Shown here: positions 1 to 64,000 of the stretch, piece by piece
Layout of the letters: every line of letters begins with the position of its first letter
How positions within the stretch are numbered: the stretch's first letter is position 1
Assembly: GCA_018241765.1 (NCBI GenBank)
Contig: JAFEDD010000005.1
Location: forward strand, 37,647 to 101,646
DNA: 64,000 nucleotides
Reading direction: 5' to 3'
Source: Pseudomonadota bacterium
GTDB taxonomy: Bacteria; Pseudomonadota; Gammaproteobacteria; Burkholderiales; Casimicrobiaceae
Program-made: the position numbers and the translations under genes
The notes under the pieces: generated by a model
Told to the model about the DNA's origin: nothing
The model's database searches: none
Seen by the model: only the letters and a program-made list of their open reading frames with translations

Positions 1-552
1 ACGCTGGCCAACGTCGGTCGCGACGCCATTGAGCCGCCGCTGGCGCTAGACCACTCGGTGGCGGATTGCCGTGGCACACCGATCCTGCTGGTACGCATCC
101 GGGAGCCTGGCAAAAAGCTGGATCGCTTGATTGGCACCACGCCGGAATCGAGGAATGACAAGCTGGCGTCGTCATTTCGTCGCTATCGCATCTGCGAAGA
201 GCGTGGCACGGGCTTTCAAAAGGCGGTGAAGGCAATTGAGCTGTTTGGTTTGCCGCCGCTGAAAATGACAGTACTGGACAATGCGTTTCGCGTGACGCTG
301 TTCGCACCAAAGAAATTCTCCGACATGACGCTGGGCGAGCGCGTTGAGGCCACCTATCAGCACGCGGTGTTGCAGTATTTGTCCAGCGCTAGTTTGACCA
401 ATACATCACTGCGAAATCGCTTCAAGCTGCACGAAAAGTCCCGGAACCAGATTACCAATTTGATTGGTGAGTCGGTCGCCGCTGGAAGGCTGAAGCGCAA
501 AGACGAGGGCAGCGGCAACAAGTTTGCCGAGTACTGGCCGTACTGGGCGTAA
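1..552 (+). CDS. RecG-like/AlbA-type ATP-binding regulator, 5'-truncated
   Basis: The frame is open from base 1, so the gene begins upstream of the window; a GTG at 58 is not a convincing start. The visible protein carries 'RYRICEERGTGFQKAV', the hallmark of the C-terminal HATPase_c_4/RecG-like module of the COG2865 (AlbA_2, Schlafen-like) family. A winged-helix-like tail follows and the protein ends EYWPYWA. These proteins are commonly encoded inside type I restriction-modification loci, where their role is unclear (regulator or helper). It lies 11 bp upstream of hsdM and is probably co-transcribed with it. Base composition is lower in GC than the genes after 2050, in keeping with acquired DNA. 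The family assignment is good; the function is unknown. Confidence 0.75.
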   Translation, partial: TLANVGRDAIEPPLALDHSVADCRGTPILLVRIREPGKKLDRLIGTTPESRNDKLASSFRRYRICEERGTGFQKAVKAIELFGLPPLKMTVLDNAFRVTLFAPKKFSDMTLGERVEATYQHAVLQYLSSASLTNTSLRNRFKLHEKSRNQITNLIGESVAAGRLKRKDEGSGNKFAEYWPYWA

Positions 553-563
553 CGGGACCCTGA

Positions 564-2042
564 ATGAACACAAGCACACTGATCCAGAAAGTCTGGAATT
601 TCTGCCACACCCTGCGCGACGACGGCGTGGGTTACGGCGACTATCTTGAGCAGCTTACTTATCTGCTGTTTCTGAAACTGGCGCATGAATACGCGCAGGA
701 GCCGTACAACCGCGACACGCACATTCCCAAAGGCCATGACTGGCCGAGCCTGACCGCCAGGGTCGGTGAACCGCTGGAGGCGCACTATCTCGCCACGCTG
801 CACAAGCTGGGGCAGGAGCCTGGCATGCTGGGCGCGATTTTCTTCAAGGCGCAGAACAAGATTCAGGACCCTGCGAAACTGAGCCGCCTGGTGCAGATGA
901 TTGATGCCGAGAGCTGGATCAGCCTGGACGCCGATACCAAGGGCGATCTTTACGAGGGCCTGTTGCAGAAGAACGCCGAGGACACCAAAAGCGGCGCGGG
1001 CCAGTACTTCACGCCGCGCGCGTTGATCGAAGCGATGGTGGCCTGTGTACGGCCAGAGCCCATGAAAACCATTGCTGATCCGGCGTGCGGCACCGGCGGC
1101 TTTTTCTTGGGCGCGTACAACTGGCTGACGCGCCCGGAAGCCAGGCTGAACAAGGCACAGAAGGAATTTCTGCGCGACAGGACGTTTCACGGCAACGAGA
1201 TCGTGCCCAACACGCGCCGCATGTGCCTGATGAATCTGTTTCTGCACAACGTGGGCGAGCTGGATGGTGAGCCGCTGGTAGAGCGCTCCGACGCCTTGAT
1301 CACTGAGCCCAGGTTGAAAGTGGATTACGTGCTGGCCAATCCGCCGTTTGGCAAGAAGAGCAGCATGACCATCACCAACGAGGACGGTGAGGAGGACCGG
1401 GACGCGCTGACGTACGAACGGCAGGACTTCTGGGAAACCACGTCAAACAAGCAGCTCAATTTTTTGCAGCACATCGTGAGCATGCTGAAGGTGGGCGGCA
1501 AAGCCGCCGTTGTGCTGCCCGATAACGTGCTGTTTGAAGGCGGTGCGGGTGAAAAGATTCGCCGCAAGCTGCTGGAGAACTGCGATGTCCACACCATCCT
1601 GCGCCTGCCCACTGGCATTTTTTACGCGCAGGGGGTGAAGGCCAACGTAGTGTTCTTCGACAACGCGCCGAAGGACGGGCGGGTACACACCAAGGGCATC
1701 TGGTTCTATGACCTGCGCACCAATAAGCACTTTACGCTGAAGACGCGCCCACTCAAACTGGATGACCTGCAAGACTTCATCACGTGCTACCACGCGGATG
1801 ACCGGCACGTGCGCACGGCCACCGAGCGCTTCAAGTTCTACAGTTACGACGAGCTCGTCGCCCGTGACAAAGCCAGCCTGGATATCTTCTGGCTCAAGGA
1901 CGACAGTCTCGACAATCTCGACGACTTGCCGCCGCCCGATGTGCTGCAGCAGGAAATCATTGAGCATCTCGAGGCGGCGCTGGCGGCATTCCGCGATGTG
2001 GCGAGCGCGTTGCCAACGAGTTCGCAGCGCACCGCAGCTTGA
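564..2042 (+). CDS. hsdM: Type I restriction-modification DNA methyltransferase subunit M (orphan)
   Basis: This is an N6-adenine DNA methyltransferase, the modification subunit of a type I system. It runs 492 aa, a normal full length for HsdM. The N-terminal HsdM helical domain covers about residues 5-130. The SAM-binding motif I 'DPACGTGGFF' is near residue 172 and the catalytic motif IV 'NPPFGK' near residue 258; both are intact. HsdM needs an HsdS subunit for target recognition, but no hsdS or hsdR follows: the next gene, selO, starts 9 bp after the stop. Upstream lies the RecG-like gene often found in these loci. Codon use is less GC-biased than in the neighbours. Either hsdS/hsdR lie upstream of the window or the locus was cut by a deletion at about 2042. 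Confidence 0.95.
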   Translation: MNTSTLIQKVWNFCHTLRDDGVGYGDYLEQLTYLLFLKLAHEYAQEPYNRDTHIPKGHDWPSLTARVGEPLEAHYLATLHKLGQEPGMLGAIFFKAQNKIQDPAKLSRLVQMIDAESWISLDADTKGDLYEGLLQKNAEDTKSGAGQYFTPRALIEAMVACVRPEPMKTIADPACGTGGFFLGAYNWLTRPEARLNKAQKEFLRDRTFHGNEIVPNTRRMCLMNLFLHNVGELDGEPLVERSDALITEPRLKVDYVLANPPFGKKSSMTITNEDGEEDRDALTYERQDFWETTSNKQLNFLQHIVSMLKVGGKAAVVLPDNVLFEGGAGEKIRRKLLENCDVHTILRLPTGIFYAQGVKANVVFFDNAPKDGRVHTKGIWFYDLRTNKHFTLKTRPLKLDDLQDFITCYHADDRHVRTATERFKFYSYDELVARDKASLDIFWLKDDSLDNLDDLPPPDVLQQEIIEHLEAALAAFRDVASALPTSSQRTAA

Positions 2043-2051
2043 TGGAACGAA

Positions 2052-3632
2052 ATGCTGACCTTCACCAACCGTTTCCTGAACGCGCTCCCCGGCGACCCCA
2101 ACCCGAGCAACCATTCGCGCCAGGTGCATGGGGCGTTCTGGTCGCGGGTGACGCCGGCGCGGGTGGCGGCACCTTCGCTGCTGCTCCATTCGCCCGAGGT
2201 GGCGGCGATGCTCGGGCTGAGTGAGGCGCAGATGCGTTCGCCCGAGATGCTGGCCGCGTTGTCGGGCAACGGCGTGCTGCCGGGCATGGACACTTACGCT
2301 ACGGCCTACGCGGGCCACCAGTTCGGCAACTGGGCGGGGCAACTGGGCGATGGCCGCGCGATCATGCTGGGCGAAGTGTTGGCGCCGTCCGCCGAGCACT
2401 TCGAATGGCAACTGAAGGGCGCGGGGCCGACGCCGTTTTCGCGTCGCGCCGATGGTCGCGCGGTGCTGCGCTCCTCGATTCGCGAGTTCCTTTGCTCGGA
2501 GGCGATGCATCATCTGGGCGTGCCGACCACGCGCGCGCTGTCGCTCGTGCTGACCGGCGAGCCGGTGGAGCGCGACATGTTCTACGACGGTCACCCCGAG
2601 CTGGAGCCGGGTGCGATCGTCTGCCGGGTGGCGCCGAGTTTCATCCGCTTCGGGCACTTCGAGCTGTTTGCCTCGCGCGGCGAGCATGCGCTGTTGCGGC
2701 AATTGATCGACTTCACGGTGACGCACTACTTCCCGGGCATCGCGGCGGCTCACGCGGATCCGCGTGAGCGGCTCTTGGCGTGGTATGCCGAGGTCTGCGC
2801 GCGCACGGCGCGGCTGATGGCGCGGTGGATGGGTGTGGGTTTCGTGCATGGCGTGATGAACACCGACAACCTCTCGATCCTCGGCCTCACGATCGACTAC
2901 GGCCCCTACGGCTGGGTGGATGACTTCGACCCCGGCTGGACGCCCAACACCACCGATGCGCAGGGCAAGCGCTATGCCTTTGGCCGCCAGCCGGGCGTGG
3001 CGCAGTGGAATCTCGCGCGGCTCGGCGACGCGCTCGCCACGCTCGATGCGGTGCCGCCGGAGGCGCTGACCGATGCGCTGGCGCAGTTCGAGCGCACCTA
3101 TGCCGCCGAGGCGAACGGCCTCTTTGCCGAGAAGTTCGGATTGCGTGCGGCGGTCGGCCACGGCGACGACGCGAGCGAAGCCCGCGCGATCATCGATGCG
3201 GCGTTTGCGCTTCTCGTGCAACATGAGATCGACATGACGATCTTCTTTCGCTCGCTGGCGAGCGCGACGACGGTTGCGGATCTGCGCGACGCGTTCTACC
3301 GCGACACGGAGTGGCATGAGGCGCGCGCCGCCTGGGCGGCGTGGTTCGAGCGCTACGCCGCACTCGGCGCGCGCTTGCACGCCACGCCCGACGCGCGTGC
3401 CGAGCGTGCGGCGCGCATGAATGCCGTGAACCCGAAGTATGTGCTGCGCAACTACCTCGCGCAGCAGGTCATCGACTCGGCGCACGCGGGCGATTACGCA
3501 CCCATCGCGGAACTGCTCGATGTGATGCGCCGGCCCTATGAAGAGCAACCCGGTCGCGAGCGCTTCGCGCACAAGCGCCCGGATTGGGCGCGCACGAAGG
3601 CGGGCTGTTCGATGCTCTCGTGCAGCAGTTGA
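2052..3632 (+). CDS. selO: Protein adenylyltransferase SelO
   Basis: SelO is a pseudokinase-fold enzyme that transfers AMP from ATP to Ser/Thr/Tyr hydroxyls of proteins and is linked to redox stress. The 526-aa product has the family signatures: '[18 protein letters not shown]' (about residues 88-105), '[10 protein letters not shown]' (about 123-132), the conserved Arg-rich stretch after it, and the metal/catalytic block 'HGVMNTDN' (about 268-275) followed by 'DYGP'. It ends SCSS, the typical C-terminal Cys replacing the selenocysteine of eukaryotic SelO. It is slightly longer than E. coli YdiU. The start is the ATG 9 bp after hsdM; no strong Shine-Dalgarno is visible. It converges on the next gene with a 19-bp gap. 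High-GC codon use marks the return to core chromosome. Confidence 0.95.
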
Positions 3633-3651
3633 TGTCCACCCGCGCCGCGCG

Positions 3652-4494
3652 TCAGCTTTTGTCGAAATCGCTGCCGTGCCCGCCGAGGCCGCCGCGCCGG
3701 ACGTTGCCGCGCACTCCGCGCGTCGCTTTGCCGGTGGAGGATGGACCATCGTCGGCCGTGCCCAGGTCACCGTCGCCGCGCAGCGTGGTGCTCACGGCGC
3801 TGGCCAGCACGAGCAGGCCGATCAGCACGAAGAGCCCGACGAAGGCGAGCGCGAACCACTCGCGCGGCTCCTCGTCCCACAAGACGACGTTGACGGTGAA
3901 CACGAAGCCACACCAGAACGCCGAAAACAGCCACATGAACGCGGCCGCGTGCATGCGTCGGTAGTACGGCAGCGCGGCGAGCGCGCCGATGGCGCCAGCG
4001 ATGCCGGCCAGCGTGAAGATGGCAAAGCCGATGCCGCCGAACACGCGGACCCACAGTCGGGCCAGCGGCAACTCACGCGACAGCAAGGCGATTTCCGGGC
4101 GGCGCGGGCTCACCCACACGTCGACGCTCTGCGCGGCGGCGGCGGCCTTCGCCATGCCATCCGAAATGCGGGCGTTCCACGGGTTGTCGATCGCCTCGTC
4201 GTCGAGCACGGAGAGGCGCTGCGTGTCGTACGTGCGTCCGCCGACCGTGTAGCGCGCGCTGTACCAAGTGAATGCGCCTTCGCCGTCGCGCCCCGTGTGC
4301 GCGACGACCTCACCGGGCACGCGCTGGTAGTCGCGGGCGAGCAGCGCGTTGCCGACGGCGATCGAGACCGGCTTCAGCATGAAAAACCACCCCGCGAGCG
4401 CGAACACCACCGCCATCGCGGCCCACGACAGCACGGCCCACCGCGGCGCGCTTGCCGCGCTGACGCGTGACGGGGGGCGCTGGCGTGGGTTCAT
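3652..4494 (-). CDS. DUF3592 family membrane protein
   Basis: The 280-aa protein resembles the DUF3592 family of uncharacterised membrane proteins. A hydrophobic segment near the N-terminus (about residues 18-40) is followed by a soluble beta-rich domain. That domain contains 'GEVVAHTGRDGEGAFTWYSA' and a 'V..G..Y' strand, typical of DUF3592. Two or three further transmembrane segments follow and the tail is charged and Gly/Arg-rich. I chose the ATG at 4494; the open frame continues upstream but only through the dispersed repeat. A TATCAT box lies 9 nt before this start. It faces selO convergently and there is no operon partner. The role is unknown. Confidence 0.7.
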   Translation of the reverse strand: MNPRQRPPSRVSAASAPRWAVLSWAAMAVVFALAGWFFMLKPVSIAVGNALLARDYQRVPGEVVAHTGRDGEGAFTWYSARYTVGGRTYDTQRLSVLDDEAIDNPWNARISDGMAKAAAAAQSVDVWVSPRRPEIALLSRELPLARLWVRVFGGIGFAIFTLAGIAGAIGALAALPYYRRMHAAAFMWLFSAFWCGFVFTVNVVLWDEEPREWFALAFVGLFVLIGLLVLASAVSTTLRGDGDLGTADDGPSSTGKATRGVRGNVRRGGLGGHGSDFDKS

Positions 4495-4535
4495 CGTGGC
4501 GTGATGATACGCAACGACCCTCGCAATGCGATATG

Positions 4536-4650
4536 GCTTTTCAAAAAAATGGCGTCCACAACAGGCTTGGAGCACGAAAACGCGGAATGTCGAGTTTCGC
4601 GCTTTTATGGCTCGAAGCCCGTCATGGATGCGGCTTTGCGCAAAAAGTTG
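4536..4650. repeat. Dispersed ~117-bp hairpin repeat, copy 1
   Basis: This is an imperfect inverted repeat. The left arm (GCTTTTC... GGCGTCCACAACAGGCTTG) pairs with the right arm (GAAGCCCGTCATGGATGCGG... AAAAAGTTG), with a short middle containing GTCGA. The same structure recurs at 12617, 26357, 37607 (half), 44360 and 51183. It fills most of the 301-bp gap between the DUF3592 gene and the ABC binding protein. No coding potential is evident. Confidence 0.8.
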
Positions 4651-4795
4651 ATGCGCGAACCTGACCGGGCTCGGGCGTGGTTCACGGGGCCAACGATAAT
4701 GAGCGCCTTCGATTCGCCGCGCCCCGCGCCACGCTGCTGCGCTTCGGTGTTGCGGTCGGCTTGCCCGGTGCCCACTACCCTTGGAGACTCTGCCC

Positions 4796-5779
4796 ATGCG
4801 TTCGCGTCGCATCATGAAACGGCTGGCCGCCGCGTTGTTTGCCATCGGCGCCGTCGCTGCGCAGGCGCAGCAGAAGGTCGTGTTCCAGACCAACTGGTTT
4901 GCGCAGGCGGAGCACGGCGGGCTCTATCAGGCGCTGGCCGAGGGCACCTACCGCAAGCATGGCCTCGACGTCACGCTGCGCATGGGGGGCGCGCAGGTCA
5001 ACGGGCTGCAACTGCTCGCGGTCGGTCAGGTCGACATGTGGATGGGCTTCGACATCGTCAACTACAAGGCGTGGGAGCAGGGCGTGCCGGCGGTCAGCGT
5101 GGCGACGTTCTTCCAGAAGGACCCGACCGTCGTCATCGCCCATTCCGACGTGAAGCAGTTCGCCGATCTGAAGACCAAAACCGTGCTCGTCTCGGCCGAC
5201 GGGCAAACCAACTGGTGGCCGTGGGCGAAGGCGAAGTACGGCTTGCGCGACGAGCAGACGCGGCCCTACACCTTCAACGTGCAACCCTTCGTCGCCAACC
5301 GCAATGTCGCGCAGCAGGGCTATCTGACCTCGGAGACGCTGGCCGTGCAAAAGGCGGGCGTGAAGGACGCCACCGTGTTTCTGCTGGCGGACCTCGGCTA
5401 TCCGCCCTACACCGAGACGGTCACCGTGCTGCGCAAGACGATCGAGCAGCGGCCGGCGATGATCGAGGCGTTCCTGCGCGCGACGATGGAGGGCTGGCGC
5501 AGCTATCTCGCCAATCCGGCGCCGGGCAACGCGCTCATCAAGAAGGACAACCCCGCGATGAGCGATGAACTGCTGGCCTACGGGCTGCAGAAGATCAAGC
5601 AGATGGGGCTGGTCACCGGCGGCGACGCCGCGAAGCAGGGCATCGGCATCATCACCGAGGCGCGCATGAAGCAGACCTGGGACATGATGGTCGCCAACAA
5701 GCTCATCGATCCGAGCAAGGTCAAGTTCCACGACGCGTGGGACGACCGCTTCGTGCGCGACCTGAAGGTGATGCCGTAG
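4796..5779 (+). CDS. ABC transporter substrate-binding protein, NMT1/THI5-like
   Basis: This is a periplasmic solute-binding protein of the NMT1/THI5 (SBP_bac/NitT-TauT) fold, 327 aa. An N-terminal signal peptide ends at AQA before QQK. 'TNWFAQAEHGGLYQALAEG' is the characteristic opening of pyrimidine-precursor and related binding proteins. Family precedent suggests a thiamine-precursor pyrimidine (HMP-like) or aromatic/sulfonate-type ligand; the sequence does not decide which. The ATG at 4796 was chosen because GGAG lies 9 nt upstream and the signal peptide starts there; TTG 4781 and ATG 4814 are alternatives. It is the first gene of a three-gene importer operon with the ATPase 11 bp downstream. 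No TPP riboswitch is seen in the leader. Confidence 0.85.
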   Translation: MRSRRIMKRLAAALFAIGAVAAQAQQKVVFQTNWFAQAEHGGLYQALAEGTYRKHGLDVTLRMGGAQVNGLQLLAVGQVDMWMGFDIVNYKAWEQGVPAVSVATFFQKDPTVVIAHSDVKQFADLKTKTVLVSADGQTNWWPWAKAKYGLRDEQTRPYTFNVQPFVANRNVAQQGYLTSETLAVQKAGVKDATVFLLADLGYPPYTETVTVLRKTIEQRPAMIEAFLRATMEGWRSYLANPAPGNALIKKDNPAMSDELLAYGLQKIKQMGLVTGGDAAKQGIGIITEARMKQTWDMMVANKLIDPSKVKFHDAWDDRFVRDLKVMP

Positions 5780-5790
5780 CGGAGCGCGAC

Positions 5791-6546
5791 GTGAGCGCCA
5801 TCGAACTGCGCGCCGTCGAGAAGACGTGGGAAAACGGCGTGCAGGCGCTGCGCCCGCTCGATCTGCGTGTCGAGCGTGGCGAAATCGTCACCTTGCTCGG
5901 CCCTTCCGGTTGCGGCAAATCGAGTCTGCTCAACATCGTCGCCGGCCTCACCGAAGCCTCCGCCGGAGACGTCTCGGTGGGCCCCGATGAGCGCATCGGG
6001 TTCGTGTTCCAGCAGGCGACGCTGATGCCGTGGGCGCGGGTGGCGGCCAACGTGCGCCTGCCGCTCGACCTCGCCGGCGTGGCGCGCGCCGAGGCGAACG
6101 CGCGCGCGGCCGAGGCGTTGCGTCGCGTCGGGCTCGGTGCCTTCGCTGAAGTGTGGCCGCGCGAATTGTCCGGCGGCATGCAGATGCGCGCCTCCATCGC
6201 CCGTGCGCTGGTCACGGAACCGACGCTGCTGCTGATGGACGAACCCTTCGGCGCGCTCGACGAGATCACGCGCAACCGGCTCGACGATGAACTGCTGCGC
6301 GTGCGTCGCGAGCAGCAACTCACGGTGCTCTTCGTCACCCACTCGATTCACGAAGCCGTGTATCTGTCCGACCGCGTCGTCGTGATGGCGGCGCGGCCCG
6401 GCCGCGTGGTGGCCGAGGTCGCCATCACCACCGACGAGCCGCGCGACGACGCCTTCCGCGTCTCGACCACCTTTGCGCGCCATGCGCGCGACTTGCAGCA
6501 GGCGCTGCTCGCGGCGGCGCGCGACGCCGATGAGGCGCTGGCATGA
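5791..6546 (+). CDS. ABC transporter ATP-binding protein (NitT/TauT family)
   Basis: This is the ATPase of the importer, 251 aa. All nucleotide-binding motifs are present: Walker A 'GPSGCGKSS' (37-45), Q-loop 'FVFQQATLMPW', signature 'LSGGMQMR', Walker B 'LLLMDEPFGALDE' and the H-loop 'THSIHEAV'. 'LMPW' after the Q-loop and 'FGALDEITR' are typical of SsuB/TauB/ThiZ-like proteins. The start is GTG 5791, with GGAG 6 nt upstream; the frame is open further upstream but overlaps the binding-protein gene. The stop overlaps the permease start by 4 bp (ATGA), so the two are translationally coupled. Confidence 0.93.
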   Translation: MSAIELRAVEKTWENGVQALRPLDLRVERGEIVTLLGPSGCGKSSLLNIVAGLTEASAGDVSVGPDERIGFVFQQATLMPWARVAANVRLPLDLAGVARAEANARAAEALRRVGLGAFAEVWPRELSGGMQMRASIARALVTEPTLLLMDEPFGALDEITRNRLDDELLRVRREQQLTVLFVTHSIHEAVYLSDRVVVMAARPGRVVAEVAITTDEPRDDAFRVSTTFARHARDLQQALLAAARDADEALA

Positions 6547-7313
6547 GGCGCGCGCTGCCCGGGCTCGTCGTCGCCATCGCCCTGCTTGCGCTGTGGCAGA
6601 CGTGGGTGGTCGCCTTCGACATTCCGGTGTATCTGGTGCCGAGCCCGCTCACCGTGGCGCGCACGCTGGTGGCCGACGCCGCGCTGCTCGGCCGAGCGCT
6701 CTGGGTCACCGTGCAAGTCACGCTGCTCGCGCTGGCGGCGGCTGTGCTGCTCGGCGTGGCCATCGCGTTCGCCTTCGTGCAGAGCCGCTGGATCGAGGCG
6801 GCGCTGTTTCCCTACGTCGTGCTGCTGCAGGTGACGCCGATCGTCGCCATCGCGCCGCTCATCATCATCTGGGTGCAGAACCCGACGCTCTCGCTGGTCA
6901 TCTGCGCCACCATCGTCGCCCTGTTTCCGATCATCGCCAACACCACGCTCGGGCTGCGCAGTGTCGATGCCGGCCTCGCGGATTACTTCCGCTTGCAGCG
7001 CGCCTCACGCTGGCAGACCTTGTGGCGCCTGCGCGTTCCCGGCGCCTTGCCGTACTTCTTCGGCGGGCTGCGCATCGCCTCGGGGCTCGCGCTGATCGGC
7101 GCCGTGGTGGCTGAGTTCGTGGCCGGCACCGGCGGCACCGGCACCGGACTCGCCTACCAGATCCTGCAAGCGGGCTATCAGTTGAACATCGCGCGCATGT
7201 TCGCGGCGTTGACACTGATCGCGCTGACCGGTGTGCTGCTGTTCGTCGCCACCGACCTCGTCACCCGCTGGGCGCTCGGCGGCTGGCACGAAAGCGAGCG
7301 CGTCGGGCGCTGA
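6543..7313 (+). CDS. ABC transporter permease (NitT/TauT family)
   Basis: This 256-aa inner-membrane permease has about six transmembrane segments and the BPD_transp_1 coupling loop around 'YFRLQRASRWQTLWRLRVP' (EAA-type). 'LIIIWVQNPTLS' precedes it, where SsuC/TauC-like permeases carry a W-F/V-G motif. It starts inside the ATPase stop codon and completes the importer together with the binding protein and ATPase. Ligand specificity cannot be read from the permease. No terminator is obvious in the 25 bp before the convergent methyltransferase gene. Confidence 0.92.
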   Translation: MRRALPGLVVAIALLALWQTWVVAFDIPVYLVPSPLTVARTLVADAALLGRALWVTVQVTLLALAAAVLLGVAIAFAFVQSRWIEAALFPYVVLLQVTPIVAIAPLIIIWVQNPTLSLVICATIVALFPIIANTTLGLRSVDAGLADYFRLQRASRWQTLWRLRVPGALPYFFGGLRIASGLALIGAVVAEFVAGTGGTGTGLAYQILQAGYQLNIARMFAALTLIALTGVLLFVATDLVTRWALGGWHESERVGR

Positions 7314-7338
7314 GCGACGCGGCGCTCCGTCGCACCGC

Positions 7339-7977
7339 TCAACGCGCAAGCGTCGTGTATTCGAGCGCCCAGTAATACGGCCACTCGCGAACGCGGGCGT
7401 CGCGGCCGCTTGTGGCAACGGCTTGCAGCAGCGCCTCGCGGCTCGGGAAGTTCTTCAGGACGCGGTGCTTGCTGCCATCGGAGAGCGTGCGCTCCTGCCA
7501 CGTGTCGCCCGCCTCGTCGGGGGCCGACACCGGCGTGCTGCTGCCGGCAACATAGCGGTTGTCGAGCATGATCACCCGCGCGCCGGGCGCGAGCGCCGCG
7601 TGCAGACCGCTCAGGAACGCCGGCAGCCGCGCCTGCGGCACGTGCGACCACCAAAAACCCGCGAAGGCACCGTCGCAAGGCTCCGGTGGCGGCGTGATGG
7701 CCCAGGCGTCGCCGCTCGTGAAGTGGACGTTCGGCGGAAGCTGGCGGGCACGGGCGATGGCGAGCGTCTCCTCGGTCGCATCGAAGGCGTGGATCGCGCG
7801 GCAGCGCGGTGCGAGAAATTGCGTCCAGTAGCCGGTGCCGCACGCCACTTCGAGCACCGTGCGACCGGCCAGCGCACCCGGCAGCCATGCTTCGATCGCG
7901 CGCAGGTCGGCCTGCCGCTCCGGCTTCGCGTAGACGCGGTCGTATTCCTGGGCGCGGGCGGCGTAATACGCTTGCAT
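7339..7977 (-). CDS. Class I SAM-dependent methyltransferase
   Basis: The 212-aa protein has a Rossmann-like methyltransferase core: motif I 'VLEVACGTGYWT' near residue 42, the acidic residue ending strand 2 in 'IHAFDATEE', and 'FTSGDAW' for motif III. It resembles the Methyltransf_25/11 group of small-molecule methyltransferases. A C-terminal segment ('EWPYYWALEYTTLAR') is shared by a subset annotated only as class I methyltransferase. The substrate is unknown. It is a monocistronic gene, convergent with the ABC operon and divergent from serS. A TACACT box lies upstream on the minus strand, at about 8000-8010. Confidence 0.85.
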   Translation of the reverse strand: MQAYYAARAQEYDRVYAKPERQADLRAIEAWLPGALAGRTVLEVACGTGYWTQFLAPRCRAIHAFDATEETLAIARARQLPPNVHFTSGDAWAITPPPEPCDGAFAGFWWSHVPQARLPAFLSGLHAALAPGARVIMLDNRYVAGSSTPVSAPDEAGDTWQERTLSDGSKHRVLKNFPSREALLQAVATSGRDARVREWPYYWALEYTTLAR

Positions 7978-8010
7978 GGCAGGGCTCCCGAAGATGCCCG
8001 CGCAGTGTAG

Positions 8011-9579
<1,569 letters not shown>

Positions 9580-9601
9580 AAAGAGCGAGCAGACGCCAGC
9601 C

Positions 9602-10699
9602 TTGGAGCGCATCGATACCCTCGTCATCGGCGCCGGCGTCGTCGGCCTGGCCATCGCCCGCGCGCTCGCGCGCGACGCTCGCGAGGTGATGGTGCTGGAA
9701 GCGGCGTCGGCCATCGGCACCGCCACCAGTTCGCGCAACAGCGAAGTCATCCACGCCGGCATCTACTACCCGGCCGGATCGCTGAAGGCGCGGCTGTGCG
9801 TCGAAGGCAAGACGCTGCTCTACCGCTACTGCGAGGAGCACGGCATCGCGCATCGCCGCTGCGGCAAGCTGCTGGTGGCGACGTCGCAGCCCGAGCTCGC
9901 GCAGCTCGACGCCATCATCGCCCGCGCCGCGGCCAACGGCGTGCGTGACCTCGTGCGCCTCGGCGCCGCCGAAGCGCAGGCGATGGAGCCCGCGTTGCGG
10001 TGTGTGGGGGCGCTGCATTCGCCGAGCACCGGCATCATCGACAGCCATGCGCTGATGCTCGCGTTGCAGGGGGACGTCGAGCACGCCGGTGGCCTCGTCG
10101 CGTTGCGCACGCCCGTGGCGGCGCTCGAAATCACCGCCGACGGCATCATCGTGCGCACCGAGGACGGCACCGAACTCATTGCGCAGCGCGTGGTCAACGC
10201 CGCCGGCCACGGCGCCCCCGGGCTCGCCGCCCGCACGCGGGGCCTGGATGCCGCGCGGGTGCCGCGCGCGTTCTTCGCCAAGGGCAGTTACTTCACGCTG
10301 GCGGGACGCTCGCCGTTCAGTCGGCTGATCTACCCGCTGCCGCAGCACGCGGGCCTCGGCGTGCACCTGACGATCGATCTCGGCGGGCAGGCGAAGTTCG
10401 GGCCCGACGTGCAGTGGGTCGCCACCGCCGAAGACCTGCTCGTCGACGCGCGCCGCGGCGACGCGTTCTACGCCGAAGTCCGCAACTACTGGCCGGCGCT
10501 GCCCGATGGCGCCTTGCAGCCCGGTTATGCCGGCATCCGCCCGAAGATTTCCGGTCCCGACGAGGCAGCCGCCGATTTTCTGATCGACGGGCCGGCGGCG
10601 CACGGCGTGCGCGGTCTGGTCAACCTGTTCGGCATCGAGTCCCCCGGCCTGACCAGTGCGCTCGCCATCGGCGCCCATGTCGCGGCGCTGTTGCGCTAG
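9602..10699 (+). CDS. FAD-dependent oxidoreductase, L-2-hydroxyglutarate oxidase/dehydrogenase-like
   Basis: This is a DAO-superfamily flavoprotein of 365 aa. The ADP-binding motif is at the very N-terminus ('[16 protein letters not shown]'). '[16 protein letters not shown]' is diagnostic of the L-2-hydroxyglutarate dehydrogenase/LhgO group, and a C-terminal FAD-contact block '[15 protein letters not shown]' follows the 'GYAGIRPK' motif. The family oxidises L-2-hydroxyglutarate to 2-oxoglutarate, a metabolite-repair step; close relatives act on other 2-hydroxy acids. The start is TTG 9602; no in-frame ATG precedes the nucleotide-binding motif. It lies 22 bp after serS and may be co-transcribed. 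Confidence 0.85.
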
Positions 10700-10802
10700 T
10701 GCAGGACTAGCACGGGCACGTTACAGGCTGTTACAGCGGCGCGTCACCGCACCCGCGTTGGTCTCACAATGCGCGCTGGACGGTGGCACGACGAGGTGCG
10801 GC

Positions 10803-12596
10803 ATGGCGGACGACGGCAAACTGGTGCGCAGTGAGCTCGAGCGCTTGCTCGGCAGCGAATTCCTGCGCCGCTCGCCGAGCCATCTGCGGCTGCTGCGCTA
10901 TCTCGTCGAGCGGCGGCTGGCCGGCGACACCGGCGCGCTGCGCGAGATGGCGATCGGCATCGAGGTGTTTCAGCGCAACCCGGCCACTTTCGACCCGAAG
11001 AACGACCCGATCGTGCGCGTCAATGCGAGCCGGCTGCGCGAGCGGCTGATGCGTCACTATGCGATGTTCGACACCCCGCCGCAGTTGCGCATCGAACTGC
11101 CGAAGGGACGCTACGTGCCGGAATTCATCGAGCTCGGCACGCGCACGCTGATGCCGCCGCGCTTTCTGGTGCTGCCGGTGGTCAGCGAACCGGCCGATGA
11201 TGCGCTGGCGACGCTGCTGTTCGAGTCGATGATCGGCGAACTGCAAGCGCTGCTTCAGGTGCAGGTACTCGGTTCGCGCTCGGCGCGGGCGGTGGCCGAC
11301 GATGAACCGCTCGACTCCGCGCGACGGCTGAACGCCCACGCCGTCCTCTCGTCGCGCCTGCTGCGCGTGGCGGCGACCGAAGGCGCGGCGACGGTGCCGA
11401 CGCTGCACACCCTGCTGCTGTCGGCGCCGTACGGGCACATGCTGGCCAGTCATCGCTACGAACGCGCGGCGGGTGAGTCGGACGCGCGCTTCGTCGAGCG
11501 CGTGAGCCGCCTCGTGCGCGATGCAAGCATCGAGGCGCTGGTCGACTTGCTGCCCGGCGAGTACACGCCACCGGCGCAGCGCCGCGGTTTTCAGGGCGTC
11601 GACGGCGAAGCGGCCGACGCCTACGTGGCGGCGCGGCGCGAGAGCGCGCTCGGCACGGCCGACGGCCACCGGCAGGCGCGACGGCTGCTGGAGGCGGCCA
11701 TCGCGCGCTCGCCCGACTTCGCGATGGCGCATGCGGCGCTCGCCAGCACGCTCGGCAACCTCTCGATGTACGAGCAGATCACGCCGGAGGAAGCGTGGCG
11801 CCTGGGCAGCGCCGCCTCGCGCCGCGCGCTCGAACTCGACCCGCTGGAACCCGGCGCCTACCTGAATCTGGCCGGCGACAAGATCTACTACGAATACGAC
11901 TTCGCCGCCGCCCGCGAGCTGTTGCGGCAGGCACTGACGCTCGCGCCGCGCCAACCCGGCGTGCATCTCTTGCTCGGCACCATCGCCTCCTACGAGGCGC
12001 GGCTGGACGAAGCGTTGCAGCATCTCGACGCCGCCCAGGAGCTCGACCCGCTGTACCCGGCGATCCGCGCCAACCGTGGCGTCGCCTGGCTCTTCTGCGG
12101 CCACTACACCGAAGCCGCCCGCGTGTTCTCCGAACTGCTTGCCCTGCACCCGCAGCGCAACGCCACGCGCGTATCGCTCGCCAACGCGCTGACGCTGCTC
12201 GGCGAGACTGACGCCGCGCAACGCGAGCTCGACGCCGTGCTCGAACGCGAGCCCGCCGATGCCGCCGCGCGGCTCGGTCTCGCCGTCCTCGCCGCCCGCG
12301 ACGGACGCAAGCAGGAAGCGCGCAGCCGCATCGATGCCGTGCGCGCCGACAGCGGCATCGAGCGCACCAATCCCTCGGCGCTGGCCAGCGCGTATGCGCA
12401 ACTGGGCGACGCGGCCGAAGCCATGCGCTGGCTCGCGCTCGCCGCCGAGTGCCACGAAGGCGGGTTCGCCGAAGCGCAGGTCGACCCGCTGCTCGCCCCG
12501 CTCGCGCCGCTGCCCGAGTTCCGCACCCTGCTCGCCGCCCACGGCCTGCGCCCGCTGCACGCGAACGCCGCCACCAGCGCACCCGCGCGCGCGTGA
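10803..12596 (+). CDS. Putative DNA-binding/TPR-repeat regulatory protein
   Basis: This 597-aa protein has two parts. Residues 1-110 form the helical module ('LRLLRYLVERRLAG...IGIEVFQR...FDPKNDPIVRVNASRLR') found at the N-terminus of many proteobacterial regulators and cyclase- or TPR-containing signalling proteins. It ends in a strand pair 'RIELPKGRYVPEF'. A middle segment (about 120-290) resembles the periplasmic/TolB-like adaptor of those proteins. Residues 300-570 are TPR-like repeats ('LGTIASYEARLDEALQHLDAAQ', 'LANALTLLGETDAAQRELDAV'). No transmembrane helix is evident, so it is probably cytoplasmic. The ATG at 10803 has GAGG upstream. Target genes are unknown. The dispersed hairpin and repeat array 1 follow directly. 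Confidence 0.65.
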   Translation: MADDGKLVRSELERLLGSEFLRRSPSHLRLLRYLVERRLAGDTGALREMAIGIEVFQRNPATFDPKNDPIVRVNASRLRERLMRHYAMFDTPPQLRIELPKGRYVPEFIELGTRTLMPPRFLVLPVVSEPADDALATLLFESMIGELQALLQVQVLGSRSARAVADDEPLDSARRLNAHAVLSSRLLRVAATEGAATVPTLHTLLLSAPYGHMLASHRYERAAGESDARFVERVSRLVRDASIEALVDLLPGEYTPPAQRRGFQGVDGEAADAYVAARRESALGTADGHRQARRLLEAAIARSPDFAMAHAALASTLGNLSMYEQITPEEAWRLGSAASRRALELDPLEPGAYLNLAGDKIYYEYDFAAARELLRQALTLAPRQPGVHLLLGTIASYEARLDEALQHLDAAQELDPLYPAIRANRGVAWLFCGHYTEAARVFSELLALHPQRNATRVSLANALTLLGETDAAQRELDAVLEREPADAAARLGLAVLAARDGRKQEARSRIDAVRADSGIERTNPSALASAYAQLGDAAEAMRWLALAAECHEGGFAEAQVDPLLAPLAPLPEFRTLLAAHGLRPLHANAATSAPARA

Positions 12597-12616
12597 ACGG
12601 TCAGGAAAGTAGCAAG

Positions 12617-12733
12617 CAGCTTTTCGCTGGAACCCGCAACGGTAACGGGATTGGAGCCAAATTTGGCTTGAAGTCGATTGTCCGCAAAAACACGCTTGAA
12701 GCCCGTCATGGACGCCATTTGAGTGAAAAGCTG
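12617..12733. repeat. Dispersed ~117-bp hairpin repeat, copy 2
   Basis: Perfect 9-bp terminal inverted repeats CAGCTTTTC/GAAAAGCTG bound a 117-bp imperfect palindrome. The right arm reads GAAGCCCGTCATGGACGCC and the core contains AGTCGA. The left arm has diverged (CGCAACGGTAACGGGATTGG). It lies 20 bp after the TPR gene and about 38 bp before array 1. Confidence 0.85.
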
Positions 12734-12770
12734 ATGGTTTGGATGCGCGCTCGAGCCCGCGGTGACGCGC

Positions 12771-13651
12771 TGTAGGCGACGGCTTGACGTCGCTTTGGTG
12801 GCGCTGATCATCGCCACCGGTCATCGAAGGCAGCCAAGCGCGGTCAAGCCCGCGCCTACGTGCTGTACGCGACGGCTTGACGTCGCTTGCGTGCGGTTGT
12901 TCATCGCCGCTGGTTATCGAACGCAGCCAAGCGCGGTCAAGCCCGCGCCTACATGTTGTGGGCGACGGCTTGACGTCGCTTTCGTGGTGCTGATCATCGT
13001 CAGCGGTCATCGAACGCAGCCAAGCGCGGTCGAGCCCGCGCCTACCAACTGTAGGCGACGGCTTGACGTCGCTTTCGTGGGGTTGTTCATCGCCGCTGGT
13101 TATTGAACGCAGCCAAGCGCGGTCAAGCCCGCGCCTACAACTTGTAGGCGACGGCTTGACGTCGCTTTCGTGGGGTTGGTTACCGCCACCGGTTATCGAA
13201 CGCAGCCAAGCGCGGTCAAGCCCGTGCCTACGCGCTGTAGGCGACGGCTTGACGTCGCTTGCGTGGGGTTGGTCATCGCCAGCGGTCATCGAACGCAGCC
13301 AAGCGCGGTCAAGCCCGCGCCTACGTGTTGTAGGCGACGGCTTGACGTCGCTTGCGTGCGGTTGATCATCGCCGCCGGTCATCGAAGGCAGCCCAGCGCG
13401 GTCAAGCCCGCGCCTACAAGTTGTAGGCGACGGCTTGACGTCGCTTTCGTGGGGTTGTTCATCGCCGCTGGTCATCGAATGCGGCCAAGCGCGGTCAAGC
13501 CCGCGCCTACAAGTTGTAGGCGACGGCTTGACGTCGCTTGCGTGCGGTTGTTCATCGCCGGCGGCCGTCGAACGGAGCCAAGCGCGGTCAAGCCCGCGCC
13601 TACAAGTTGTAGGCGACGGCTTGACGTCGCTTGCGTGCCGTCCATCATTGC
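12771..13651 (+). repeat. Tandem array 1 of a 93-bp REP-like unit (9 full copies plus a partial)
   Basis: GACGGCTTGACG recurs at 12778, 12871, 12964, 13057, 13150, 13243, 13336, 13429, 13522 and 13615, exactly 93 bp apart with no indel. Each unit begins GTAGGCGACGGCTTGACGTCGC and ends with the inverted form GCGCGGTCAAGCCCGCGCCTAC. The middle (~45 bp, TCATCGCC..GGTCATCGAA) is more variable. Because 93 is divisible by 3, all frames stay open, which gives long spurious ORFs on both strands. It is not CRISPR: the 'spacers' are themselves repeats. The array stops about 105 bp before the toxin-antitoxin operator. Confidence 0.95.
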
Positions 13652-13754
13652 CGCGACACCTCTTCAGCCCGTAGGGCAGGTCGCCGCCCCAGCGCTTCAC
13701 ATGCGCAGCCCCACTCACCGCCGTCAGCAGGTCTTGGTCGCAACCGTGTTACCC

Positions 13755-13773
13755 TCCTTACTCTGCGTAAGGA
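13755..13773. promoter_or_regulatory. Palindromic operator upstream of the AbrB/PIN module
   Basis: TCCTTAC-tctgc-GTAAGGA is a perfect 7-bp inverted repeat ending 8 nt before the antitoxin ATG. AbrB-fold antitoxins bind such palindromes to autorepress their operon, and the position overlaps the expected promoter/ribosome-binding region. The site is seen directly; the binding is inferred. Confidence 0.6.
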
Positions 13774-13781
13774 ACAAAACC

Positions 13782-14036
13782 ATGTCCGCCCACACCGCCA
13801 CCATATCCAGCAAATGCCAGATCACGATCCCGGCCGCGGTTCGGGACGAGCTCGGGCTTGCGGCTGGCGACAAGATCGATTTCGTCCGTTCAGCCAACGG
13901 CTTTGAGATCGTGCCTCGCAGGCAGCCGGTGCTTGGCTTGCACGGCAAATATGCGCACCTCGTCAAACAGTCGCGCCGCGTTGATGAAATTGACACGGCG
14001 ATCCGCACGCGCATGAAGAAGCGTTTCGGCGCATGA
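13782..14036 (+). CDS. AbrB/MazE/SpoVT-fold antitoxin
   Basis: This 84-aa protein carries the swapped-hairpin AbrB signature 'SSKCQITIPAAVRDELGLAAGDKIDF' split over residues 8-34. This is the DNA-binding domain of VapB/MazE-type antitoxins. The C-terminal half is charged and probably wraps the toxin. The start at 13782 was chosen because the fold begins there and a GGAA lies upstream; the frame upstream runs back into the repeat array. Its stop overlaps the toxin start (ATGA), the usual coupling in these modules. A palindrome just upstream is a likely autoregulatory operator. Confidence 0.9.
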   Translation: MSAHTATISSKCQITIPAAVRDELGLAAGDKIDFVRSANGFEIVPRRQPVLGLHGKYAHLVKQSRRVDEIDTAIRTRMKKRFGA

Positions 14037-14431
14037 TCGGCATTGATACCAACGTCCTGCTGCGATTTTTGCTGGCGGACGACACACGGCAGTCGGCCCG
14101 GGCGCTGCGCTTCATGCGAGATGAAATTTCAGCGGCGCAACCCGGATACGTCAGTCTCGTCACCCTGCTTGAGGTGGTGTGGGTGTTGGACTCGCTTTAC
14201 GAATTTGATGCCGGGCAGCAAATGGCGGTGGTTGAGGATTTGCTCGCCGTGGAGGCGCTTGAAATTGCGGAGTGCGCTGCGGTTGCGCGCGCCATTGCGG
14301 TTTCGCGCGACCGTAGTGCCGGCTTTCAGGATTGCCTGGTGGCGATACTGGGTGAGCGTGCGGGGTGCGTCGCTACCGTCACGTTCGACTCCAAGGCCGC
14401 GCGACGCGCTGGCATGACGCTGTTGCGCTAG
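14033..14431 (+). CDS. PIN-domain toxin (VapC-like ribonuclease)
   Basis: This 132-aa PIN-domain protein is probably an Mg2+-dependent endoribonuclease that cleaves tRNA or other structured RNA when freed from its antitoxin. The acidic residues of the active site are visible: D5 in 'IGIDTNVLLRF', E47 in 'TLLEVVWVL', D99 in 'FQDCLVA', and a late Asp in 'TFDSKA'. It overlaps the upstream AbrB-fold antitoxin by 4 bp. The module sits between two copies of the 93-bp repeat array, where it could stabilise the segment against recombinational loss. GC is lower than in the core genes. Confidence 0.9.
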   Translation: MIGIDTNVLLRFLLADDTRQSARALRFMRDEISAAQPGYVSLVTLLEVVWVLDSLYEFDAGQQMAVVEDLLAVEALEIAECAAVARAIAVSRDRSAGFQDCLVAILGERAGCVATVTFDSKAARRAGMTLLR

Positions 14432-14445
14432 TGCAAGGGGATCAG

Positions 14446-17400
14446 CTACTGAAACGACGTTCCGCACGTCGCGTTGAGGTTGTCGCGGAGGGTCGTCCAC
14501 GGTGTCGCGATGCCGGTGCCCGCTGTGACCGCATTGCCGGTGATGCCGAGCATGGCGCGGGTAAGGATCAGGCCTTCCACGGTCGCCTGCAGCGGATTGA
14601 CACCGTTCATGCGCAGGTCGCACACCACGGGAGCGGCATTGATGCGGAAACTGAGCGTCGCGGCGGCGGCGTTGTAGATGCCACTTCCTGCCTGAGTCGC
14701 CTGAATGGTGCAGGTGCCGACAGCAAGGCCGCTCACGGTGCCCGCGCTGATGGAGCACACCGATGGCGTCGTGCTGCTCAGCGTGACCGGCGTGAGGCCC
14801 TTGTCGGAGGTGGCCGTGAAGGTGCCAGTGCCGCCCACGGCGATGCTTGGCACCAGGCCGAACAGCAGCGTCTGGAAGCCGCCACCGATGCCAAAGCTCA
14901 GGCTGGCGCTGGCGGCAGCAACGTTGGCATTGCCAGCCTGATTGGCCTGGATGGTGCAGACGCCCGTGCTGATGCCGGTGACCGTGTTGCCGCTCACGCT
15001 GCACGTTGTCGGTGTCGTGCTGGTCAGCGTGACCGGAACCAGACCCTTGTCGGACGTCGCGTTCAGACTGCCGTTGCCGCCGACGACCACCGCGGGCGTC
15101 GGGCCGAAGCTGATGGTCTGGCTGCCGATGCCGATGGTGATGCTCTGGGTCACCTGCGGTGCCGACGCGTACGTCGCATCCCCGCCCTGATTGGCGGCGA
15201 TGACGCAGGTCCCGGTGGCGACGCCGGTCACGAGGCCGGAACTGGCGTTGACGGTGCAGGCCGGGCTGGCGGTGCTGAACGTCACCGCTAGGCCGGACGT
15301 TGCGGTGGCCGTGACCGTTCCGGTTCCACCGTAGGCGATGGTCGGTGCGGGGCCGAAGCTGATCGTCTGGGCGCTGACGCCGACGTACACCAGGGTGGCA
15401 GTGCTGGCGATGCCGTTGACGACGACCGAGAGTGCGTAGGGGCCACGTTGCAGACTGGACAGTGGTGCGCTTTGGTAGGTGGTCGCGGACCGGGTGCTGC
15501 CAGTCGCCGGCGACGCCCAGACGACCTGTTCGCTGTCGAGGCGACGCAATTGCAGCAGCGGATAGTTGGTGGCGCTGTTATTGCTGCTACTGCCAGACGC
15601 TTCGCTGTCGCCCGTGAAGCCGGTGCCGGTCAACGTGACGCTACCGCCCGGCGGCAGCGGATTGGTCACCGTGGTGATCACCGGGCGGCGAGCGTCATCG
15701 ATGCCGAAGTCTTCAAGGTAGAGCTCGGCGCTGTTGATGAGCGCGTTGCTGCCGCTTCCGGACGCGGCCAGCACCCTGCCGGAGGCAAGCAGTGTCGCGG
15801 TGTGGCCGGCGCGCGCGGCCGCGAGCGTCGTGGCGTTGCTCCAGCTGTTGCCGATGGGGTCATAGAGCTCGACACTGTTCGACGCGGTGACGCCAGTCGT
15901 CCCGCCCACCATCAGCACTTTGCCCGAGGGCAGCAGCGTGGCCGTGTGAGCGTTGCGTGCACTCACGACTGGGCCCGCCGCTCCCCAGGTGTTGCTCACC
16001 GGGTCGTAGAGCTCAGCGCTCGACAGCGACCCGCTGGCGCCGAGGCCCGTCGCCGCCAGCACCTTGCCCGAGGGCAGCAGCGTCGCACTGTGCAGCGTGC
16101 GCGCCGCCGCGAGTGAGCCCGCCGCGGCCCAGGTATTGGCGACCGGGTCGTAGAGTTGGGCGCTGCTCAAGGGGGTGCCGCCGAGGTTGGCAGCGCCCCC
16201 GGCAACCAGCACCTTGCCCGAGGGCAGCAGGGTCGCGGTGTGCTGGTAGCGAGCCGTTGTCAGCGCGCCCGCGCCGCTCCAGGTGTTGCTGCCAGGGTCG
16301 TAGAGCTCCGCACTGTTCAAAATGATGCCACTGCTGCCCAGGCCCGCTGCAACCAGCACCTTGCCGGACGGCAGCAGCGTGGCGGTGTGCTGATAGCGCG
16401 CTGCGGCGAGCGATCCTGCGCTGCTCCAGGTGTTGCTGCCAGGGTCATACAGCTCCGCGCTGCTCAGGGCGCCGCCGCTGTTATTGCCCCCCACGACCAA
16501 TACTTTGCCCGAGGCAAGCAGCGTCGCCGTGTGTGACGCGCGCGCGGCCGTGAGCGTACCGCCGCTGCTCCAGGCATTGCTGGCGGGGGAATAGAGTTCG
16601 GCGCTGGCCAGGATGCCGGCGTTGCCGCCGCCGGCGACCAGCACCTTGCCCGAGGGTAACAACGTCGCGGTATGTCCGCCGCGCGCGGTGGCGAGCGTAC
16701 CGGCGCCGACCCAGGTGCTCCCGGCCGGGTCATAGATGTCAACACTGTTCAGCGAACTGCCGTACAGCGTCGCTGTACCGCCGGTGATCAGCAGTTTGCC
16801 GGAGGCCAGCAGGGTCGCAGCGTGAAGAAGGCGCGTGCTCGACAGATTGCCGCCGCTGCTCCAGGAATTCGCGGTCGGATCGTAGATCTCCGTGCTGGCT
16901 TGACCGAACCCGCCCGCGACCATGACTTTGCCTGAGGGCAGCAGCGTTGCCGTGTGGAACGCATGCGGGTCGGCGAGATTGCCGGCAGCCGTCCAGGTGT
17001 TGGTTGCGGGGTCGTAGAGCTGGGCGCTGGTCAGGATCGTGCTGCCGTTGGACCCCTCTCCGCTGGCCAGTAGCACCTTGCCCGTCGCCAGCAAGGTGGC
17101 GGTGTGCAGGCTGCGCGCCGTGGCGAAGCTCGCGCCTGCGCTCCAACTGTTGTTCGCGGGATCATAAAGCTCGGTGGTGGCGTAGGCCACACCGCTGAAC
17201 TTGGTGGCGCCCCCGGCGATCATCACTTTGCCGGTGGGCAACAACGTGGCGGTGTGGTTGACGCGTGCCGTGGTCAAGCTCGGCGCCGCGCTCCAGCTGT
17301 TGCTCGCTGGGTCATAGAGCTCGGCGGTGTTGAATGCCGCACCACTGATGTCGGTGCCGCCGACGACCAGCACTTTGCCGGAAGGCAGCAGCGTGGCGGT

Positions 17401-17865
17401 GTGGTTGACACGCCCGGTGATCAGGTTGCCCGCACTGCTCCAGCCGTTGCTGATGGGGTCATAGAGCTCTGCGCTGTTCACGATACCACTGGCACCGACG
17501 CCGGAAACGAGCAGCACCTTGCCGGAAGGCAGCAGCGTGGCGGTAGCCAAGGAGCGCGCCGTGGTGAGGTTGCCGCCACTGCTCCAGCTGTTGGTCGTCG
17601 GGTCATACAGTTCGGTGCTCGCGAGGGGGTTGGCCGCACCGGGGCCGCTGCGCCCGGCCACCAGCACCTTGCCTGACGGCAGCAGGGTGGCCGTGTGCCC
17701 CTGGCTCGCAGTCGCCATGCTGGCGGCCGTGCTCCATCCTGCGGCATTGCACGCTGAACTGACTGCCAACAATGTCCCGGCGAGCCAAGCAAGCCAGCGT
17801 GACGTTGATGTTCGGGGAAAGCGTGGAAGCGCTGCGAAAAGCGGCGCAAGGACGGAAACCAACAT
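14446..17865 (-). CDS. Secreted kelch-repeat protein with bacterial Ig-like domains and dockerin-like C-terminus
   Basis: This 1139-aa exported protein has a signal peptide around 'WLAWLAGTLLAVSSACNA'. Fourteen ~48-aa kelch-type repeats follow, each built on 'HTATLLPSGKVLVAGG' and 'AELYDP.SNTWS' and forming one or two beta-propellers (about residues 45-720). An IPT/TIG-like segment ('GGSVTLTGTGFTGDS') leads to three Ig-like repeats of ~80 aa opening 'QTISFGP'. The last ~60 residues ('LRMNGVNPLQATVEGLILTRAMLGITGN') match the dockerin-like tail of the protein at 30221-31834, but with weakened metal-binding positions. It is probably surface or extracellular and binding in nature; no catalytic motif is seen. 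Array 1 and the TA module lie on one side, array 2 on the other. Confidence 0.8.
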   Translation of the reverse strand: MLVSVLAPLFAALPRFPRTSTSRWLAWLAGTLLAVSSACNAAGWSTAASMATASQGHTATLLPSGKVLVAGRSGPGAANPLASTELYDPTTNSWSSGGNLTTARSLATATLLPSGKVLLVSGVGASGIVNSAELYDPISNGWSSAGNLITGRVNHTATLLPSGKVLVVGGTDISGAAFNTAELYDPASNSWSAAPSLTTARVNHTATLLPTGKVMIAGGATKFSGVAYATTELYDPANNSWSAGASFATARSLHTATLLATGKVLLASGEGSNGSTILTSAQLYDPATNTWTAAGNLADPHAFHTATLLPSGKVMVAGGFGQASTEIYDPTANSWSSGGNLSSTRLLHAATLLASGKLLITGGTATLYGSSLNSVDIYDPAGSTWVGAGTLATARGGHTATLLPSGKVLVAGGGNAGILASAELYSPASNAWSSGGTLTAARASHTATLLASGKVLVVGGNNSGGALSSAELYDPGSNTWSSAGSLAAARYQHTATLLPSGKVLVAAGLGSSGIILNSAELYDPGSNTWSGAGALTTARYQHTATLLPSGKVLVAGGAANLGGTPLSSAQLYDPVANTWAAAGSLAAARTLHSATLLPSGKVLAATGLGASGSLSSAELYDPVSNTWGAAGPVVSARNAHTATLLPSGKVLMVGGTTGVTASNSVELYDPIGNSWSNATTLAAARAGHTATLLASGRVLAASGSGSNALINSAELYLEDFGIDDARRPVITTVTNPLPPGGSVTLTGTGFTGDSEASGSSSNNSATNYPLLQLRRLDSEQVVWASPATGSTRSATTYQSAPLSSLQRGPYALSVVVNGIASTATLVYVGVSAQTISFGPAPTIAYGGTGTVTATATSGLAVTFSTASPACTVNASSGLVTGVATGTCVIAANQGGDATYASAPQVTQSITIGIGSQTISFGPTPAVVVGGNGSLNATSDKGLVPVTLTSTTPTTCSVSGNTVTGISTGVCTIQANQAGNANVAAASASLSFGIGGGFQTLLFGLVPSIAVGGTGTFTATSDKGLTPVTLSSTTPSVCSISAGTVSGLAVGTCTIQATQAGSGIYNAAAATLSFRINAAPVVCDLRMNGVNPLQATVEGLILTRAMLGITGNAVTAGTGIATPWTTLRDNLNATCGTSFQ

Positions 17866-17963
17866 GACCAGACCCCTCGAGTGCCGCGATTCGGCAAGGA
17901 CGGGCTGGCATTTTTGTCGCGAAGGATGCGGGTGCGGGCCAACCCGCCCGTACCGCGCCTGAT

Positions 17964-17993
17964 TCTATAAACAGAAATTGCTCAGCGGGTGAA
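17964..17993 (-). promoter_or_regulatory. Candidate sigma70 promoter for the kelch gene
   Basis: Read on the minus strand, TTCACC (17988-17993) and TATAGA (17964-17969) are 18 bp apart and would give a leader of about 90 nt. The region from 17994 to 18333 shows no gene or motif I can support. The minus-strand frame there (MFAEMERMEIHEG...) is not recognised. Confidence 0.3.
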
Positions 17994-18333
17994 TTTTCAG
18001 GCTTCAAGCTGATGCCCGACGTCGCCGGCGAGTCTTGCCGGCGGTGACCCTGCTGAAGTGTTGTCGCCCCGGCGGTTCGGCGCTCTTGCTGTCGAGCGCC
18101 GCTCGCAGAGCGCGCCAGAACGGAGGAACCCCTGGCCGAAGCCGTCGCGCGGAAGTTCGCAACCTTCGTGGATTTCCATCCTTTCCATCTCGGCGAACAT
18201 CGCAACCCGACTTGTCGCATGCCGCACTTCATCGGCACGTCCGTCGGTCTTTCGCTGCTGGTCGCGGCGTTTGTCACCACACTCTGGTGACTGGTTCCGT
18301 GGGCATCGTGCAGGGCTATGTGTGGGCGTGGGT

Positions 18334-19818
18334 GAAGGCGACGGCTTGACGTCGCTTGCGTGCTGTGGGTCATCGCCACCGGTCATCGAACGTAGCCAAG
18401 CGCGGTCAAGCCCGCGCCTACGCGTTGTAGGCGACGGCTTGACGTCGCTTTCGTGGGGTTGTTCATCGCCGCTGGTTATTGAACGCAGCCAAGCGCGGTC
18501 AAGCCCGCGCCTACGCGTTGTAGGCGACGGCTTGACGTCGCTTGCGTGGGGTCGATCATCGCCACCGGTCATCGAAGGCGGCCAAGCGCGGTCAAGCCCG
18601 CGCCTACAACTTGTAGGCGACGGCTTGACGTCGCTTTCGTGGGTTCGATCATCGCCCCCGGTCATCGAAGGCAGCCCAGCGCGGTCAAGCCCGCGCCTAC
18701 AACTTGTAGGCGACGGCTTGACGTCGCTTGCGTGGGGTCGATCATCGCCACCGGTCATCGAAGGCAGCCCAGCGCGGTCAAGCCCGCGCCTACATGTTGT
18801 GGGCGACGGCTTGACGTCGCTTTCGTGGCGCTGATCATCGCCACCGGTCATCGAACGCAGCCGAGCGCGGTCGAGCCCGTGCCTACAAGTTGTAGGCGAC
18901 GGCTTGACGTCGCTTGCGTGCGGTTGATCATCGCCGCCGGTCATCGAAGGCAGCCCAGCGCGGTCAAGCCCGCGCCTACCAACTGTAGGCGACGGCTTGA
19001 CGTCGCTTGCGTGCGGTTGATCATCGCCCCCGGTCATCGAACGCAGCCCAGCGCGGTCAAGCCCGCGCCTACGCGCTGTAGGCGACGGCTTGACGTCGCT
19101 TGCGTGCCGTTGGTCATCGCCCCCGGTCGTCGAAGGCAGCCAAGCGCGGTCAAGCCCGCGCCTACCAACTGTAGGCGACGGCTTGACGTCGCTTTCGTGC
19201 GGTTGATCATCGCCACCGGTCATCGAACGTAGCCAAGCGCGGTCAAGCCCGCGCCTACAAGTTGTAGGCGACGGCTTGACGTCGCTTGCGTGGGGTTGTT
19301 CATCGCCGCTGGTTATCGAACGCAGCCAAGCGCGGTCAAGCCCGCGCCTACAAGTTGCAGGCGACGGCTTGACGTCGCTTGCGTGCCGTTGGTCATCGCC
19401 ACCGGTCATCGAAGGCAGCCAAGCGCGGTCAAGCCCGCGCCTACCGGGTGTAGGCGACGGCTTGACGTCGCTTGCGTGGGGTTGATCATCGCCACCGTTC
19501 ATCGAAGGCAGCCAAGCGCGGTCGAGCCCGCGCCTACAAGTTGTGGGCGACGGCTTGACGTCGCTTGCGTGCGGTTGATCATCGTCGGCGGCCGTCGAAC
19601 GGAGCCAAGCGCGGTCAAGCCCGCGCCTACAAGTTGTAGGCGACGGCTTGACGTCGCTTGCGTGCGGTTGTTCATCGCCGCTGGTTATTGAACGCAGCCA
19701 AGCGCGGTCAAGCCCGCGCCTACCGGTTGTAGGCGACGGCTTGACGTCGCTTGCGTGCGGTTGTTCATCGCCGCTGGTTATCGAACGCAGCCGAGCGCGG
19801 TCGAGCCCGCGCCTACCG
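18334..19818 (+). repeat. Tandem array 2 of the 93-bp REP-like unit (16 copies)
   Basis: GACGGCTTGACG recurs 16 times from 18340 to 19735, every interval exactly 93 bp. It is the same unit and orientation as array 1. Unit ends form hairpins: GCGACG-gcttga-CGTCGC at the head and GCGCGG-tcaagc-CCGCGC at the tail. The two are inverted versions of each other with compensatory stem changes. Middle segments vary in a few patterns (for example TTCATCGCCGCTGGTTAT against ATCATCGCCACCGGTCAT) shared between the arrays. The array ends about 65 bp before the next gene. Confidence 0.95.
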
Positions 19819-19884
19819 GCGGCTTTCCTGCCGTAACATCGTCGCCGTTGCGGGGTTGCCTCCCGCCTTCCCTTGGAGCGTGCC

Positions 19885-21534
19885 ATGTTGCGCCTCAGCG
19901 AACTCAAACTGCCGCTCGATCACGACGATGCGGCGTTGCCGGCGGCGATCTGCCGGCGCTTGGGCATCGGGCCCGAGGAATTGCTTGCCTTTCACATCGC
20001 GCGGCGCGGTTACGACGCGCGGCGCAAGAGCGACATTCAGCTGGTCTACACGATCGACGTCGAACTGCCGGCGGCGCGCGAGCGCGCGCTGCGCAAGCGC
20101 TTGCAGCGCGACGGGCGCACCGGCCCGACACCCGACACCCGCTATCGGCCGGTGGCCACCGGAGGTGCATTGCCGGCCGGGGCGACGCGTCCGCTGGTGG
20201 TCGGCTTCGGGCCCTGCGGCATGCTGGCCGCGCTGATCCTCGCGCAGGCGGGGTTGCGGCCGATCATCGTCGAGCGCGGCAAGGTGGTGCGCGAGCGCAC
20301 GCGCGACACCTGGGCGTTCTGGCGTCGGCGCGAACTCGACTGCGAATCGAACGTGCAGTTCGGCGAGGGCGGCGCCGGCACCTTCAGCGATGGCAAGCTC
20401 TACTCGCAGGTGCGCGACCCGCAGCACTACGGCCGCAAGGTGCTGGAGGAATTCGTGAAGGCGGGCGCGCCCGAGGAAATTCTCTACCTCAGCAAGCCGC
20501 ACATCGGCACCTTCCGGCTGGTGAAGATGGTGGAGCACATGCGCGCGAGCATCGAGGCGCTGGGTGGCGAATTCCGCTTCCGCCATCGGGTGGAGGATCT
20601 GCTGCTCGAGGCGAACCCCGAGGGGGATGCGCGCCGTTCGCGGCGCGTTCGCGGCGTCGTGTTTGCCGACGGGACGACGCTCGCGGCCGATCACGTCATC
20701 CTCGCCGTCGGTCACAGCGCGCGCGACACCTTCGCGATGCTCGCGCGCCGCGCCGTGCAGATGACGCCGAAGCCGTTTTCGGTGGGCTTTCGCATCGAGC
20801 ATCCGCAGAGCCTGATCGATCGCAGCCGCTTCGGTGAGCGCGGCGGTCACCCGCTGCTCGGCGCCGCCGACTACCGGCTGGTGCATCACGCGGGCAACGG
20901 CCGCGCCGTCTACAGCTTCTGCATGTGTCCGGGCGGCACCGTCGTCGCGGCCAGCTCGGAGGCGGGCGCCGTCGTCACCAACGGCATGAGCCAGTACTCG
21001 CGCGCCGAGCGCAACGCCAACTCGGCGATCGTCGTCGCCATCGATGCGGCCGACTATGCCGATGCCGACCACGGCGTGCTCGCCGGCATCGCCTTCCAGC
21101 GCCGATGGGAACGCCGCGCGTTCGAATTGGGCGGCGGCAACTACGACGCGCCGGCGCAGTTGCTCGGTGACTTTCTTGCGGGACGCCCGTCGACCGCCCT
21201 CGGCAGCGTCGCTCCGAGCTTCAGGCCCGGCGTGCGGCTGACCGATCTGTCGAGCGCGCTGCCCGCCGAAGTGATCGCCTCGCTGCGCGAAGCGCTGCCC
21301 GCGTTCGAGCGGCAGTTGCCCGGTTTCGCACTGCCCGACGCGCTGCTGACCGGTGTCGAGACGCGAACCAGTTCGCCGCTGCGTGTCGAGCGCGATGGCG
21401 ACGACTTGCAAAGCGTCAATATCGGCGGGCTCTATCCGGCGGGCGAGGGAGCGGGTTACGCCGGCGGCATCCTGTCGGCCGCGATCGACGGCATTCGCGT
21501 CGCCGAGGCGCTGGCGCGCGCCGTCGTGCGCTGA
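19885..21534 (+). CDS. FAD-dependent dehydrogenase of the COG2509 family
   Basis: This 549-aa protein belongs to the uncharacterised NAD(P)/FAD-dependent oxidoreductases of COG2509. An N-terminal ~90-aa adaptor domain ('GIGPEELLAFHIARRGYDAR') precedes an FAD-binding motif 'VVGFGPCGMLAALILAQAG' (about residue 104). Family blocks 'NVQFGEGGAGTFSDGKLYS', 'CPGGTVVAASSE' and a C-terminal 'GLYPAGEGAGYAGGI' complete the fold. No substrate is known for the family. The ATG at 19885 has GGAG 8 nt upstream. It starts 65 bp after repeat array 2 and is probably the first core gene beyond that element. Confidence 0.88.
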   Translation: MLRLSELKLPLDHDDAALPAAICRRLGIGPEELLAFHIARRGYDARRKSDIQLVYTIDVELPAARERALRKRLQRDGRTGPTPDTRYRPVATGGALPAGATRPLVVGFGPCGMLAALILAQAGLRPIIVERGKVVRERTRDTWAFWRRRELDCESNVQFGEGGAGTFSDGKLYSQVRDPQHYGRKVLEEFVKAGAPEEILYLSKPHIGTFRLVKMVEHMRASIEALGGEFRFRHRVEDLLLEANPEGDARRSRRVRGVVFADGTTLAADHVILAVGHSARDTFAMLARRAVQMTPKPFSVGFRIEHPQSLIDRSRFGERGGHPLLGAADYRLVHHAGNGRAVYSFCMCPGGTVVAASSEAGAVVTNGMSQYSRAERNANSAIVVAIDAADYADADHGVLAGIAFQRRWERRAFELGGGNYDAPAQLLGDFLAGRPSTALGSVAPSFRPGVRLTDLSSALPAEVIASLREALPAFERQLPGFALPDALLTGVETRTSSPLRVERDGDDLQSVNIGGLYPAGEGAGYAGGILSAAIDGIRVAEALARAVVR

Positions 21535-21586
21535 GCGGCCGTCGCGTGCAAGCGCGGTGCCGCGACGCCGAAGCGACTATGCTTCG

Positions 21587-22417
21587 ATGATGCCCGACGT
21601 CACTGCGCCCCCGTTCTCCCTCGTCATCATCGGTGACGAGATCCTCTCCGGCAAGCGCCAGGACAAGCACCTGCCGCGCGTCATCGAACTGCTCGCTGCG
21701 CGCGGGCTCGCGCTCGCCACCGCCGAGTACGTCGGCGACGACCGTCCGCGCATCGAGGCGGCGCTGCGGCGCGCGTTCGAGCGCTCGCGCGAGACCGGCG
21801 AGGTCGTCTTCGTGACCGGTGGCATCGGCGCGACGCCGGACGATCACACGCGGCAATGCGCTGCGGCGGCGCTCGGCGTGCCGCTCGCGCTGCACCCCGA
21901 GGCCGAGACGCTGATCCGCGAGCGCATGCGCAAGCTCGCGCAGGAGCAGGGCGTGCCCTATGAGCCCGATCGTGCCGACAACGTGCATCGGCTGAACATG
22001 GGCGTGTTCCCGCAAGGCGCCACGATCATCCCGAACCCGTACAACCAGATTCCCGGGTTTTCGGTGGGCGACGTGCATTTCATGCCGGGTTTTCCGGTCA
22101 TGGCCTGGCCGATGATCGAAGGGCTGCTCGACGGTCGCTACGCGCACCTGCATCGGCGCGATGCCTATGTCGAGCGCTCGGTCATCGTGTTCGGCGCGAT
22201 GGAGGCCGCGCTGACGCCGCTGATGGAAGCGGTGGAGCGCGATCATCCCGGCGTCAAGGTATTCAGCCTGCCCAGCGTCGATCATCCGCAGCACGGGCGT
22301 CACATCGACCTCGGCGTGAAGGGGGCGCCCGACGCCGTGGCACCGGCCTATGCGCAACTGCGCGAGGGGTTGACGGCGCTCGACGCCCGGCTCGGCCCGG
22401 AACTCACCCGCCCGTAG
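21587..22417 (+). CDS. CinA-like molybdopterin-binding-domain protein
   Basis: This 276-aa protein has only the MoCF-biosynthesis/CinA N-terminal fold: 'IIGDEILSGKRQDKHLP' at the start, 'FVTGGIGATPDDHTRQ' near residue 85, and 'NPYNQIPGF' with 'FMPGFPVMAWPM'. It lacks the C-terminal nicotinamide-nucleotide amidase domain of full CinA. Such short forms are common in betaproteobacteria and are usually annotated 'competence/damage-inducible protein A'. The activity is unproven. Two adjacent ATGs exist; TATGCT ends 6 nt before the second (21590), so a leaderless start at 21590 is possible. Confidence 0.85.
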   Translation: MMPDVTAPPFSLVIIGDEILSGKRQDKHLPRVIELLAARGLALATAEYVGDDRPRIEAALRRAFERSRETGEVVFVTGGIGATPDDHTRQCAAAALGVPLALHPEAETLIRERMRKLAQEQGVPYEPDRADNVHRLNMGVFPQGATIIPNPYNQIPGFSVGDVHFMPGFPVMAWPMIEGLLDGRYAHLHRRDAYVERSVIVFGAMEAALTPLMEAVERDHPGVKVFSLPSVDHPQHGRHIDLGVKGAPDAVAPAYAQLREGLTALDARLGPELTRP

Positions 22418-22460
22418 CGGCAGGCGCGTCACGCCGGTTGCGGCGGCGCGACGCGGGCGA

Positions 22461-24512
22461 TCAGTCGTCGATCTCGACCGCCTTGTATTTGCTCGCAAGG
22501 TCGTGCTGCACGGCGCCCGGTGCCTGCGCGTAGTGCGAAAACGCGACGCTGTAGGCGCCCTTGCCGCCGGTCAGCGATTTCAGCCGACCCTGATAGTTTT
22601 CGAGCTCCGCCAGCGGCGCCAGCGCGCTGATCGACACCGTGCCGGCGAGCCGCGTCTGCGTGCCCGTCACATGGCCGCGACGGCCGGCGAGGTCGCCGGT
22701 CAGATCCCCCATCGCGGCGTCCGGCGCCACCACTTCCACCGTCACCATCGGCTCCAGCAGAATCGGGCCGGACTTGCGGATCGCATCGATCATCGCCTTG
22801 CGGCCTGCGGTGACGAAGGCGATCTCCTTGCCGTCCACCGCGTGCGTCTTGCCGTCGTAGACGGTGACCCGGATGTCCTGCAGCGGAAAGCCCGCGATGA
22901 CGCCCGAGGCGAGCGCCTGCCGCACGCCGCGCTCCACGGCGGGCATGAACACGCTGGGGATGGCGCCGCCCTTGACGATATCGACGAACTCGAAGCCGCC
23001 GCCGCGCGGCAGCGGTTCGACCCGCAGCATCACCTCGCCGAACTGCCCGGCGCCACCGCTTTGCTTCTTGTGGCGGCAATGGCCCTCGGCATTGCCGGTG
23101 ATCGTCTCGCGATAGGCGATCTGCGGCGGGCTCGTCGCGAGCTCCAGCTTGTATTGCTGCTGCATGCGCGCGAGCTTCGAGCGCAGGTGCATTTCACCCA
23201 GGCCGCGGATGACCACCTCGTTGGTCGTCGGGTGCCGTTCGGTCTTGAACGACGGGTCTTCCAGTTCGAGCTTGTGCAGGATCTCGAACAGCCGCTGCTC
23301 GTCGCCCTTGCGCTTCGTCTCCACGGCGAGGCCCTGCATCGGCTGCGGAAATTCGAGCGCCTTGAGATGGATGTGATCCTCGTCGTGCGAGTCGTGCAGC
23401 ACGCTGTCGAACTCGATCTCCTCGACCTTCGCCACGGCCCCGATGTCGCCCGGCACGAGCTGCGGCACTTCGACGTAGTCCTTGCCGTGCAGTCGATAGA
23501 GATGCGCCACCTTGAAAGCGCGTTTGCCGCTGCCGACGAAGAGCTGCGAATCGCGGCGCACGGTGCCCTGGTGCACGCGGAACACGCCGAGCTTGCCCAT
23601 GAACGGGTCGACGATCACCTGAAACACATGCGCCAGCACGTGCTTCTCCGCATCCGGCTCTGCCGCGAAGGCTTCATGCGTCTGGCCCGGCTCGCCGCGA
23701 TAGAACGGCGGCGGGTTGCCCTCGGCCGGGTTCGGCGCCAGCCGGGCGATGGCGTCGAGCAGTTGCGGAATGCCGGCGCCGGTGCGCGCCGAGGTGAACA
23801 GGATCGGAATCAGATGCCCCGCGCGCAGCGCGCGCTCGAAGGGTTCGTGCAGCGCCTCGGGGCTCGGGTCGGCGCCATCTTCGAGATAGCGCGCCATCAA
23901 ATCCTCGTCTTCCTCGACGATCTGGTCGATCAACGCGCGGTGCGCCGCCGCGATCGAGGCGAAGTCGCTGTCGCCGCTGTCATGGCCGAGCAGCTCGACC
24001 ACCTGCTGCCCGTGTTGCGTGGGCAGATCGAGCAGCAGGCATTCGCGCCCGAAGCGCTCGCGGATTTCCGCCACCAGAGCCGGCAGATCGATGTTGTCGG
24101 CGTCGATCTTGTTGATGACGATCATGCGGCACAGGCCACGCTCGCCGGCCAGATGGAACATGCGTTCGGTGGCCAGCTCGATGCCGGTCTGCGCGTTGAT
24201 CACCACCAGTGCGCAGTCGACGGCGGCCAAGGCGCCGATGGCCTGCCCCATGAAGTCCGGGTAGCCCGGGGTGTCGATCAGGTGCACCTGCGCACCGCCC
24301 CACGAAAAGCTCGCCATCGCCGCCTGCAGCGAGTGGCCGAACTCTTTCTCCAGAGGGTCGAAGTCGAGTGCCGTGTTGCCGCGCTCGACGCTGCCGCGGC
24401 TGTTGATGGCGCCGCTGGCCGCGAGCAGGCTCTCGGCCAGCGTGGTCTTGCCGGCCGCACCGTGACCCACCAGGGCCACGGTGCGGATCGAACTGCTCGC
24501 TGAATGTGTCAT
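22461..24512 (-). CDS. fusA: Elongation factor G-like GTPase (second-type EF-G)
   Basis: This 683-aa translational GTPase has the EF-G domain order. Its G motifs are 'GHGAAGKTT' (G1), 'DTPGYPDF' (G3), 'NKID' (G4) and 'SART' (G5). The P-loop sequence and the 'GSVERGNTALDFDPLEKEFGHS' region fit the EF-G2/FusA-like paralogues rather than the canonical FusA of the str operon. It is not linked here to rpsL, rpsG or tuf, which supports paralogue status. Paralogues of this type have been implicated in ribosome recycling or slow translocation; the role here is inferred. The start at 24512 gives MTHSASSS; longer starts are unsupported. Confidence 0.88.
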   Translation of the reverse strand: MTHSASSSIRTVALVGHGAAGKTTLAESLLAASGAINSRGSVERGNTALDFDPLEKEFGHSLQAAMASFSWGGAQVHLIDTPGYPDFMGQAIGALAAVDCALVVINAQTGIELATERMFHLAGERGLCRMIVINKIDADNIDLPALVAEIRERFGRECLLLDLPTQHGQQVVELLGHDSGDSDFASIAAAHRALIDQIVEEDEDLMARYLEDGADPSPEALHEPFERALRAGHLIPILFTSARTGAGIPQLLDAIARLAPNPAEGNPPPFYRGEPGQTHEAFAAEPDAEKHVLAHVFQVIVDPFMGKLGVFRVHQGTVRRDSQLFVGSGKRAFKVAHLYRLHGKDYVEVPQLVPGDIGAVAKVEEIEFDSVLHDSHDEDHIHLKALEFPQPMQGLAVETKRKGDEQRLFEILHKLELEDPSFKTERHPTTNEVVIRGLGEMHLRSKLARMQQQYKLELATSPPQIAYRETITGNAEGHCRHKKQSGGAGQFGEVMLRVEPLPRGGGFEFVDIVKGGAIPSVFMPAVERGVRQALASGVIAGFPLQDIRVTVYDGKTHAVDGKEIAFVTAGRKAMIDAIRKSGPILLEPMVTVEVVAPDAAMGDLTGDLAGRRGHVTGTQTRLAGTVSISALAPLAELENYQGRLKSLTGGKGAYSVAFSHYAQAPGAVQHDLASKYKAVEIDD

Positions 24513-24671
24513 GACGATTCCCCGCTGTGCTCGACAACAGGCAATCGCTGGGCAAGTCCTCGCGGACGGTGACATGCGGAGACTTGCTCAGCGCCTCCCT
24601 CGACCCATTGTAAAGACAGTTTTTGTGATGCGACAGCCCCGCGCTCGCACGCGAGCGACGCCGCGCTTGCG

Positions 24672-24677
24672 TACAAT
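24672..24677 (+). promoter_or_regulatory. -10 element upstream of the riboswitch
   Basis: TACAAT would place the transcription start at about 24683, just before the riboswitch. No good -35 is visible at 17 bp; the stretch from 24513 to 24671 otherwise shows nothing. Confidence 0.4.
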
Positions 24678-24682
24678 GCGCG

Positions 24683-24870
24683 GGTCATTGGGGAGTAGCC
24701 GCCCGTGCGCGCCGTGTCATGGCGCTGGCAACGGGGCTCGCGTCAACACACTTGGCCGATCGGCCATGGCGCGTGCGATGCTCGCGGCGTTCGTCGCTCG
24801 CGGCATGTCTGGCAAGACCTTTGACTGCGAAGCCTCCGCACGCGCCGGGGAAGCCTCGCAGTCAATGGTT
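24683..24870 (+). ncRNA. yybP-ykoY-type (Mn2+) riboswitch leader
   Basis: The leader of the GDT1-family gene contains GGGGAGTAGC (24690-24699), the hallmark first conserved loop of the yybP-ykoY riboswitch. It also has GGCAAGACCT (24811-24820) and CCGGGGAAGCC (24845-24855), in the order expected. A perfect 10-bp stem TTGACTGCGA/TCGCAGTCAA (24821-24830 with 24856-24865) closes the 3' domain, and GGCCGATCGGCC (24754-24765) forms an inner helix. The class senses Mn2+ and commonly controls Mn2+ exporters, GDT1/UPF0016 genes included. A covariance-model search would settle it. Confidence 0.75.
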
Positions 24871-24897
24871 CAGCTTCCGGCGCCGGACATCGCTCGC

Positions 24898-25476
24898 ATG
24901 GAAGCCTTCCTCATCGCAACCGGCATCGTCGCGCTCGCCGAAATCGGCGACAAGACGCAGTTGCTCTCCTTCATCCTCGCCGCCAAATACCGCAAGCCGT
25001 GGCCGATCGTGCTCGGCATCCTGTTGGCGACACTCGTCAATCACGCCATTGCCGGCGCCGTTGGCGCGTGGCTGATGCGGCTGATCGGGCCGCAGGCGAT
25101 GCGCTGGATTCTCGGCCTGGGCTTCATGGCGATGGCCGCGTGGATGCTGGTGCCCGACAAGATCGACGAGGACGAGGCCGGAGCGGGCATCGGCGCGCGG
25201 CTCGGCGTGTTCGGCCTGACCGTGGTCGCGTTCTTTCTGGCCGAGATGGGCGACAAGACGCAGATCGCGACCGTCGCGCTGGCCGCGAAATTTCCCTCGC
25301 TCACCGCCGTCGTGCTCGGCACGACGGCGGGCATGATGCTCGCCAACGTACCGGCCGTGTTCATCGGCCACCGCCTCGCCGAGAAACTGCCGGTGCGTGC
25401 GGTGCACGTCGTCGCCGCGCTGATCTTTCTCGCGCTCGGGGTGCTGACGCTCGTCAGCGGCGGCGCGCTGGGGTAA
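24898..25476 (+). CDS. GDT1/TMEM165 (UPF0016) family Mn2+/Ca2+ exporter
   Basis: This 192-aa membrane protein has about six transmembrane segments. The two family signature motifs are 'EIGDKTQL' (about residue 15) and 'EMGDKTQI' (about residue 115), one per repeat, joined by an acidic loop 'DKIDEDEAG'. GDT1-family proteins move Mn2+ (and Ca2+) out of the cytosol, and bacterial members such as MneA protect against manganese stress. The upstream riboswitch fits that role. The ATG at 24898 was chosen because the first helix begins there; the longer open frame upstream is the riboswitch itself. Confidence 0.92.
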   Translation: MEAFLIATGIVALAEIGDKTQLLSFILAAKYRKPWPIVLGILLATLVNHAIAGAVGAWLMRLIGPQAMRWILGLGFMAMAAWMLVPDKIDEDEAGAGIGARLGVFGLTVVAFFLAEMGDKTQIATVALAAKFPSLTAVVLGTTAGMMLANVPAVFIGHRLAEKLPVRAVHVVAALIFLALGVLTLVSGGALG

Positions 25477-25480
25477 GGCG

Positions 25481-26233
25481 CTACACCGACATGCCGCCCG
25501 AGACTTCGATGACGGCGCCGTTGATGTAGCTTGCTTCGTCGCTGGCGAGGAAGGCGTAGACGTTGGCGATTTCCTCGGGGGTGCCGAGGCGGTGCAGCGG
25601 CACGCGGTGCTTCATCTCGTCGAGCACGTTGGCGGGGATGGTGTCCAGGATGTGGGTGGCGATGAAGCCCGGCGCCACGGCGTTGACGCGCACGCCCTTG
25701 GGCCCGAGTTCGCGGCTCCAGGTCTTGGTGAAGCCGATGACGCCGAACTTGCTGGCGGCGTAGTTGGTCTGGCCGAAGTTGCCGTAAATGCCGACGACGG
25801 AGGAGGCGTTGAGGATGACGCCGGCGCCCTGCGCGACCATCACGTCGGCCACCGCCTGCGAAGCGTGGAAGACGCCGCGCAGGTTGACGTCGATGACGCG
25901 GTCGAACTGTTCGAGCGTCATCTTTTGCAGGCGCGCGTCTTTCGTGATGCCGGCGTTGTTGACCAGCACGTCGATGCGGCCGAATTCGGCCTTGATCTGC
26001 GCGACCACGCGATCGATGCCGGCGCGGTCGGTCACGTCGAGCGCGTAGCCGACCGCCTTGGCACCGAGCGCTTGGCATTGCTGCGCTGCGGCGTCGACGG
26101 CCGCCTGCTGGAGGTCGCAGAGCACGACGATGGCGCCTTCGCGGGCGAATTTCAGGGCGGTGGCGAGGCCGATGCCTTGCGCGGCACCGGTGATCAGGGA
26201 GACTTTGCCAGCGAGGCGTTGCGCGGGATTCAT
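25481..26233 (-). CDS. Short-chain dehydrogenase/reductase, 3-oxoacyl-ACP (acetoacetyl-CoA) reductase-like
   Basis: This classical SDR has 250 aa. 'TGAAQGIG' binds the cofactor, 'NNAG' stabilises the sheet, and Ser/Tyr/Lys form the active site in 'NASSVVG' and 'YAASKFG'. 'PGFIATHI' and the C-terminal '[15 protein letters not shown]' are FabG-like. FabG-type enzymes use NADPH to reduce 3-oxoacyl thioesters in fatty-acid or polyhydroxyalkanoate synthesis. No other fatty-acid gene is adjacent, so the substrate is open. The start at 26233 gives [11 protein letters not shown]; the upstream extension is not typical. The gene converges on the GDT1-like gene with a 4-bp gap. Confidence 0.88.
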
Positions 26234-26356
26234 GACGATGCGGGGTGCGGCGTGCGAGCGCCGGGATGCGAAAGACAATCGCGCAGTGTAGCGGGCGTGG
26301 CGTCGTTCTTGCTGCGGCGCATCAAAATCGCATCATCCGCGGCCGAATCCAGGCAA

Positions 26357-26474
26357 CAACTTTGACGTGAAAACCGCATCCATGACAGGCTTGGCGGCTG
26401 ATTTCGCGCAAAGTCGACAAATGCGGAAATCGAGCCGGAAGCCCGTCATGAATGCGGCTTTGCGCTCGAAGCTG
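26357..26474. repeat. Dispersed ~117-bp hairpin repeat, copy 3
   Basis: The left arm begins CAACTTTGA and contains GCATCCATGACAGGCTTGG. The right arm is GAAGCCCGTCATGAATGCGG and ends TCGAAGCTG. The core contains AAGTCGAC. It lies between the SDR start and the class V aminotransferase stop, and the 297-bp gap holds no other feature I can see. Confidence 0.8.
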
Positions 26475-26530
26475 ATGCCACGGTTTGCCGTGGCGGTGTC
26501 GCGCCACGGCCGTCGGCGCGGCGCGGACGG

Positions 26531-27697
26531 TCAGGCCGGCGCGTGCTCGGTCACGGCTGCGGTGGCGGTGATGCCGATGCGGTCGAGCGCGCGCACGAGC
26601 GGGGCGACGGTGCGCTCGACGTCGTGCCATTTGTCGAGCCCGAAGAGCCCGATGCGGAAGGTGGAGAAGTCGCTCCCTTCGTCGCATTGCAGCGGCACGC
26701 CGGCCGCCGTTTGCAGCCCCTCGGCGAGGAATTTCTTGCCCGATTGCAGGCCCGGATCGTCGGTGTAGCTGACCACCACGCCCGGCGCCTTGAAGCCTTG
26801 CGCGGCGACGCTCGGCAGGCCGCGGCCCTCGAACAGCGCCCGCACGCGCTCGCCGAGCGCGATCTGCTCGGCGCGCAGCCGCTCGAAGCCGTAGCGCTCG
26901 CTCTCCAGCATCACCTCGCGCATGTTCGCGAGTGCGTCGGTCGGCATCGTGGCGTGATAGGCGTGACCGCCCTTCTCGTAGGTCTCCATGATGCCGAGCC
27001 ACTTCTTCAGGTCGCAGGCGAAGCTCGTGCTGGTGGTGGCGTCGATCGCCGCGCGGGCTCGCTCGGAGAACATGACCATCGCGCAGCACGGCGGCCCGCT
27101 CCAGCCTTTCTGCGGCGCGCTGATCAGCACATCGACGCCGGTGGCCTGCATGTCGACCCACATCGCGCCGGAAGCGATGCAGTCGAGCACGAAGAGTCCG
27201 CCCGCCGCGTGCGTCGCCTCGGCGACCGCTCGCAGATAGTCGTCGGGCAGCATCAAGCCGGCGGCCGTCTCGACGTGCGGCGCGAAGACGATGTCGGGTT
27301 TGGCCGCGGCGATCGCGGCGCGGACTTCCTCGATGGGCGGTGGCGCGAACGGCGACTGGCGGCCTTCGCCCGTACGCCGCGCCTTCAGCACCGTCTCCTG
27401 CGCGGGGATGCGGCCCATTTCGAAGATCTGCGTCCAGCGGTAGCTGAACCAGCCGTTGCGGATCACGAGCACCTTTTTGCCGGTCGCAAACTGGCGGGCG
27501 ACGGCTTCCATGCCGAAGGTGCCGCTGCCGGGCACCAGGGCCACGGCGTGCGCCCGATAGACCGATTTCAGCACCCGCGAGATGTCCTTCATGACGCCCT
27601 GGAAGCGCTGCGACATGTGGTTCAACGCGCGGTCGGTGTAGACGACGGAAAACTCGAGCAGGCCATCGGGGTCGACGGTGTTCAGCAAGGCAGGCAT
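26531..27697 (-). CDS. Class V aminotransferase (alanine/serine-glyoxylate aminotransferase-like)
   Basis: This PLP enzyme of fold type I has 388 aa. The Schiff-base lysine sits in 'SAPQKGWSGPP' and the PLP-ring aspartate in 'VLDCIASGA'. 'PGSGTFGMEAVARQF' is the phosphate-binding segment. The sequence fits the alanine-glyoxylate/serine-glyoxylate aminotransferase branch, though many members have unknown amino donors. The ATG at 27697 has GGAG upstream on the minus strand. The flanks hold no obvious pathway partner. Confidence 0.88.
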   Translation of the reverse strand: MPALLNTVDPDGLLEFSVVYTDRALNHMSQRFQGVMKDISRVLKSVYRAHAVALVPGSGTFGMEAVARQFATGKKVLVIRNGWFSYRWTQIFEMGRIPAQETVLKARRTGEGRQSPFAPPPIEEVRAAIAAAKPDIVFAPHVETAAGLMLPDDYLRAVAEATHAAGGLFVLDCIASGAMWVDMQATGVDVLISAPQKGWSGPPCCAMVMFSERARAAIDATTSTSFACDLKKWLGIMETYEKGGHAYHATMPTDALANMREVMLESERYGFERLRAEQIALGERVRALFEGRGLPSVAAQGFKAPGVVVSYTDDPGLQSGKKFLAEGLQTAAGVPLQCDEGSDFSTFRIGLFGLDKWHDVERTVAPLVRALDRIGITATAAVTEHAPA

Positions 27698-27765
27698 GGG
27701 CGTCTCCGGCTCAGTGGACGAGGAAGAGGGAAAGCCTCACCATACCACGGCGCACGGCGCGGCGC

Positions 27766-28950
27766 TCACTCGCGCCACACCACGGCATCGTCGACGGCAT
27801 AGAGGCGGCAGGGCGCGCCGGCGTACTCGGCGCAGCGCTCGAGGGTGCGCGCCATCGCATCCGTGCCGGTGCGATAGGCCCACTCGCCCTTGGGCCCGAT
27901 GGCGAAGGCGCGCGGCACATCGGCGGCGAGAAACGCGCGGTAGCCCTTCTCGCGCACCTCGGGCTTGACCCGAGGCACCCGGCTCGGATCATCGATCGCG
28001 GCCCAGCCGCTCGCGGCGGGGGCGCCGACGCTGTGCGGGGCCTTGACGCCGAGACCGTCGAGGAAACGATCGAGCACCGGGCGCCACAGCGCCATGCCTC
28101 GCGCGAGCAGGCGGTGACCCTCGTCCCCGACCGGCGGGAAGCCGACGAATTCTCCCTTGCCGCCCGCCTCGGTGTAGGCCGCGAACCATCGCCGCGGCAG
28201 CGCGTCCCCCCAGTAGCCATCGTTTTCGGCGTAGAGCCAGAGCGTCGGCGTGGCGCCGGCATTGGCGCGACCGGCGGCGGCGAAGACATCGGACATGCGC
28301 CCCGGCGAGCAAGGGTTGCCGCGACGACTGGCCGGGTCGCCGCCGCCACCGCCGGCGAAGTTGATGCCGGCGATGACGCCCGCGTGCCGCGCCGCCATCG
28401 TCACGATGGTGGTGAAGCCGCCCATCGACTGCCCCATGACGATGATGCGCTTCGGGTCGACCCACGGCTGGCGCTGCGCGAAGTCGATGGCGGCGAGCGA
28501 TTGCACGGTCACGGCGCGCGCGGCGACGTCGTATTGCCGCTCTTGGCAGCGCCCCGAATCTTCGGGGTCGGGCGTGAGTCCGGCGTCGCCATAGCCGATC
28601 CGCGTCGGCACGAACACCGCGAAGCCGCGCCGCGTCCAGTAGCGCACGACGTCGAGGTAGCGAAAGCGCGGCGTCTCGGCGCGATTGGTCGGTGAGCGCC
28701 CGTGGTGCATGATGACCGCCGGGAACGGCCCGTCGCCATCGGGCCGGAACTGCGTGATGATCATCTCGCCACGGTGCGCGTCGCCGTAGAGCGGCTGCAC
28801 GGTGACCGGCACGCGATCGACGCGCTCGTGCAGTTCGCTCGCGAGCGGCGCGGCCTCGGCCGCCGCCACCGGCCGCGCGGGCCCGGCGAGAGCGAAGAGG
28901 ATGAGCACGAGTGCAGCCAGTACGGAGGGTGACGGAGCGGAGTGCGACAT
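27766..28950 (-). CDS. Exported alpha/beta hydrolase (dienelactone-hydrolase/PET-hydrolase-like)
   Basis: This 394-aa protein has a cleavable signal peptide (hydrophobic 9-27, ending at VAAAEA), so it acts in the periplasm or outside. The catalytic triad is readable: nucleophile Ser in 'GQSMGG', Asp in 'LYAENDGYWGD', and His in 'GDEGHRLL'. 'MHHGRSPTN' forms the oxyanion loop. The C-terminal ~110 residues after the hydrolase core ('YRAFLAADVPRAFAIGPKGEWAY') form a separate small domain found in some secreted hydrolases. The substrate is unknown; ester hydrolysis is likely. Confidence 0.85.
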   Translation of the reverse strand: MSHSAPSPSVLAALVLILFALAGPARPVAAAEAAPLASELHERVDRVPVTVQPLYGDAHRGEMIITQFRPDGDGPFPAVIMHHGRSPTNRAETPRFRYLDVVRYWTRRGFAVFVPTRIGYGDAGLTPDPEDSGRCQERQYDVAARAVTVQSLAAIDFAQRQPWVDPKRIIVMGQSMGGFTTIVTMAARHAGVIAGINFAGGGGGDPASRRGNPCSPGRMSDVFAAAGRANAGATPTLWLYAENDGYWGDALPRRWFAAYTEAGGKGEFVGFPPVGDEGHRLLARGMALWRPVLDRFLDGLGVKAPHSVGAPAASGWAAIDDPSRVPRVKPEVREKGYRAFLAADVPRAFAIGPKGEWAYRTGTDAMARTLERCAEYAGAPCRLYAVDDAVVWRE

Positions 28951-29048
28951 GGTGATGAGGGGGCTGGAAGAGAACAGCGCAGTGCACCGCGCACCGCGCG
29001 GGCGGGGTTGGTTATCCTACCGGAACCCTCGTCCCGCCGGTGCCCGCC

Positions 29049-30203
29049 ATGACCGATTATCACGCCACACCACCCGACGCCCTGCGCACGCTGCCGACAC
29101 CGCTCGCGCTCCTCGATGCGCGGCGCATGCAGCGCAACATCGACGCCATGCAGGCGCGCATCGACGGGCTCGGCGTGAAGCTCAGGCCGCATGTGAAGAC
29201 CGGCAAGGCGATCGAGATCGTGCGTCGGCTGCGTGCGGCGGGCGCGAGCGGCGTCACGGTGTCGACGCTGCGCGAAGCGCAGGCCTGCTTCGCCGACGGC
29301 GTCACCGACATCCTCTACGCGGTCGGCATCGCCGCCGTGAAGCTGGAGCGCGTGCGGGCGCTGCGCGAACAGGGCTGCGCGCTGAAGATTCTCTGCGACA
29401 ACGAAGCGACGGCGCGCGCCATCGTCGAGCACGGCCGCGCGCATCGCCACCGCTTCGAGGTATGGCTCGAAATCGACACCGACGGCCACCGTGCCGGCCT
29501 CGATCCGCAGGGCGATGCGCTGCTCGCGGTGGCGCGCGTGCTGCACGAGGGCGGCGCCACCGTCGGCGGCGTGATGACGCACGCCGGCGCGAGCTACGAA
29601 TTGCACGACGACGAGGCGCTGCGCGCAATCGCCGAGACCGAACGCGCCGGCTGCGTGCGCGCGGCCGAGCGATTGCGCGAGACGGGCATTGCGTGCCCGA
29701 ACGTCAGCGTCGGCTCGACGCCGACCGCACTGAGCGCCGGCACGCTCTCCGGCGTGACCGAAGTGCGCGCCGGGGTCTATGTGTTTCAGGATCTGGTCAT
29801 GGCGAATGTCGGTGTCGCCACCTTCGACGACATCGCGCTTTCGGTGCTGACCACCGTCATCGGGCATCAGCGCGAGAAGGGCTGGGCGCTGATCGACGCC
29901 GGCTGGATGGCGCTGAGCCGCGACCGCGGCACCCAGGGGCAGGCGCATGACTACGGCTACGGGCAGGTCTGCGCGCTCGACGGTCGGCCGATGCACGGCT
30001 ACACCGTCGTCGCCGCCAATCAGGAGCACGGCATCATCGCCCGCGCCGACGCAGCGGACGCCGACATCGAGCGTCATCTGCCGGTCGGCACCACGTTGCG
30101 CATCCTGCCCAACCACGCCTGCGCGACGGCGGCGCAGTTCGATGAATACGTCGTGCTCGACGGCGACACGCTGACGCGGTGGCCGCGCTTCAACGGCTGG
30201 TGA
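29049..30203 (+). CDS. DSD1-family PLP enzyme (D-threonine aldolase/D-serine dehydratase-like)
   Basis: This 384-aa protein has an alanine-racemase-type TIM barrel. The PLP lysine is in 'LRPHVKTGK' (about residue 50). A C-terminal metal-binding 'PNHACATAAQFDEY', with the conserved His and Cys, marks the D-threonine aldolase/D-serine dehydratase (DSD1) group. These cleave D-threonine to glycine and acetaldehyde, or deaminate D-serine, with a divalent metal. Sequence alone does not separate the two. The ATG at 29049 is preferred over GTG 29040. It starts 98 bp from the divergent hydrolase and lies 17 bp upstream of the next secreted gene. Confidence 0.85.
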   Translation: MTDYHATPPDALRTLPTPLALLDARRMQRNIDAMQARIDGLGVKLRPHVKTGKAIEIVRRLRAAGASGVTVSTLREAQACFADGVTDILYAVGIAAVKLERVRALREQGCALKILCDNEATARAIVEHGRAHRHRFEVWLEIDTDGHRAGLDPQGDALLAVARVLHEGGATVGGVMTHAGASYELHDDEALRAIAETERAGCVRAAERLRETGIACPNVSVGSTPTALSAGTLSGVTEVRAGVYVFQDLVMANVGVATFDDIALSVLTTVIGHQREKGWALIDAGWMALSRDRGTQGQAHDYGYGQVCALDGRPMHGYTVVAANQEHGIIARADAADADIERHLPVGTTLRILPNHACATAAQFDEYVVLDGDTLTRWPRFNGW

Positions 30204-30220
30204 ACACGAAGGAGGACGCG

Positions 30221-31834
30221 ATGAGAATGCGACGACATGGGAAAGCGATGCGAACGGGCCACGCGTTGCTCGCGATCGCCGCGCTCGCTGCCGCCGCGGC
30301 GAGCACGGCTGCGCCGCCGATGATCGCCGGCTGCCCGATCTTCCCTGCCAACAACATCTGGAACGTGCCGGTCGACACGCTGCCGGTGCACGCCAATTCG
30401 GCCAATTTCGTCGCCTCGATCGGCAACAACGCCGGGCTGCACATGGACTTCGGCTCCGGCACCTGGAACGGGCGGCCGATGGGCATCCCGTTCACCACGG
30501 TGCCGTCGAACCAACCGAAGATGCCGATCAGCTTCGGTTATTTCGACGAAAGCGACCCCGGCCCGTACCCGATTCCCGCCGACATTCCGATCGAGGGCGG
30601 CGCCGCGTTCCCCTCGGGTGACCGTCACGGCATCGTCATCGAAACCGGCACCTGCACGCTCTACGAAACCTATCACCTGACGCAAACCCCCGCCTGGCCG
30701 GCGACACCGACCAGCTGGCAGGCCGATGCCGGCGCGGTGTGGTCGCTCAATTCGCATGCCTTGCGTCCGGCCGGATGGACTTCCGCCGATGCGGCGGGGT
30801 TGCCGATTCTGCCAGGCTTGATTCGCTACGAGGAGGTGGCCGCGGGCGAGATCACGCACGCACTGCGCTTCACGGCCGACGTCACCCGCAAGGCGTACGT
30901 GTGGCCGGCGCGGCACTTCGCCTCGAACAACACCAACCCCAACGTGCCGGCGATGGGGCAGCGCTTCCGGCTGAAGGCGAGCGTGTCGGAGACGCGCACG
31001 CCGCCGCTCTCCGCCACCGCGCGCACGATCCTTCGCGCGATGAAGAAGTACGGCATCATCCTCGCCGACAACGGCACCAACTGGTACGTGTCGGGCACCA
31101 CCGATTCGCGCTGGAACAACGATGAGCTGCACGAACTCGATTTCATTCGCGGCAGCGACTTCGAGGCGGTCGACGTGTCATCGCTGATGGTGAACGCGAA
31201 TTCCGGCGAGGCCGCCGTCGGCCCCATCACCTTGACCGGCACGATCAGCGGCAGCGCCGCAGCGCGCGCCGGCGTCACCTTCTGCGGTGGCGGTGCCGGC
31301 GTCAGCTGCACGACGAGCGACGCCAGCGGCAACTTCAGCTGCACGGTACCCTACGGCTATTCGGGACGCCTCTACCCGCGCTTGGCGGACACCCTCTTCT
31401 CGCCACCGCTGCGCATCGCCTCGGCCACCAGCAACGCGGCGCTGCCCACCCTCGCGGCGCGGCAGCCGACGACCTGCGATCTCGATGCCGATGCCAGCGG
31501 TGGCGACACACGCGCCTTCGCCGACGGTGTGCTCGCGCTGCGCTGGATGCTCGGCCTCAGCGGTGGCGCGCTGACCAGCGGCGCACTCGGACCCGGTGCG
31601 ACGCGCACGCAGCCCACCGACATCGCCGCGCACCTCACTGCACAGCAACTCGATCTCGATGGCGACTCCAGCGTCGACGCCACGACCGACGGCCTGATGC
31701 TCTTGCGCGCGCTGCTCGGCTTCGGCGGCAACGCCGTCGTGGCCGACGCCATCTCGCCGTGCGCAACACGCACCAACTGGAGCGCCATCCGCACGCGGCT
31801 GGCAAGCGTATGTGGGTTGGGCGTGGCGCCATAG
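30221..31834 (+). CDS. Secreted protein of unknown function with dockerin-like C-terminal domain
   Basis: This 537-aa exported protein has an Ala-rich signal peptide ending near STAAPP. Residues 35-320 form a domain seen in scattered secreted bacterial proteins ('FPANNIWNVPVD', 'PAGWTSADAAGLPILPGLIR', 'YVWPARHFAS', 'YGIILADNGTNWYVSG') whose function I do not know. A small Ig/carboxypeptidase-regulatory-like module follows. The last ~110 residues contain two dockerin-like calcium-loop segments, 'DLDADASGGDTRAFADGVLA' and 'DLDGDSSVDATTDGLMLL', each leading into an 'LRALLGF' helix. Dockerins bind cohesins in cellulosomes, but in proteobacteria the role is unclear. The start has an ideal GGAGG 6 nt upstream. 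Confidence 0.8.
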   Translation: MRMRRHGKAMRTGHALLAIAALAAAAASTAAPPMIAGCPIFPANNIWNVPVDTLPVHANSANFVASIGNNAGLHMDFGSGTWNGRPMGIPFTTVPSNQPKMPISFGYFDESDPGPYPIPADIPIEGGAAFPSGDRHGIVIETGTCTLYETYHLTQTPAWPATPTSWQADAGAVWSLNSHALRPAGWTSADAAGLPILPGLIRYEEVAAGEITHALRFTADVTRKAYVWPARHFASNNTNPNVPAMGQRFRLKASVSETRTPPLSATARTILRAMKKYGIILADNGTNWYVSGTTDSRWNNDELHELDFIRGSDFEAVDVSSLMVNANSGEAAVGPITLTGTISGSAAARAGVTFCGGGAGVSCTTSDASGNFSCTVPYGYSGRLYPRLADTLFSPPLRIASATSNAALPTLAARQPTTCDLDADASGGDTRAFADGVLALRWMLGLSGGALTSGALGPGATRTQPTDIAAHLTAQQLDLDGDSSVDATTDGLMLLRALLGFGGNAVVADAISPCATRTNWSAIRTRLASVCGLGVAP

Positions 31835-31885
31835 GGAGCCTTTGCATACCCTACCGCGTCGCAGGTATCTGCGGTCTTGGGTGAA

Positions 31886-32593
31886 ATGAATGTTCTCCAA
31901 ACCCTTGCCCGCGGCGAACGTGCCGTAGGTGTTGCCAGCAAAGCCGTTGCAATGATGAGCGCCGCCGTCGACCATGTTATCTGCGTATTCCTGGGCACGC
32001 CGCCGCGCGAGCTGAAGATGTCGGCGTTGCCGGGGTGGCGCGCGGCGTTCCTGGCTTTTCGCACGACGCCATCGCCTGTCGACGGCGGCCCGGCGATGCC
32101 GATTCGACGAGCGCTCGCGCAGGCGCTGTGTGCGCATTGGGCCGTCACCTTTGTCGGCGAGATCGGCGACGAGGCAGCGGGCCGTGCATGGCAGAGCCAC
32201 GGCAACTATGCGGTACGCCGTACGACGCGCTGGCCACGGCGGGCGATCCCGCTGGTGTGGACGCGAGCGCCGGAAATTGCCGTGCATCTTTTCGATCAGT
32301 ATTGGTCGAGCGAGACGCAGGTTGCGCTCTTTGGCGAAGGTGAGGCGCCGGTCGACGGCGAGGGTGTCGTGGGCGAGCATTCGCACGCACGCACCCTCGA
32401 AGTGCTGCTCGGGCAGCCCGGTTGTCGCGGCGCTCTGGTGCCGGGCGTGGATGGTGATTTCGCGGCGCTGTACGCTCGTGACGAAGCGACGCTCGGTCAA
32501 TGGCAGGACAGCCTGCGCGTGGCGTGCCACGCTCAGGCGGTCGATTGGCGATACGCGCAAACCGTCGCGGAGTTCATGCGCGCGGGCGTCTGA
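31886..32593 (+). CDS. Hypothetical protein
   Basis: This is an open frame of 235 codons that I cannot assign to a family. Visible features are a central aromatic-rich stretch ('HLFDQYWSSETQVALFGEGE') and a C-terminal half with regular Ala/Leu/Glu content. There is no signal peptide or transmembrane segment. ATG 31886 is taken as start; TTG 31877 and a later ATG at about 32098 are possible. It follows the dockerin-like gene by 51 bp and converges on the speD-speE fusion. A long antisense frame also exists here, so coding status rests on packing and codon bias alone. Confidence 0.45.
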   Translation: MNVLQTLARGERAVGVASKAVAMMSAAVDHVICVFLGTPPRELKMSALPGWRAAFLAFRTTPSPVDGGPAMPIRRALAQALCAHWAVTFVGEIGDEAAGRAWQSHGNYAVRRTTRWPRRAIPLVWTRAPEIAVHLFDQYWSSETQVALFGEGEAPVDGEGVVGEHSHARTLEVLLGQPGCRGALVPGVDGDFAALYARDEATLGQWQDSLRVACHAQAVDWRYAQTVAEFMRAGV

Positions 32594-32638
32594 GTCCGGC
32601 GCAACGTCGGTGCTGCGCGCGGTGACTCATCGTCGAAT

Positions 32639-33910
32639 TCAGGCGCCGAGCGCCTCGGCGTAGAGCGGCCACGCGAAGAGCGAGGCGTGCACGCGCGGCG
32701 AGTAGAAGCGCAACCCCTCGATGTGGTGCTGCGCGAGGCGCGCCTTGATGTCCGCTGCGCCGAGGGTGCTCGGGTCGTGGTTCATCGAGGCGACGGCAAG
32801 CCCCCACTCGCAACCGTAGAGCGGCATGTAGGCCTTGTAGGCGGCGACGTGGCGGAACACGTCGCGCAGGTCGCTGAGCGTGCGGCGGAAGCGGTCGGGG
32901 TGATGAAAGGCGCTGCCGATGTGCAGCGTGACCAGGCCGCCGGGCGTCAGCCGTGAGCGGATCAGCTCGTAGGTCTCGCGGCTGTAGAGCGCGCTGGCGT
33001 GGCTGCCGGACTCGCTGTCGGCGCCACCGGGGTCGGTCAGGTCCATGACCACGAGGTCGAAGCGCGGATCGTTCACGCGTGGTTTGCGCAGCGCTTCGAA
33101 GGCGTCACCGATGCGCACCTCGACGCGCGGGTCGTCGAGCGCGCGCCGATTGACGTCGGCAAATTCGCGGCGACAGGTGTCGATGACCTCGGGGTCGAGC
33201 TCGGCGACGATGATGCGTTCGATGCCCGCATAGCGCAGCAGTTCGCGCGCGCTGCAACCGTCGCCGCCGCCCATCACCAGCGCGTGGCGTGGCGCGTTGT
33301 GGGCGAGCGCCGGCACATGCACCATGCACTCGTGGTAGATGAATTCGTCGCGCTCGCTGGCCATGAAGGCGCCGTCGAGCGAGAACATGCGGCCGAGCGC
33401 ACGCGTGTCGTGCCATTCGAGCCGTTGCAGGCCCGTCTCAACCACGCGCGGCGGACGCCGACGGGCGAAGCCATGCACGACGTCCGGAGTCAGCCATTCG
33501 ATGGCGAGGTGCGCCGGGTCGGGGGAGTCGGGCGACTGCGGCACACCGCGCAGCAGGCTGTTGCGGTTCGCGCGCTCGGGGGCGAAAAGCCGCACCAGCT
33601 CATCGGTCAGCATCTGCGCCTTGCTCGTGTTGTCGCTGGTGAAGTTGCAGACGTAGACGTCGAGCGTCACCGCGTCGAGCTCGGGCCAGGTGTGCACGGC
33701 CAGATGCGATTCGGCCAACAGCACGAGGCCGGTGACGCCGCCGGGCTGCTCGTTGAAATCGGCGAACTGGTGGAAGTCGTCACCGACGACGGTCAGGCCG
33801 GAGCGCCGCACGAGCCGTATGCAGGCTTCCTGCAGCACGCCGCGGTCGATCATCAGATCGCGCGCGGCCTTGCAGTCGAAGAGATCGGCGGTGAGGTGGA
33901 TTCCTTGCAT
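32639..33910 (-). CDS. Bifunctional S-adenosylmethionine decarboxylase-spermidine synthase fusion
   Basis: One 423-aa reading frame joins two polyamine enzymes. Residues 1-120 are a prokaryotic SpeD: the self-cleavage site is Glu67-Ser68 in 'LAESHLAVHTWPE', with His73 and catalytic Cys88 in place, so a pyruvoyl group can form. Residues about 150-423 are a spermidine synthase: 'VMGGGDGCSARELLRY' binds decarboxylated SAM, 'VAELDPEVI' holds the next acidic contact, and 'VMDLTDPGG' holds the catalytic Asp. The fusion would make decarboxylated SAM and pass it to aminopropyl transfer. SpeD autoprocessing would still leave the alpha chain attached to SpeE. The start at 33910 matches the SpeD N-terminus. 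No ornithine or arginine decarboxylase is nearby. Confidence 0.92.
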   Translation of the reverse strand: MQGIHLTADLFDCKAARDLMIDRGVLQEACIRLVRRSGLTVVGDDFHQFADFNEQPGGVTGLVLLAESHLAVHTWPELDAVTLDVYVCNFTSDNTSKAQMLTDELVRLFAPERANRNSLLRGVPQSPDSPDPAHLAIEWLTPDVVHGFARRRPPRVVETGLQRLEWHDTRALGRMFSLDGAFMASERDEFIYHECMVHVPALAHNAPRHALVMGGGDGCSARELLRYAGIERIIVAELDPEVIDTCRREFADVNRRALDDPRVEVRIGDAFEALRKPRVNDPRFDLVVMDLTDPGGADSESGSHASALYSRETYELIRSRLTPGGLVTLHIGSAFHHPDRFRRTLSDLRDVFRHVAAYKAYMPLYGCEWGLAVASMNHDPSTLGAADIKARLAQHHIEGLRFYSPRVHASLFAWPLYAEALGA

Positions 33911-34071
33911 GGCAACGGCCTTTCGATGAATGACGGTGACCAGAACCCGAAGGCACGCCGAAGCCCGGTGCTCGCCGTGCCGGTCAAGGCCAAAGCCCGA
34001 AGCGCCGCACGCGCGCGGCGCTCTGGGTGGGCCGCTGCGGGCCGCAACGATGCAGGAAGTTCGGCGAAGCC

Positions 34072-34503
34072 CTAGGGCTTCAGATAGGCGAAATGTTCGC
34101 GAGTCTGCAATTGCGCGATGCGCACGACGCCGGACGGGGTGAAGTCGGCGTCGAGGATGAACTGCTCTTTCTTGAGGTTGCGGTTCTTGAGCGTGATCTC
34201 GCAGACCTCGAATTTTACCCCGCGCGCTTTCAGCGCCGAGACGAGCGGCGCGTACTCGGTCTTGCTCTTTTCGTCGCGCGCCCCCTCCATCAGCAGATCG
34301 ACGCCGTCGGCGTGGGTGACGACGATGATCTTCGTCTCCGGCGCGACATCGAGATGGTTGCGCAGGTTGCGCAGCGCCTTGAGCCCCTGCAGCGCCGCGT
34401 TGTCGATGTGATAGACGGCCTTGTCCTGCGCGAAGGCGGCCATCGAGCAGAGCATCAGCATGAGCGCCAGCAAATGGCGGAACAGACTCGATGGTGCTTT
34501 CAT
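34072..34503 (-). CDS. Exported DsrE-family protein
   Basis: This 143-aa protein has a signal peptide (hydrophobic 9-24, cleaved after AFA) followed by a DsrE/DsrF-like alpha/beta fold: 'YHIDNAALQGLKALRNLRNHL', 'IIVVTHADGVDLL' and 'CEITLKNRNL'. Cytoplasmic DsrE proteins relay sulfur on a conserved Cys. This periplasmic type keeps one Cys, in 'FEVCEITL', at the usual site. GGAG lies before ATG 34503. A 16-bp perfect palindrome (34066-34081) overlaps the stop. It is the last gene of a minus-strand run of small envelope proteins. Confidence 0.8.
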   Translation of the reverse strand: MKAPSSLFRHLLALMLMLCSMAAFAQDKAVYHIDNAALQGLKALRNLRNHLDVAPETKIIVVTHADGVDLLMEGARDEKSKTEYAPLVSALKARGVKFEVCEITLKNRNLKKEQFILDADFTPSGVVRIAQLQTREHFAYLKP

Positions 34504-34565
34504 GGGCGTCTCCTGCGGGGTGGGTCGGAAGCGCCCGAGTGTAATGCGCCGTGGCGCGAACGCGG

Positions 34566-35369
34566 CTACAGACGCAGCGTCTGCGACGCACCGCCGAGCC
34601 GCGCGTCGCGCATCCAGGCGAACACCGACTCCACGGTCACCGTCTCGATGCGGTCGGAGAAGCGCTTGTCGTTCGGGTGGTCGTCGAAGGCGACGTTGGC
34701 GGCGCTGATGCGCGCGCCGAGTCGCGTCAACGGACCGAGTGTCAGCGCGGTCGGGCGAAAGCCGCGCGCACGCAGCCAGCTCTGTGCCTGAGCGCGGTTG
34801 CGGATGTCGGCATCCATGGCCATCGCCAGCGTCTCCAGCACCCATTGGTTTGACTGCTGATATTTGCCGCCCCAGACGTAGCTCACGATGCTGTAGGGCC
34901 GAACGTGCAGCGCGGTGACGCGGCTGCCGTCGTCGAGCAGCGCGTAGAGCCGCGATTGCACGTCCGGTGTCGGCACCACCCACGCCGCCTCGTAGCGAAA
35001 CGGGTCATCGAGGAAGAATTCGCCCAAGCCCTGGCGGTACAGCGCGGCCTCGGCGCTGCCGCAGGCGTTGAGCTTGTGCACGACGCGCCACGTACCGCCA
35101 TCGGTGCGATAGGCGAAGCCCAGATGCGAATAGCGCAGGCCGTAGCGGCTCAGGTCCTGCCCGGCCCGTGCCAGCAGCACGACGCGCGCGCCGCTGGCGT
35201 TCAGCGCGTAGAGCGTCTGCGCGGCCAGCGTGAGGCCGCGACTGACGGCGCGCGGATCGGCCGCTTGTTGCTCGCAGGAGCGCCCGGCGTGCGCCGGAGC
35301 GGCCAGCGTGAGCAGTGCGGCCAGCGCGGCGATGGTGAAGGCGCGCAGGATGGATTTCGGCGTGTTCAT
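34566..35369 (-). CDS. DUF2145 family secreted protein
   Basis: This 267-aa protein matches DUF2145: a signal peptide ends at AHAG, then 'YSHLGFAYR', 'VVHKLNACGS', 'LGEFFLDDPFRYEAAWVVP' and 'SNQWVLETLA', blocks shared across the family. The His/Cys/Asn pattern suggests an NlpC/P60-like papain-fold hydrolase, but this is inference; no function is established. It starts at ATG 35369 with a GGGAAA ahead. It is 16 bp from the upstream gene and 62 bp from the DsrE gene, so an operon is likely. Confidence 0.82.
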   Translation of the reverse strand: MNTPKSILRAFTIAALAALLTLAAPAHAGRSCEQQAADPRAVSRGLTLAAQTLYALNASGARVVLLARAGQDLSRYGLRYSHLGFAYRTDGGTWRVVHKLNACGSAEAALYRQGLGEFFLDDPFRYEAAWVVPTPDVQSRLYALLDDGSRVTALHVRPYSIVSYVWGGKYQQSNQWVLETLAMAMDADIRNRAQAQSWLRARGFRPTALTLGPLTRLGARISAANVAFDDHPNDKRFSDRIETVTVESVFAWMRDARLGGASQTLRL

Positions 35370-35385
35370 GGGGTTTCCCAACGCC

Positions 35386-35913
35386 TCAGTCGGTGAGTCG
35401 CTCGTCGTGCAGCAGCGCGCGCCCCAGGGCGTTCGGCAGGAAGGCGATGACTTCGCCCGCCGCCGAGAGCAGGGTGCCGGAGGCGAGCGCGCTCACCGTC
35501 ACGCTCTGCCCCACCGAGAGGGCGCTGCGTTCGATGCCGCGACTCGCGATTTCGAGGCTGACGCGGGCGCCGTCGGAGGCGCGCTCGAGCACGCAGAGCG
35601 TGATGCGTCCCGAGACTTCGACCGATTGGACGATGAGCACGGCGCCGCCGACCGACAGCGCCACCGGCAACGCGGCGACGGAGGCGCTTGCACTCGATGC
35701 GCCGACGCCGGCGACGACGACCGAGGCGACGGGCAGCGCGGAGAGCGTGCTGAGTGCCGAGGGCGCGTCGCCACGATGCGCGTGAGCGCCCAGTGGCGCG
35801 ACGGCGAGGGTGGCCGCTGCGGCGAGCGTGGCGGCATGCCGCAACGGGTGTTGCCAGCCGCGGCCGGTGGCGGCATGGCGGTTGCCGGAAGCGAGGCGGA
35901 TGATGAGTTTCAT
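35386..35913 (-). CDS. Hypothetical secreted protein
   Basis: This 175-aa protein has an N-terminal basic region and a hydrophobic segment cleaved after AHAH, so it is exported. The mature part is rich in Ala, Ser and Val ('ASVVVAGVGASSASASVAALPVA') and predicted to be beta-rich, ending 'LHDERLTD'. I recognise no family, although in other bacteria similar short proteins sit beside DUF2145 genes. AAGGAA precedes ATG 35913. It lies between the YiaA/B-like gene (34 bp) and the DUF2145 gene (16 bp). Confidence 0.7.
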   Translation of the reverse strand: MKLIIRLASGNRHAATGRGWQHPLRHAATLAAAATLAVAPLGAHAHRGDAPSALSTLSALPVASVVVAGVGASSASASVAALPVALSVGGAVLIVQSVEVSGRITLCVLERASDGARVSLEIASRGIERSALSVGQSVTVSALASGTLLSAAGEVIAFLPNALGRALLHDERLTD

Positions 35914-35947
35914 GGTCGTTTTCCTTGCGTTCGAAATCGGGGCGAGG

Positions 35948-36388
35948 TCACGCGGCGTTGCCGCTGTGGCGTGCTTCGGCGAGGTCCGCGTCATGGGCGT
36001 CGCGCAGCGTTTTCGCCAGCGTGAACGTGGTGGTGATGAGGTAGAGCCAGCTCACCAGCAGGAAGGCCTTGTAGGTCTCGTTGATGCTCATGCGCGAGAG
36101 CCCCCAGCCGGTGAGCCCCATGGCGAGCGCGAAGCCGCCGTGGACGACCCAGCGCCACAGCGGCGTGTCGGTGCGCTGGCGCTGGTTGTCGCGCACGAAT
36201 TTCGAGAGCATGAAGGTGGCCGACAGGCAGAACAGGTAGCCCATGATCATGAACGCGCGGTCGATGTCCTGACCGGGCAGAAAGGCGAGGCCGGTGGCGC
36301 ACAGAAAGACGGCGATGGCGAACGACACCCAGACCTGAAGCCGCCAGGCCGGAGTGTCGCGTGGGATGATCACGTTCGAAGGGTTCAT
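35948..36388 (-). CDS. YiaA/YiaB-family inner membrane protein
   Basis: This 146-aa protein has four transmembrane segments in two repeats of the YiaA/YiaB domain: 'AWRLQVWVSFAIAVFLCATG' with 'GYLFCLSATFMLSK', then a second pair ending 'YLITTTFTLAKTLRD'. The function of the family is unknown. It is the first gene of the minus-strand run through 34072, which otherwise encodes exported proteins. Confidence 0.85.
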   Translation of the reverse strand: MNPSNVIIPRDTPAWRLQVWVSFAIAVFLCATGLAFLPGQDIDRAFMIMGYLFCLSATFMLSKFVRDNQRQRTDTPLWRWVVHGGFALAMGLTGWGLSRMSINETYKAFLLVSWLYLITTTFTLAKTLRDAHDADLAEARHSGNAA

Positions 36389-36535
36389 GTCGGGTTCGCG
36401 TGCGAGTTGAAGACGGCGCGAACTGTTGCATGGCGCGGGCGTGGCGGCCAGCGCTCGATGTGGCGTACCGCACCGCAGTGCGTTGGGTATCGCGATTCGA
36501 TACCGGCTGGATGCCGGAGAGTCGGGAGGCGCGGC

Positions 36536-36829
36536 TCAGGCGTCGCCGAAGCGCGCTTCGTAGCAGACGCCGTGGGCGTCGGCGCTGGTGACCGTGGCGA
36601 TGAAGTCGATTGCTTCGCCATCGGGCAGCACGCCGCGGCGCAACCCGCCGCGCCGGTCGCTGTCGGGCGGCGCCGTGAGGAGCACCCGGAAGCGCTCGCT
36701 GGAGGGCGCCTGCGTCGAGGCGTCGCCGATCACGCCGTCGATGCGCCACATCTCGACGCCACCGTCGGCGTCGACGGAGAGCCGTCGCCCGAGCAGCGAT
36801 TGCAGGATGTCGGCAGTCAACGTCACCAT
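36536..36829 (-). CDS. Small DUF6916-like protein
   Basis: This 97-aa protein opens 'MVTLTADILQSLLGRRLSV' and ends 'ADAHGVCYEARFGDA'. The pattern fits a small beta-rich family (DUF6916-like) in which an N-terminal 'L....F..LLG' is followed by an 'R..LL..P' strand and a C-terminal 'D..G..YEA.F'. The family has no known role. The open frame extends far upstream, but the ATG at 36829 matches the family start. It is divergent from the HAD phosphatase gene. Confidence 0.6.
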   Translation of the reverse strand: MVTLTADILQSLLGRRLSVDADGGVEMWRIDGVIGDASTQAPSSERFRVLLTAPPDSDRRGGLRRGVLPDGEAIDFIATVTSADAHGVCYEARFGDA

Positions 36830-36931
36830 GGCAGGAGCGAACACAAACGGGCAGCGGAATTTCACCATATCACGCCGCGGCCGCGCGGGCCGTGCTGCAG
36901 CGCGCCGCGGCAAACCCCTATGCTTGCCGCC

Positions 36932-37582
36932 ATGGATATCGTGTTCGATTTCGGCAATGTGCTCGTTGAATGGGATCCGGTGCGGCTGATCGAGGCGCAT
37001 TACGCCGTCGCCTCGCGGCCGGGGTGGACGGCCGAGCGACTGGCGCAGGTGCTGGTCGAGCACACCGACTGGCATGATTTCGATCGCGGTGTCATCGACG
37101 GCGCGACGCTGGCGGCGCGCTGCGCTGCGCGGTTGTCGTTGCCCGAGGCGCCGCTCGCCGCGTTCATCGAGCGCATTCCGCATGTGCTGCCGATGTTCGA
37201 GGCCTCCGTCGCCGCGGTCGAGACGCTGACGGCGGTGCCGCGCGGCGAACGTGAGGGCGGGCGTCGCGTGCTGTATCTCTCGAACATGCCGACGCGCTTC
37301 TCCGACGTGCTGGAGGCGCGCTGCGCGTGGATTGCGCGCTTCGACGGCGGTGTGTTTTCGGGGCGCGTGCAGCAGCTGAAGCCGGATGCGGCGATCTATG
37401 CGACGCTGGAGTCGCGCTACGGGCTGGAGCCGGCACGCCTGCTGTTTCTCGACGATTCGGCCGCGAACGTCGCCGCGGCGCGCTCGCGCGGCTGGACGGC
37501 CGAGCGCATCGACCGGCCCGGTCGCGTCATCGAGGCGCTGGCCGATCATGGGGTGCTGGCGGCGCCGCCGCGTGCGCTGTGA
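36932..37582 (+). CDS. HAD-superfamily phosphatase (YihX-like)
   Basis: This 216-aa HAD subfamily IA hydrolase has motif I 'FDFGNVLVEWD', in which the second Asp is Gly, as in E. coli YihX (alpha-D-glucose-1-phosphate phosphatase). Motif II is 'YLSNMP', motif III 'LKPDAAIY' and motif IV 'LFLDDSAANV'. A sugar-phosphate substrate is plausible but not shown. A TATGCT box ends 7 nt before ATG 36932, so the transcript may be leaderless; an in-frame ATG at 36920 lies inside that box. Confidence 0.85.
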   Translation: MDIVFDFGNVLVEWDPVRLIEAHYAVASRPGWTAERLAQVLVEHTDWHDFDRGVIDGATLAARCAARLSLPEAPLAAFIERIPHVLPMFEASVAAVETLTAVPRGEREGGRRVLYLSNMPTRFSDVLEARCAWIARFDGGVFSGRVQQLKPDAAIYATLESRYGLEPARLLFLDDSAANVAAARSRGWTAERIDRPGRVIEALADHGVLAAPPRAL

Positions 37583-37606
37583 CGCTCGATTCCTGGGCCC
37601 CGTTAC

Positions 37607-37700
37607 AGCTTGAAGCTGGAAGCCGCATCCACAACGGGCTTCAGGCCGAAAAACGGCAGAAGTCGACATGGAAAATCGAAAAACTGCCGTTCGCGCCGGA
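37607..37700. repeat. Dispersed hairpin repeat, copy 4 (right arm lost)
   Basis: The left arm CAGCTTGAAGCTGGAAGCCG... GGGCTTC and the core with AAGTCGAC match the other copies. No arm like GAAGCCCGTCATGGATG follows. The inner CGGCAG...CTGCCG pair persists. The rest of the 238-bp gap before lexA shows nothing else. Confidence 0.6.
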
Positions 37701-37820
37701 GTTTGCGCTTTTTATATGCAAAAACAATGGCTTGCAGCGCAAGCCAACACGGTTTCAGTGCGGCACCCCGGCCGCAAACCGCGTGCCGACGTGAAAGTTG
37801 TTCGAAACCGGGTCAGCCGC

Positions 37821-38429
37821 TCAGTGAATGCCGCCGGTGCGGATGATGCCCACCGCGAGCCCTTCGATGGCGAAGTCGTCCACCCTCGGGTCGACCGCGA
37901 TGGGGCTCAGGCGGTCGTTCTCGGGCAGCAGTTCGATCGCGCCGCCCTTGCGCTTCAGGCGCTTCACGGTGACTTCGTTGTCGATGCGGGCGACGACGAT
38001 CTGCCCCGAGCGCGCTTCCGAGGTTTTGTGCACGGCGAGCAGATCGCCGTCGTGGATGCCGATGTTGATCATCGAATCGCCCTTCACCTCGAGCAGATAG
38101 TCGGCGTTGGGTGAGAACAGCGCGGCGTCGATCTTGTGGCGCGAGCGGATGTTTTCTTCGGCGAGGATGGGCGTGCCGGCGGCGACGCGCCCGATGAGCG
38201 GCAGGCCGGGCAGACCCGCCTGCTTCAACTGGATGCCGCGCGAGGCACCCGGCAGGATATCGAGGATGCCCTTGCGCTCGAGCGCGCGCAGGTGTTCCTC
38301 GGCGGCGTTGGCCGAGCGAAAGCCAAGCTGTTCGGCAATTTCGGCCCGCGTGGGCGGAAAGCCCGAGCGTTCGATGAAGTCCTGGATCAAGGCGAGGATT
38401 TCGGCCTGACGGGCGGTGAGCGGTCGCAT
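37821..38429 (-). CDS. lexA: LexA repressor
   Basis: This SOS repressor has 202 aa. The winged helix-turn-helix is N-terminal ('[18 protein letters not shown]...[13 protein letters not shown]'). The autocleavage site is Ala-Gly in 'RVAAGTPIL', the nucleophile Ser is in '[10 protein letters not shown]' and the general-base Lys in 'NEVTVKRL', so it is self-cleaving. ATG 38429 has GGGAG upstream. An SOS box 32 nt before the start implies autoregulation. The divergent neighbour recA shares that box. Confidence 0.97.
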
Positions 38430-38449
38430 GACGGGTTTCTCCCTGGGGC

Positions 38450-38496
38450 TTGACATGGTGCCTGTAAATAGATACAGTGCGCATCCGTACAGTGAA
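38450..38496. promoter_or_regulatory. Shared SOS box and divergent lexA/recA promoters
   Basis: CTGTAAATAGATACAG (38462-38477) is a consensus-type LexA box (CTGT-N8-ACAG). On the plus strand TTGACA (38450-38455) and TACAGT (38473-38478), spaced 17 bp, form a promoter toward recA. On the minus strand TTCACT (38491-38496) and TATCTA (38469-38474), spaced 16 bp, point toward lexA. The box overlaps both -10 elements, so one operator could control both genes. The recA leader would be about 245 nt. Confidence 0.8.
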
Positions 38497-38728
38497 TTTT
38501 ATCCAGTGTTTCGCGTCGATGCAAGCCCCCGTGCACCGCTTCGCGCCCCACCGATCGAGCTCGCTGTCGTCACCCGTTTTGCCGGACGCGATTTCGGCAG
38601 CCGGCGAGGCACCATTCCTGACGCGGTCGCTCACGTGAGGAATGCGCCGGCTGCCCGAACGTCCGATCCTCCCCCGCACGGGGTGTCGGTCGTTCGTCGA
38701 TGCCTACCTACAATTTGAGGACTTCAAA

Positions 38729-39781
<1,053 letters not shown>

Positions 39782-39791
39782 GCGCACACGA

Positions 39792-39838
39792 CCGAAGCCG
39801 CCTCGCGCCATCGGGGCACGGCTTCGGCGGCCGTGCCC
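39792..39838 (+). promoter_or_regulatory. Overlapping hairpins between recA and recX
   Basis: CCGAAGCCG (39792-39800) can pair with CGGCTTCGG (39820-39828). GGGCACGG (39814-39821) can instead pair with CCGTGCCC (39831-39838). The two helices are mutually exclusive. No T-tract follows, so this is not a standard intrinsic terminator; partial attenuation of recX is a possibility. Confidence 0.4.
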
Positions 39839-39960
39839 ATCCGTCGTCAGTGCGATGGCGTGCGGGGCAACCGGGGAACCGCCTGCCCGAACCCCGCTCC
39901 AACCCTCGTTGGCAATCGTTTGCCGCGCCACAGCGATACCGCGGCCCACGGAGGCCACGC

Positions 39961-40710
39961 ATGCAAGGCTCATCCGCTCTTCCCGTTCGGTCACCCGCGA
40001 TCGATAATCCGCGCATGGCCAGCAGTGATCACGGCAACGACTCCGGCGATGGCGCCCCGCCGGACGCCGGCAAAGCGCTGCGCAACAAGGCGTTGCGGCT
40101 GCTCACCACGCGCGAACACTCGCGCGAGGAACTGCTGCGCAAACTCGGGCAGGCGCGTGCCCGCCGCGCGCGGCAGAATGCCGAGCCGACCCCCCATCAG
40201 CGCGACGACATCGAACGCATCCTCGATGAACTCGCGGCGGCGGGCTGGCAATCCGACGAGCGATACGCCGAGGCCATCGTCCGTCGCCTCGGCGATCAGG
40301 CCAGCCGCCGCTTCATCGAAGACCGACTGGCGCAGGCCGGCATCGCCAAGGAAGTCGCGCAACACGCGCTCACCGCGCTCGAACGCGACGAGCGCGACCT
40401 CGCCGGCGCCCTCCGGCAGCGACGTTTCGGCGACGACCCACCGGCGGACGAGCGCGCCCGCGAGCGCCAGATTCGCTTCCTGCTCTCGCGCGGTTTCCAT
40501 CTCGGCGACGCCTTCAAGGTCGTCCCGCGCGCCGTGACGCGAGGCGACGGCGACCGTGTCGCGGGCACCGCCGGACGCAACGCCGACGCTCGGGATACCG
40601 GCGATGCCCCGTCCACGTTGCGCCGAGGCACACCGCTGCGGCGCAGCAGCATCCCGCGCGCCCGCCCGTGGGGCGCGCGCAACGACGCCGATCCTCCGGA
40701 CGACGTCTGA
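39961..40710 (+). CDS. recX: Regulatory protein RecX
   Basis: RecX binds RecA filaments and limits their activity. The 249-aa product has the tandem three-helix repeats: '[20 protein letters not shown]', '[23 protein letters not shown]' and '[20 protein letters not shown]'. ATG 39961 is preferred because GGAGG lies 6 nt upstream; ATG 40015 is the next candidate. The last ~60 residues are a basic, Arg/Pro-rich extension beyond the usual RecX end. The separation from recA (179 bp) contains competing hairpins. Confidence 0.9.
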
Positions 40711-41072
40711 CCGCGCGGCCCACCGCGCCGCCTGCCGCAACGCGGAACGCCCTGCGTCGTGCCGCGAGCCGCAGCGTGTGCGCCGGCGTCGAACGGGTGC
40801 GCCGTCCCCGCGCCCGGCGCATCTGCCTCGCGCGCCCCACACGCGTTGCCCCCCACGCAAGCTGCAAACAGCGCGAGCGCCAACCTGTCCGCCCCGCGCG
40901 GCGCACCGCGCCGCCCGCCGCCCGTCGCCGCGCTACGCCGTTCGTCGCACGCGTCGCGCCGAGGCGCACAAACGCCCCAATTGCCGCTACGCTTTCCATC
41001 GGGAGACGAACCCGGGTTTCCCGCGTCGCAACGCTCCGGGGCACACGATGCCCGAGCCACCGAAAGACTGCA
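40711..41072. other. 362-bp gap without a recognisable gene
   Basis: This is very GC-rich sequence between recX and the zinc-ribbon gene. Long open frames in several phases are a composition effect. I see no promoter, repeat or RNA gene that I can support. Confidence 0.5.
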
Positions 41073-42170
41073 ATGACCGCATCCGTTCTGCCACCGCTCG
41101 ATCCGCAACCGTCATCGCGGCGCTGCCCGAATTGCGCCACGTCGATGACGCTCTACACGCTGCCCGGACACTACGGAAAAAACGTCGAACTCGACGCCTG
41201 TCTGGCGTGCAGCGCGTTGTGGCTCGACGGCTGGGAGAGCGCGCAACTCTCGCCCGACAGCATCGTCGCGTTGTTTCGACTGATCAGCGAGCGCGGAGGC
41301 GCCGCGAGCCGCAGTACCGATCGGGTCGGCCAGTCGCTGCGCTGCGTGAGCTGTTCTTCCGCGATGCGGTTGGTGCACGATCGCGCGCTGTCGTCGCGCT
41401 TCGTCTATCAGGCGTGCCCGAAGGGGCATGGCCGCTATATGACTTTCTACAATTTCCTCGCCGAAAAGCAGTTCGTGCGAGAGCTGCTGCCGGCCGAACG
41501 CGAGCGCCTCTCGGTCAGCGTGAGCCAGATCAAGTGCTCCAACTGTGGGGCCCCGGTCGACATCGCGAAGAACGACGCCTGCGGCTACTGCCGCGCCCCG
41601 ATCGCGGTGTTCGACCGTGACGCCGCAAAGCAGGCGATCGATCGCTACCTGCAACAGCGATCGCTGCCCGCGCACGACGCGCCGCCCGTGCCGTGGGCTC
41701 CCGTCTCCTGGCCGCAGCCGGCATCCGCCGAGCGCTCATCGACGTCTTCGTGGGCGACGGCCGATCTTGCGAGCGACATCCTGTTTGCGCTGAGTCGCGC
41801 CGTCACCCGTCACGAGCATCGCGCCGCGCCAGCTGTGCTCGCGGGGCTGGGTGCGAGCGCGAACGCCCTGCCGACGGCCACCGACGCGCTGCTGGGCGTG
41901 GGCGGTGCCGGCATCGGCGCCGGGCTGCCCGAGGCGACGCAGGCACTGTTCGGTCATGGTGTCGATCTCGCCTCGGCGTCTTCGCTGATCGACGCCATGG
42001 GCGCCGGAAGCGGCGGCGCGATCGATGCGATCGCGTCACTTGGTTCCGGCGGCGAGCACGCCGTCGCCAGCGCCGGCTCGTTGCTCGCAAACGCGGCCGA
42101 TGCAGGCGACGGCATCGTCGACCTCGTCGCCGATGGCATTGGCAGCCTGCTCGATTCGATCTTCGGCTGA
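41073..42170 (+). CDS. Zinc-ribbon protein of unknown function
   Basis: This 365-aa protein has several Cys pairs. An N-terminal zf-TFIIB-like ribbon reads 'CPNCATSM...ELDACLACSALWLD' (residues about 18-51). A second knuckle is 'LRCVSCSSAM' paired with 'ACPKGHG', and a third is 'CSNCGAPVD...ACGYCRAPI' (about 153-173). The C-terminal half changes to Ala/Gly/Ser/Asp-rich low complexity with repeated 'LG.GG.G', possibly disordered or membrane-active. I know no function for this arrangement. ATG 41073 was chosen because the ribbon begins soon after. It converges on tag. Confidence 0.7.
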   Translation: MTASVLPPLDPQPSSRRCPNCATSMTLYTLPGHYGKNVELDACLACSALWLDGWESAQLSPDSIVALFRLISERGGAASRSTDRVGQSLRCVSCSSAMRLVHDRALSSRFVYQACPKGHGRYMTFYNFLAEKQFVRELLPAERERLSVSVSQIKCSNCGAPVDIAKNDACGYCRAPIAVFDRDAAKQAIDRYLQQRSLPAHDAPPVPWAPVSWPQPASAERSSTSSWATADLASDILFALSRAVTRHEHRAAPAVLAGLGASANALPTATDALLGVGGAGIGAGLPEATQALFGHGVDLASASSLIDAMGAGSGGAIDAIASLGSGGEHAVASAGSLLANAADAGDGIVDLVADGIGSLLDSIFG

Positions 42171-42187
42171 CCCGCGTGCAGCACGCG

Positions 42188-42847
42188 CTACAGCGCTTCG
42201 CCCAACGCCCGCACCGCGTCGTGCCGCCAGCAGCCGAGCAAGTGATCGTTGACCATGCCGCATGCCTGCATGTGGGCGTAGACGATGGTCGAGCCGACGA
42301 ACTTGAAACCCGCCTGCGTCAACGCCTTCGATAGCGCGTCCGACACCGGCGTCGTTGCCGGAACGTCCTCGCGGCGCCGACGCTTGCCCTGAATCGGTCG
42401 GCCGTCGACGAAGCGCCAGAAGAAATCGGTGAGCGCGAATGCCGGGCGCGCAGCCGTTTCGCGCAACCGGAGCAGCGCCTGTGCGTTGGTCACGGCGGCG
42501 CGGATCTTCAACCGGTTGCGGATGATGCCGGCGTCGGCCAGCAGCTTCTCGATCTTCGGTTCCCCGTAGCGCGCGATGGTTTGCGCATCGAAGTCGTCGA
42601 ACGCACGGCGATAGTTCTCGCGCTTGGCGAGCACCGTTTGCCACGACAACCCGGCCTGCGCCCCTTCGAGAATCAGCATCTCGAACATCTTGTGCTCATC
42701 GAAGCAGGGCACGCCCCATTCCTCGTCGTGATAGTTCTCATAGAAATCAGGCACGCCGGTGGCCCAGTGGCAGCGGGGCTTCCGGCCCGGCGGCAGCGCG
42801 GCTTCGTCGCTGGATGCCTTGTTCGCAGAGGGTTTCCGTGTCGTCAT
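42188..42847 (-). CDS. tag: DNA-3-methyladenine glycosylase I
   Basis: This base-excision enzyme removes 3-methyladenine from alkylated DNA. The 219-aa product has the Tag signature: 'RCHWATG' with the zinc Cys, 'YHDEEWGVP', 'LILEGAQAGLSWQTVLAKR' and 'FKFVGSTIVYAHMQACGMVNDH', with the C-terminal zinc ligands 'H...H' in that last block. The N-terminal ~25 residues are an extension rich in Lys and Ser. It stands alone; nothing visible suggests Ada-type control. Confidence 0.95.
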   Translation of the reverse strand: MTTRKPSANKASSDEAALPPGRKPRCHWATGVPDFYENYHDEEWGVPCFDEHKMFEMLILEGAQAGLSWQTVLAKRENYRRAFDDFDAQTIARYGEPKIEKLLADAGIIRNRLKIRAAVTNAQALLRLRETAARPAFALTDFFWRFVDGRPIQGKRRRREDVPATTPVSDALSKALTQAGFKFVGSTIVYAHMQACGMVNDHLLGCWRHDAVRALGEAL

Positions 42848-43019
42848 GATGTTTCGTCCCGGTGGGCGGTGGCGCGGTCGAGGTCAGCCACACCCAGCGT
42901 GATCATGTTCATTCGGGGAATTTTCACGGCGGACCTCGCTCATCGGGCAATGGAAAGAGGGAGAGAAGATCGTGCAGGCGAATACCGTTGTCAAGCGGCG
43001 AGGATGCAACGCCGCGCGC

Positions 43020-44195
43020 CTACTCGACCGGCATCTTGCGCTTGGCAAACCAGCTTCCCGAGAGCATGCCGCCGCCGATGACCAGGAAGAGCGGCAGCAT
43101 GCCGGTGCTGACCGAGAGCACCCCGAACACGAGCGGCATCGTCCACTGGCTGGTGGCGATCAGCGTCATGCGCATGCCGTTGACTTCGCCCACCCGTCCG
43201 GGCGGCGCCGCTTCGTGCAGGATGCTCAGCGTGATCGGCTGGCTGGCGCCCAGCCCGAGGCCGATGATGAACGACAGCGTCAGCATCATCGCGTAACTGC
43301 GGGTGAAGGCAAACGCGAGGAAGGTGCAGCCGGCGAGCACCATGGCGCTGACCATGACGCCGCGCTCGCCCAGACGCGCCGTCAGCCGCGTCATGAAGAG
43401 GCGCACGACGAACACCGCCACCGCGAACAGAGACAGTGTGGAGCCGATCTCGGTGGCGCTGAGCCCGAGTTCCGAGCCGAGCACCGGCACGATGAAGATG
43501 TAGAGATCCCAGCCGACGGTGATGAACGAGGCAATGATCAGCGTGTTGCGCACGGCGGGCATGGCGAGCAGTTCGCGCACACCGCCGTTGCGCTGCTCGC
43601 TCGGCGGCGGCTCCCAGGGCAGGGTGACGCGTCCGCTCGCGAAGACGAGCGTCGGCAACGCGCCGCACACGGCGAGCACGCCGAAGGCGGCCTGATAACT
43701 CACATGGTCGATCATGAACCCGGCCACCAGCGGACCGAGGAAGCTCGAAATCGAAAAACCCATCGACATCACGCTGAAGGCGCGCACGCGTTGCTCAGTG
43801 CCGCCGAACAATCCGACCGCGTATTGCGACGCCGCGGCGATCACCATCCAGCCGACCCCGATGACGCAGGCGCACAGCGCGAGCACGCCGAGCATCGGCT
43901 GCGCCGCCGCGACCGCGCCGCCGAGTGCGACGGCGATGCAGCCCGCGATCAGCGGCCGCTTGAGCGGCATGCGGTCGACCAGTCGCCCGACGCGAATGGC
44001 GAGGAACGCGGGAATGATGTTGAACATCGCCGTCAGCAGTCCGACCCACAGCGCGCCGCCGCCCGCCTTGATGGCGGCCAGCGAGGTCGTGATGCGGATG
44101 CCGTTGAACGCGGTGTGCGCGACGATCAGGCAAGCGACGAGAACGAAGAGCCCGCGCGGCAGCGATGGCGGAGTCGGCGTCGTCACCGCGACCAC
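43020..44195 (-). CDS. Major facilitator superfamily transporter
   Basis: The product has about 391 aa and twelve predicted transmembrane segments. The first loop carries 'GRLVDRMPLKRPLI', a version of MFS motif A, and 'RLTARLGERGVM' is the matching loop in the second half. The family exports drugs or metabolites, or imports small molecules; the substrate cannot be inferred. No ATG opens the frame near the first helix. GTG 44195 is my best start (GTG 44186 is an alternative), and the frame is open to 44342. It is divergent from alaS, with a dispersed hairpin between them. Confidence 0.85.
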   Translation of the reverse strand: MVAVTTPTPPSLPRGLFVLVACLIVAHTAFNGIRITTSLAAIKAGGGALWVGLLTAMFNIIPAFLAIRVGRLVDRMPLKRPLIAGCIAVALGGAVAAAQPMLGVLALCACVIGVGWMVIAAASQYAVGLFGGTEQRVRAFSVMSMGFSISSFLGPLVAGFMIDHVSYQAAFGVLAVCGALPTLVFASGRVTLPWEPPPSEQRNGGVRELLAMPAVRNTLIIASFITVGWDLYIFIVPVLGSELGLSATEIGSTLSLFAVAVFVVRLFMTRLTARLGERGVMVSAMVLAGCTFLAFAFTRSYAMMLTLSFIIGLGLGASQPITLSILHEAAPPGRVGEVNGMRMTLIATSQWTMPLVFGVLSVSTGMLPLFLVIGGGMLSGSWFAKRKMPVE

Positions 44196-44359
44196 CCCGT
44201 GCGGTGTGGGTGCGTGCCCGAACGACGACGTCGCCGTGGTTTGATCCGCGTCTCCCTGGAGTCGATGTGGCGGCGCCGCCACTCGTTGAACCTTCGAATT
44301 ATCGCGTCGAGCGCGCAGTTTCGCCGTCACCGCGTTCCACAAGCCGCCCCGCGACCCAA

Positions 44360-44476
44360 CAACTTTTCATCGAAAGCCGCATCCATGACGGGCTTGTAGC
44401 GCGCATTTGCCAATAGTCGACATCATTGAAAAACGCGCCGCAAGCCTGTTATGGACGTCATTTGAACGAAAAGTTG
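44360..44476. repeat. Dispersed ~117-bp hairpin repeat, copy 5 (best preserved ends)
   Basis: Perfect terminal repeats CAACTTTTC/GAAAAGTTG bound 117 bp. The arms are GCCGCATCCATGACGGGCTTG and CAAGCCTGTTATGGACGTC, with AGTCGACAT in the core. Differences between the arms are mostly transitions that keep G-U pairing in RNA. Confidence 0.88.
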
Positions 44477-44548
44477 TATCGATTCGGGCATCCTTCCGAG
44501 GCATCGCGCCGAGCGCTTTGCGGTGCGCATTTCGTGCCGGGCGGACCG

Positions 44549-44583
44549 TAAAATCGAAGGTTTTGCGCGGCGTCGCGCCGCGC
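44549..44583 (+). promoter_or_regulatory. alaS leader: -10 element and stem-loop
   Basis: TAAAAT (44549-44554) is a likely -10. It is followed by GCGCGGCG-tcg-CGCCGCGC (44565-44583), a perfect 8-bp stem near the 5' end of the predicted ~80-nt leader. AlaRS controls its own transcription in E. coli; whether this hairpin has such a role is unknown. Confidence 0.4.
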
Positions 44584-44641
44584 GCCGACCCGCTCGCCGC
44601 GACTCGCCAACGCGCGGCACGCCCCAACTTCGAGACGCTCC

Positions 44642-47251
44642 ATGAAACTCGCCGACATCCGCGAAAAGTTCCTCGCCTATTTCGAATCGAAGGGGCACAC
44701 CCGCGTCGCCTCGTCGCCGCTCTTCCTCGCCAATGACCCGACGCTGATGTTCGTCAACTCGGGCATGGTGCAGTTCAAGGATGTCTTCACCGGCGTCGAC
44801 AAGCGTGCATACCAACGGGCGACGACGGCGCAGCGCAGCGTGCGCGCCGGCGGCAAGCACAACGATCTGGAGAACGTCGGCTACACCGCGCGCCATCACA
44901 CCTTTTTCGAGATGCTCGGCAACTTCTCGTTCGGTGACTACTTCAAGCGCGACGCCATCAAATTCGCGTGGGAACTGCTGACCGAGGTCTACGGCCTGCC
45001 GAAGGACAAGCTCATGGTCACCGTCTACGCCGAGGATGATGAAGCCTTCGGCATCTGGAAGGACGAGGTGGGCGTGCCCGTCGATCGCATCGTGCGCATC
45101 GGCGACAACAAGGGCAGCCGCTACGCCAGCGACAACTTCTGGATGATGGGCGATACGGGGCCTTGCGGCCCCTGCTCGGAAATCTTCTACGACCACGGCC
45201 CGCACATCCCCGGCGGCCCGCCCGGCTCGCCCGACGAGGACGGCGACCGCTTCATCGAAATCTGGAATCTCGTGTTCATGCAGTTCGAGCGCGAGGTGAA
45301 GGACGGCCCCATGAAGCCGCTGCCCAAGCCCTCCATCGACACCGGCATGGGCATCGAGCGCCTCGCCGCCATCCTGCAGCACGTGCACTCGAACTACGAG
45401 ATCGACCTCTTCGTCGCGCTGATCGACGCTGCCTCTCGCGAGACCGGCTGCAAGGACCTGAAGAACCCCTCGCTGCGCGTGATTGCGGACCACATCCGCG
45501 CCTGCTCGTTCCTGATCGCCGACGGCGTGCTGCCCTCCAACGAAGGGCGCGGCTACGTGCTTCGCCGCATCATCCGCCGCGCGCTGCGGCACGGCTACAA
45601 GCTCGGCCAGACCCAGCCCTTCTTCCACAAGCTGGTCGCCGATCTCGATGCGCAGATGGGGGGGGCCTATCCCGAACTGCGCGCCGCGAAGGAGCGCGTG
45701 GCCGAGGCGCTGCTGACCGAGGAGACGCGCTTCGGCGAGACGCTGACGCACGGCATGGCGATTCTCGAAAAGGCTCTGGCCGATGGCGGCCAGGTGCTCG
45801 ACGGCGCCGTCGCCTTCCAGCTCTACGACACCTATGGTTTTCCGCTGGACCTCACGGCCGACGTCTGCCGCGAGCGCGGTGTGCGCGTCGACGAGGCCGG
45901 CTTCGATGCGGCGATGGAGCGGCAGCGCACGCAGGCGCGCGCCGCCGGCAAATTCAAGGCGGCCGAAGTGCTCGCCTACGACGGGCCGAAGACGCTCTTT
46001 CGCGGCTACGAGACGCTCTCCGACGAGGCACGGGTCGTCGCGCTCTACAAGGACGGCGTCGGCGTCAACTCACTCACGAGCGGCGAGCGCGGCATCGTCG
46101 TGCTCGACCGCACGCCGTTCTACGCCGAATCGGGCGGTCAGGTCGGCGACCGCGGCGAACTCTCGTCGGGGCGCGTCTGCCTGAACCTCTTTGCCGTGGA
46201 GGACACGCAGAAGCTGCAACCCGAAGTCTTCGGCCACTACGGCGAGATGAAGACGGGCGAGATCGCGGTCGGCGACACCGTGGCCGCCAACGTCGACTTC
46301 GACGCCCGCGCCCGCACGATGCGCAACCACTCCGTCACCCACATCATGCACAAGGCGCTGCGTGAAGTGCTCGGCAGCCACGTCGCGCAGAAGGGCTCGC
46401 TGGTCGACCCCGACAAGACGCGCTTCGACTTCGTGCACAACGCGCCGCTGACCGACGAGCAGATCCGCGAGGTCGAAGCGAAGGTGAACGCCGAAGTTCT
46501 CGCCAACTCCGCCACCCACGCCGAAGTGATGCCGATCGAGAAGGCCAAGCACTCCGGCGCCGTCATGCTGTTCGGCGAAAAGTACGGCGATGAAGTGCGC
46601 GTGCTCGAAATCGGCAGCAGCAAGGAATTCTGTGGCGGCACCCACGTGGCCCGCACCGGCGACATCGGCCTCTTCAAGATCGTCGGCGAAGGCGGCGTGG
46701 CCGCCGGCGTGCGTCGCGTCGAAGCCGTCACCGGCATGGGCGCCGTCGCTCACGTGCAGTCGATCGAATCGCAGATCGGCGCCGTCGCCCACGCGCTCAA
46801 GGCCCCCGTCGCCGACATCGTGCCCAGGCTCGCGCAGATGCAGGAACACCTGAAGACTGTCGAGAAGGAACTCGCCGCCGCGAAGAGCAAGCTCGCCGCC
46901 GCCGCCGGCGGTGACCTGATCGCGAAGGCCATCGACAAGGATGGCGTCAAGTTCCTCGCCGCCGAAGTCGACGGCGCGGACGCCAAGGCGCTGCGCGAGA
47001 TGGTCGATCAGTTGAAGAACAAGCTCGGCAGCGGCGTCGTCCTGCTCGGCGCCAAAGCCGCCGACGGCAAGGTGTCGCTGTGCGCCGGTGTCACCGCCGA
47101 CCTCATCGGCAAGTTCAAGGCCGGCGACATCGTCGGCCGCGCCGCCGCCGTCGTGGGCGGCAAGGGCGGCGGCCGCCCCGACATGGCGATGGCGGGTGGG
47201 ACCGATGCGGGCAAGTTGCATGAGGCGTTGGCAACGCTAACTCAGAGTTGA
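44642..47251 (+). CDS. alaS: Alanyl-tRNA synthetase
   Basis: This class II synthetase for tRNA-Ala has 869 aa, the usual length. The catalytic core opens '[18 protein letters not shown]', and '[18 protein letters not shown]' is motif 2. The editing domain has the zinc motif '[16 protein letters not shown]' (HxxxH), with '[13 protein letters not shown]' supplying the Cys. A C-terminal DHHA1/C-Ala domain (about 745-869) is Gly/Ala-rich. The start ATG 44642 gives [12 protein letters not shown] stem-loop precedes it. REP-like repeats begin 30 bp after the stop. Confidence 0.99.
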
Positions 47252-47282
47252 ATCGAGTCGCGGCGAAACCAAAACGCGCGTA

Positions 47283-47711
47283 GTAGCCTCGATGCAGCGA
47301 AGCGGAATCGAGGAATGGTGCCCGCTCGCCGTCAGGCCGGATGACTACGCGCAGGAAGTGACTCCGGAAGTAGCCTCGATGGAGCGAAGCGGAATCGAGG
47401 AATCGTGCGTTGGCGAATCATGGCCCGCGTCGATCTGGAAAGAACGCCGCGATCCTTGGTTCGCCATGTCGACCTCCGGCGTGACGCCACGGTTTCCCTC
47501 GATTGCGCTGCGCTGCATCGAGGCTACGGATCGATGGCGTACCGTGCAGGGAAGTAGCCTCGATGGAGCGCAGCGGAATCGAGGAATCGTGCGTTGGCGA
47601 GTCATGGCCGGGGTCGATCTCGAAGGAGCGTGGCAAACGTTGGTTCGCCATGTCGACCTTCGGCGTGACGCCACGGTTTCCCTCGATTGCGCTGCGCTGC
47701 ATCGAGGCTAC
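47283..47711. repeat. REP doublets upstream of the RAYT gene
   Basis: GTAGCCTCGATGCAGCGAAG (or GGAGCGAAG) followed by CGGAATCGAGG occurs in plus orientation at 47283, 47370 and 47554. It occurs inverted (ending ATCGAGGCTAC) at 47497-47527 and 47681-47711. Plus and inverted copies pair into two ~158-bp BIME-like units (47370-47527 and 47554-47711) with a conserved interior. Each REP has a GTAG head and a CCTCGAT/ATCGAGG stem. Confidence 0.9.
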
Positions 47712-47744
47712 GGATCTACGGATCGACGGCATATCGTTGGCTGA

Positions 47745-48266
47745 ATGATGGTTGCCTATCGCCGCAACGTGGTTCCCGGGGGCACGTTTTTCTTCACGGT
47801 GACGTTGCGTGATCGGCGCTCGCGGGCGCTGGTGGATCGCATCGATGATTTTCGGGAGGCGTACGAACACGTCCATCGTGCGCGACCCTTCGCGAACGAC
47901 GCCATCGTTGTGCTGCCGGATCATCTGCATTGCGTCTGGACGTTACCGGACGGCGACGCCGACTACGCGGGGCGATGGCGGGCAATCAAGGCGCGCTTCA
48001 CATCCGCTTGCCGTCGCGCGGGCGTTGTGCTGACTCGCGACGACGCCGGTGCGTTCGATCTTTGGCAACGACGCTATTGGGAACACACGATTCGCGATGA
48101 GCGTGACTTCGAGGCCCACGTCGACTACATCCACTACAACGCAGTGAAACACGGCCACGCCAAGGCACCGCGCGACTGGCCGTATTCGTCGTTTCATCGC
48201 TATGTGCGAAACGGATTGCTGCCGCCCGATTGGGCCGTGGCCTCGGATCTCGAAGTGCCGGAGTGA
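47745..48266 (+). CDS. REP-associated tyrosine transposase (RAYT)
   Basis: This 173-aa protein is a Y1/HUH single-strand transposase of the TnpA-REP group. 'RNVVPGGTFFFTVTLRDR' is the family opening. 'PDHLHCVWTLP' is the HUH metal site. 'RYWEHTIRDERDFEAHVDYI' and 'HYNAVKHG' contain the catalytic Tyr, and 'RDWPYSSFHRYV' ends the domain. RAYTs cut and join REP hairpins through a GTAG/GGAG tetranucleotide and are thought to spread REPs while being vertically inherited. REP doublets lie within 35 bp on one side and 20 bp on the other, with outward GTAG ends. All catalytic residues are present, so it may be active. Confidence 0.95.
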   Translation: MMVAYRRNVVPGGTFFFTVTLRDRRSRALVDRIDDFREAYEHVHRARPFANDAIVVLPDHLHCVWTLPDGDADYAGRWRAIKARFTSACRRAGVVLTRDDAGAFDLWQRRYWEHTIRDERDFEAHVDYIHYNAVKHGHAKAPRDWPYSSFHRYVRNGLLPPDWAVASDLEVPE

Positions 48267-48285
48267 ATCGCCGGCGCTGCGGCTG

Positions 48286-48534
48286 CCCTCGATTCCGCTG
48301 CGCTGCATCGAGGCTACGGCTCGACTGCGCACCGTGCAGTCTTGTTTGCCGTCAGGCCGGCTGGATGCGCGCAGGAAGTAGCCTCGATGCAGCGAAGCGG
48401 AATCGAGGAATCGCACGTTGGCGAATCATGGCCCGCGTCGATCTGGAAAGAACGTCGCGATCCTTGGTTGGCCATGTCGCGCTCCGGCGCGTGCCACGGC
48501 TGCCCTCGATTCCGCTGCGCTGCATCGAGGCTAC
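48286..48534. repeat. REP doublet downstream of the RAYT gene
   Basis: Inverted REPs lie at 48286-48317 and 48503-48534, with one plus REP at 48378-48409. The pair 48378-48534 is a third ~158-bp BIME-like unit. GCCGTCAGGCCGG and GCGCAGGAAGT are shared with the upstream side (47329-47360). A partial GAGGCTACGGAATCGAGG follows at about 48540. Confidence 0.9.
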
Positions 48535-48561
48535 GGCGTCGAGGCTACGGAATCGAGGAGG

Positions 48562-49845
48562 TCAAGCAGCTTGGCTGCTCACCACTTCCGCAATCGCTCG
48601 CTCGACGCGCGCCAGACCGTCGTCGATGTCGGCGTCGGTGATGTTGAGGGCGGGGGCGAAGCGCAGGATGTCGTTGTTGCCTGCCGTGAGGAAGACGACG
48701 CCGTTGCGGTGGCCGGCCTTCATGAAGTCGCTCGCGCGGTTGCTGAGTCGGGCGGTCAGTTCGCAGCCGAGCCAGAGCCCTTCGCCGCGCACATCGGAGA
48801 ACACGTCGTGCTTGCGGTTGATGGCCGCGAAGCCCGTGCGCAGGCGCTGCTCGGCGACCAGAACGCGGGCGAGGAAGGCTTCGTTGTCGACGATGTCGAG
48901 CACCGTTTCGGCGACCGCGGCGCCGAGCGGGTTGCCGCCGTAGGTGGTGCCGTGGGTGCCCGGTTGCATGACTTCGGCGACTTCGGAGCGCGCCATGAAG
49001 CAGCCGATCGGGAAGCCGCCGCCAATGCCCTTGGCGCAGGTGAGGATGTCGGGCGTGACGCCCTTTTGCATGTAGCTGAAGAGGGCGCCGGTGCGTCCGA
49101 CGCCGCTTTGAATTTCGTCGAAGATCAGCAGCGCGTGGTGCTTGTCGCAAAGCTCGCGCGCGGCGCCGAGGAATTCGCGCGTGCCGGGATGCATGCCGCC
49201 TTCGCCCTGCATGGGTTCGACGATGATGCAGGCGACGTCGTCGTCCATGACCGAGCGCAGTGCATCGACGTCGTTGTAGGGCACGTGGGTGATGCCGGCG
49301 GGCACCGGCCCCATGCCCTTGGTGTACTTCGGGCTGCCGCCGGTGGAGACGGCGAGCCAGGTGCGGCCGTGAAAGGAGTTCAGCGTGGAGACGATGCGGA
49401 ACTTCTGCTCGCCGAAGCGCGTGCTTGCGTACTTGCGCGCGGTCTTGAGCGCGCCCTCGTTCGCCTCCGTGCCGCTGTTGCACAGGAATACGCGCTCGGC
49501 GAAGGTGGCGTTGGTGAGCTTCTTGGCGAGCCGCATGGCGGGCTCGTTCACCATGTAGTTCGAGACGTGCCACATGCGCTCGGCCTGCGCCTTCAGCGCC
49601 GCGACGAGCGCGGGATGGCAGTGCCCGAGCGAGAGCACGGCGACGCCGCCGGCGAGGTCGACGTAGTCGCGCCCCTCGCTGTCCCAGATGCGCGACCCGG
49701 ACGCTCGCACCGGCACGAACTGCGCGGGGGCGTACGTCTGGAACATGACCTCATCGAACGTTGCTCGGCTCACGCGCATCGGTTCGGCTTCGCGAACGTG
49801 CGCCGGGGCGGCAAGGTTGGATTGAGTTCTGATCGGGTCGAGCAT
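48562..49845 (-). CDS. argD: Acetylornithine/succinylornithine-type aminotransferase
   Basis: This class III PLP aminotransferase has 427 aa. The Schiff-base Lys is in 'TCAKGIGGGFPIG', PLP contacts are in 'NSGTEANEGALK', and the ring Asp is in 'LIFDEIQSGVGRTG'. 'FDEVMFQTYAPAQFVPVRASG' is the ArgD/AstC opening. ArgD acts in arginine synthesis, AstC in arginine succinyl-transfer catabolism; the two cannot be separated here and argA is far away at 63433. ATG 49845 is supported by AGGAG; ATG 49779 is the start of the conserved part. It is 21 bp downstream of the RidA gene in an operon. Confidence 0.88.
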   Translation of the reverse strand: MLDPIRTQSNLAAPAHVREAEPMRVSRATFDEVMFQTYAPAQFVPVRASGSRIWDSEGRDYVDLAGGVAVLSLGHCHPALVAALKAQAERMWHVSNYMVNEPAMRLAKKLTNATFAERVFLCNSGTEANEGALKTARKYASTRFGEQKFRIVSTLNSFHGRTWLAVSTGGSPKYTKGMGPVPAGITHVPYNDVDALRSVMDDDVACIIVEPMQGEGGMHPGTREFLGAARELCDKHHALLIFDEIQSGVGRTGALFSYMQKGVTPDILTCAKGIGGGFPIGCFMARSEVAEVMQPGTHGTTYGGNPLGAAVAETVLDIVDNEAFLARVLVAEQRLRTGFAAINRKHDVFSDVRGEGLWLGCELTARLSNRASDFMKAGHRNGVVFLTAGNNDILRFAPALNITDADIDDGLARVERAIAEVVSSQAA

Positions 49846-49866
49846 GGGACTCCTGGTTACCTCTCG

Positions 49867-50250
49867 TCAGTGGTTGTGGTCGTGGCCATGGCCGTGCTGG
49901 CTCATGCCGTTGCAGGCGGTGATTTGAATCTCCACCTTGTATTCGGGTTTGGCGAGCTTCGCCTCGACGGTGGCGCGCGCGGGGGTGTGCCCTTCGGGAA
50001 CCCACGCTTCCCACGCTTCGTTCATCTGCGAAAAACTCGCGATGTCGGAGAGGTAGATGGTGGCCGACAGGATGCCTTTCTTGTTGGCGCCGCCTTCTTC
50101 GAGCAGTTCATCGATCTGCTTGAGAATCTGTTCGGTCTGCCCTTTCACGTCGGCGCTCGGGTCGGTGGCGACCTGGCCGGCGAGGTAGAGAAAACCGTGG
50201 TACGTGACCATTTCGGAGAGACGTTTGCCGACGCCGTAACGACGAATCAT
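49867..50250 (-). CDS. RidA/YjgF family reactive-intermediate deaminase
   Basis: This RidA-family protein has 127 aa. The fold is readable in 'YHGFLYLAGQVATDP', 'QTEQILKQIDELLEEGG' and 'SDIASFSQMNEAWEAWVP', with Arg in 'TPARATVEAKLA'. RidA proteins hydrolyse enamine/imine intermediates released by PLP enzymes, which fits its place directly upstream of a PLP aminotransferase. The C-terminus is an unusual His tail (HGHGHDHNH) that could bind metal. ATG 50250 has AGGAG upstream. Confidence 0.9.
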   Translation of the reverse strand: MIRRYGVGKRLSEMVTYHGFLYLAGQVATDPSADVKGQTEQILKQIDELLEEGGANKKGILSATIYLSDIASFSQMNEAWEAWVPEGHTPARATVEAKLAKPEYKVEIQITACNGMSQHGHGHDHNH

Positions 50251-50356
50251 GATGAGCTCCTGAAGGCGCCGCACGCGGCGCAAAAGTTGGTCGGGGATGA
50301 GGGCGATTGTACGGGTGCGCCGCCGCCGTTCGGACGCCGACGGTGCGCATCGATAC

Positions 50357-50384
50357 GAAAAAACGGCCGCCCGGGGGCGGCCGT
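50357..50384 (-). terminator. Intrinsic terminator of the glycine-zipper gene
   Basis: On the minus strand the perfect stem ACGGCCGCCC/GGGCGGCCGT is followed directly by a run of six T. It lies about 20 bp beyond the stop of the gene ending at 50404. Confidence 0.85.
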
Positions 50385-50403
50385 TCTTCGCGGGGCGGGT
50401 GCG

Positions 50404-51048
50404 TCAGCGACGCACCGGCGGCGGCGCTTCCGGCGCGAGGTTCACGCGCACCGAGAGCGTGGGGCCCGGGTCATAGGCCATGCGGGTGCTGTAGTCGCGG
50501 CCCTGATAACGGTAGACGACGTTGTAGCCGACGATTTCGTCGCGTCCGTCGTACACGGTGCGGCAGCGCTGCACGGTGCGCGTTTCGGGGACGTAGTCGA
50601 CACGCGCGGGGCCGCTCGCCACCGGCGCGGCGTTGGCCGACGGGGAGTTCTCGATCTGGTTGCCGACCAGGCCGCCGACGATGGCGCCGGCCGCCGTGCC
50701 GCGATCGCGCCCGCCCGAGGAGTTGCCGAACTGGTGGCCGACGACGCCACCGATGATGGCGCCGAGGATGGTGCCGGCGCCGACGGTGCGCTCACCGCTC
50801 GGGGCGGGCGCGGGTTGCCCGGCCGGGTAGTTGGCGTTGGCGTAGCCGGGCGAGGGCACGGCGCGGGTTTCGGTGACGGTGTCGTTCCAGCAGTCCTGAC
50901 GCGGCACGTTGTTGCGCTCGTAGATGGGCTGCGCCGACAGCACTTGCGCGGTGTCGGTGTAGCTCTGGCTCGGCGCGGGGTAGGGCTGCGCAAACGCCGC
51001 GCTGGCGGCGAGGGCGGTGAGCGTCATGGCGAAGATGGGTTTGATCAC
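50404..51048 (-). CDS. Exported glycine-zipper 2TM-domain protein
   Basis: This 214-aa protein has a signal peptide ending at AFA before QPY. A glycine zipper region ('GTILGAIIGGVVGHQFGN', 'GAIVGGLVGNQIEN') corresponds to the Rick_17kDa/glycine-zipper 2TM family of outer-membrane-associated proteins. The C-terminal third has a 'CRTVYDGRDEIVGYNVVYRYQGR' pattern seen in these proteins. The role is probably envelope integrity. The start is GTG 51048, with AGGGAG upstream. The gene has its own terminator. Confidence 0.82.
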   Translation of the reverse strand: MIKPIFAMTLTALAASAAFAQPYPAPSQSYTDTAQVLSAQPIYERNNVPRQDCWNDTVTETRAVPSPGYANANYPAGQPAPAPSGERTVGAGTILGAIIGGVVGHQFGNSSGGRDRGTAAGAIVGGLVGNQIENSPSANAAPVASGPARVDYVPETRTVQRCRTVYDGRDEIVGYNVVYRYQGRDYSTRMAYDPGPTLSVRVNLAPEAPPPVRR

Positions 51049-51182
51049 GTTGGTCTCCCTGGCTTGGTGGCGACTATGCCCGGCGGCGCGTGCGTGCGCC
51101 GTGCTGTCGATTTGACCGCACGAATCGAAAAACGTGCCGTCGGGCATCTCGTTGACTCGTCGATTCCGAATCGGAATCTCAA

Positions 51183-51299
51183 CAGCTTTCATCGCAAATG
51201 ACGTCCATGACGGGCTTGGCGGCCAGATTCGCCAGAAGTCGAGTTTGTTCGAAATGTGGCTGCAAGCCCGCAACCAACGTCATTTCAGCAAAAAGCCAT
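51183..51299. repeat. Dispersed ~117-bp hairpin repeat, copy 6
   Basis: The left arm is CAGCTTTCATCGCAAATGACG then TCCATGACGGGCTTGG. The right arm is GCAAGCCCGCAACCAACGTC then ATTTCAGCAAAAAGCC. The core contains AAGTCGAG. It lies between the glycine-zipper gene and the SulP transporter stop. Confidence 0.8.
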
Positions 51300-51345
51300 A
51301 GGTGGCGAGCGCGTGGAATTTCGACGTCCGGCGGTGGCGGCGCGC

Positions 51346-53046
51346 TCAGTGGGTGTCCGCGCCCGGCGTCGGTGGCGTCGGTTGCAGCAGCGCGGCGTGG
51401 CGCTGCACTTCGCGCCACAGCGCGAGGTCGAACGCTTGGCGGCGGGTGTCGACGATGCGCTCGGCGCCGAGCCGCGCCTCGAAGCCGGTGCGCGCGACGA
51501 GCGAGCGCGGCTGCGCGCCGAGCCCGAACAGCAGCACCTCGACGCCCTCGCTGCGCAGGCCCAGGCAGGCGCGCTCGATCGCCTCCAGCGCCGTCGAATC
51601 GAGATAGATCACGTCGAGGAAATCGAACAGCACGAGCTTGCTGCCCGGCGCGACGGCAGCGCAACCGGCCTCGATGCGATCGGCGACCCCGAAGAAGAGT
51701 GCACCGCGCAGCCGGATGGCCACCGTCTGCGCGGGCAGCATGAGCGGCGGCGCATCGGGGTCTTCGGCGAGGTTGTCCACGCTCTGCACGGTGGCCGCCT
51801 CGGTCAGGCGCTTCACCAGGAGCAGCGTGGCGAGCACCATGCCGACCTGCACGGCGACCGTCAGATCGAACAGCACGGTCAAGAGGAACGTGCTGATGAG
51901 CGTGGCGTTGCGCATCAGCGTATAGCGGCGCAGCGCGCGGAACTCGTGCCAGTCGCCCATGTTGACGGCGACCCAGACGAGGATGGCCGCGAGCGCCGGC
52001 AGTGGCACGAAGCTCGCGAGCGGCGCGGCCACCAGCAGCACCAGCAGCACGGTGAGCGCGTGCACGATGCCGGCCACCGGCGTCTGCGCGCCGTTGCTGA
52101 TGTTCGCGCTGGTGCGCGCCATCGCGCTGGTGCAGGCAAGACCGCCGAAGAGCGGTGAGACGACGTTGGCCAACCCCTGCGCGATCAGCTCCTGGTCGGC
52201 GTCGGTGCGATCGTGCGTCATCTTGTCGGCCACCACGGCGCACAGCAGCGATTCGATGGCGGCGAGCAGCGCGATAGTGATCGACGGCGCGATGAGACTG
52301 CCCAACTGCTCGATGCGAAACGACGGCAACTCGGGGCGGGGCACGGCGGCGGTGATGGTGCCGAACTTGCTGCCGATCGTGGCGATGTCCAGATCGCTCC
52401 AATGCGTCGCCAGCGTGGCGAGGATCAGCACCAGAAACGGCGAGGGCACCAGGCGCGACCAGCGCGCCGGCCACAGGCGCAGAAACACGAAGCAGGCGAT
52501 GGCGATGAGCAGTGACGGCAGATGCATTTGCGGCAGGTTCGCCGCGAGCGTCTTCACGATGCCGAAGAACTCGCCCGGCATGTTCTTCACCGGCAAGCCG
52601 AAGAAATCCTTCACCTGCGACAGTGCAATGAGCACCGCGATGCCGTTGGTGAAACCGATGATGACGGAATTGGGCACGAAGCGGATCAGCCAGCCGAGTC
52701 GCGCGACGCCCATGACGATCAACATCGCGCCGGCCATCATCGTGCAGATCATCAGGCTCACCCAGCCGTAGCGCACGAGGATCGCGTAGAGCACCACGAT
52801 GAAGGCGCCGGTCGGGCCGCCGATGCAAAGCCGGGTGCCGCCGAAGGCCGAGATGATGAAGCCGGTGACGGCCGCGGTGATGAGCCCCTGTTCGGGGGTC
52901 ACGCCGCTGGCGATGGCGAAGGCCATGGCGAGCGGTGTGGCGATGATGCCGACGGTGAGGCCGGCGAAGAGATCGGCGCGCAGCTTGTGGCGGTCGTAAT
53001 GGCGCAGCTCCGCGAGCAGCCGCGGCCGGAACGTGAGGCGGAACAT
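51346..53046 (-). CDS. SulP-family anion transporter with STAS domain
   Basis: This 566-aa protein has a transmembrane domain of 12-14 segments ('LFAGLTVGIIATPLAMAFAI' opens it; 'PTGAFIVVL' and 'GFTNGIAVLI' are SulP signatures) and a cytoplasmic STAS domain (about 430-550) with 'DFLDVIYLDSTALEAIE'. SulP proteins carry sulfate, bicarbonate or dicarboxylates. The ligand is undecided; no carbonic anhydrase gene adjoins, as it does in BicA-like systems. It begins 53 bp after the GNAT stop and may be the last gene of the metG operon. Confidence 0.92.
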   Translation of the reverse strand: MFRLTFRPRLLAELRHYDRHKLRADLFAGLTVGIIATPLAMAFAIASGVTPEQGLITAAVTGFIISAFGGTRLCIGGPTGAFIVVLYAILVRYGWVSLMICTMMAGAMLIVMGVARLGWLIRFVPNSVIIGFTNGIAVLIALSQVKDFFGLPVKNMPGEFFGIVKTLAANLPQMHLPSLLIAIACFVFLRLWPARWSRLVPSPFLVLILATLATHWSDLDIATIGSKFGTITAAVPRPELPSFRIEQLGSLIAPSITIALLAAIESLLCAVVADKMTHDRTDADQELIAQGLANVVSPLFGGLACTSAMARTSANISNGAQTPVAGIVHALTVLLVLLVAAPLASFVPLPALAAILVWVAVNMGDWHEFRALRRYTLMRNATLISTFLLTVLFDLTVAVQVGMVLATLLLVKRLTEAATVQSVDNLAEDPDAPPLMLPAQTVAIRLRGALFFGVADRIEAGCAAVAPGSKLVLFDFLDVIYLDSTALEAIERACLGLRSEGVEVLLFGLGAQPRSLVARTGFEARLGAERIVDTRRQAFDLALWREVQRHAALLQPTPPTPGADTH

Positions 53047-53105
53047 GCGGACTCGGTGGGCGTTCGGTAGGGCTCCTGCCGTGCAGCGACGCGGGAGGTG
53101 GGCGT

Positions 53106-53618
53106 TCAGGCCACCACTTTGCGCATGCGCACCGGTTGCATCGCACCGGCGAAGATCGTCGAGAACGTTTGCTCGGATTCGGCGCTGAAGCCGAGTTTTT
53201 CGAAATAGGCGCGGTACTGCGGCGTGTTGGTTTCGACCGGGATGCGGATCGAGCGGACTTCGGCGCCGCGCGCGAGCGTCTCGAGCGTGTCGAGCAAGAG
53301 CGTCGTGAAGCCACGGCCGGCAAAGCTGCGGGTGACGCCGAGCCGGCGCAGCTCCCAGCTGCCGTCGCGCGCCTTCACGTACGACAGCGCGGCCACCGGC
53401 ACCCCGTTGCGGTAGAGCACGAGCCCGCCACCGGCGCGCAGATCATCGGCGATCTGGCTTGGGTTGTCGTTCTTGCGCCGCTGCGACAGGGCAACACGCT
53501 CCGACCAGTCGCCCTTGGTCAGCGCGGAGACGATGGGCGCATCACGCGAGCTTGCCTTCAGGATGCGGTATTTGTCTTGGGCAAATACGGTGCGGTTGCC
53601 ACCGAGCAGCGTTTTCAT
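53106..53618 (-). CDS. GNAT-family acetyltransferase
   Basis: This 170-aa protein has the GNAT fold. The acetyl-CoA-binding segment is '[20 protein letters not shown]' (about residues 91-110), followed by '[13 protein letters not shown]', the usual C-terminal beta-alpha element. The substrate is unknown. Its start codon overlaps the metG stop by 4 bp, so expression is coupled to methionyl-tRNA synthetase. Confidence 0.82.
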
Positions 53619-55774
53619 GTGACTTTCATGCCGGCGCGGGCGCCGGAGTGGGGATTCAGCAGATACAACCCATGGGCATTGTCGTCGTCTTTGTCCGATG
53701 CTGCAAGCACCATGCCCTCGGAGAGGCCGAACTTCATCTTGCGTGGTGCCAGATTGGCCACGAGCACCGTGTGCTGGCCGATCAGCTGTTCCGGCGCATA
53801 GGCCGACTTGATGCCGGAGAACACGTTGCGCAGGCGCGGCGCGCCCTGGGCGTCGGTTTCGCCGACGTCGAGCGTCAGACGCAACAGCTTGTCGCTTCCT
53901 TCGACGTGTTCGGCGTTGACGATCTTCGCGATGCGCAGATCGATCTTGGCGAAGTCGTCGATCGTGAGGCAGCCGTCGGGCACGGCCGGCGCCGGCTTGG
54001 CCGTGGTGGCGGACTTCGGTGCTGCGACGGGCTTCGCCACCGACGGCTCCGGAAGCAAACCGAGCAGTTCATCGAGATGGCGCTCTTCGACGCGCGCCAT
54101 CAAGTGGGTGTAGGGGCGAATGCGATGCCCCGACGGCAACGCCTCGGCAAACCCTCCCCAGCGGTCGAGCGGCAGCGCGAGCAGCGTGGCGACGTCGTCG
54201 GCCAGACGCGGGAGCACGGGCGCCAGCATGACGCTCAGGTGCCGGAACAGCGTGAGCGCCGTACTGCACACGCGGTGCAATTCGTCCGCCTTGCCCGGGT
54301 CCTTCGCGAGCAGCCATGGCGCGCGGCGATCGACGTATTGGTTCGCGGCATCGGCCAGTTCCATGATGCGGCGCACGGCCTTGCCGAACTCGCGCGTCTC
54401 GTAGTACGCCGCCACATCATGGGCCACGGCCTCGGTCGAGCGCAGCAGCGGTTCGGCATCGGCATCGAGGCTGTCGCCGAGGCGCCCATCGAAACGCTTG
54501 CTGATGAACCCGGCGCAGCGCGATGCGATGTTGACGAACTTGCCGATCAGGTCGGCGTTGACGCGAGCGAGAAAGTCCTCCGCCGTGAAATCGACATCCT
54601 CGACGTTGGCGTTGAGCTTGGCGGCGATGTAGTAGCGCAGCCACTCGGGGTTCATGCCGATGGTCAGGTACTTCAAGGGGTCGATGCCGGTGCCGCGGCT
54701 CTTGCTCATCTTCTCGCCGCCGACGGTGATGAAGCCGTGCACGTTCACGCTGTCGGGCACCTTGTAGCCGGCGAACTTGAGCATCGCCGGCCAGAACAGC
54801 ACGTGGAAGTAGACGATGTCCTTGCCGATGAAGTGAATCTGCTCGGTGGCCGGATCGGAGAGGAACTCGGTGACGCTGCGCGCTTCGCCCTTCGCGGCCG
54901 CCTTGCCGCTGTCGAAGTAGTGTTTCAGCGAGGCGAGGTAGCCGATCGGTGCATCGAGCCAGACGTAGAAATACTTGCCCGGCGCGTCCGGGATCGGGAT
55001 GCCGAAGTAGGGCGCATCGCGCGAGATGTCCCAATCGCCCAGCTTGCCGTCTTCGCCCAGCCATTCCTTGGTCTTCGCGATGATCTCGCTTTGCAGCCGC
55101 TTTCTGCCGTGGCGGTCGAGCCCTTCCGTCCAGTCGCGCAGAAACTCCACGCACTGAGGGTCCGAGAGCTTGAAGAAGAAATGCTCCGACGAGCGCATCT
55201 CGGGCGTGGCGCCGGAGAGCGTCGAGCGCGGGTTCTTGAGGTCGGTCGGCGCGTAGACGGCGCCGCAGCTCTCGCAGGCGTCGCCAAACTGCTCCTGCGC
55301 GCCGCACTTCGGGCATTCGCCCTTGATGTAGCGGTCGGGCAGGAACATCGCCTTGACCGGGTCGAAGAACTGCTCGATGGTCTTCGAGGCGATGAAGCCC
55401 GCCGCCTTCAGCTTGCGGTAGATGTCCTGCGCCAGCGCGGTGTTTTCGGGCGAATCGGTGGAATACCAGTTGTCGATCGACAGATGAAAACCGTCGAGGT
55501 ACGCCCGGCGCGTCGCCGCGATTTCCGCGACGAACTCCTGCGGCGTCTTGCCCGCCTTCTCGGCGGCGATCATGATGGGTGCCCCGTGGGTGTCGTCAGC
55601 GCACATCCAGTGCACGGCGTGCCCCTGCATGCGCTGGAAGCGCACCCAGATGTCCGCCTGGATGTACTCCATCATGTGCCCGAGGTGAAACCTGCCGTTG
55701 GCATAGGGCAGAGCGGTGGTCACGAAGAGATGGCGGCGGGCGGTGGGCGCCTGGGCGTGGTGGGGTGCGGTCAT
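53615..55774 (-). CDS. metG: Methionyl-tRNA synthetase
   Basis: This class I synthetase has 719 aa. The HIGH-like motif is 'FHLGHMMEY' and the KMSKS loop '[10 protein letters not shown]'. A zinc knuckle '[17 protein letters not shown]' (about 147-163) is present. The C-terminal ~110 residues form the EMAPII-like tRNA-binding/dimer domain ('[19 protein letters not shown]'), linked by an Ala/Pro/Lys spacer. ATG 55774 gives MTAPHHAQ before the Rossmann start. It is divergent from mrp, an arrangement also found in E. coli, and is followed by a coupled GNAT gene. Confidence 0.98.
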
Positions 55775-55903
55775 GGATGACTCGGAGCGGTGCAGGGGGG
55801 CGCGCGAGGGCGCTTGCATCAAGGGAGAAAACCCTTGAAAAAACATGGAGATAGTATCAAATCCACGGGCCCTTCGGCATGCCCCCGCGCTAAACTTCAC
55901 GGC

Positions 55904-56983
55904 ATGAACGAATCTGAAGTGCTCTCCCATCTCGCCACCTGCATCGACCCGAACACGGGGCGCGATTTCGTCACCGACCGTGCGATCCGGCGCATCGTGG
56001 TCACCGGCAACGATCTGCTTGCCGAGGTCATGGTGGGCTACCCGGCGCGCAGTCAACACGATGTGCTGCGCACGCTGGTCAGCGAACATCTCAAGCGCCT
56101 GCCGGGCGTCGGGCAGGTCACGGTGAACGTGAGCCAGAAGATCATTTCGCACGCCGTGCAGCGCGGCGTCAAGCTGAAGCCGGGCATCAAGAACATCGTG
56201 GTGGTGGCTTCCGGCAAGGGCGGTGTCGGCAAGAGCACGACGGCGGTCAACCTCGCGCTGGCGCTGGCGGCCGAAGGGGCCAGCGTGGGCATGCTCGACG
56301 CCGACATCTACGGGCCGTCGCAGCCGATGATGCTCGGCGTCAGCGGCCGCCCCGACAGCACCGACGGCAAGACGCTCGAACCGCTCGAAGCGCACGGCAT
56401 CCAGGTGATGTCGATCGGCTTTCTGATCGACACCGACACGCCGATGGTATGGCGCGGCCCGATGGTCACGCAGGCGTTGCAGCAACTGCTGTTCGACACC
56501 AACTGGCGCGATCTCGACTACCTCGTCATCGACATGCCGCCGGGCACCGGCGACATCCAGCTCACGCTGTCGCAGAAGGTGCCCGTGACCGGCGCGGTCA
56601 TCGTCACCACGCCGCAGGAAATCGCCGTGCTCGACGCGCGGCGTGGGCTGAAGATGTTCGAAAAAGTCGGCATCCCGATCGTCGGCGTCGTCGAAAACAT
56701 GAGCACGCACCTCTGCTCGAACTGCGGCCACGTCGAGCCGATCTTCGGCGAGGGCGGCGGTCGCGCGATGTGCCGCGATTACGACGTGCCCTTCCTCGGC
56801 GCGCTGCCGCTCGACAGCAAGATCCGGGCGCAGGCGGATGGCGGGCAGCCAACCGTCATCGCCGACCCCGACGGCGCGGTGGCGGCCACCTACCGCGAAA
56901 TCGCGCGCAAGGTCGCCGTCTCGATCGCCCGCAAAAGCGAAGACTTCAGCGCCAAGTTCCCGAGCATCAAGGTGGTGACGTGA
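55904..56983 (+). CDS. mrp: Mrp/ApbC iron-sulfur cluster carrier protein
   Basis: This P-loop ATPase has 359 aa and carries Fe-S clusters to apo-proteins. An N-terminal MIP18/DUF59 domain (about 1-80) precedes the deviant Walker A 'GKGGVGKST' (about 106-114), '[10 protein letters not shown]' and the cluster-binding CxxC in '[10 protein letters not shown]'. ATG 55904 is preceded by TAAACT and 7 nt, so the mRNA may be leaderless. A small CAAGGG/CCCTTG hairpin lies in the metG-mrp gap. ispD follows 49 bp downstream. Confidence 0.95.
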
Positions 56984-57032
56984 GCGCACGCACCCGGCGC
57001 GAGTGCCGCCACGGGTGTCGCTGCGGCGGACG

Positions 57033-57740
57033 ATGACGCGCCGCCGCTACGGCTGCATTGCGATCGTTCCCGCCGGTGGCAGCGGGGCACGTTTCGGCGC
57101 GGCGCTGCCGAAGCAATACGTCGAGATTCTCGGCAAACCGGTACTCGAACACACGCTCGCGGCACTGCGCACCGACGCGCGCATCGAACAGTGCTTCGTC
57201 GTGGTGCCACCCGGTGAGAAGCGCGCCGACGCCATCGCCGCCGCCGCCGGCGCCACCGTGCTCTACTGCGCCGGCGCCACGCGCGCCGCCACCGTGCACG
57301 CCGCGTTGGCCGCCACGGCGTCGCAGGTCACGGCCGATGCCTGGGCGCTGGTGCACGACGCGGCGCGCCCGTGTCTGCCGCGATCGGCGCTGGCAGCGCT
57401 GCTCGATGCGCTTGGCGAACACCCCGTCGGCGGGCTCTTGGCGCTGCCCGTGGCCGACACGCTCAAGCGCGTGGATCGAACGCATGCGGTGATCGAGACG
57501 CTGCCGCGCGAGGGGGTGTGGCGGGCACAGACGCCGCAGATGTTCCGCCATGCGACGCTCATGCATGCGCTCGCGGCGGCGCCGGACGTGACCGATGAGG
57601 CGCAGGCGATCGAAGCGCTCGGTCTGGCGCCGCGGGTGGTGCCGGGCAGCGCGGCCAACCTGAAGATCACGCATGCGGACGATGCCGCGCTCGCCGCGTA
57701 CCATCTCGCGCATCACGATCACGTCGAGCACTCGCGATGA
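57033..57740 (+). CDS. ispD: 2-C-methyl-D-erythritol 4-phosphate cytidylyltransferase
   Basis: IspD joins CTP and MEP to give CDP-ME in the non-mevalonate isoprenoid pathway. The 235-aa product has the nucleotide loop '[17 protein letters not shown]' (about 13-29), 'VHDAARPCL' and 'RAQTPQMFR'. ATG 57033 is the first that fits the family. Its stop overlaps the ispF start by 4 bp, so the two steps of the pathway are coupled. Confidence 0.97.
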
Positions 57741-58246
57741 CTGCCACGACCACGCCCGCTCCTCGTCCCGCCGTTCGCATCGGCACCGGTTTCGATGTCC
57801 ACCGCCTCGTCGAGGGACGAGCGTTGATCATCGGAGGGGTCGACATTGCGTACGAGCGCGGCCTGCTCGGCCACTCCGACGCCGACGTGCTGCTGCACGC
57901 CGTCTGCGATGCGCTGCTCGGCGCGGCCGCACTCGGTGACATCGGCCGCCACTTCCCCGACAGCGACCCCCGGTATCGCGGTGCCGACAGCCGCGCGCTG
58001 CTGCGCCACGTCGTCGCCCTGCTGCGCGAGGCCGGGTGGCAGGTCGGCAACATCGATGCCACCATCATCGCCGAAGCGCCGCGCATGGCGCCACACATCG
58101 AACGCATGCGGCAAAACCTCGCCGCCGATGCCGCCGTCGACATCGGGCAGATCAACGTCAAGGCGACCACCACCGAGCGGCTCGGCTTCACGGGCCGGGG
58201 CGAGGGCATTGCGGCGCAGGCGGTGGCGTTGCTGACGGCCGTTTGA
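57737..58246 (+). CDS. ispF: 2-C-methyl-D-erythritol 2,4-cyclodiphosphate synthase
   Basis: IspF cyclises CDP-ME 2-phosphate to MEcPP, releasing CMP. The 169-aa product is slightly extended at the N-terminus. The zinc ligands are in 'GFDVHRL' and '[19 protein letters not shown]'; '[20 protein letters not shown]' forms the CDP site. It forms a trimer and is coupled by overlap to ispD, so the enzymes are made together. Confidence 0.97.
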
Positions 58247-58287
58247 ATGGATCGCCGCCGCACGCGGCGTCGCTACAATTGGAGCCG

Positions 58288-58656
58288 ATGAAAGCGCCCA
58301 ATTTTCCTGCCGTTGCGTGGCGTTGCGCGGTCGTGACCAGCCTCGCGTTATCGTGCTGTCTCGGCGCGCACGCGCAAAGCGCGCCGCCGGCGGGATCGAC
58401 CGAGGTGCCCGATGGCGCGCCGAGCGTCGATCCGCAAGCGACGATCACCGAACGCAGCACGGCGGCGGCCAGCGTCGCCGCGGTCGGCGGGCGCGTGCAG
58501 GAGGAGCGCCTTCAGGGCCGCTTGGCCAGTGCGCGTGTCAGCATCGGCCCCTTCGCGTATCGCGTCGTCGACCCCGCCGTCGGCCAGTTCGACCGTCGCG
58601 CCGACAACGGCGGCCGACGGGTGACGCCTTCGCTTTGGGAGCTGCTGCGCTTTTAG
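58288..58656 (+). CDS. Hypothetical secreted protein
   Basis: This 122-aa protein has a signal peptide (hydrophobic 'VVTSLALSCCLGAHA', cleaved before QSAPP). The mature part is polar, with a Arg/Gly-rich end 'NNGGRRVTPSLWELLRF'. No family is recognised. GGAG precedes ATG 58288, and TACAAT lies 8 nt before it, so it may have its own promoter. It lies between ispF (41 bp) and thrB (137 bp). Confidence 0.6.
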   Translation: MKAPNFPAVAWRCAVVTSLALSCCLGAHAQSAPPAGSTEVPDGAPSVDPQATITERSTAAASVAAVGGRVQEERLQGRLASARVSIGPFAYRVVDPAVGQFDRRADNGGRRVTPSLWELLRF

Positions 58657-58793
58657 CCGTATTTCCGCCCGACGGTTGTCGCGGGCGGACCACTCCGGCA
58701 CGCAACACCCGGCAATCCCGCTACGATCACCTTGCCCTGCGGCGAGCGCCGCATCGCCCTCCACGTCAACGATTCGCGCAGTTCAGCCCCGCC

Positions 58794-59756
58794 ATGTCAG
58801 TGTTCACCCGTGTCAGCGAGCAAGACGTATCCGCCTGGCTGACTCGCTATCCGCTCGGCGCCGTGCAAGCGCTGACGCCGATTGCCGAAGGCATCGAAAA
58901 CACGAACTATTTCCTGTCCACGACGGCCGGCGAGCATGTGCTGACGCTCTATGAGCGCATTCCGGCCGAAGATCTTCCGTTCTATCTCAACTTCACCGCC
59001 CATCTCGCGCGCGCGGGCGTCGCGGTGCCCGCGCCGGTGGCCGATCGCACCGGCGCCCTGTTCTCGATTTTGAATGGTCGGCCTGCGGCGATCGCGCAGC
59101 GCCTCGCCGGTCGCCCCGTCATGCAGCCCTCTGCCACGCACTGTGCCGCGGTGGGCCGCGAACTCGGGCGATTGCATCTGGCAAGCCGAACCTTTCGCAC
59201 ACGGGCCAACAACAAACGCGGCCCCGGTTGGGCGTTGACGACGTCGCGCGCGGTGCGCGCGTTTCTCGATGCCGAACAAAATGCCATGGTCGAGGCGGAA
59301 CTGCGTTTCCAGCGCGAGCGGCGGCAGACGCGGCTGCCGAGCGGCGCGATTCACGCGGATCTCTTTCGCGACAACGTGCTGTTCGACGGCGAGCGCCTGA
59401 GCGGATTCATCGACTTCGGTTTTGCGGCGACCGACGAATTCGCCTACGACCTCGCGATCACCGCCAACGATTGGTGCGTGATGCCGGGCGGCGCTCTCGA
59501 CGACGCCCGTCTGCGGGCATTGCTTTCGGCCTATGTCGCGCAGCGCCCGATGAGCGATGATGAGCAGCAGGCGTGGCCGGCGCTGCTGCGCGCGGCGGCG
59601 CTGCGCTTCTGGCTGTCGCGGCTCTATGACCTGCATCTGCCGCGCGTGGCCGACATCAACACGCCGCACGATCCGACGGTGTTCGAGCAGATTCTGCGCG
59701 CGCGCATTGCGACGCCGAGCTTCTGGCCGGAAGCGCTCGTCGCGGGGGCAGCCTGA
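58794..59756 (+). CDS. thrB: Homoserine kinase, type II (APH-fold)
   Basis: This enzyme phosphorylates homoserine in threonine synthesis. The 320-aa product belongs to the aminoglycoside-phosphotransferase-like homoserine kinases of betaproteobacteria and Pseudomonas rather than the GHMP type of E. coli. 'IAEGIENTNYFL' is the ATP-side loop, 'HADLFRDNVLFDG' holds the catalytic Asp and Asn, and 'FIDFGFAATDE' is the metal-binding DFG equivalent. The following membrane-protein gene starts 1 bp after its stop. Confidence 0.95.
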   Translation: MSVFTRVSEQDVSAWLTRYPLGAVQALTPIAEGIENTNYFLSTTAGEHVLTLYERIPAEDLPFYLNFTAHLARAGVAVPAPVADRTGALFSILNGRPAAIAQRLAGRPVMQPSATHCAAVGRELGRLHLASRTFRTRANNKRGPGWALTTSRAVRAFLDAEQNAMVEAELRFQRERRQTRLPSGAIHADLFRDNVLFDGERLSGFIDFGFAATDEFAYDLAITANDWCVMPGGALDDARLRALLSAYVAQRPMSDDEQQAWPALLRAAALRFWLSRLYDLHLPRVADINTPHDPTVFEQILRARIATPSFWPEALVAGAA

Positions 59757-59757
59757 C

Positions 59758-60531
59758 ATGGCGAAGGAGATCACGTTCGTCGCCAACGCGCGGGCGAGTG
59801 AGGGGGCGGCGTGGGTGTATCACTCATGGCTCATGTTTCGGTTGCATTGGCCGCGCTACATTGGCCTGACCTCGCTGTATCTGCTCTTGATGCAGTTGAC
59901 GGCGACCTTCACCGGCCCGCTCGTCGTGCTGCTCAATCCCGTGCTCTCGGTCGGCTTCCTGGCGGCTGCCTGGCATCACGAGCGCGGTGAGCTGCCTGAA
60001 TTGCAGCATCTGTTCGCCGGTTTTCGCTCCAATTGGCGCGTGCTGGTGGCGCTCGGTGGCGTGCAGTTGCTCGGGCTCATCGTGGCGCTGACGGTCGGGC
60101 TGCTCGCCTCCGGCCTGTCGTTCGAGCAACTCAAGAGCATCGAAGAGCAGGGCAACGTGCCGCCCGAGGCGCTGCTGCGCGTCATGCTGGTGACGCTCGC
60201 GATCACGCTGCCGGTGACGGCGGCGATGTGGTTTTCGCCGGCACTGGTCGTCTTTTCCGACGCGTCGTTCGCGATGGCGATCCTCGCTTCGGTGCGCGCA
60301 ACGTTCGCCAACTGGCTCGCGATGAGCGTCTATGGCATCACCATGTTCGCGCTGAGCGTGGCGGCGGCGTTGCTGATGGCGCCGCTGCTCTATCTGCTGT
60401 CGCCAACCACGGCGCTCACGCTGGCGATGCTGCTGGTGGTGCCGCTGACGGCGATCCGCATGATCAGCGACTACATCTGCTATCGCCGCGTATTCCATCG
60501 CGGCGAGGTGCTCGAGCCGCGCTCGGCGTGA
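59758..60531 (+). CDS. BPSS1780-like membrane protein
   Basis: This 257-aa protein has about six transmembrane segments and resembles the uncharacterised BPSS1780 family found next to thrB in betaproteobacteria. The N-terminal ~20 residues are soluble ('VANARASEGAAWVYHSW'). A conserved 'SVGFLAAAWHHERGELPEL' follows the second helix. It is almost certainly co-transcribed with thrB. The stop codon lies inside a 23-bp tandem duplication. Confidence 0.75.
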   Translation: MAKEITFVANARASEGAAWVYHSWLMFRLHWPRYIGLTSLYLLLMQLTATFTGPLVVLLNPVLSVGFLAAAWHHERGELPELQHLFAGFRSNWRVLVALGGVQLLGLIVALTVGLLASGLSFEQLKSIEEQGNVPPEALLRVMLVTLAITLPVTAAMWFSPALVVFSDASFAMAILASVRATFANWLAMSVYGITMFALSVAAALLMAPLLYLLSPTTALTLAMLLVVPLTAIRMISDYICYRRVFHRGEVLEPRSA

Positions 60532-60556
60532 CGCTCGAGCCGCGCTCGGCGTGACG
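60511..60556. repeat. 23-bp tandem duplication across a stop codon
   Basis: The 23-bp block starting CTCGAGCCGCGCTCGG and ending CGTGACG occurs at 60511-60533 and again, identical, at 60534-60556. It duplicates the C-terminal codons and stop of the membrane-protein gene and ends 2 bp from the convergent uvrD stop. Confidence 0.9.
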
Positions 60557-60557
60557 C

Positions 60558-62768
60558 TCAGGCCGGCATCAGCTTCGCGTATTCCAGCGCGAGGCGCTTG
60601 ATGCCGTGCTCCGCGAAGTTCACCTCGACCTGCACGTTCTTGCCGCTGCCGTCGGCGCTGACGATGACGCCGTGGCCGAACTTGGCGTGGCGTACCTGCT
60701 GACCGATGCGAAAGCCGGAGTCGCTTCGCGTTTCGCTGCCGATTGCCTGGGCAAACGCCGAGCGTGCCGGGTGTGGCGCCGCTGCGCTTGCGTCGCCAGC
60801 TTGCGCCAGAGCGCCGCGCGGCCGCGCCGAGAGCCAGTGCAAGAGTGGCGGCGGGATCTCCTCGATGAAGCGCGACGGCACGTTGTAGCGCGTCTGTCCG
60901 TGCAGCATGCGCACCTGCGCGCAGGAGAGGTGCAGTCGCCGCCGAGCGCGCGTCACGGCGACATACATGAGCCGCCGCTCTTCCTCCAGTCCGCCGGCGT
61001 CGTCGAGCGCGTTGTCGTGCGGAAAGAGCCCCTCTTCCAGTCCGGTCACGAACACGGTGTCGAACTCCAGCCCCTTGGCCGAATGCACGGTCATCATTTG
61101 CAGCGCCGCGCGGCCGGCCGCCGCTTGGGTGTCGCCGGCTTCGAGCGAAGCGTGGGCCAGAAAGGCGCTGACCGGGTCGAGCTCGGCCGGCGACTCCTCG
61201 GCGTCGGGCGTGGCGACGAGTCCGTCCGCTTCGTGCAGAAAGGCGTCGGCGGCGCCGATCAGCTCGTCGAGGTTTTCGACGCGGTCCTGGCCGTCTTTTT
61301 CGGCCGCGTAGTGCGCGCGCAGGCCGCTCGCGGCGAGCAGATGGCGTATGACGTCGGGCAGCGGCAACGAGCGCGTCGCCGCCCGCATGCTCTCGATCAG
61401 CGCGACGAACTGCGCGATGGCGCTCTGGCTGCGGCCGCCGGCGCCGCTGCATGCGGCCTGCCATAGCGTCACGCCGTGCCCGGCGGCGCCCTGCTGCAGC
61501 GTCTCCAGCGTGCGCGTGCCGATGCCGCGCGCCGGGAAATTGATGACGCGCAGCAGCGCGTTGTCGTCGTCCGGGTTGTGGATCAGGCGCAGGTAGGCGA
61601 GCGCATGCTTGACCTCGGCGCGCTCGAAAAAGCGCAGCCCGCCGTAGACGCGGTACGCAATGCGCGCGTTGAAGAGCGCGTGTTCGAAGGCGCGTGATTG
61701 CGCGTTGGCGCGGTAGAGGATGGCGATGTCGTCGAGCGCGATGCCGTCGGCCATCGCCGCGCGCACGCTGTCGAGCACGAAGGCCGTTTCCTCGGCGTCG
61801 CTGTAGCCCTGAAAGATGCGGATCGGCTCGCCATGCCCGCGATCGGTCCACAGCTCCTTGCCGATGCGCCCCTCGTTGTGGCGGATCAGCGCATTGGCGG
61901 CATCGAGGATGTTGCCGAAACTGCGGTAGTTCTGTTCGAGCTTGATGATGCGCGCCGGCGCGAAATCGCGCTCGAAGTGCTGCATGTTGGCAACCTTCGC
62001 GCCACGGAAGGCGTAGATCGACTGGTCATCGTCGCCGACGGCGAATACCGCCGTGTCGGGGCCGGCCAACAGCCGCAGCCAGCGGTACTGCAAGGTGTTG
62101 GTGTCCTGGAATTCGTCGACCAGGATGTGGCGAAAACGCGCGTTGTAGTGCTCGCGAAGCGCGCCATCGCGCGCAAGCACCTCGTAGCTTCGCAGCAGCA
62201 GTTCGGCGAAGTCGACCACACCTTCGCGCTGGCAGGCCGCTTCATAGAGGCGGTAGATCTCCACCTGCTTGCGCGTGAAGTCATCGTGCGCGTCCACACG
62301 ATCCGGACGCAGGCCTTCTTCCTTGGCGCTGGCGATGAACCACGCCATTTGCCGCGGTGGATATTTTTCGTCGTTGATCTGGTGCGCCTTCATCACGCGC
62401 TTGACGAGCGCGATCTGGTCCTGCGTGTCGAGGATGGTGAAGGTCTGCGGCAACTGCGCCTCGCGCCAGTGCGTGCGCAGAAAGCGGTTGCACAGACCGT
62501 GGAAGGTGCCCACCCACATCGGGCGCGTGTTGACCGTCGCCAGAGCGGCGAGGCGGGTGAGCATCTCGCGCGAAGCCTTGTTGGTGAAGGTCACCGCCAG
62601 CACGCCGGCCGGGCTGACCTGTCCGGTGGCCAGCAGCCACGCGATGCGCGTGGTCAGCACCCGCGTCTTGCCGGAGCCGGCACCGGCGAGGATCAGGGCG
62701 TTCACGTGGGGCAGCGTGACGGCGGTGCGCTGGGGCTCGTTGAGCGGCGCGAGCAGGGCGGTGTTCAT
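60558..62768 (-). CDS. uvrD: DNA helicase II (UvrD)
   Basis: This SF1A 3'-5' helicase acts in nucleotide-excision and mismatch repair. The 736-aa product has motif I 'AGAGSGKTRVL', motif II 'VDEFQDTN', motif III 'GDDDQSIYAFRGA', motif IV 'EQNYRS', motif V 'MTVHSAKGLEFDTVF' and motif VI 'YVAVTRARRRL'. The C-terminal tail 'RHAKFGHGVIVSADGSGKNV' is the UvrD RNA-polymerase-interacting Tudor-like module. TAAAAT lies 6 nt before ATG 62768, which suggests a leaderless mRNA. Confidence 0.97.
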   Translation of the reverse strand: MNTALLAPLNEPQRTAVTLPHVNALILAGAGSGKTRVLTTRIAWLLATGQVSPAGVLAVTFTNKASREMLTRLAALATVNTRPMWVGTFHGLCNRFLRTHWREAQLPQTFTILDTQDQIALVKRVMKAHQINDEKYPPRQMAWFIASAKEEGLRPDRVDAHDDFTRKQVEIYRLYEAACQREGVVDFAELLLRSYEVLARDGALREHYNARFRHILVDEFQDTNTLQYRWLRLLAGPDTAVFAVGDDDQSIYAFRGAKVANMQHFERDFAPARIIKLEQNYRSFGNILDAANALIRHNEGRIGKELWTDRGHGEPIRIFQGYSDAEETAFVLDSVRAAMADGIALDDIAILYRANAQSRAFEHALFNARIAYRVYGGLRFFERAEVKHALAYLRLIHNPDDDNALLRVINFPARGIGTRTLETLQQGAAGHGVTLWQAACSGAGGRSQSAIAQFVALIESMRAATRSLPLPDVIRHLLAASGLRAHYAAEKDGQDRVENLDELIGAADAFLHEADGLVATPDAEESPAELDPVSAFLAHASLEAGDTQAAAGRAALQMMTVHSAKGLEFDTVFVTGLEEGLFPHDNALDDAGGLEEERRLMYVAVTRARRRLHLSCAQVRMLHGQTRYNVPSRFIEEIPPPLLHWLSARPRGALAQAGDASAAAPHPARSAFAQAIGSETRSDSGFRIGQQVRHAKFGHGVIVSADGSGKNVQVEVNFAEHGIKRLALEYAKLMPA

Positions 62769-62809
62769 CGCTCGATTTTAGGGAGGCGGGGCACGCGGCC
62801 CGCCCGCGC

Positions 62810-63343
62810 TCAGCGCGCGCGCCCGAGCGTCTCGCGCAGCGAACGAACCAGCCGCGTGAGCGCACGCCGCAGACGGAACTTGATGACGCGCGCCATGCGC
62901 CAGACGAGGCTCGCGCGGATGGCCTCCAGCCACGCGTCCTTCCACGGTACGAACCAGCGATAGGCGCGTGCGAACCACGCAAGCTGCATCAGCGCCGGCT
63001 GCGTCAGCGCAAAGAGCCGCGCGACGATGGCGGTGCCCAGCACCTTGGCGGCAACGATCACGGCGACCCCGAGCCACTGTTGGCCCGACGCCATCAACCA
63101 CAGCGCAAAGAGTTTCACCGGCACCAGTGCGACGCCCGGTGCGCCGAACAACAGCAGCGCCGGCCACGGCGGCAGGCGGCGGATGCCGGCCTCGATGGCG
63201 GCCCACCACGGGCGCCGCGCGAACCAGTCGAAGAGGTGCGCGAGCGTTGCCCAGCCCCATTCGTAGAACATCACGATCAGCGCGAGCGGCAGCTGAAGGA
63301 GACGCAGCAGGCGGCCGGAGACGGTGCGCGGCGGGCGGTTCAT
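62810..63343 (-). CDS. Hypothetical membrane protein
   Basis: This 177-aa protein has two or three hydrophobic segments ('LLQLPLALIVMFYEWGWATL', 'ALLLFGAPGVALVPVKLFAL', 'VAVIVAAKVLGTAIVARLFAL') and a strongly basic C-terminus. Similar short proteins occur beside uvrD or argA in betaproteobacteria without a known role. TACATT lies 6 nt before ATG 63343, again suggesting a leaderless transcript. It is divergent from argA, with 89 bp between. Confidence 0.65.
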   Translation of the reverse strand: MNRPPRTVSGRLLRLLQLPLALIVMFYEWGWATLAHLFDWFARRPWWAAIEAGIRRLPPWPALLLFGAPGVALVPVKLFALWLMASGQQWLGVAVIVAAKVLGTAIVARLFALTQPALMQLAWFARAYRWFVPWKDAWLEAIRASLVWRMARVIKFRLRRALTRLVRSLRETLGRAR

Positions 63344-63432
63344 CGTGACAATGTAGCGGCGTTCGCGCGTGGACCACGCGTGGAGGTGGCGGTTTGCGAT
63401 GGCTTGCGGGTGGCGCCGATAGAATCGCGGCC

Positions 63433-64000
63433 ATGCCGCCCGATCCCACCCCCTCAGCGCCGAACGGTGCGCCCGTCAACGGCGGCGACACCGAACTGTC
63501 GGCCTTCGTGCCGACCTTTCGCGCGTCGGCGCCCTACATCCAGGCGTTTCGTGGCAAGACCTTCGTCGTTGCCTTTGGCGGCGAAGTGATCGCCGATGAG
63601 ACGTTCCCCAATTTCATTGCCGACCTCAACCTGCTCGCCAGCCTCGGCATTCGCCTCGTGCTGGTGCACGGGGCGCGCCCGCAGGTCGAAAAGTTGCTTG
63701 CCGAGCGCGGTATCGAGAGCCGCTATCACCGTGGCGTGCGCGTCACCGAAGCCGATCAGTTGGGTAGCGTGATCGGCGCCAGCGCCCGCGCCCGCACCCG
63801 CATCGAGGCGGCGCTGTCGATGGCGCCGCGCACCGGCGTCGTCGCCCCGAGCCACAACCAGATCACCGGTGGCAATTTCGTGGTCGCCAAGCCCATCGGC
63901 GTCGTCGATGGCATCGACATGAAGGACAGCAGCGAGGAGCGCCGCGTCGATGCGCAGGCGATCAAGAACTGCCTCGACGATGGCGACAGCGTGCTGATGT
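63433..64000 (+). CDS. argA: N-acetylglutamate synthase, N-terminal part (runs off the window)
   Basis: This is the first step of arginine synthesis. The 189 visible residues form the amino-acid-kinase-like domain: 'FRGKTFVVAFGGEVIADE' (about 40-57), 'LVLVHGARPQVEKLLAERG' and 'ESRYHRGVRVTEADQL'. The GNAT catalytic domain lies beyond base 64000. A ~35-aa polar N-terminal extension precedes the kinase fold. TAGAAT ends 7 nt before ATG 63433, and no Shine-Dalgarno is seen. The arginine inhibition site would be in this domain. Confidence 0.92.
   Translation, partial: MPPDPTPSAPNGAPVNGGDTELSAFVPTFRASAPYIQAFRGKTFVVAFGGEVIADETFPNFIADLNLLASLGIRLVLVHGARPQVEKLLAERGIESRYHRGVRVTEADQLGSVIGASARARTRIEAALSMAPRTGVVAPSHNQITGGNFVVAKPIGVVDGIDMKDSSEERRVDAQAIKNCLDDGDSVLM

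Follow-up and report, generated by a model that had tools for sequence, protein, structure and literature searches.

In this study, we describe a dispersed intergenic repeat that is confirmed as real, with matches beyond chance. The conserved places of its copies and, in the best-sampled genome, their even spacing suggest from sequence a docking place for machinery that wraps DNA, and not a jumping element or an RNA. Our best explanation, held tentatively, is that the copies are duplex-DNA sites that would wrap DNA around a putative protein complex, plausibly gyrase, together with a putative core-binding protein that would co-evolve with the sites. This wrapping reading has its basis in a TCGA dyad symmetry, a fixed length despite strong divergence and phased A/T tracts. 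Its further basis is that the arms lack pairing covariation, that positions are conserved, mostly near stop codons, and that copies lie about 12 kb apart in the congener G005, of which a contiguous 880 kb was examined. The changing cores and the restriction to one genus are unexplained by gyrase alone.

Copies in the window and in the genus

The window, i.e., the whole stretch of 64,000 nucleotides that was analysed, belongs to the host genome (G000) and holds five full copies of 124-126 bp and one degraded half copy. Bit scores are those of search model R1, which was tuned to the host and performs less well in other genomes.

4530-4654, + strand: full copy between divergent genes; arms B-A; 100.7 bits; G005 orthologue at 3617006-3617130
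12613-12737, - strand: full copy; arms B-A; 107.3 bits; G005 orthologue at 3606626-3606751
26353-26478, - strand: full copy between tandem genes; arms A-A; 105.7 bits; orthologues in G005 and G012
37603 to about 37700, no strand: degraded half copy between convergent genes, on the basis of alignment A1
44356-44480, + strand: full copy upstream of alaS, between divergent genes; arms A-B; 116.4 bits
44376-44396, + strand: left arm core of the 44356 copy, genome-specific (GCCGCATCCATGACGGGCTTG), from the 25-copy alignment
44417-44420, no strand: TCGA dyad centre of the 44356 copy, four invariant columns of alignment A2 (25 copies)
44441-44459, - strand: right arm core of the 44356 copy, from the 25-copy alignment
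51179-51302, + strand: full copy between tandem genes; arms B-B; 95.5 bits; orthologues in G005 and G012

The first-pass annotation had listed six copies, the full ones 115-118 bp long. All six places hold the element, and its full extent is slightly above that length. The constant length, inverted arms and intergenic placement claimed there were borne out. None of 25 copies in 426.5 kb lies within a predicted gene. The elements end near GCAWCARCTTTT / AAAAGYTGWTGC and are centred on GTCGAC. The 25-copy alignment has 127 columns, of which 21 are invariant, and the TCGA centre is near-invariant, with a few copies beyond the 25 deviating. The copy at 12613-12737 lies 16 bp past the stop codon of a TPR gene (10803-12596). 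The half copy is absent from the matches of models R1 and R2; its syntenic place holds an intact element in G005 (L278:13195-13320) and in G012 (L282:10606-10731).

In 426.5 kb of host DNA, a model built from the 25 copies matched 25 distinct places, the weakest scoring 75.3 bits (E 1.4e-14) on the better of its two strands, and gave no match beyond these down to E 0.001. The proposed model search did yield further copies, namely at least 101 distinct places in the host genome (at least 93 from 150 scored matches, plus places from later searches) and 70 in the 880 kb of G005. The element is present in 16 of the 17 genomes of the genus, with few copies in G009 and none found in G016, and was found in none of 43 genomes from other genera of the family. 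Among the 80 RecA matches listed for the host, the best are from Betaproteobacteria, at 80-81%. Searches with R1 matched none of 27 genomes of unstated kinship to the host, and R1 and R3 found no element in eight genomes of other families of the order. No prior description was met in a literature search, made mainly in abstracts and passages, so that absence from print is unproven.

Symmetry, placement near genes and helical phasing

Of the 25 aligned copies, 6 have two arms of type A, 16 have one of each type (A and B) and 3 have two of type B (counted by eye), with no preference for matched arms. Arm identity within an element was 0.704 in the host (67 copies), vs 0.698 between arms of different elements; the corresponding values in G005 were 0.629 and 0.621 (60 copies). 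As the two arms of an element match each other no better than they match the arms of other elements, the symmetry is that of two independent half-sites. This bears on the suggestion that the repeat is a structured RNA or a 3'-UTR hairpin acting as terminator or mRNA stabiliser, which we regard as very unlikely. Single strands do fold better than shuffled sequences (z -1.35 to -8.10 for ten strands of six copies), and copies lie near stop codons. However, there is no covariation between the arms, and wobble pairs (G-U vs A-C) favour neither strand (p 0.26 and 0.40). Double changes occur in 5 of 19 stem pairs, which does not exceed what two independent half-sites yield. The arm-swap control and the lack of wobble polarity led us to reject selection for a hairpin or RNA; a G-U excess in the first consensus fold depends on which orientation the aligner picked. 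No Rfam family reached its gathering score at any element.

Gene predictions came from a crude purpose-built codon model that was retrained after a repeat-biased first version. By these predictions, one of the 67 top-scoring host copies overlaps a gene start. The median distance of elements is 36 bp to a stop codon vs 116 bp to a start. In tandem gaps the element is closer to the stop in 35 of 45 cases. With complete sampling in G005, convergent gaps are weakly enriched (13 of 70 elements vs 39 of 331 gaps, p 0.06) and divergent gaps depleted (12 of 70 vs 96 of 331, p 0.017). Those 12 copies between divergent genes, together with 4 of 25 in the host, also speak against a 3'-UTR hairpin.

The A/T fraction peaks at about 5, 13.5, 24.5, 34, 45 and 53.5 bp from the element centre, an oscillation of about 10 bp around the TCGA that runs through the element and beyond. 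The best period inside the element is 9.5 bp. Outside, the period is about 10.5 (254 arms) or, for all 70 G005 copies of the 880 kb, 11.3, each with 0 of 1000 shifted controls. Periodic power outside is 0.025 at elements, vs 0.010 at element-free gaps after stop codons and 0.005 in shifted controls. This phasing reaches beyond the span of the 130-bp gyrase motif.

The arm cores differ between the host and G005 at the same positions (67 and 60 copies, 14 orthologous pairs), and other congeners carry other arm cores. In congeners the core resembles a dimeric operator of the GCCCAT-n5-ATGGGC type. In a by-eye test for GTAG/CGTC REP ends, CGTC was seen in B-type arms of host copies and no constant tag in congeners.

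Conserved positions, spacing and mobility

A flank match of at least 150 bases in the contiguous 880 kb of G005 was obtained for 21 of 67 host elements; L135, L138 and L146, which have no near flank, were excluded, leaving 18. For 14 of these 18 a G005 element lies at most 24 bp away, and each of the four others has a single near flank, weak in three cases. An earlier count from two partial samples, in which 11 of 60 G005 copies were matched by a flank, was misleading, because both genomes contain far more copies than were sampled, and is superseded by the contiguous stretch. All six window copies have a positional counterpart in G005, and all four window elements within the G012 syntenic stretch have one there. 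The element upstream of alaS, counterpart of the 44356 copy, was found by R1 in G005, G012, G015 and G008, is weaker in G001 (25 bits) and G013 (19 bits, E 0.07; by eye) and is absent upstream of alaS in G006, G004 and G009.

Gaps between elements in G005 average 12.6 kb and are unusually even (CV 0.52 vs 0.93 expected), and none of 3000 sets of randomly drawn intergenic gaps was as even; three gaps are below 5 kb vs 21.5 expected. In 427 kb of the host the CV was 0.74 vs 0.96 for uniform placement (p 0.07, a trend only), and even spacing is significant in G005 only.

A non-autonomous transposon (MITE), mobile now or recently, had been offered as an option for these dispersed, intergenic elements with inverted ends. 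This is hardly credible given positional orthology across species for most mappable copies. Moreover, no pair reaches 85% identity without gaps in the host (2211 pairs, top value 0.81) or in the congener G005 (2415 pairs, top value 0.67). The target-site duplications that were to be sought at the ends did not stand out either: in 67 copies and 96 choices of edge and length, the largest excess was 12 observed vs 6.4 expected, for 2-mers.

The host genome carries two Y1-transposase (RAYT-type) genes, which are set in other repeats (by eye, translated repeats). The elements might be old REP dimers (REPINs), i.e., two inverted REPs with a fixed-length spacer, once spread by a RAYT transposase and now mostly fixed, a reading that we consider improbable. 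From the REP-like option of the first-pass annotation, the inverted, partly palindromic cores, the high copy number and the vicinity of stop codons remain. Published REP dimers mostly have spacers of 20-100 bp, and some share spacer length with different sequence or lie within longer palindromes, according to the excerpted account (PMC3733652). Of the 13 genus genomes that were searched for Y1 transposases, 12 have them; the one without a match is G009 with its few elements. By eye, some cores of clade II seem to have changed in both halves of their palindrome (GCCCTATGAAATATGGGC and GCCTTATGAAATAAGGC in G011). However, R1 finds no element at the two host Y1 genes, where a transposase flanked by the same ends had been looked for. 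Of 30 fetched Y1 loci, 23 were scanned with the host-tuned R1 and gave one weak match (L213, 24 bits, E 0.003). Y1 genes are also present in four of the eight genomes of other families in which R1 and R3 found no element. Young copies are lacking, spacing in G005 is even, and the top 25 within-arm pairs show no consistent Watson-Crick covariation in the host or G005. A RAYT as mobiliser was rejected, with no link to the element found at Y1 loci.

Proposed role and known systems

We propose that each element acts as a two-fold symmetric duplex-DNA site, around which a large complex would wrap about 125 bp or more. DNA gyrase, or a type II topoisomerase similar to it, would be the most likely complex. 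It may sit at places where positive supercoils are generated by transcription, which would give every stretch of about 10 kb a strong site of its own. A second, sequence-specific dimeric protein may recognise the partly palindromic core, which lies about 34 bp to the left and right of the centre. Core differences between species at conserved positions would then arise because this protein co-evolves with the core. By the part of the E. coli study consulted, gyrase has a symmetric 130-bp motif with a 4-bp staggered cut and GC phased at 10.75 bp, and is enriched downstream of transcription units (PMC6379681). By this description the element is alike in its two-fold form, length and helically phased composition, but its period is 9.5 bp inside and 10.5-11.3 bp outside vs 10.75 bp.

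The same duplex wrapping site could serve another architectural complex that organises the chromosome (Lrp/AsnC-type octamer, IHF/HU-bent or condensin loader), an alternative that is rather unlikely. Any two-fold wrapping complex fits all the anatomy, and an operator-like core that differs between species would be unlike an expected gyrase preference. However, among the known patterns compared, gyrase as described in the published excerpts comes closest in length, 4-bp centre, phasing and, apparently, downstream placement.

Bacterial supercoil domains are inferred to be about 10 kb long, mostly without fixed sequence boundaries. For E. coli, 400-500 domains are given in the excerpt seen (PMC3820752). 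A conserved, evenly spaced DNA site would open supercoil-domain organisation to direct testing by deletion and mapping, and a core that changes at fixed places would be a natural case for the evolution of a genome-wide protein-DNA code.

Several known repeats are similar in part, as judged from abstracts and passages. RUP, Correia/NEMIS and Caulobacter CIR are dispersed intergenic repeats of roughly 100 bp; the first two are treated as MITEs and CIR as only partly MITE-like (PMC2229807), whereas the present element is not MITE-like by the tests made. REPINs and REP dimers likewise combine two inverted palindromic units and a spacer in high-copy, intergenic form (PMC3733652, PMC3116915, PMC8049555). 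In contrast to REPINs, the element is fixed at 125 bp, has no near-identical copies, keeps its positions and is unlinked to the Y1 transposases examined. ERIC is an imperfect palindrome. By its description, this 127-bp enterobacterial repeat is similar in length; it differs in occurring in other taxa and is thought to affect mRNA stability (PMC2229807). BIME-2 elements are intergenic, transcription-independent strong gyrase sites in E. coli, as excerpted (PMC6379681). Unlike BIME-2 or the Mu SGS, the present element has one long conserved skeleton in many position-conserved copies, with even spacing in G005 and a genome-specific core, and its link to gyrase is putative. With some hesitation, we suggest that it may form a chromosome-wide grid in one genus, with hundreds of two-fold wrapping sites about every 12 kb whose cores would switch genome-wide with the specificity of a partner protein. 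Such a grid would parallel, in bacteria, a centromere or hotspot protein that coevolves with its sites.

The repeat family in the host and its genus

The six places named in the first-pass annotation hold one repeat family, the copy at 37603 being degraded. Full copies are constant in length, as proposed there, at 124-126 bp rather than 115-118 bp (67/67 host copies, 66/70 in the congener G005). The inverted ends and GTCGA core it described are borne out: the ends lie near GCAWCARCTTTT/AAAAGYTGWTGC, and two inverted copies of the core CATCCATGACGGGCTTG and variants flank a GTCGAC centre. With R1, a model built from 25 host copies, the family extends beyond the six and is recovered at 25 separate sites across 426.5 kb of host sequence (the window, contig C22 and the remainder of contig C55). 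Genome-wide, at least 93 distinct places were found among the matches listed, and at least 101 including places from other searches.

R1 matched 11/60 genomes, all of one genus, host counted; the broader model R2 matched 14/40, and R3 matched 16/40. With R3, under the stricter filters applied above 40 genomes, 16/60 genomes of the family were positive (16/17 in the genus), and the element was found in 0/43 genomes of its other genera. G016, in which R3 found no element, and G009, with few copies (21 matches, both strands counted), are both small genomes (2.5-2.6 Mb) and form a contrast set for finding a partner protein. For most other genus members, match counts are lower bounds. The RecA of the host suggests a betaproteobacterial affiliation.

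Clade I of the genus has a skeleton in common (AWCAGCTTTT, GAAA, an A/T tract and AAAGTCGACTTT), and the core in between depends on the genome. Nearly all host arms carry CATCCATGACGGGCTTG (134 arms); G005 carries a looser CCATTCnAAnTGGGCT (120 arms), which the cores of G012 and G006 resemble (24 and 8 arms). Three G008 copies show a GTCGTTA-type core, and two G013 copies a more degenerate form of it. Clade II, judged from 17 copies in G007, G011 and G014, shares the outer skeleton and differs at the centre, which is peculiar to it. In the 25 aligned host copies, arm types A (GGATGCGG) and B (GGACGTCATTT) combine freely as AA, AB and BB.

Position, spacing and gene context

The suggestion of a MITE is not supported, and a recent transposon is rejected on low pairwise identity, conserved positions and lack of an evident target-site duplication. 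The most alike pair among the 67 top-scoring host copies is 81% identical (67% at most among all 70 copies in 880 kb of G005), and no target-site duplication stands out in these 67. Within those 880 kb, 14/18 host elements with near flank have a G005 element at most 24 bp away; of the four misses (L027, L018, L151, L025), L018 alone has strong flank (1462 bases, 77%). In the syntenic stretches, the four window elements that fall there, degraded copy included, all have partners in both G005 and G012, where the surrounding aligned DNA is just 66-87% identical. Upstream of alaS, R1 detects an element in G000 (the host), G005, G012, G015 and G008; weak ones were seen by eye in G001 (25 bits) and G013 (19 bits), none was seen in G006, G004 and G009, the alaS match was not obtained for G003, and 1/6 clade II genomes has a partial match (G007, L255). 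Orthologous elements have idiosyncratic outer sequence in common (0.559 vs 0.467 shuffled, 0/2000), and share neither core (0.504 vs 0.493) nor inner part (0.374 vs 0.371). G000 and G005 have genome-specific cores, so between these two genomes the core has changed in many copies at once, with positions conserved.

An element at G005 3342383-3342507 (L280:17384-17508) and G012 L281:2494-2618 is probably common to both congeners. It lies ~0.8 kb past sequence matching window 24.67 kb, up to which synteny is established; the window has no model match for it and carries a predicted gene at 22461-24479. Nearby lies the following feature, within which a predicted gene starts at 24778.
24673-24792, + strand, yybP-ykoY manganese riboswitch (RF00080, 69.6 bits)
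The window also holds a 93-bp tandem repeat (25 copies, about 12745-13720 and 18240-19930), its unit a REP-like palindrome TCAAGCCCGCGCCTAC...GTAGGCGACGGCTTGACGTCGC, resembling by eye the repeats around the Y1-transposase gene G000:C24:7282 (L221). Within a predicted gene at 14446-17718 (- strand), a 44-nt unit recurs 13 times in steps of 132-150 nt (families D17-D20).

All gene calls are from a codon model made in this analysis. Intergenic placement was confirmed, the 67 top-scoring host copies comprising 38 in tandem, 23 in convergent and 5 in divergent gaps and 1 over a predicted gene start. The 70 G005 elements (45 tandem, 13 convergent, 12 divergent, against 196, 39 and 96 gaps of at least 120 bp) avoid divergent gaps (p 0.017); convergent enrichment has p 0.06. 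The 25 elements in 426.5 kb of host divide 16, 5 and 4 (76, 16 and 41 gaps), and a G005 sample of 60 divides 30, 17 and 11, the remaining two being a copy that overlaps a predicted gene and one that sits at the edge of a locus. In tandem gaps the upstream stop is closer than the downstream start in 35/45 (G005) and 31/38 (G000); part of this bias may come from promoters lying ahead of the starts. G005 spacing averages 12.6 kb (closest pair 3.2 kb) and is even, with a coefficient of variation of 0.52; intergenic gaps drawn at random give 0.93 (sd 0.10), and 0/3000 draws reach the observed value. Host evenness is a non-significant trend: over 25 elements the coefficient is 0.74, uniform placement giving 0.96 (p 0.07), and counting the half copy it becomes 0.76 (p 0.09).

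Arm pairing

If pairing were selected, as a structured RNA would imply, arms of one element should match each other better than arms from other elements. They match no better: 0.704 within vs 0.698 between elements in the host (67 copies), and 0.629 vs 0.621 in G005 (60 copies). G-U vs A-C mismatches lack polarity (p 0.26, 0.40), and on these two comparisons a selected hairpin is rejected. Excess identity at mirror positions (p <0.02) occurs at 2/62 sites in the host (33 elements) and 0/62 in G005 (42 elements), about chance level. Some within-arm position pairs are associated, but Watson-Crick gain is inconsistent. In favour of pairing, both halves of the core's own palindrome look changed, by eye, in some clade II cores. 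We read the folded hairpin as a by-product of dyad symmetry.

DNA shape and candidate partners

A near-invariant TCGA is flanked by A/T tracts that repeat at intervals of about 10 bp, with maxima near 5, 13.5, 24.5, 34, 45 and 53.5 bp; the best period inside the element, 9.5, is reached by 0.1-0.5% of permutations in three samples. The wave continues outside, at ~68, 79, 90 and 101 bp in G000 and G005 (254 arms, period 10.5), and with a period of 10 in six other congeners (40 arms; 0/1000 shifted controls each). Taken over the full set of 70 elements in 880 kb of G005, the period outside is 11.3; its power is 0.025, shifted controls give 0.005, and gaps that follow stop codons and lack an element give 0.010. 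At 13-15 bp, positions in G005 are constrained to be A or T and are nearly indifferent to which of the two, as in shape readout.

From these sequence patterns, the elements are quite probably sites in duplex DNA for a wrapping complex with two-fold symmetry. Because the core is genome-specific, a further, putative partner protein would be called for. One strong gyrase site per ~10 kb would be suitable for supercoil domains, which speaks for gyrase as the best single candidate for the wrapping complex. Its candidacy also draws on the published gyrase motif and its downstream placement (PMC6379681); PMC3820752 treats the gyrase site of Mu and the domain belonging to it.
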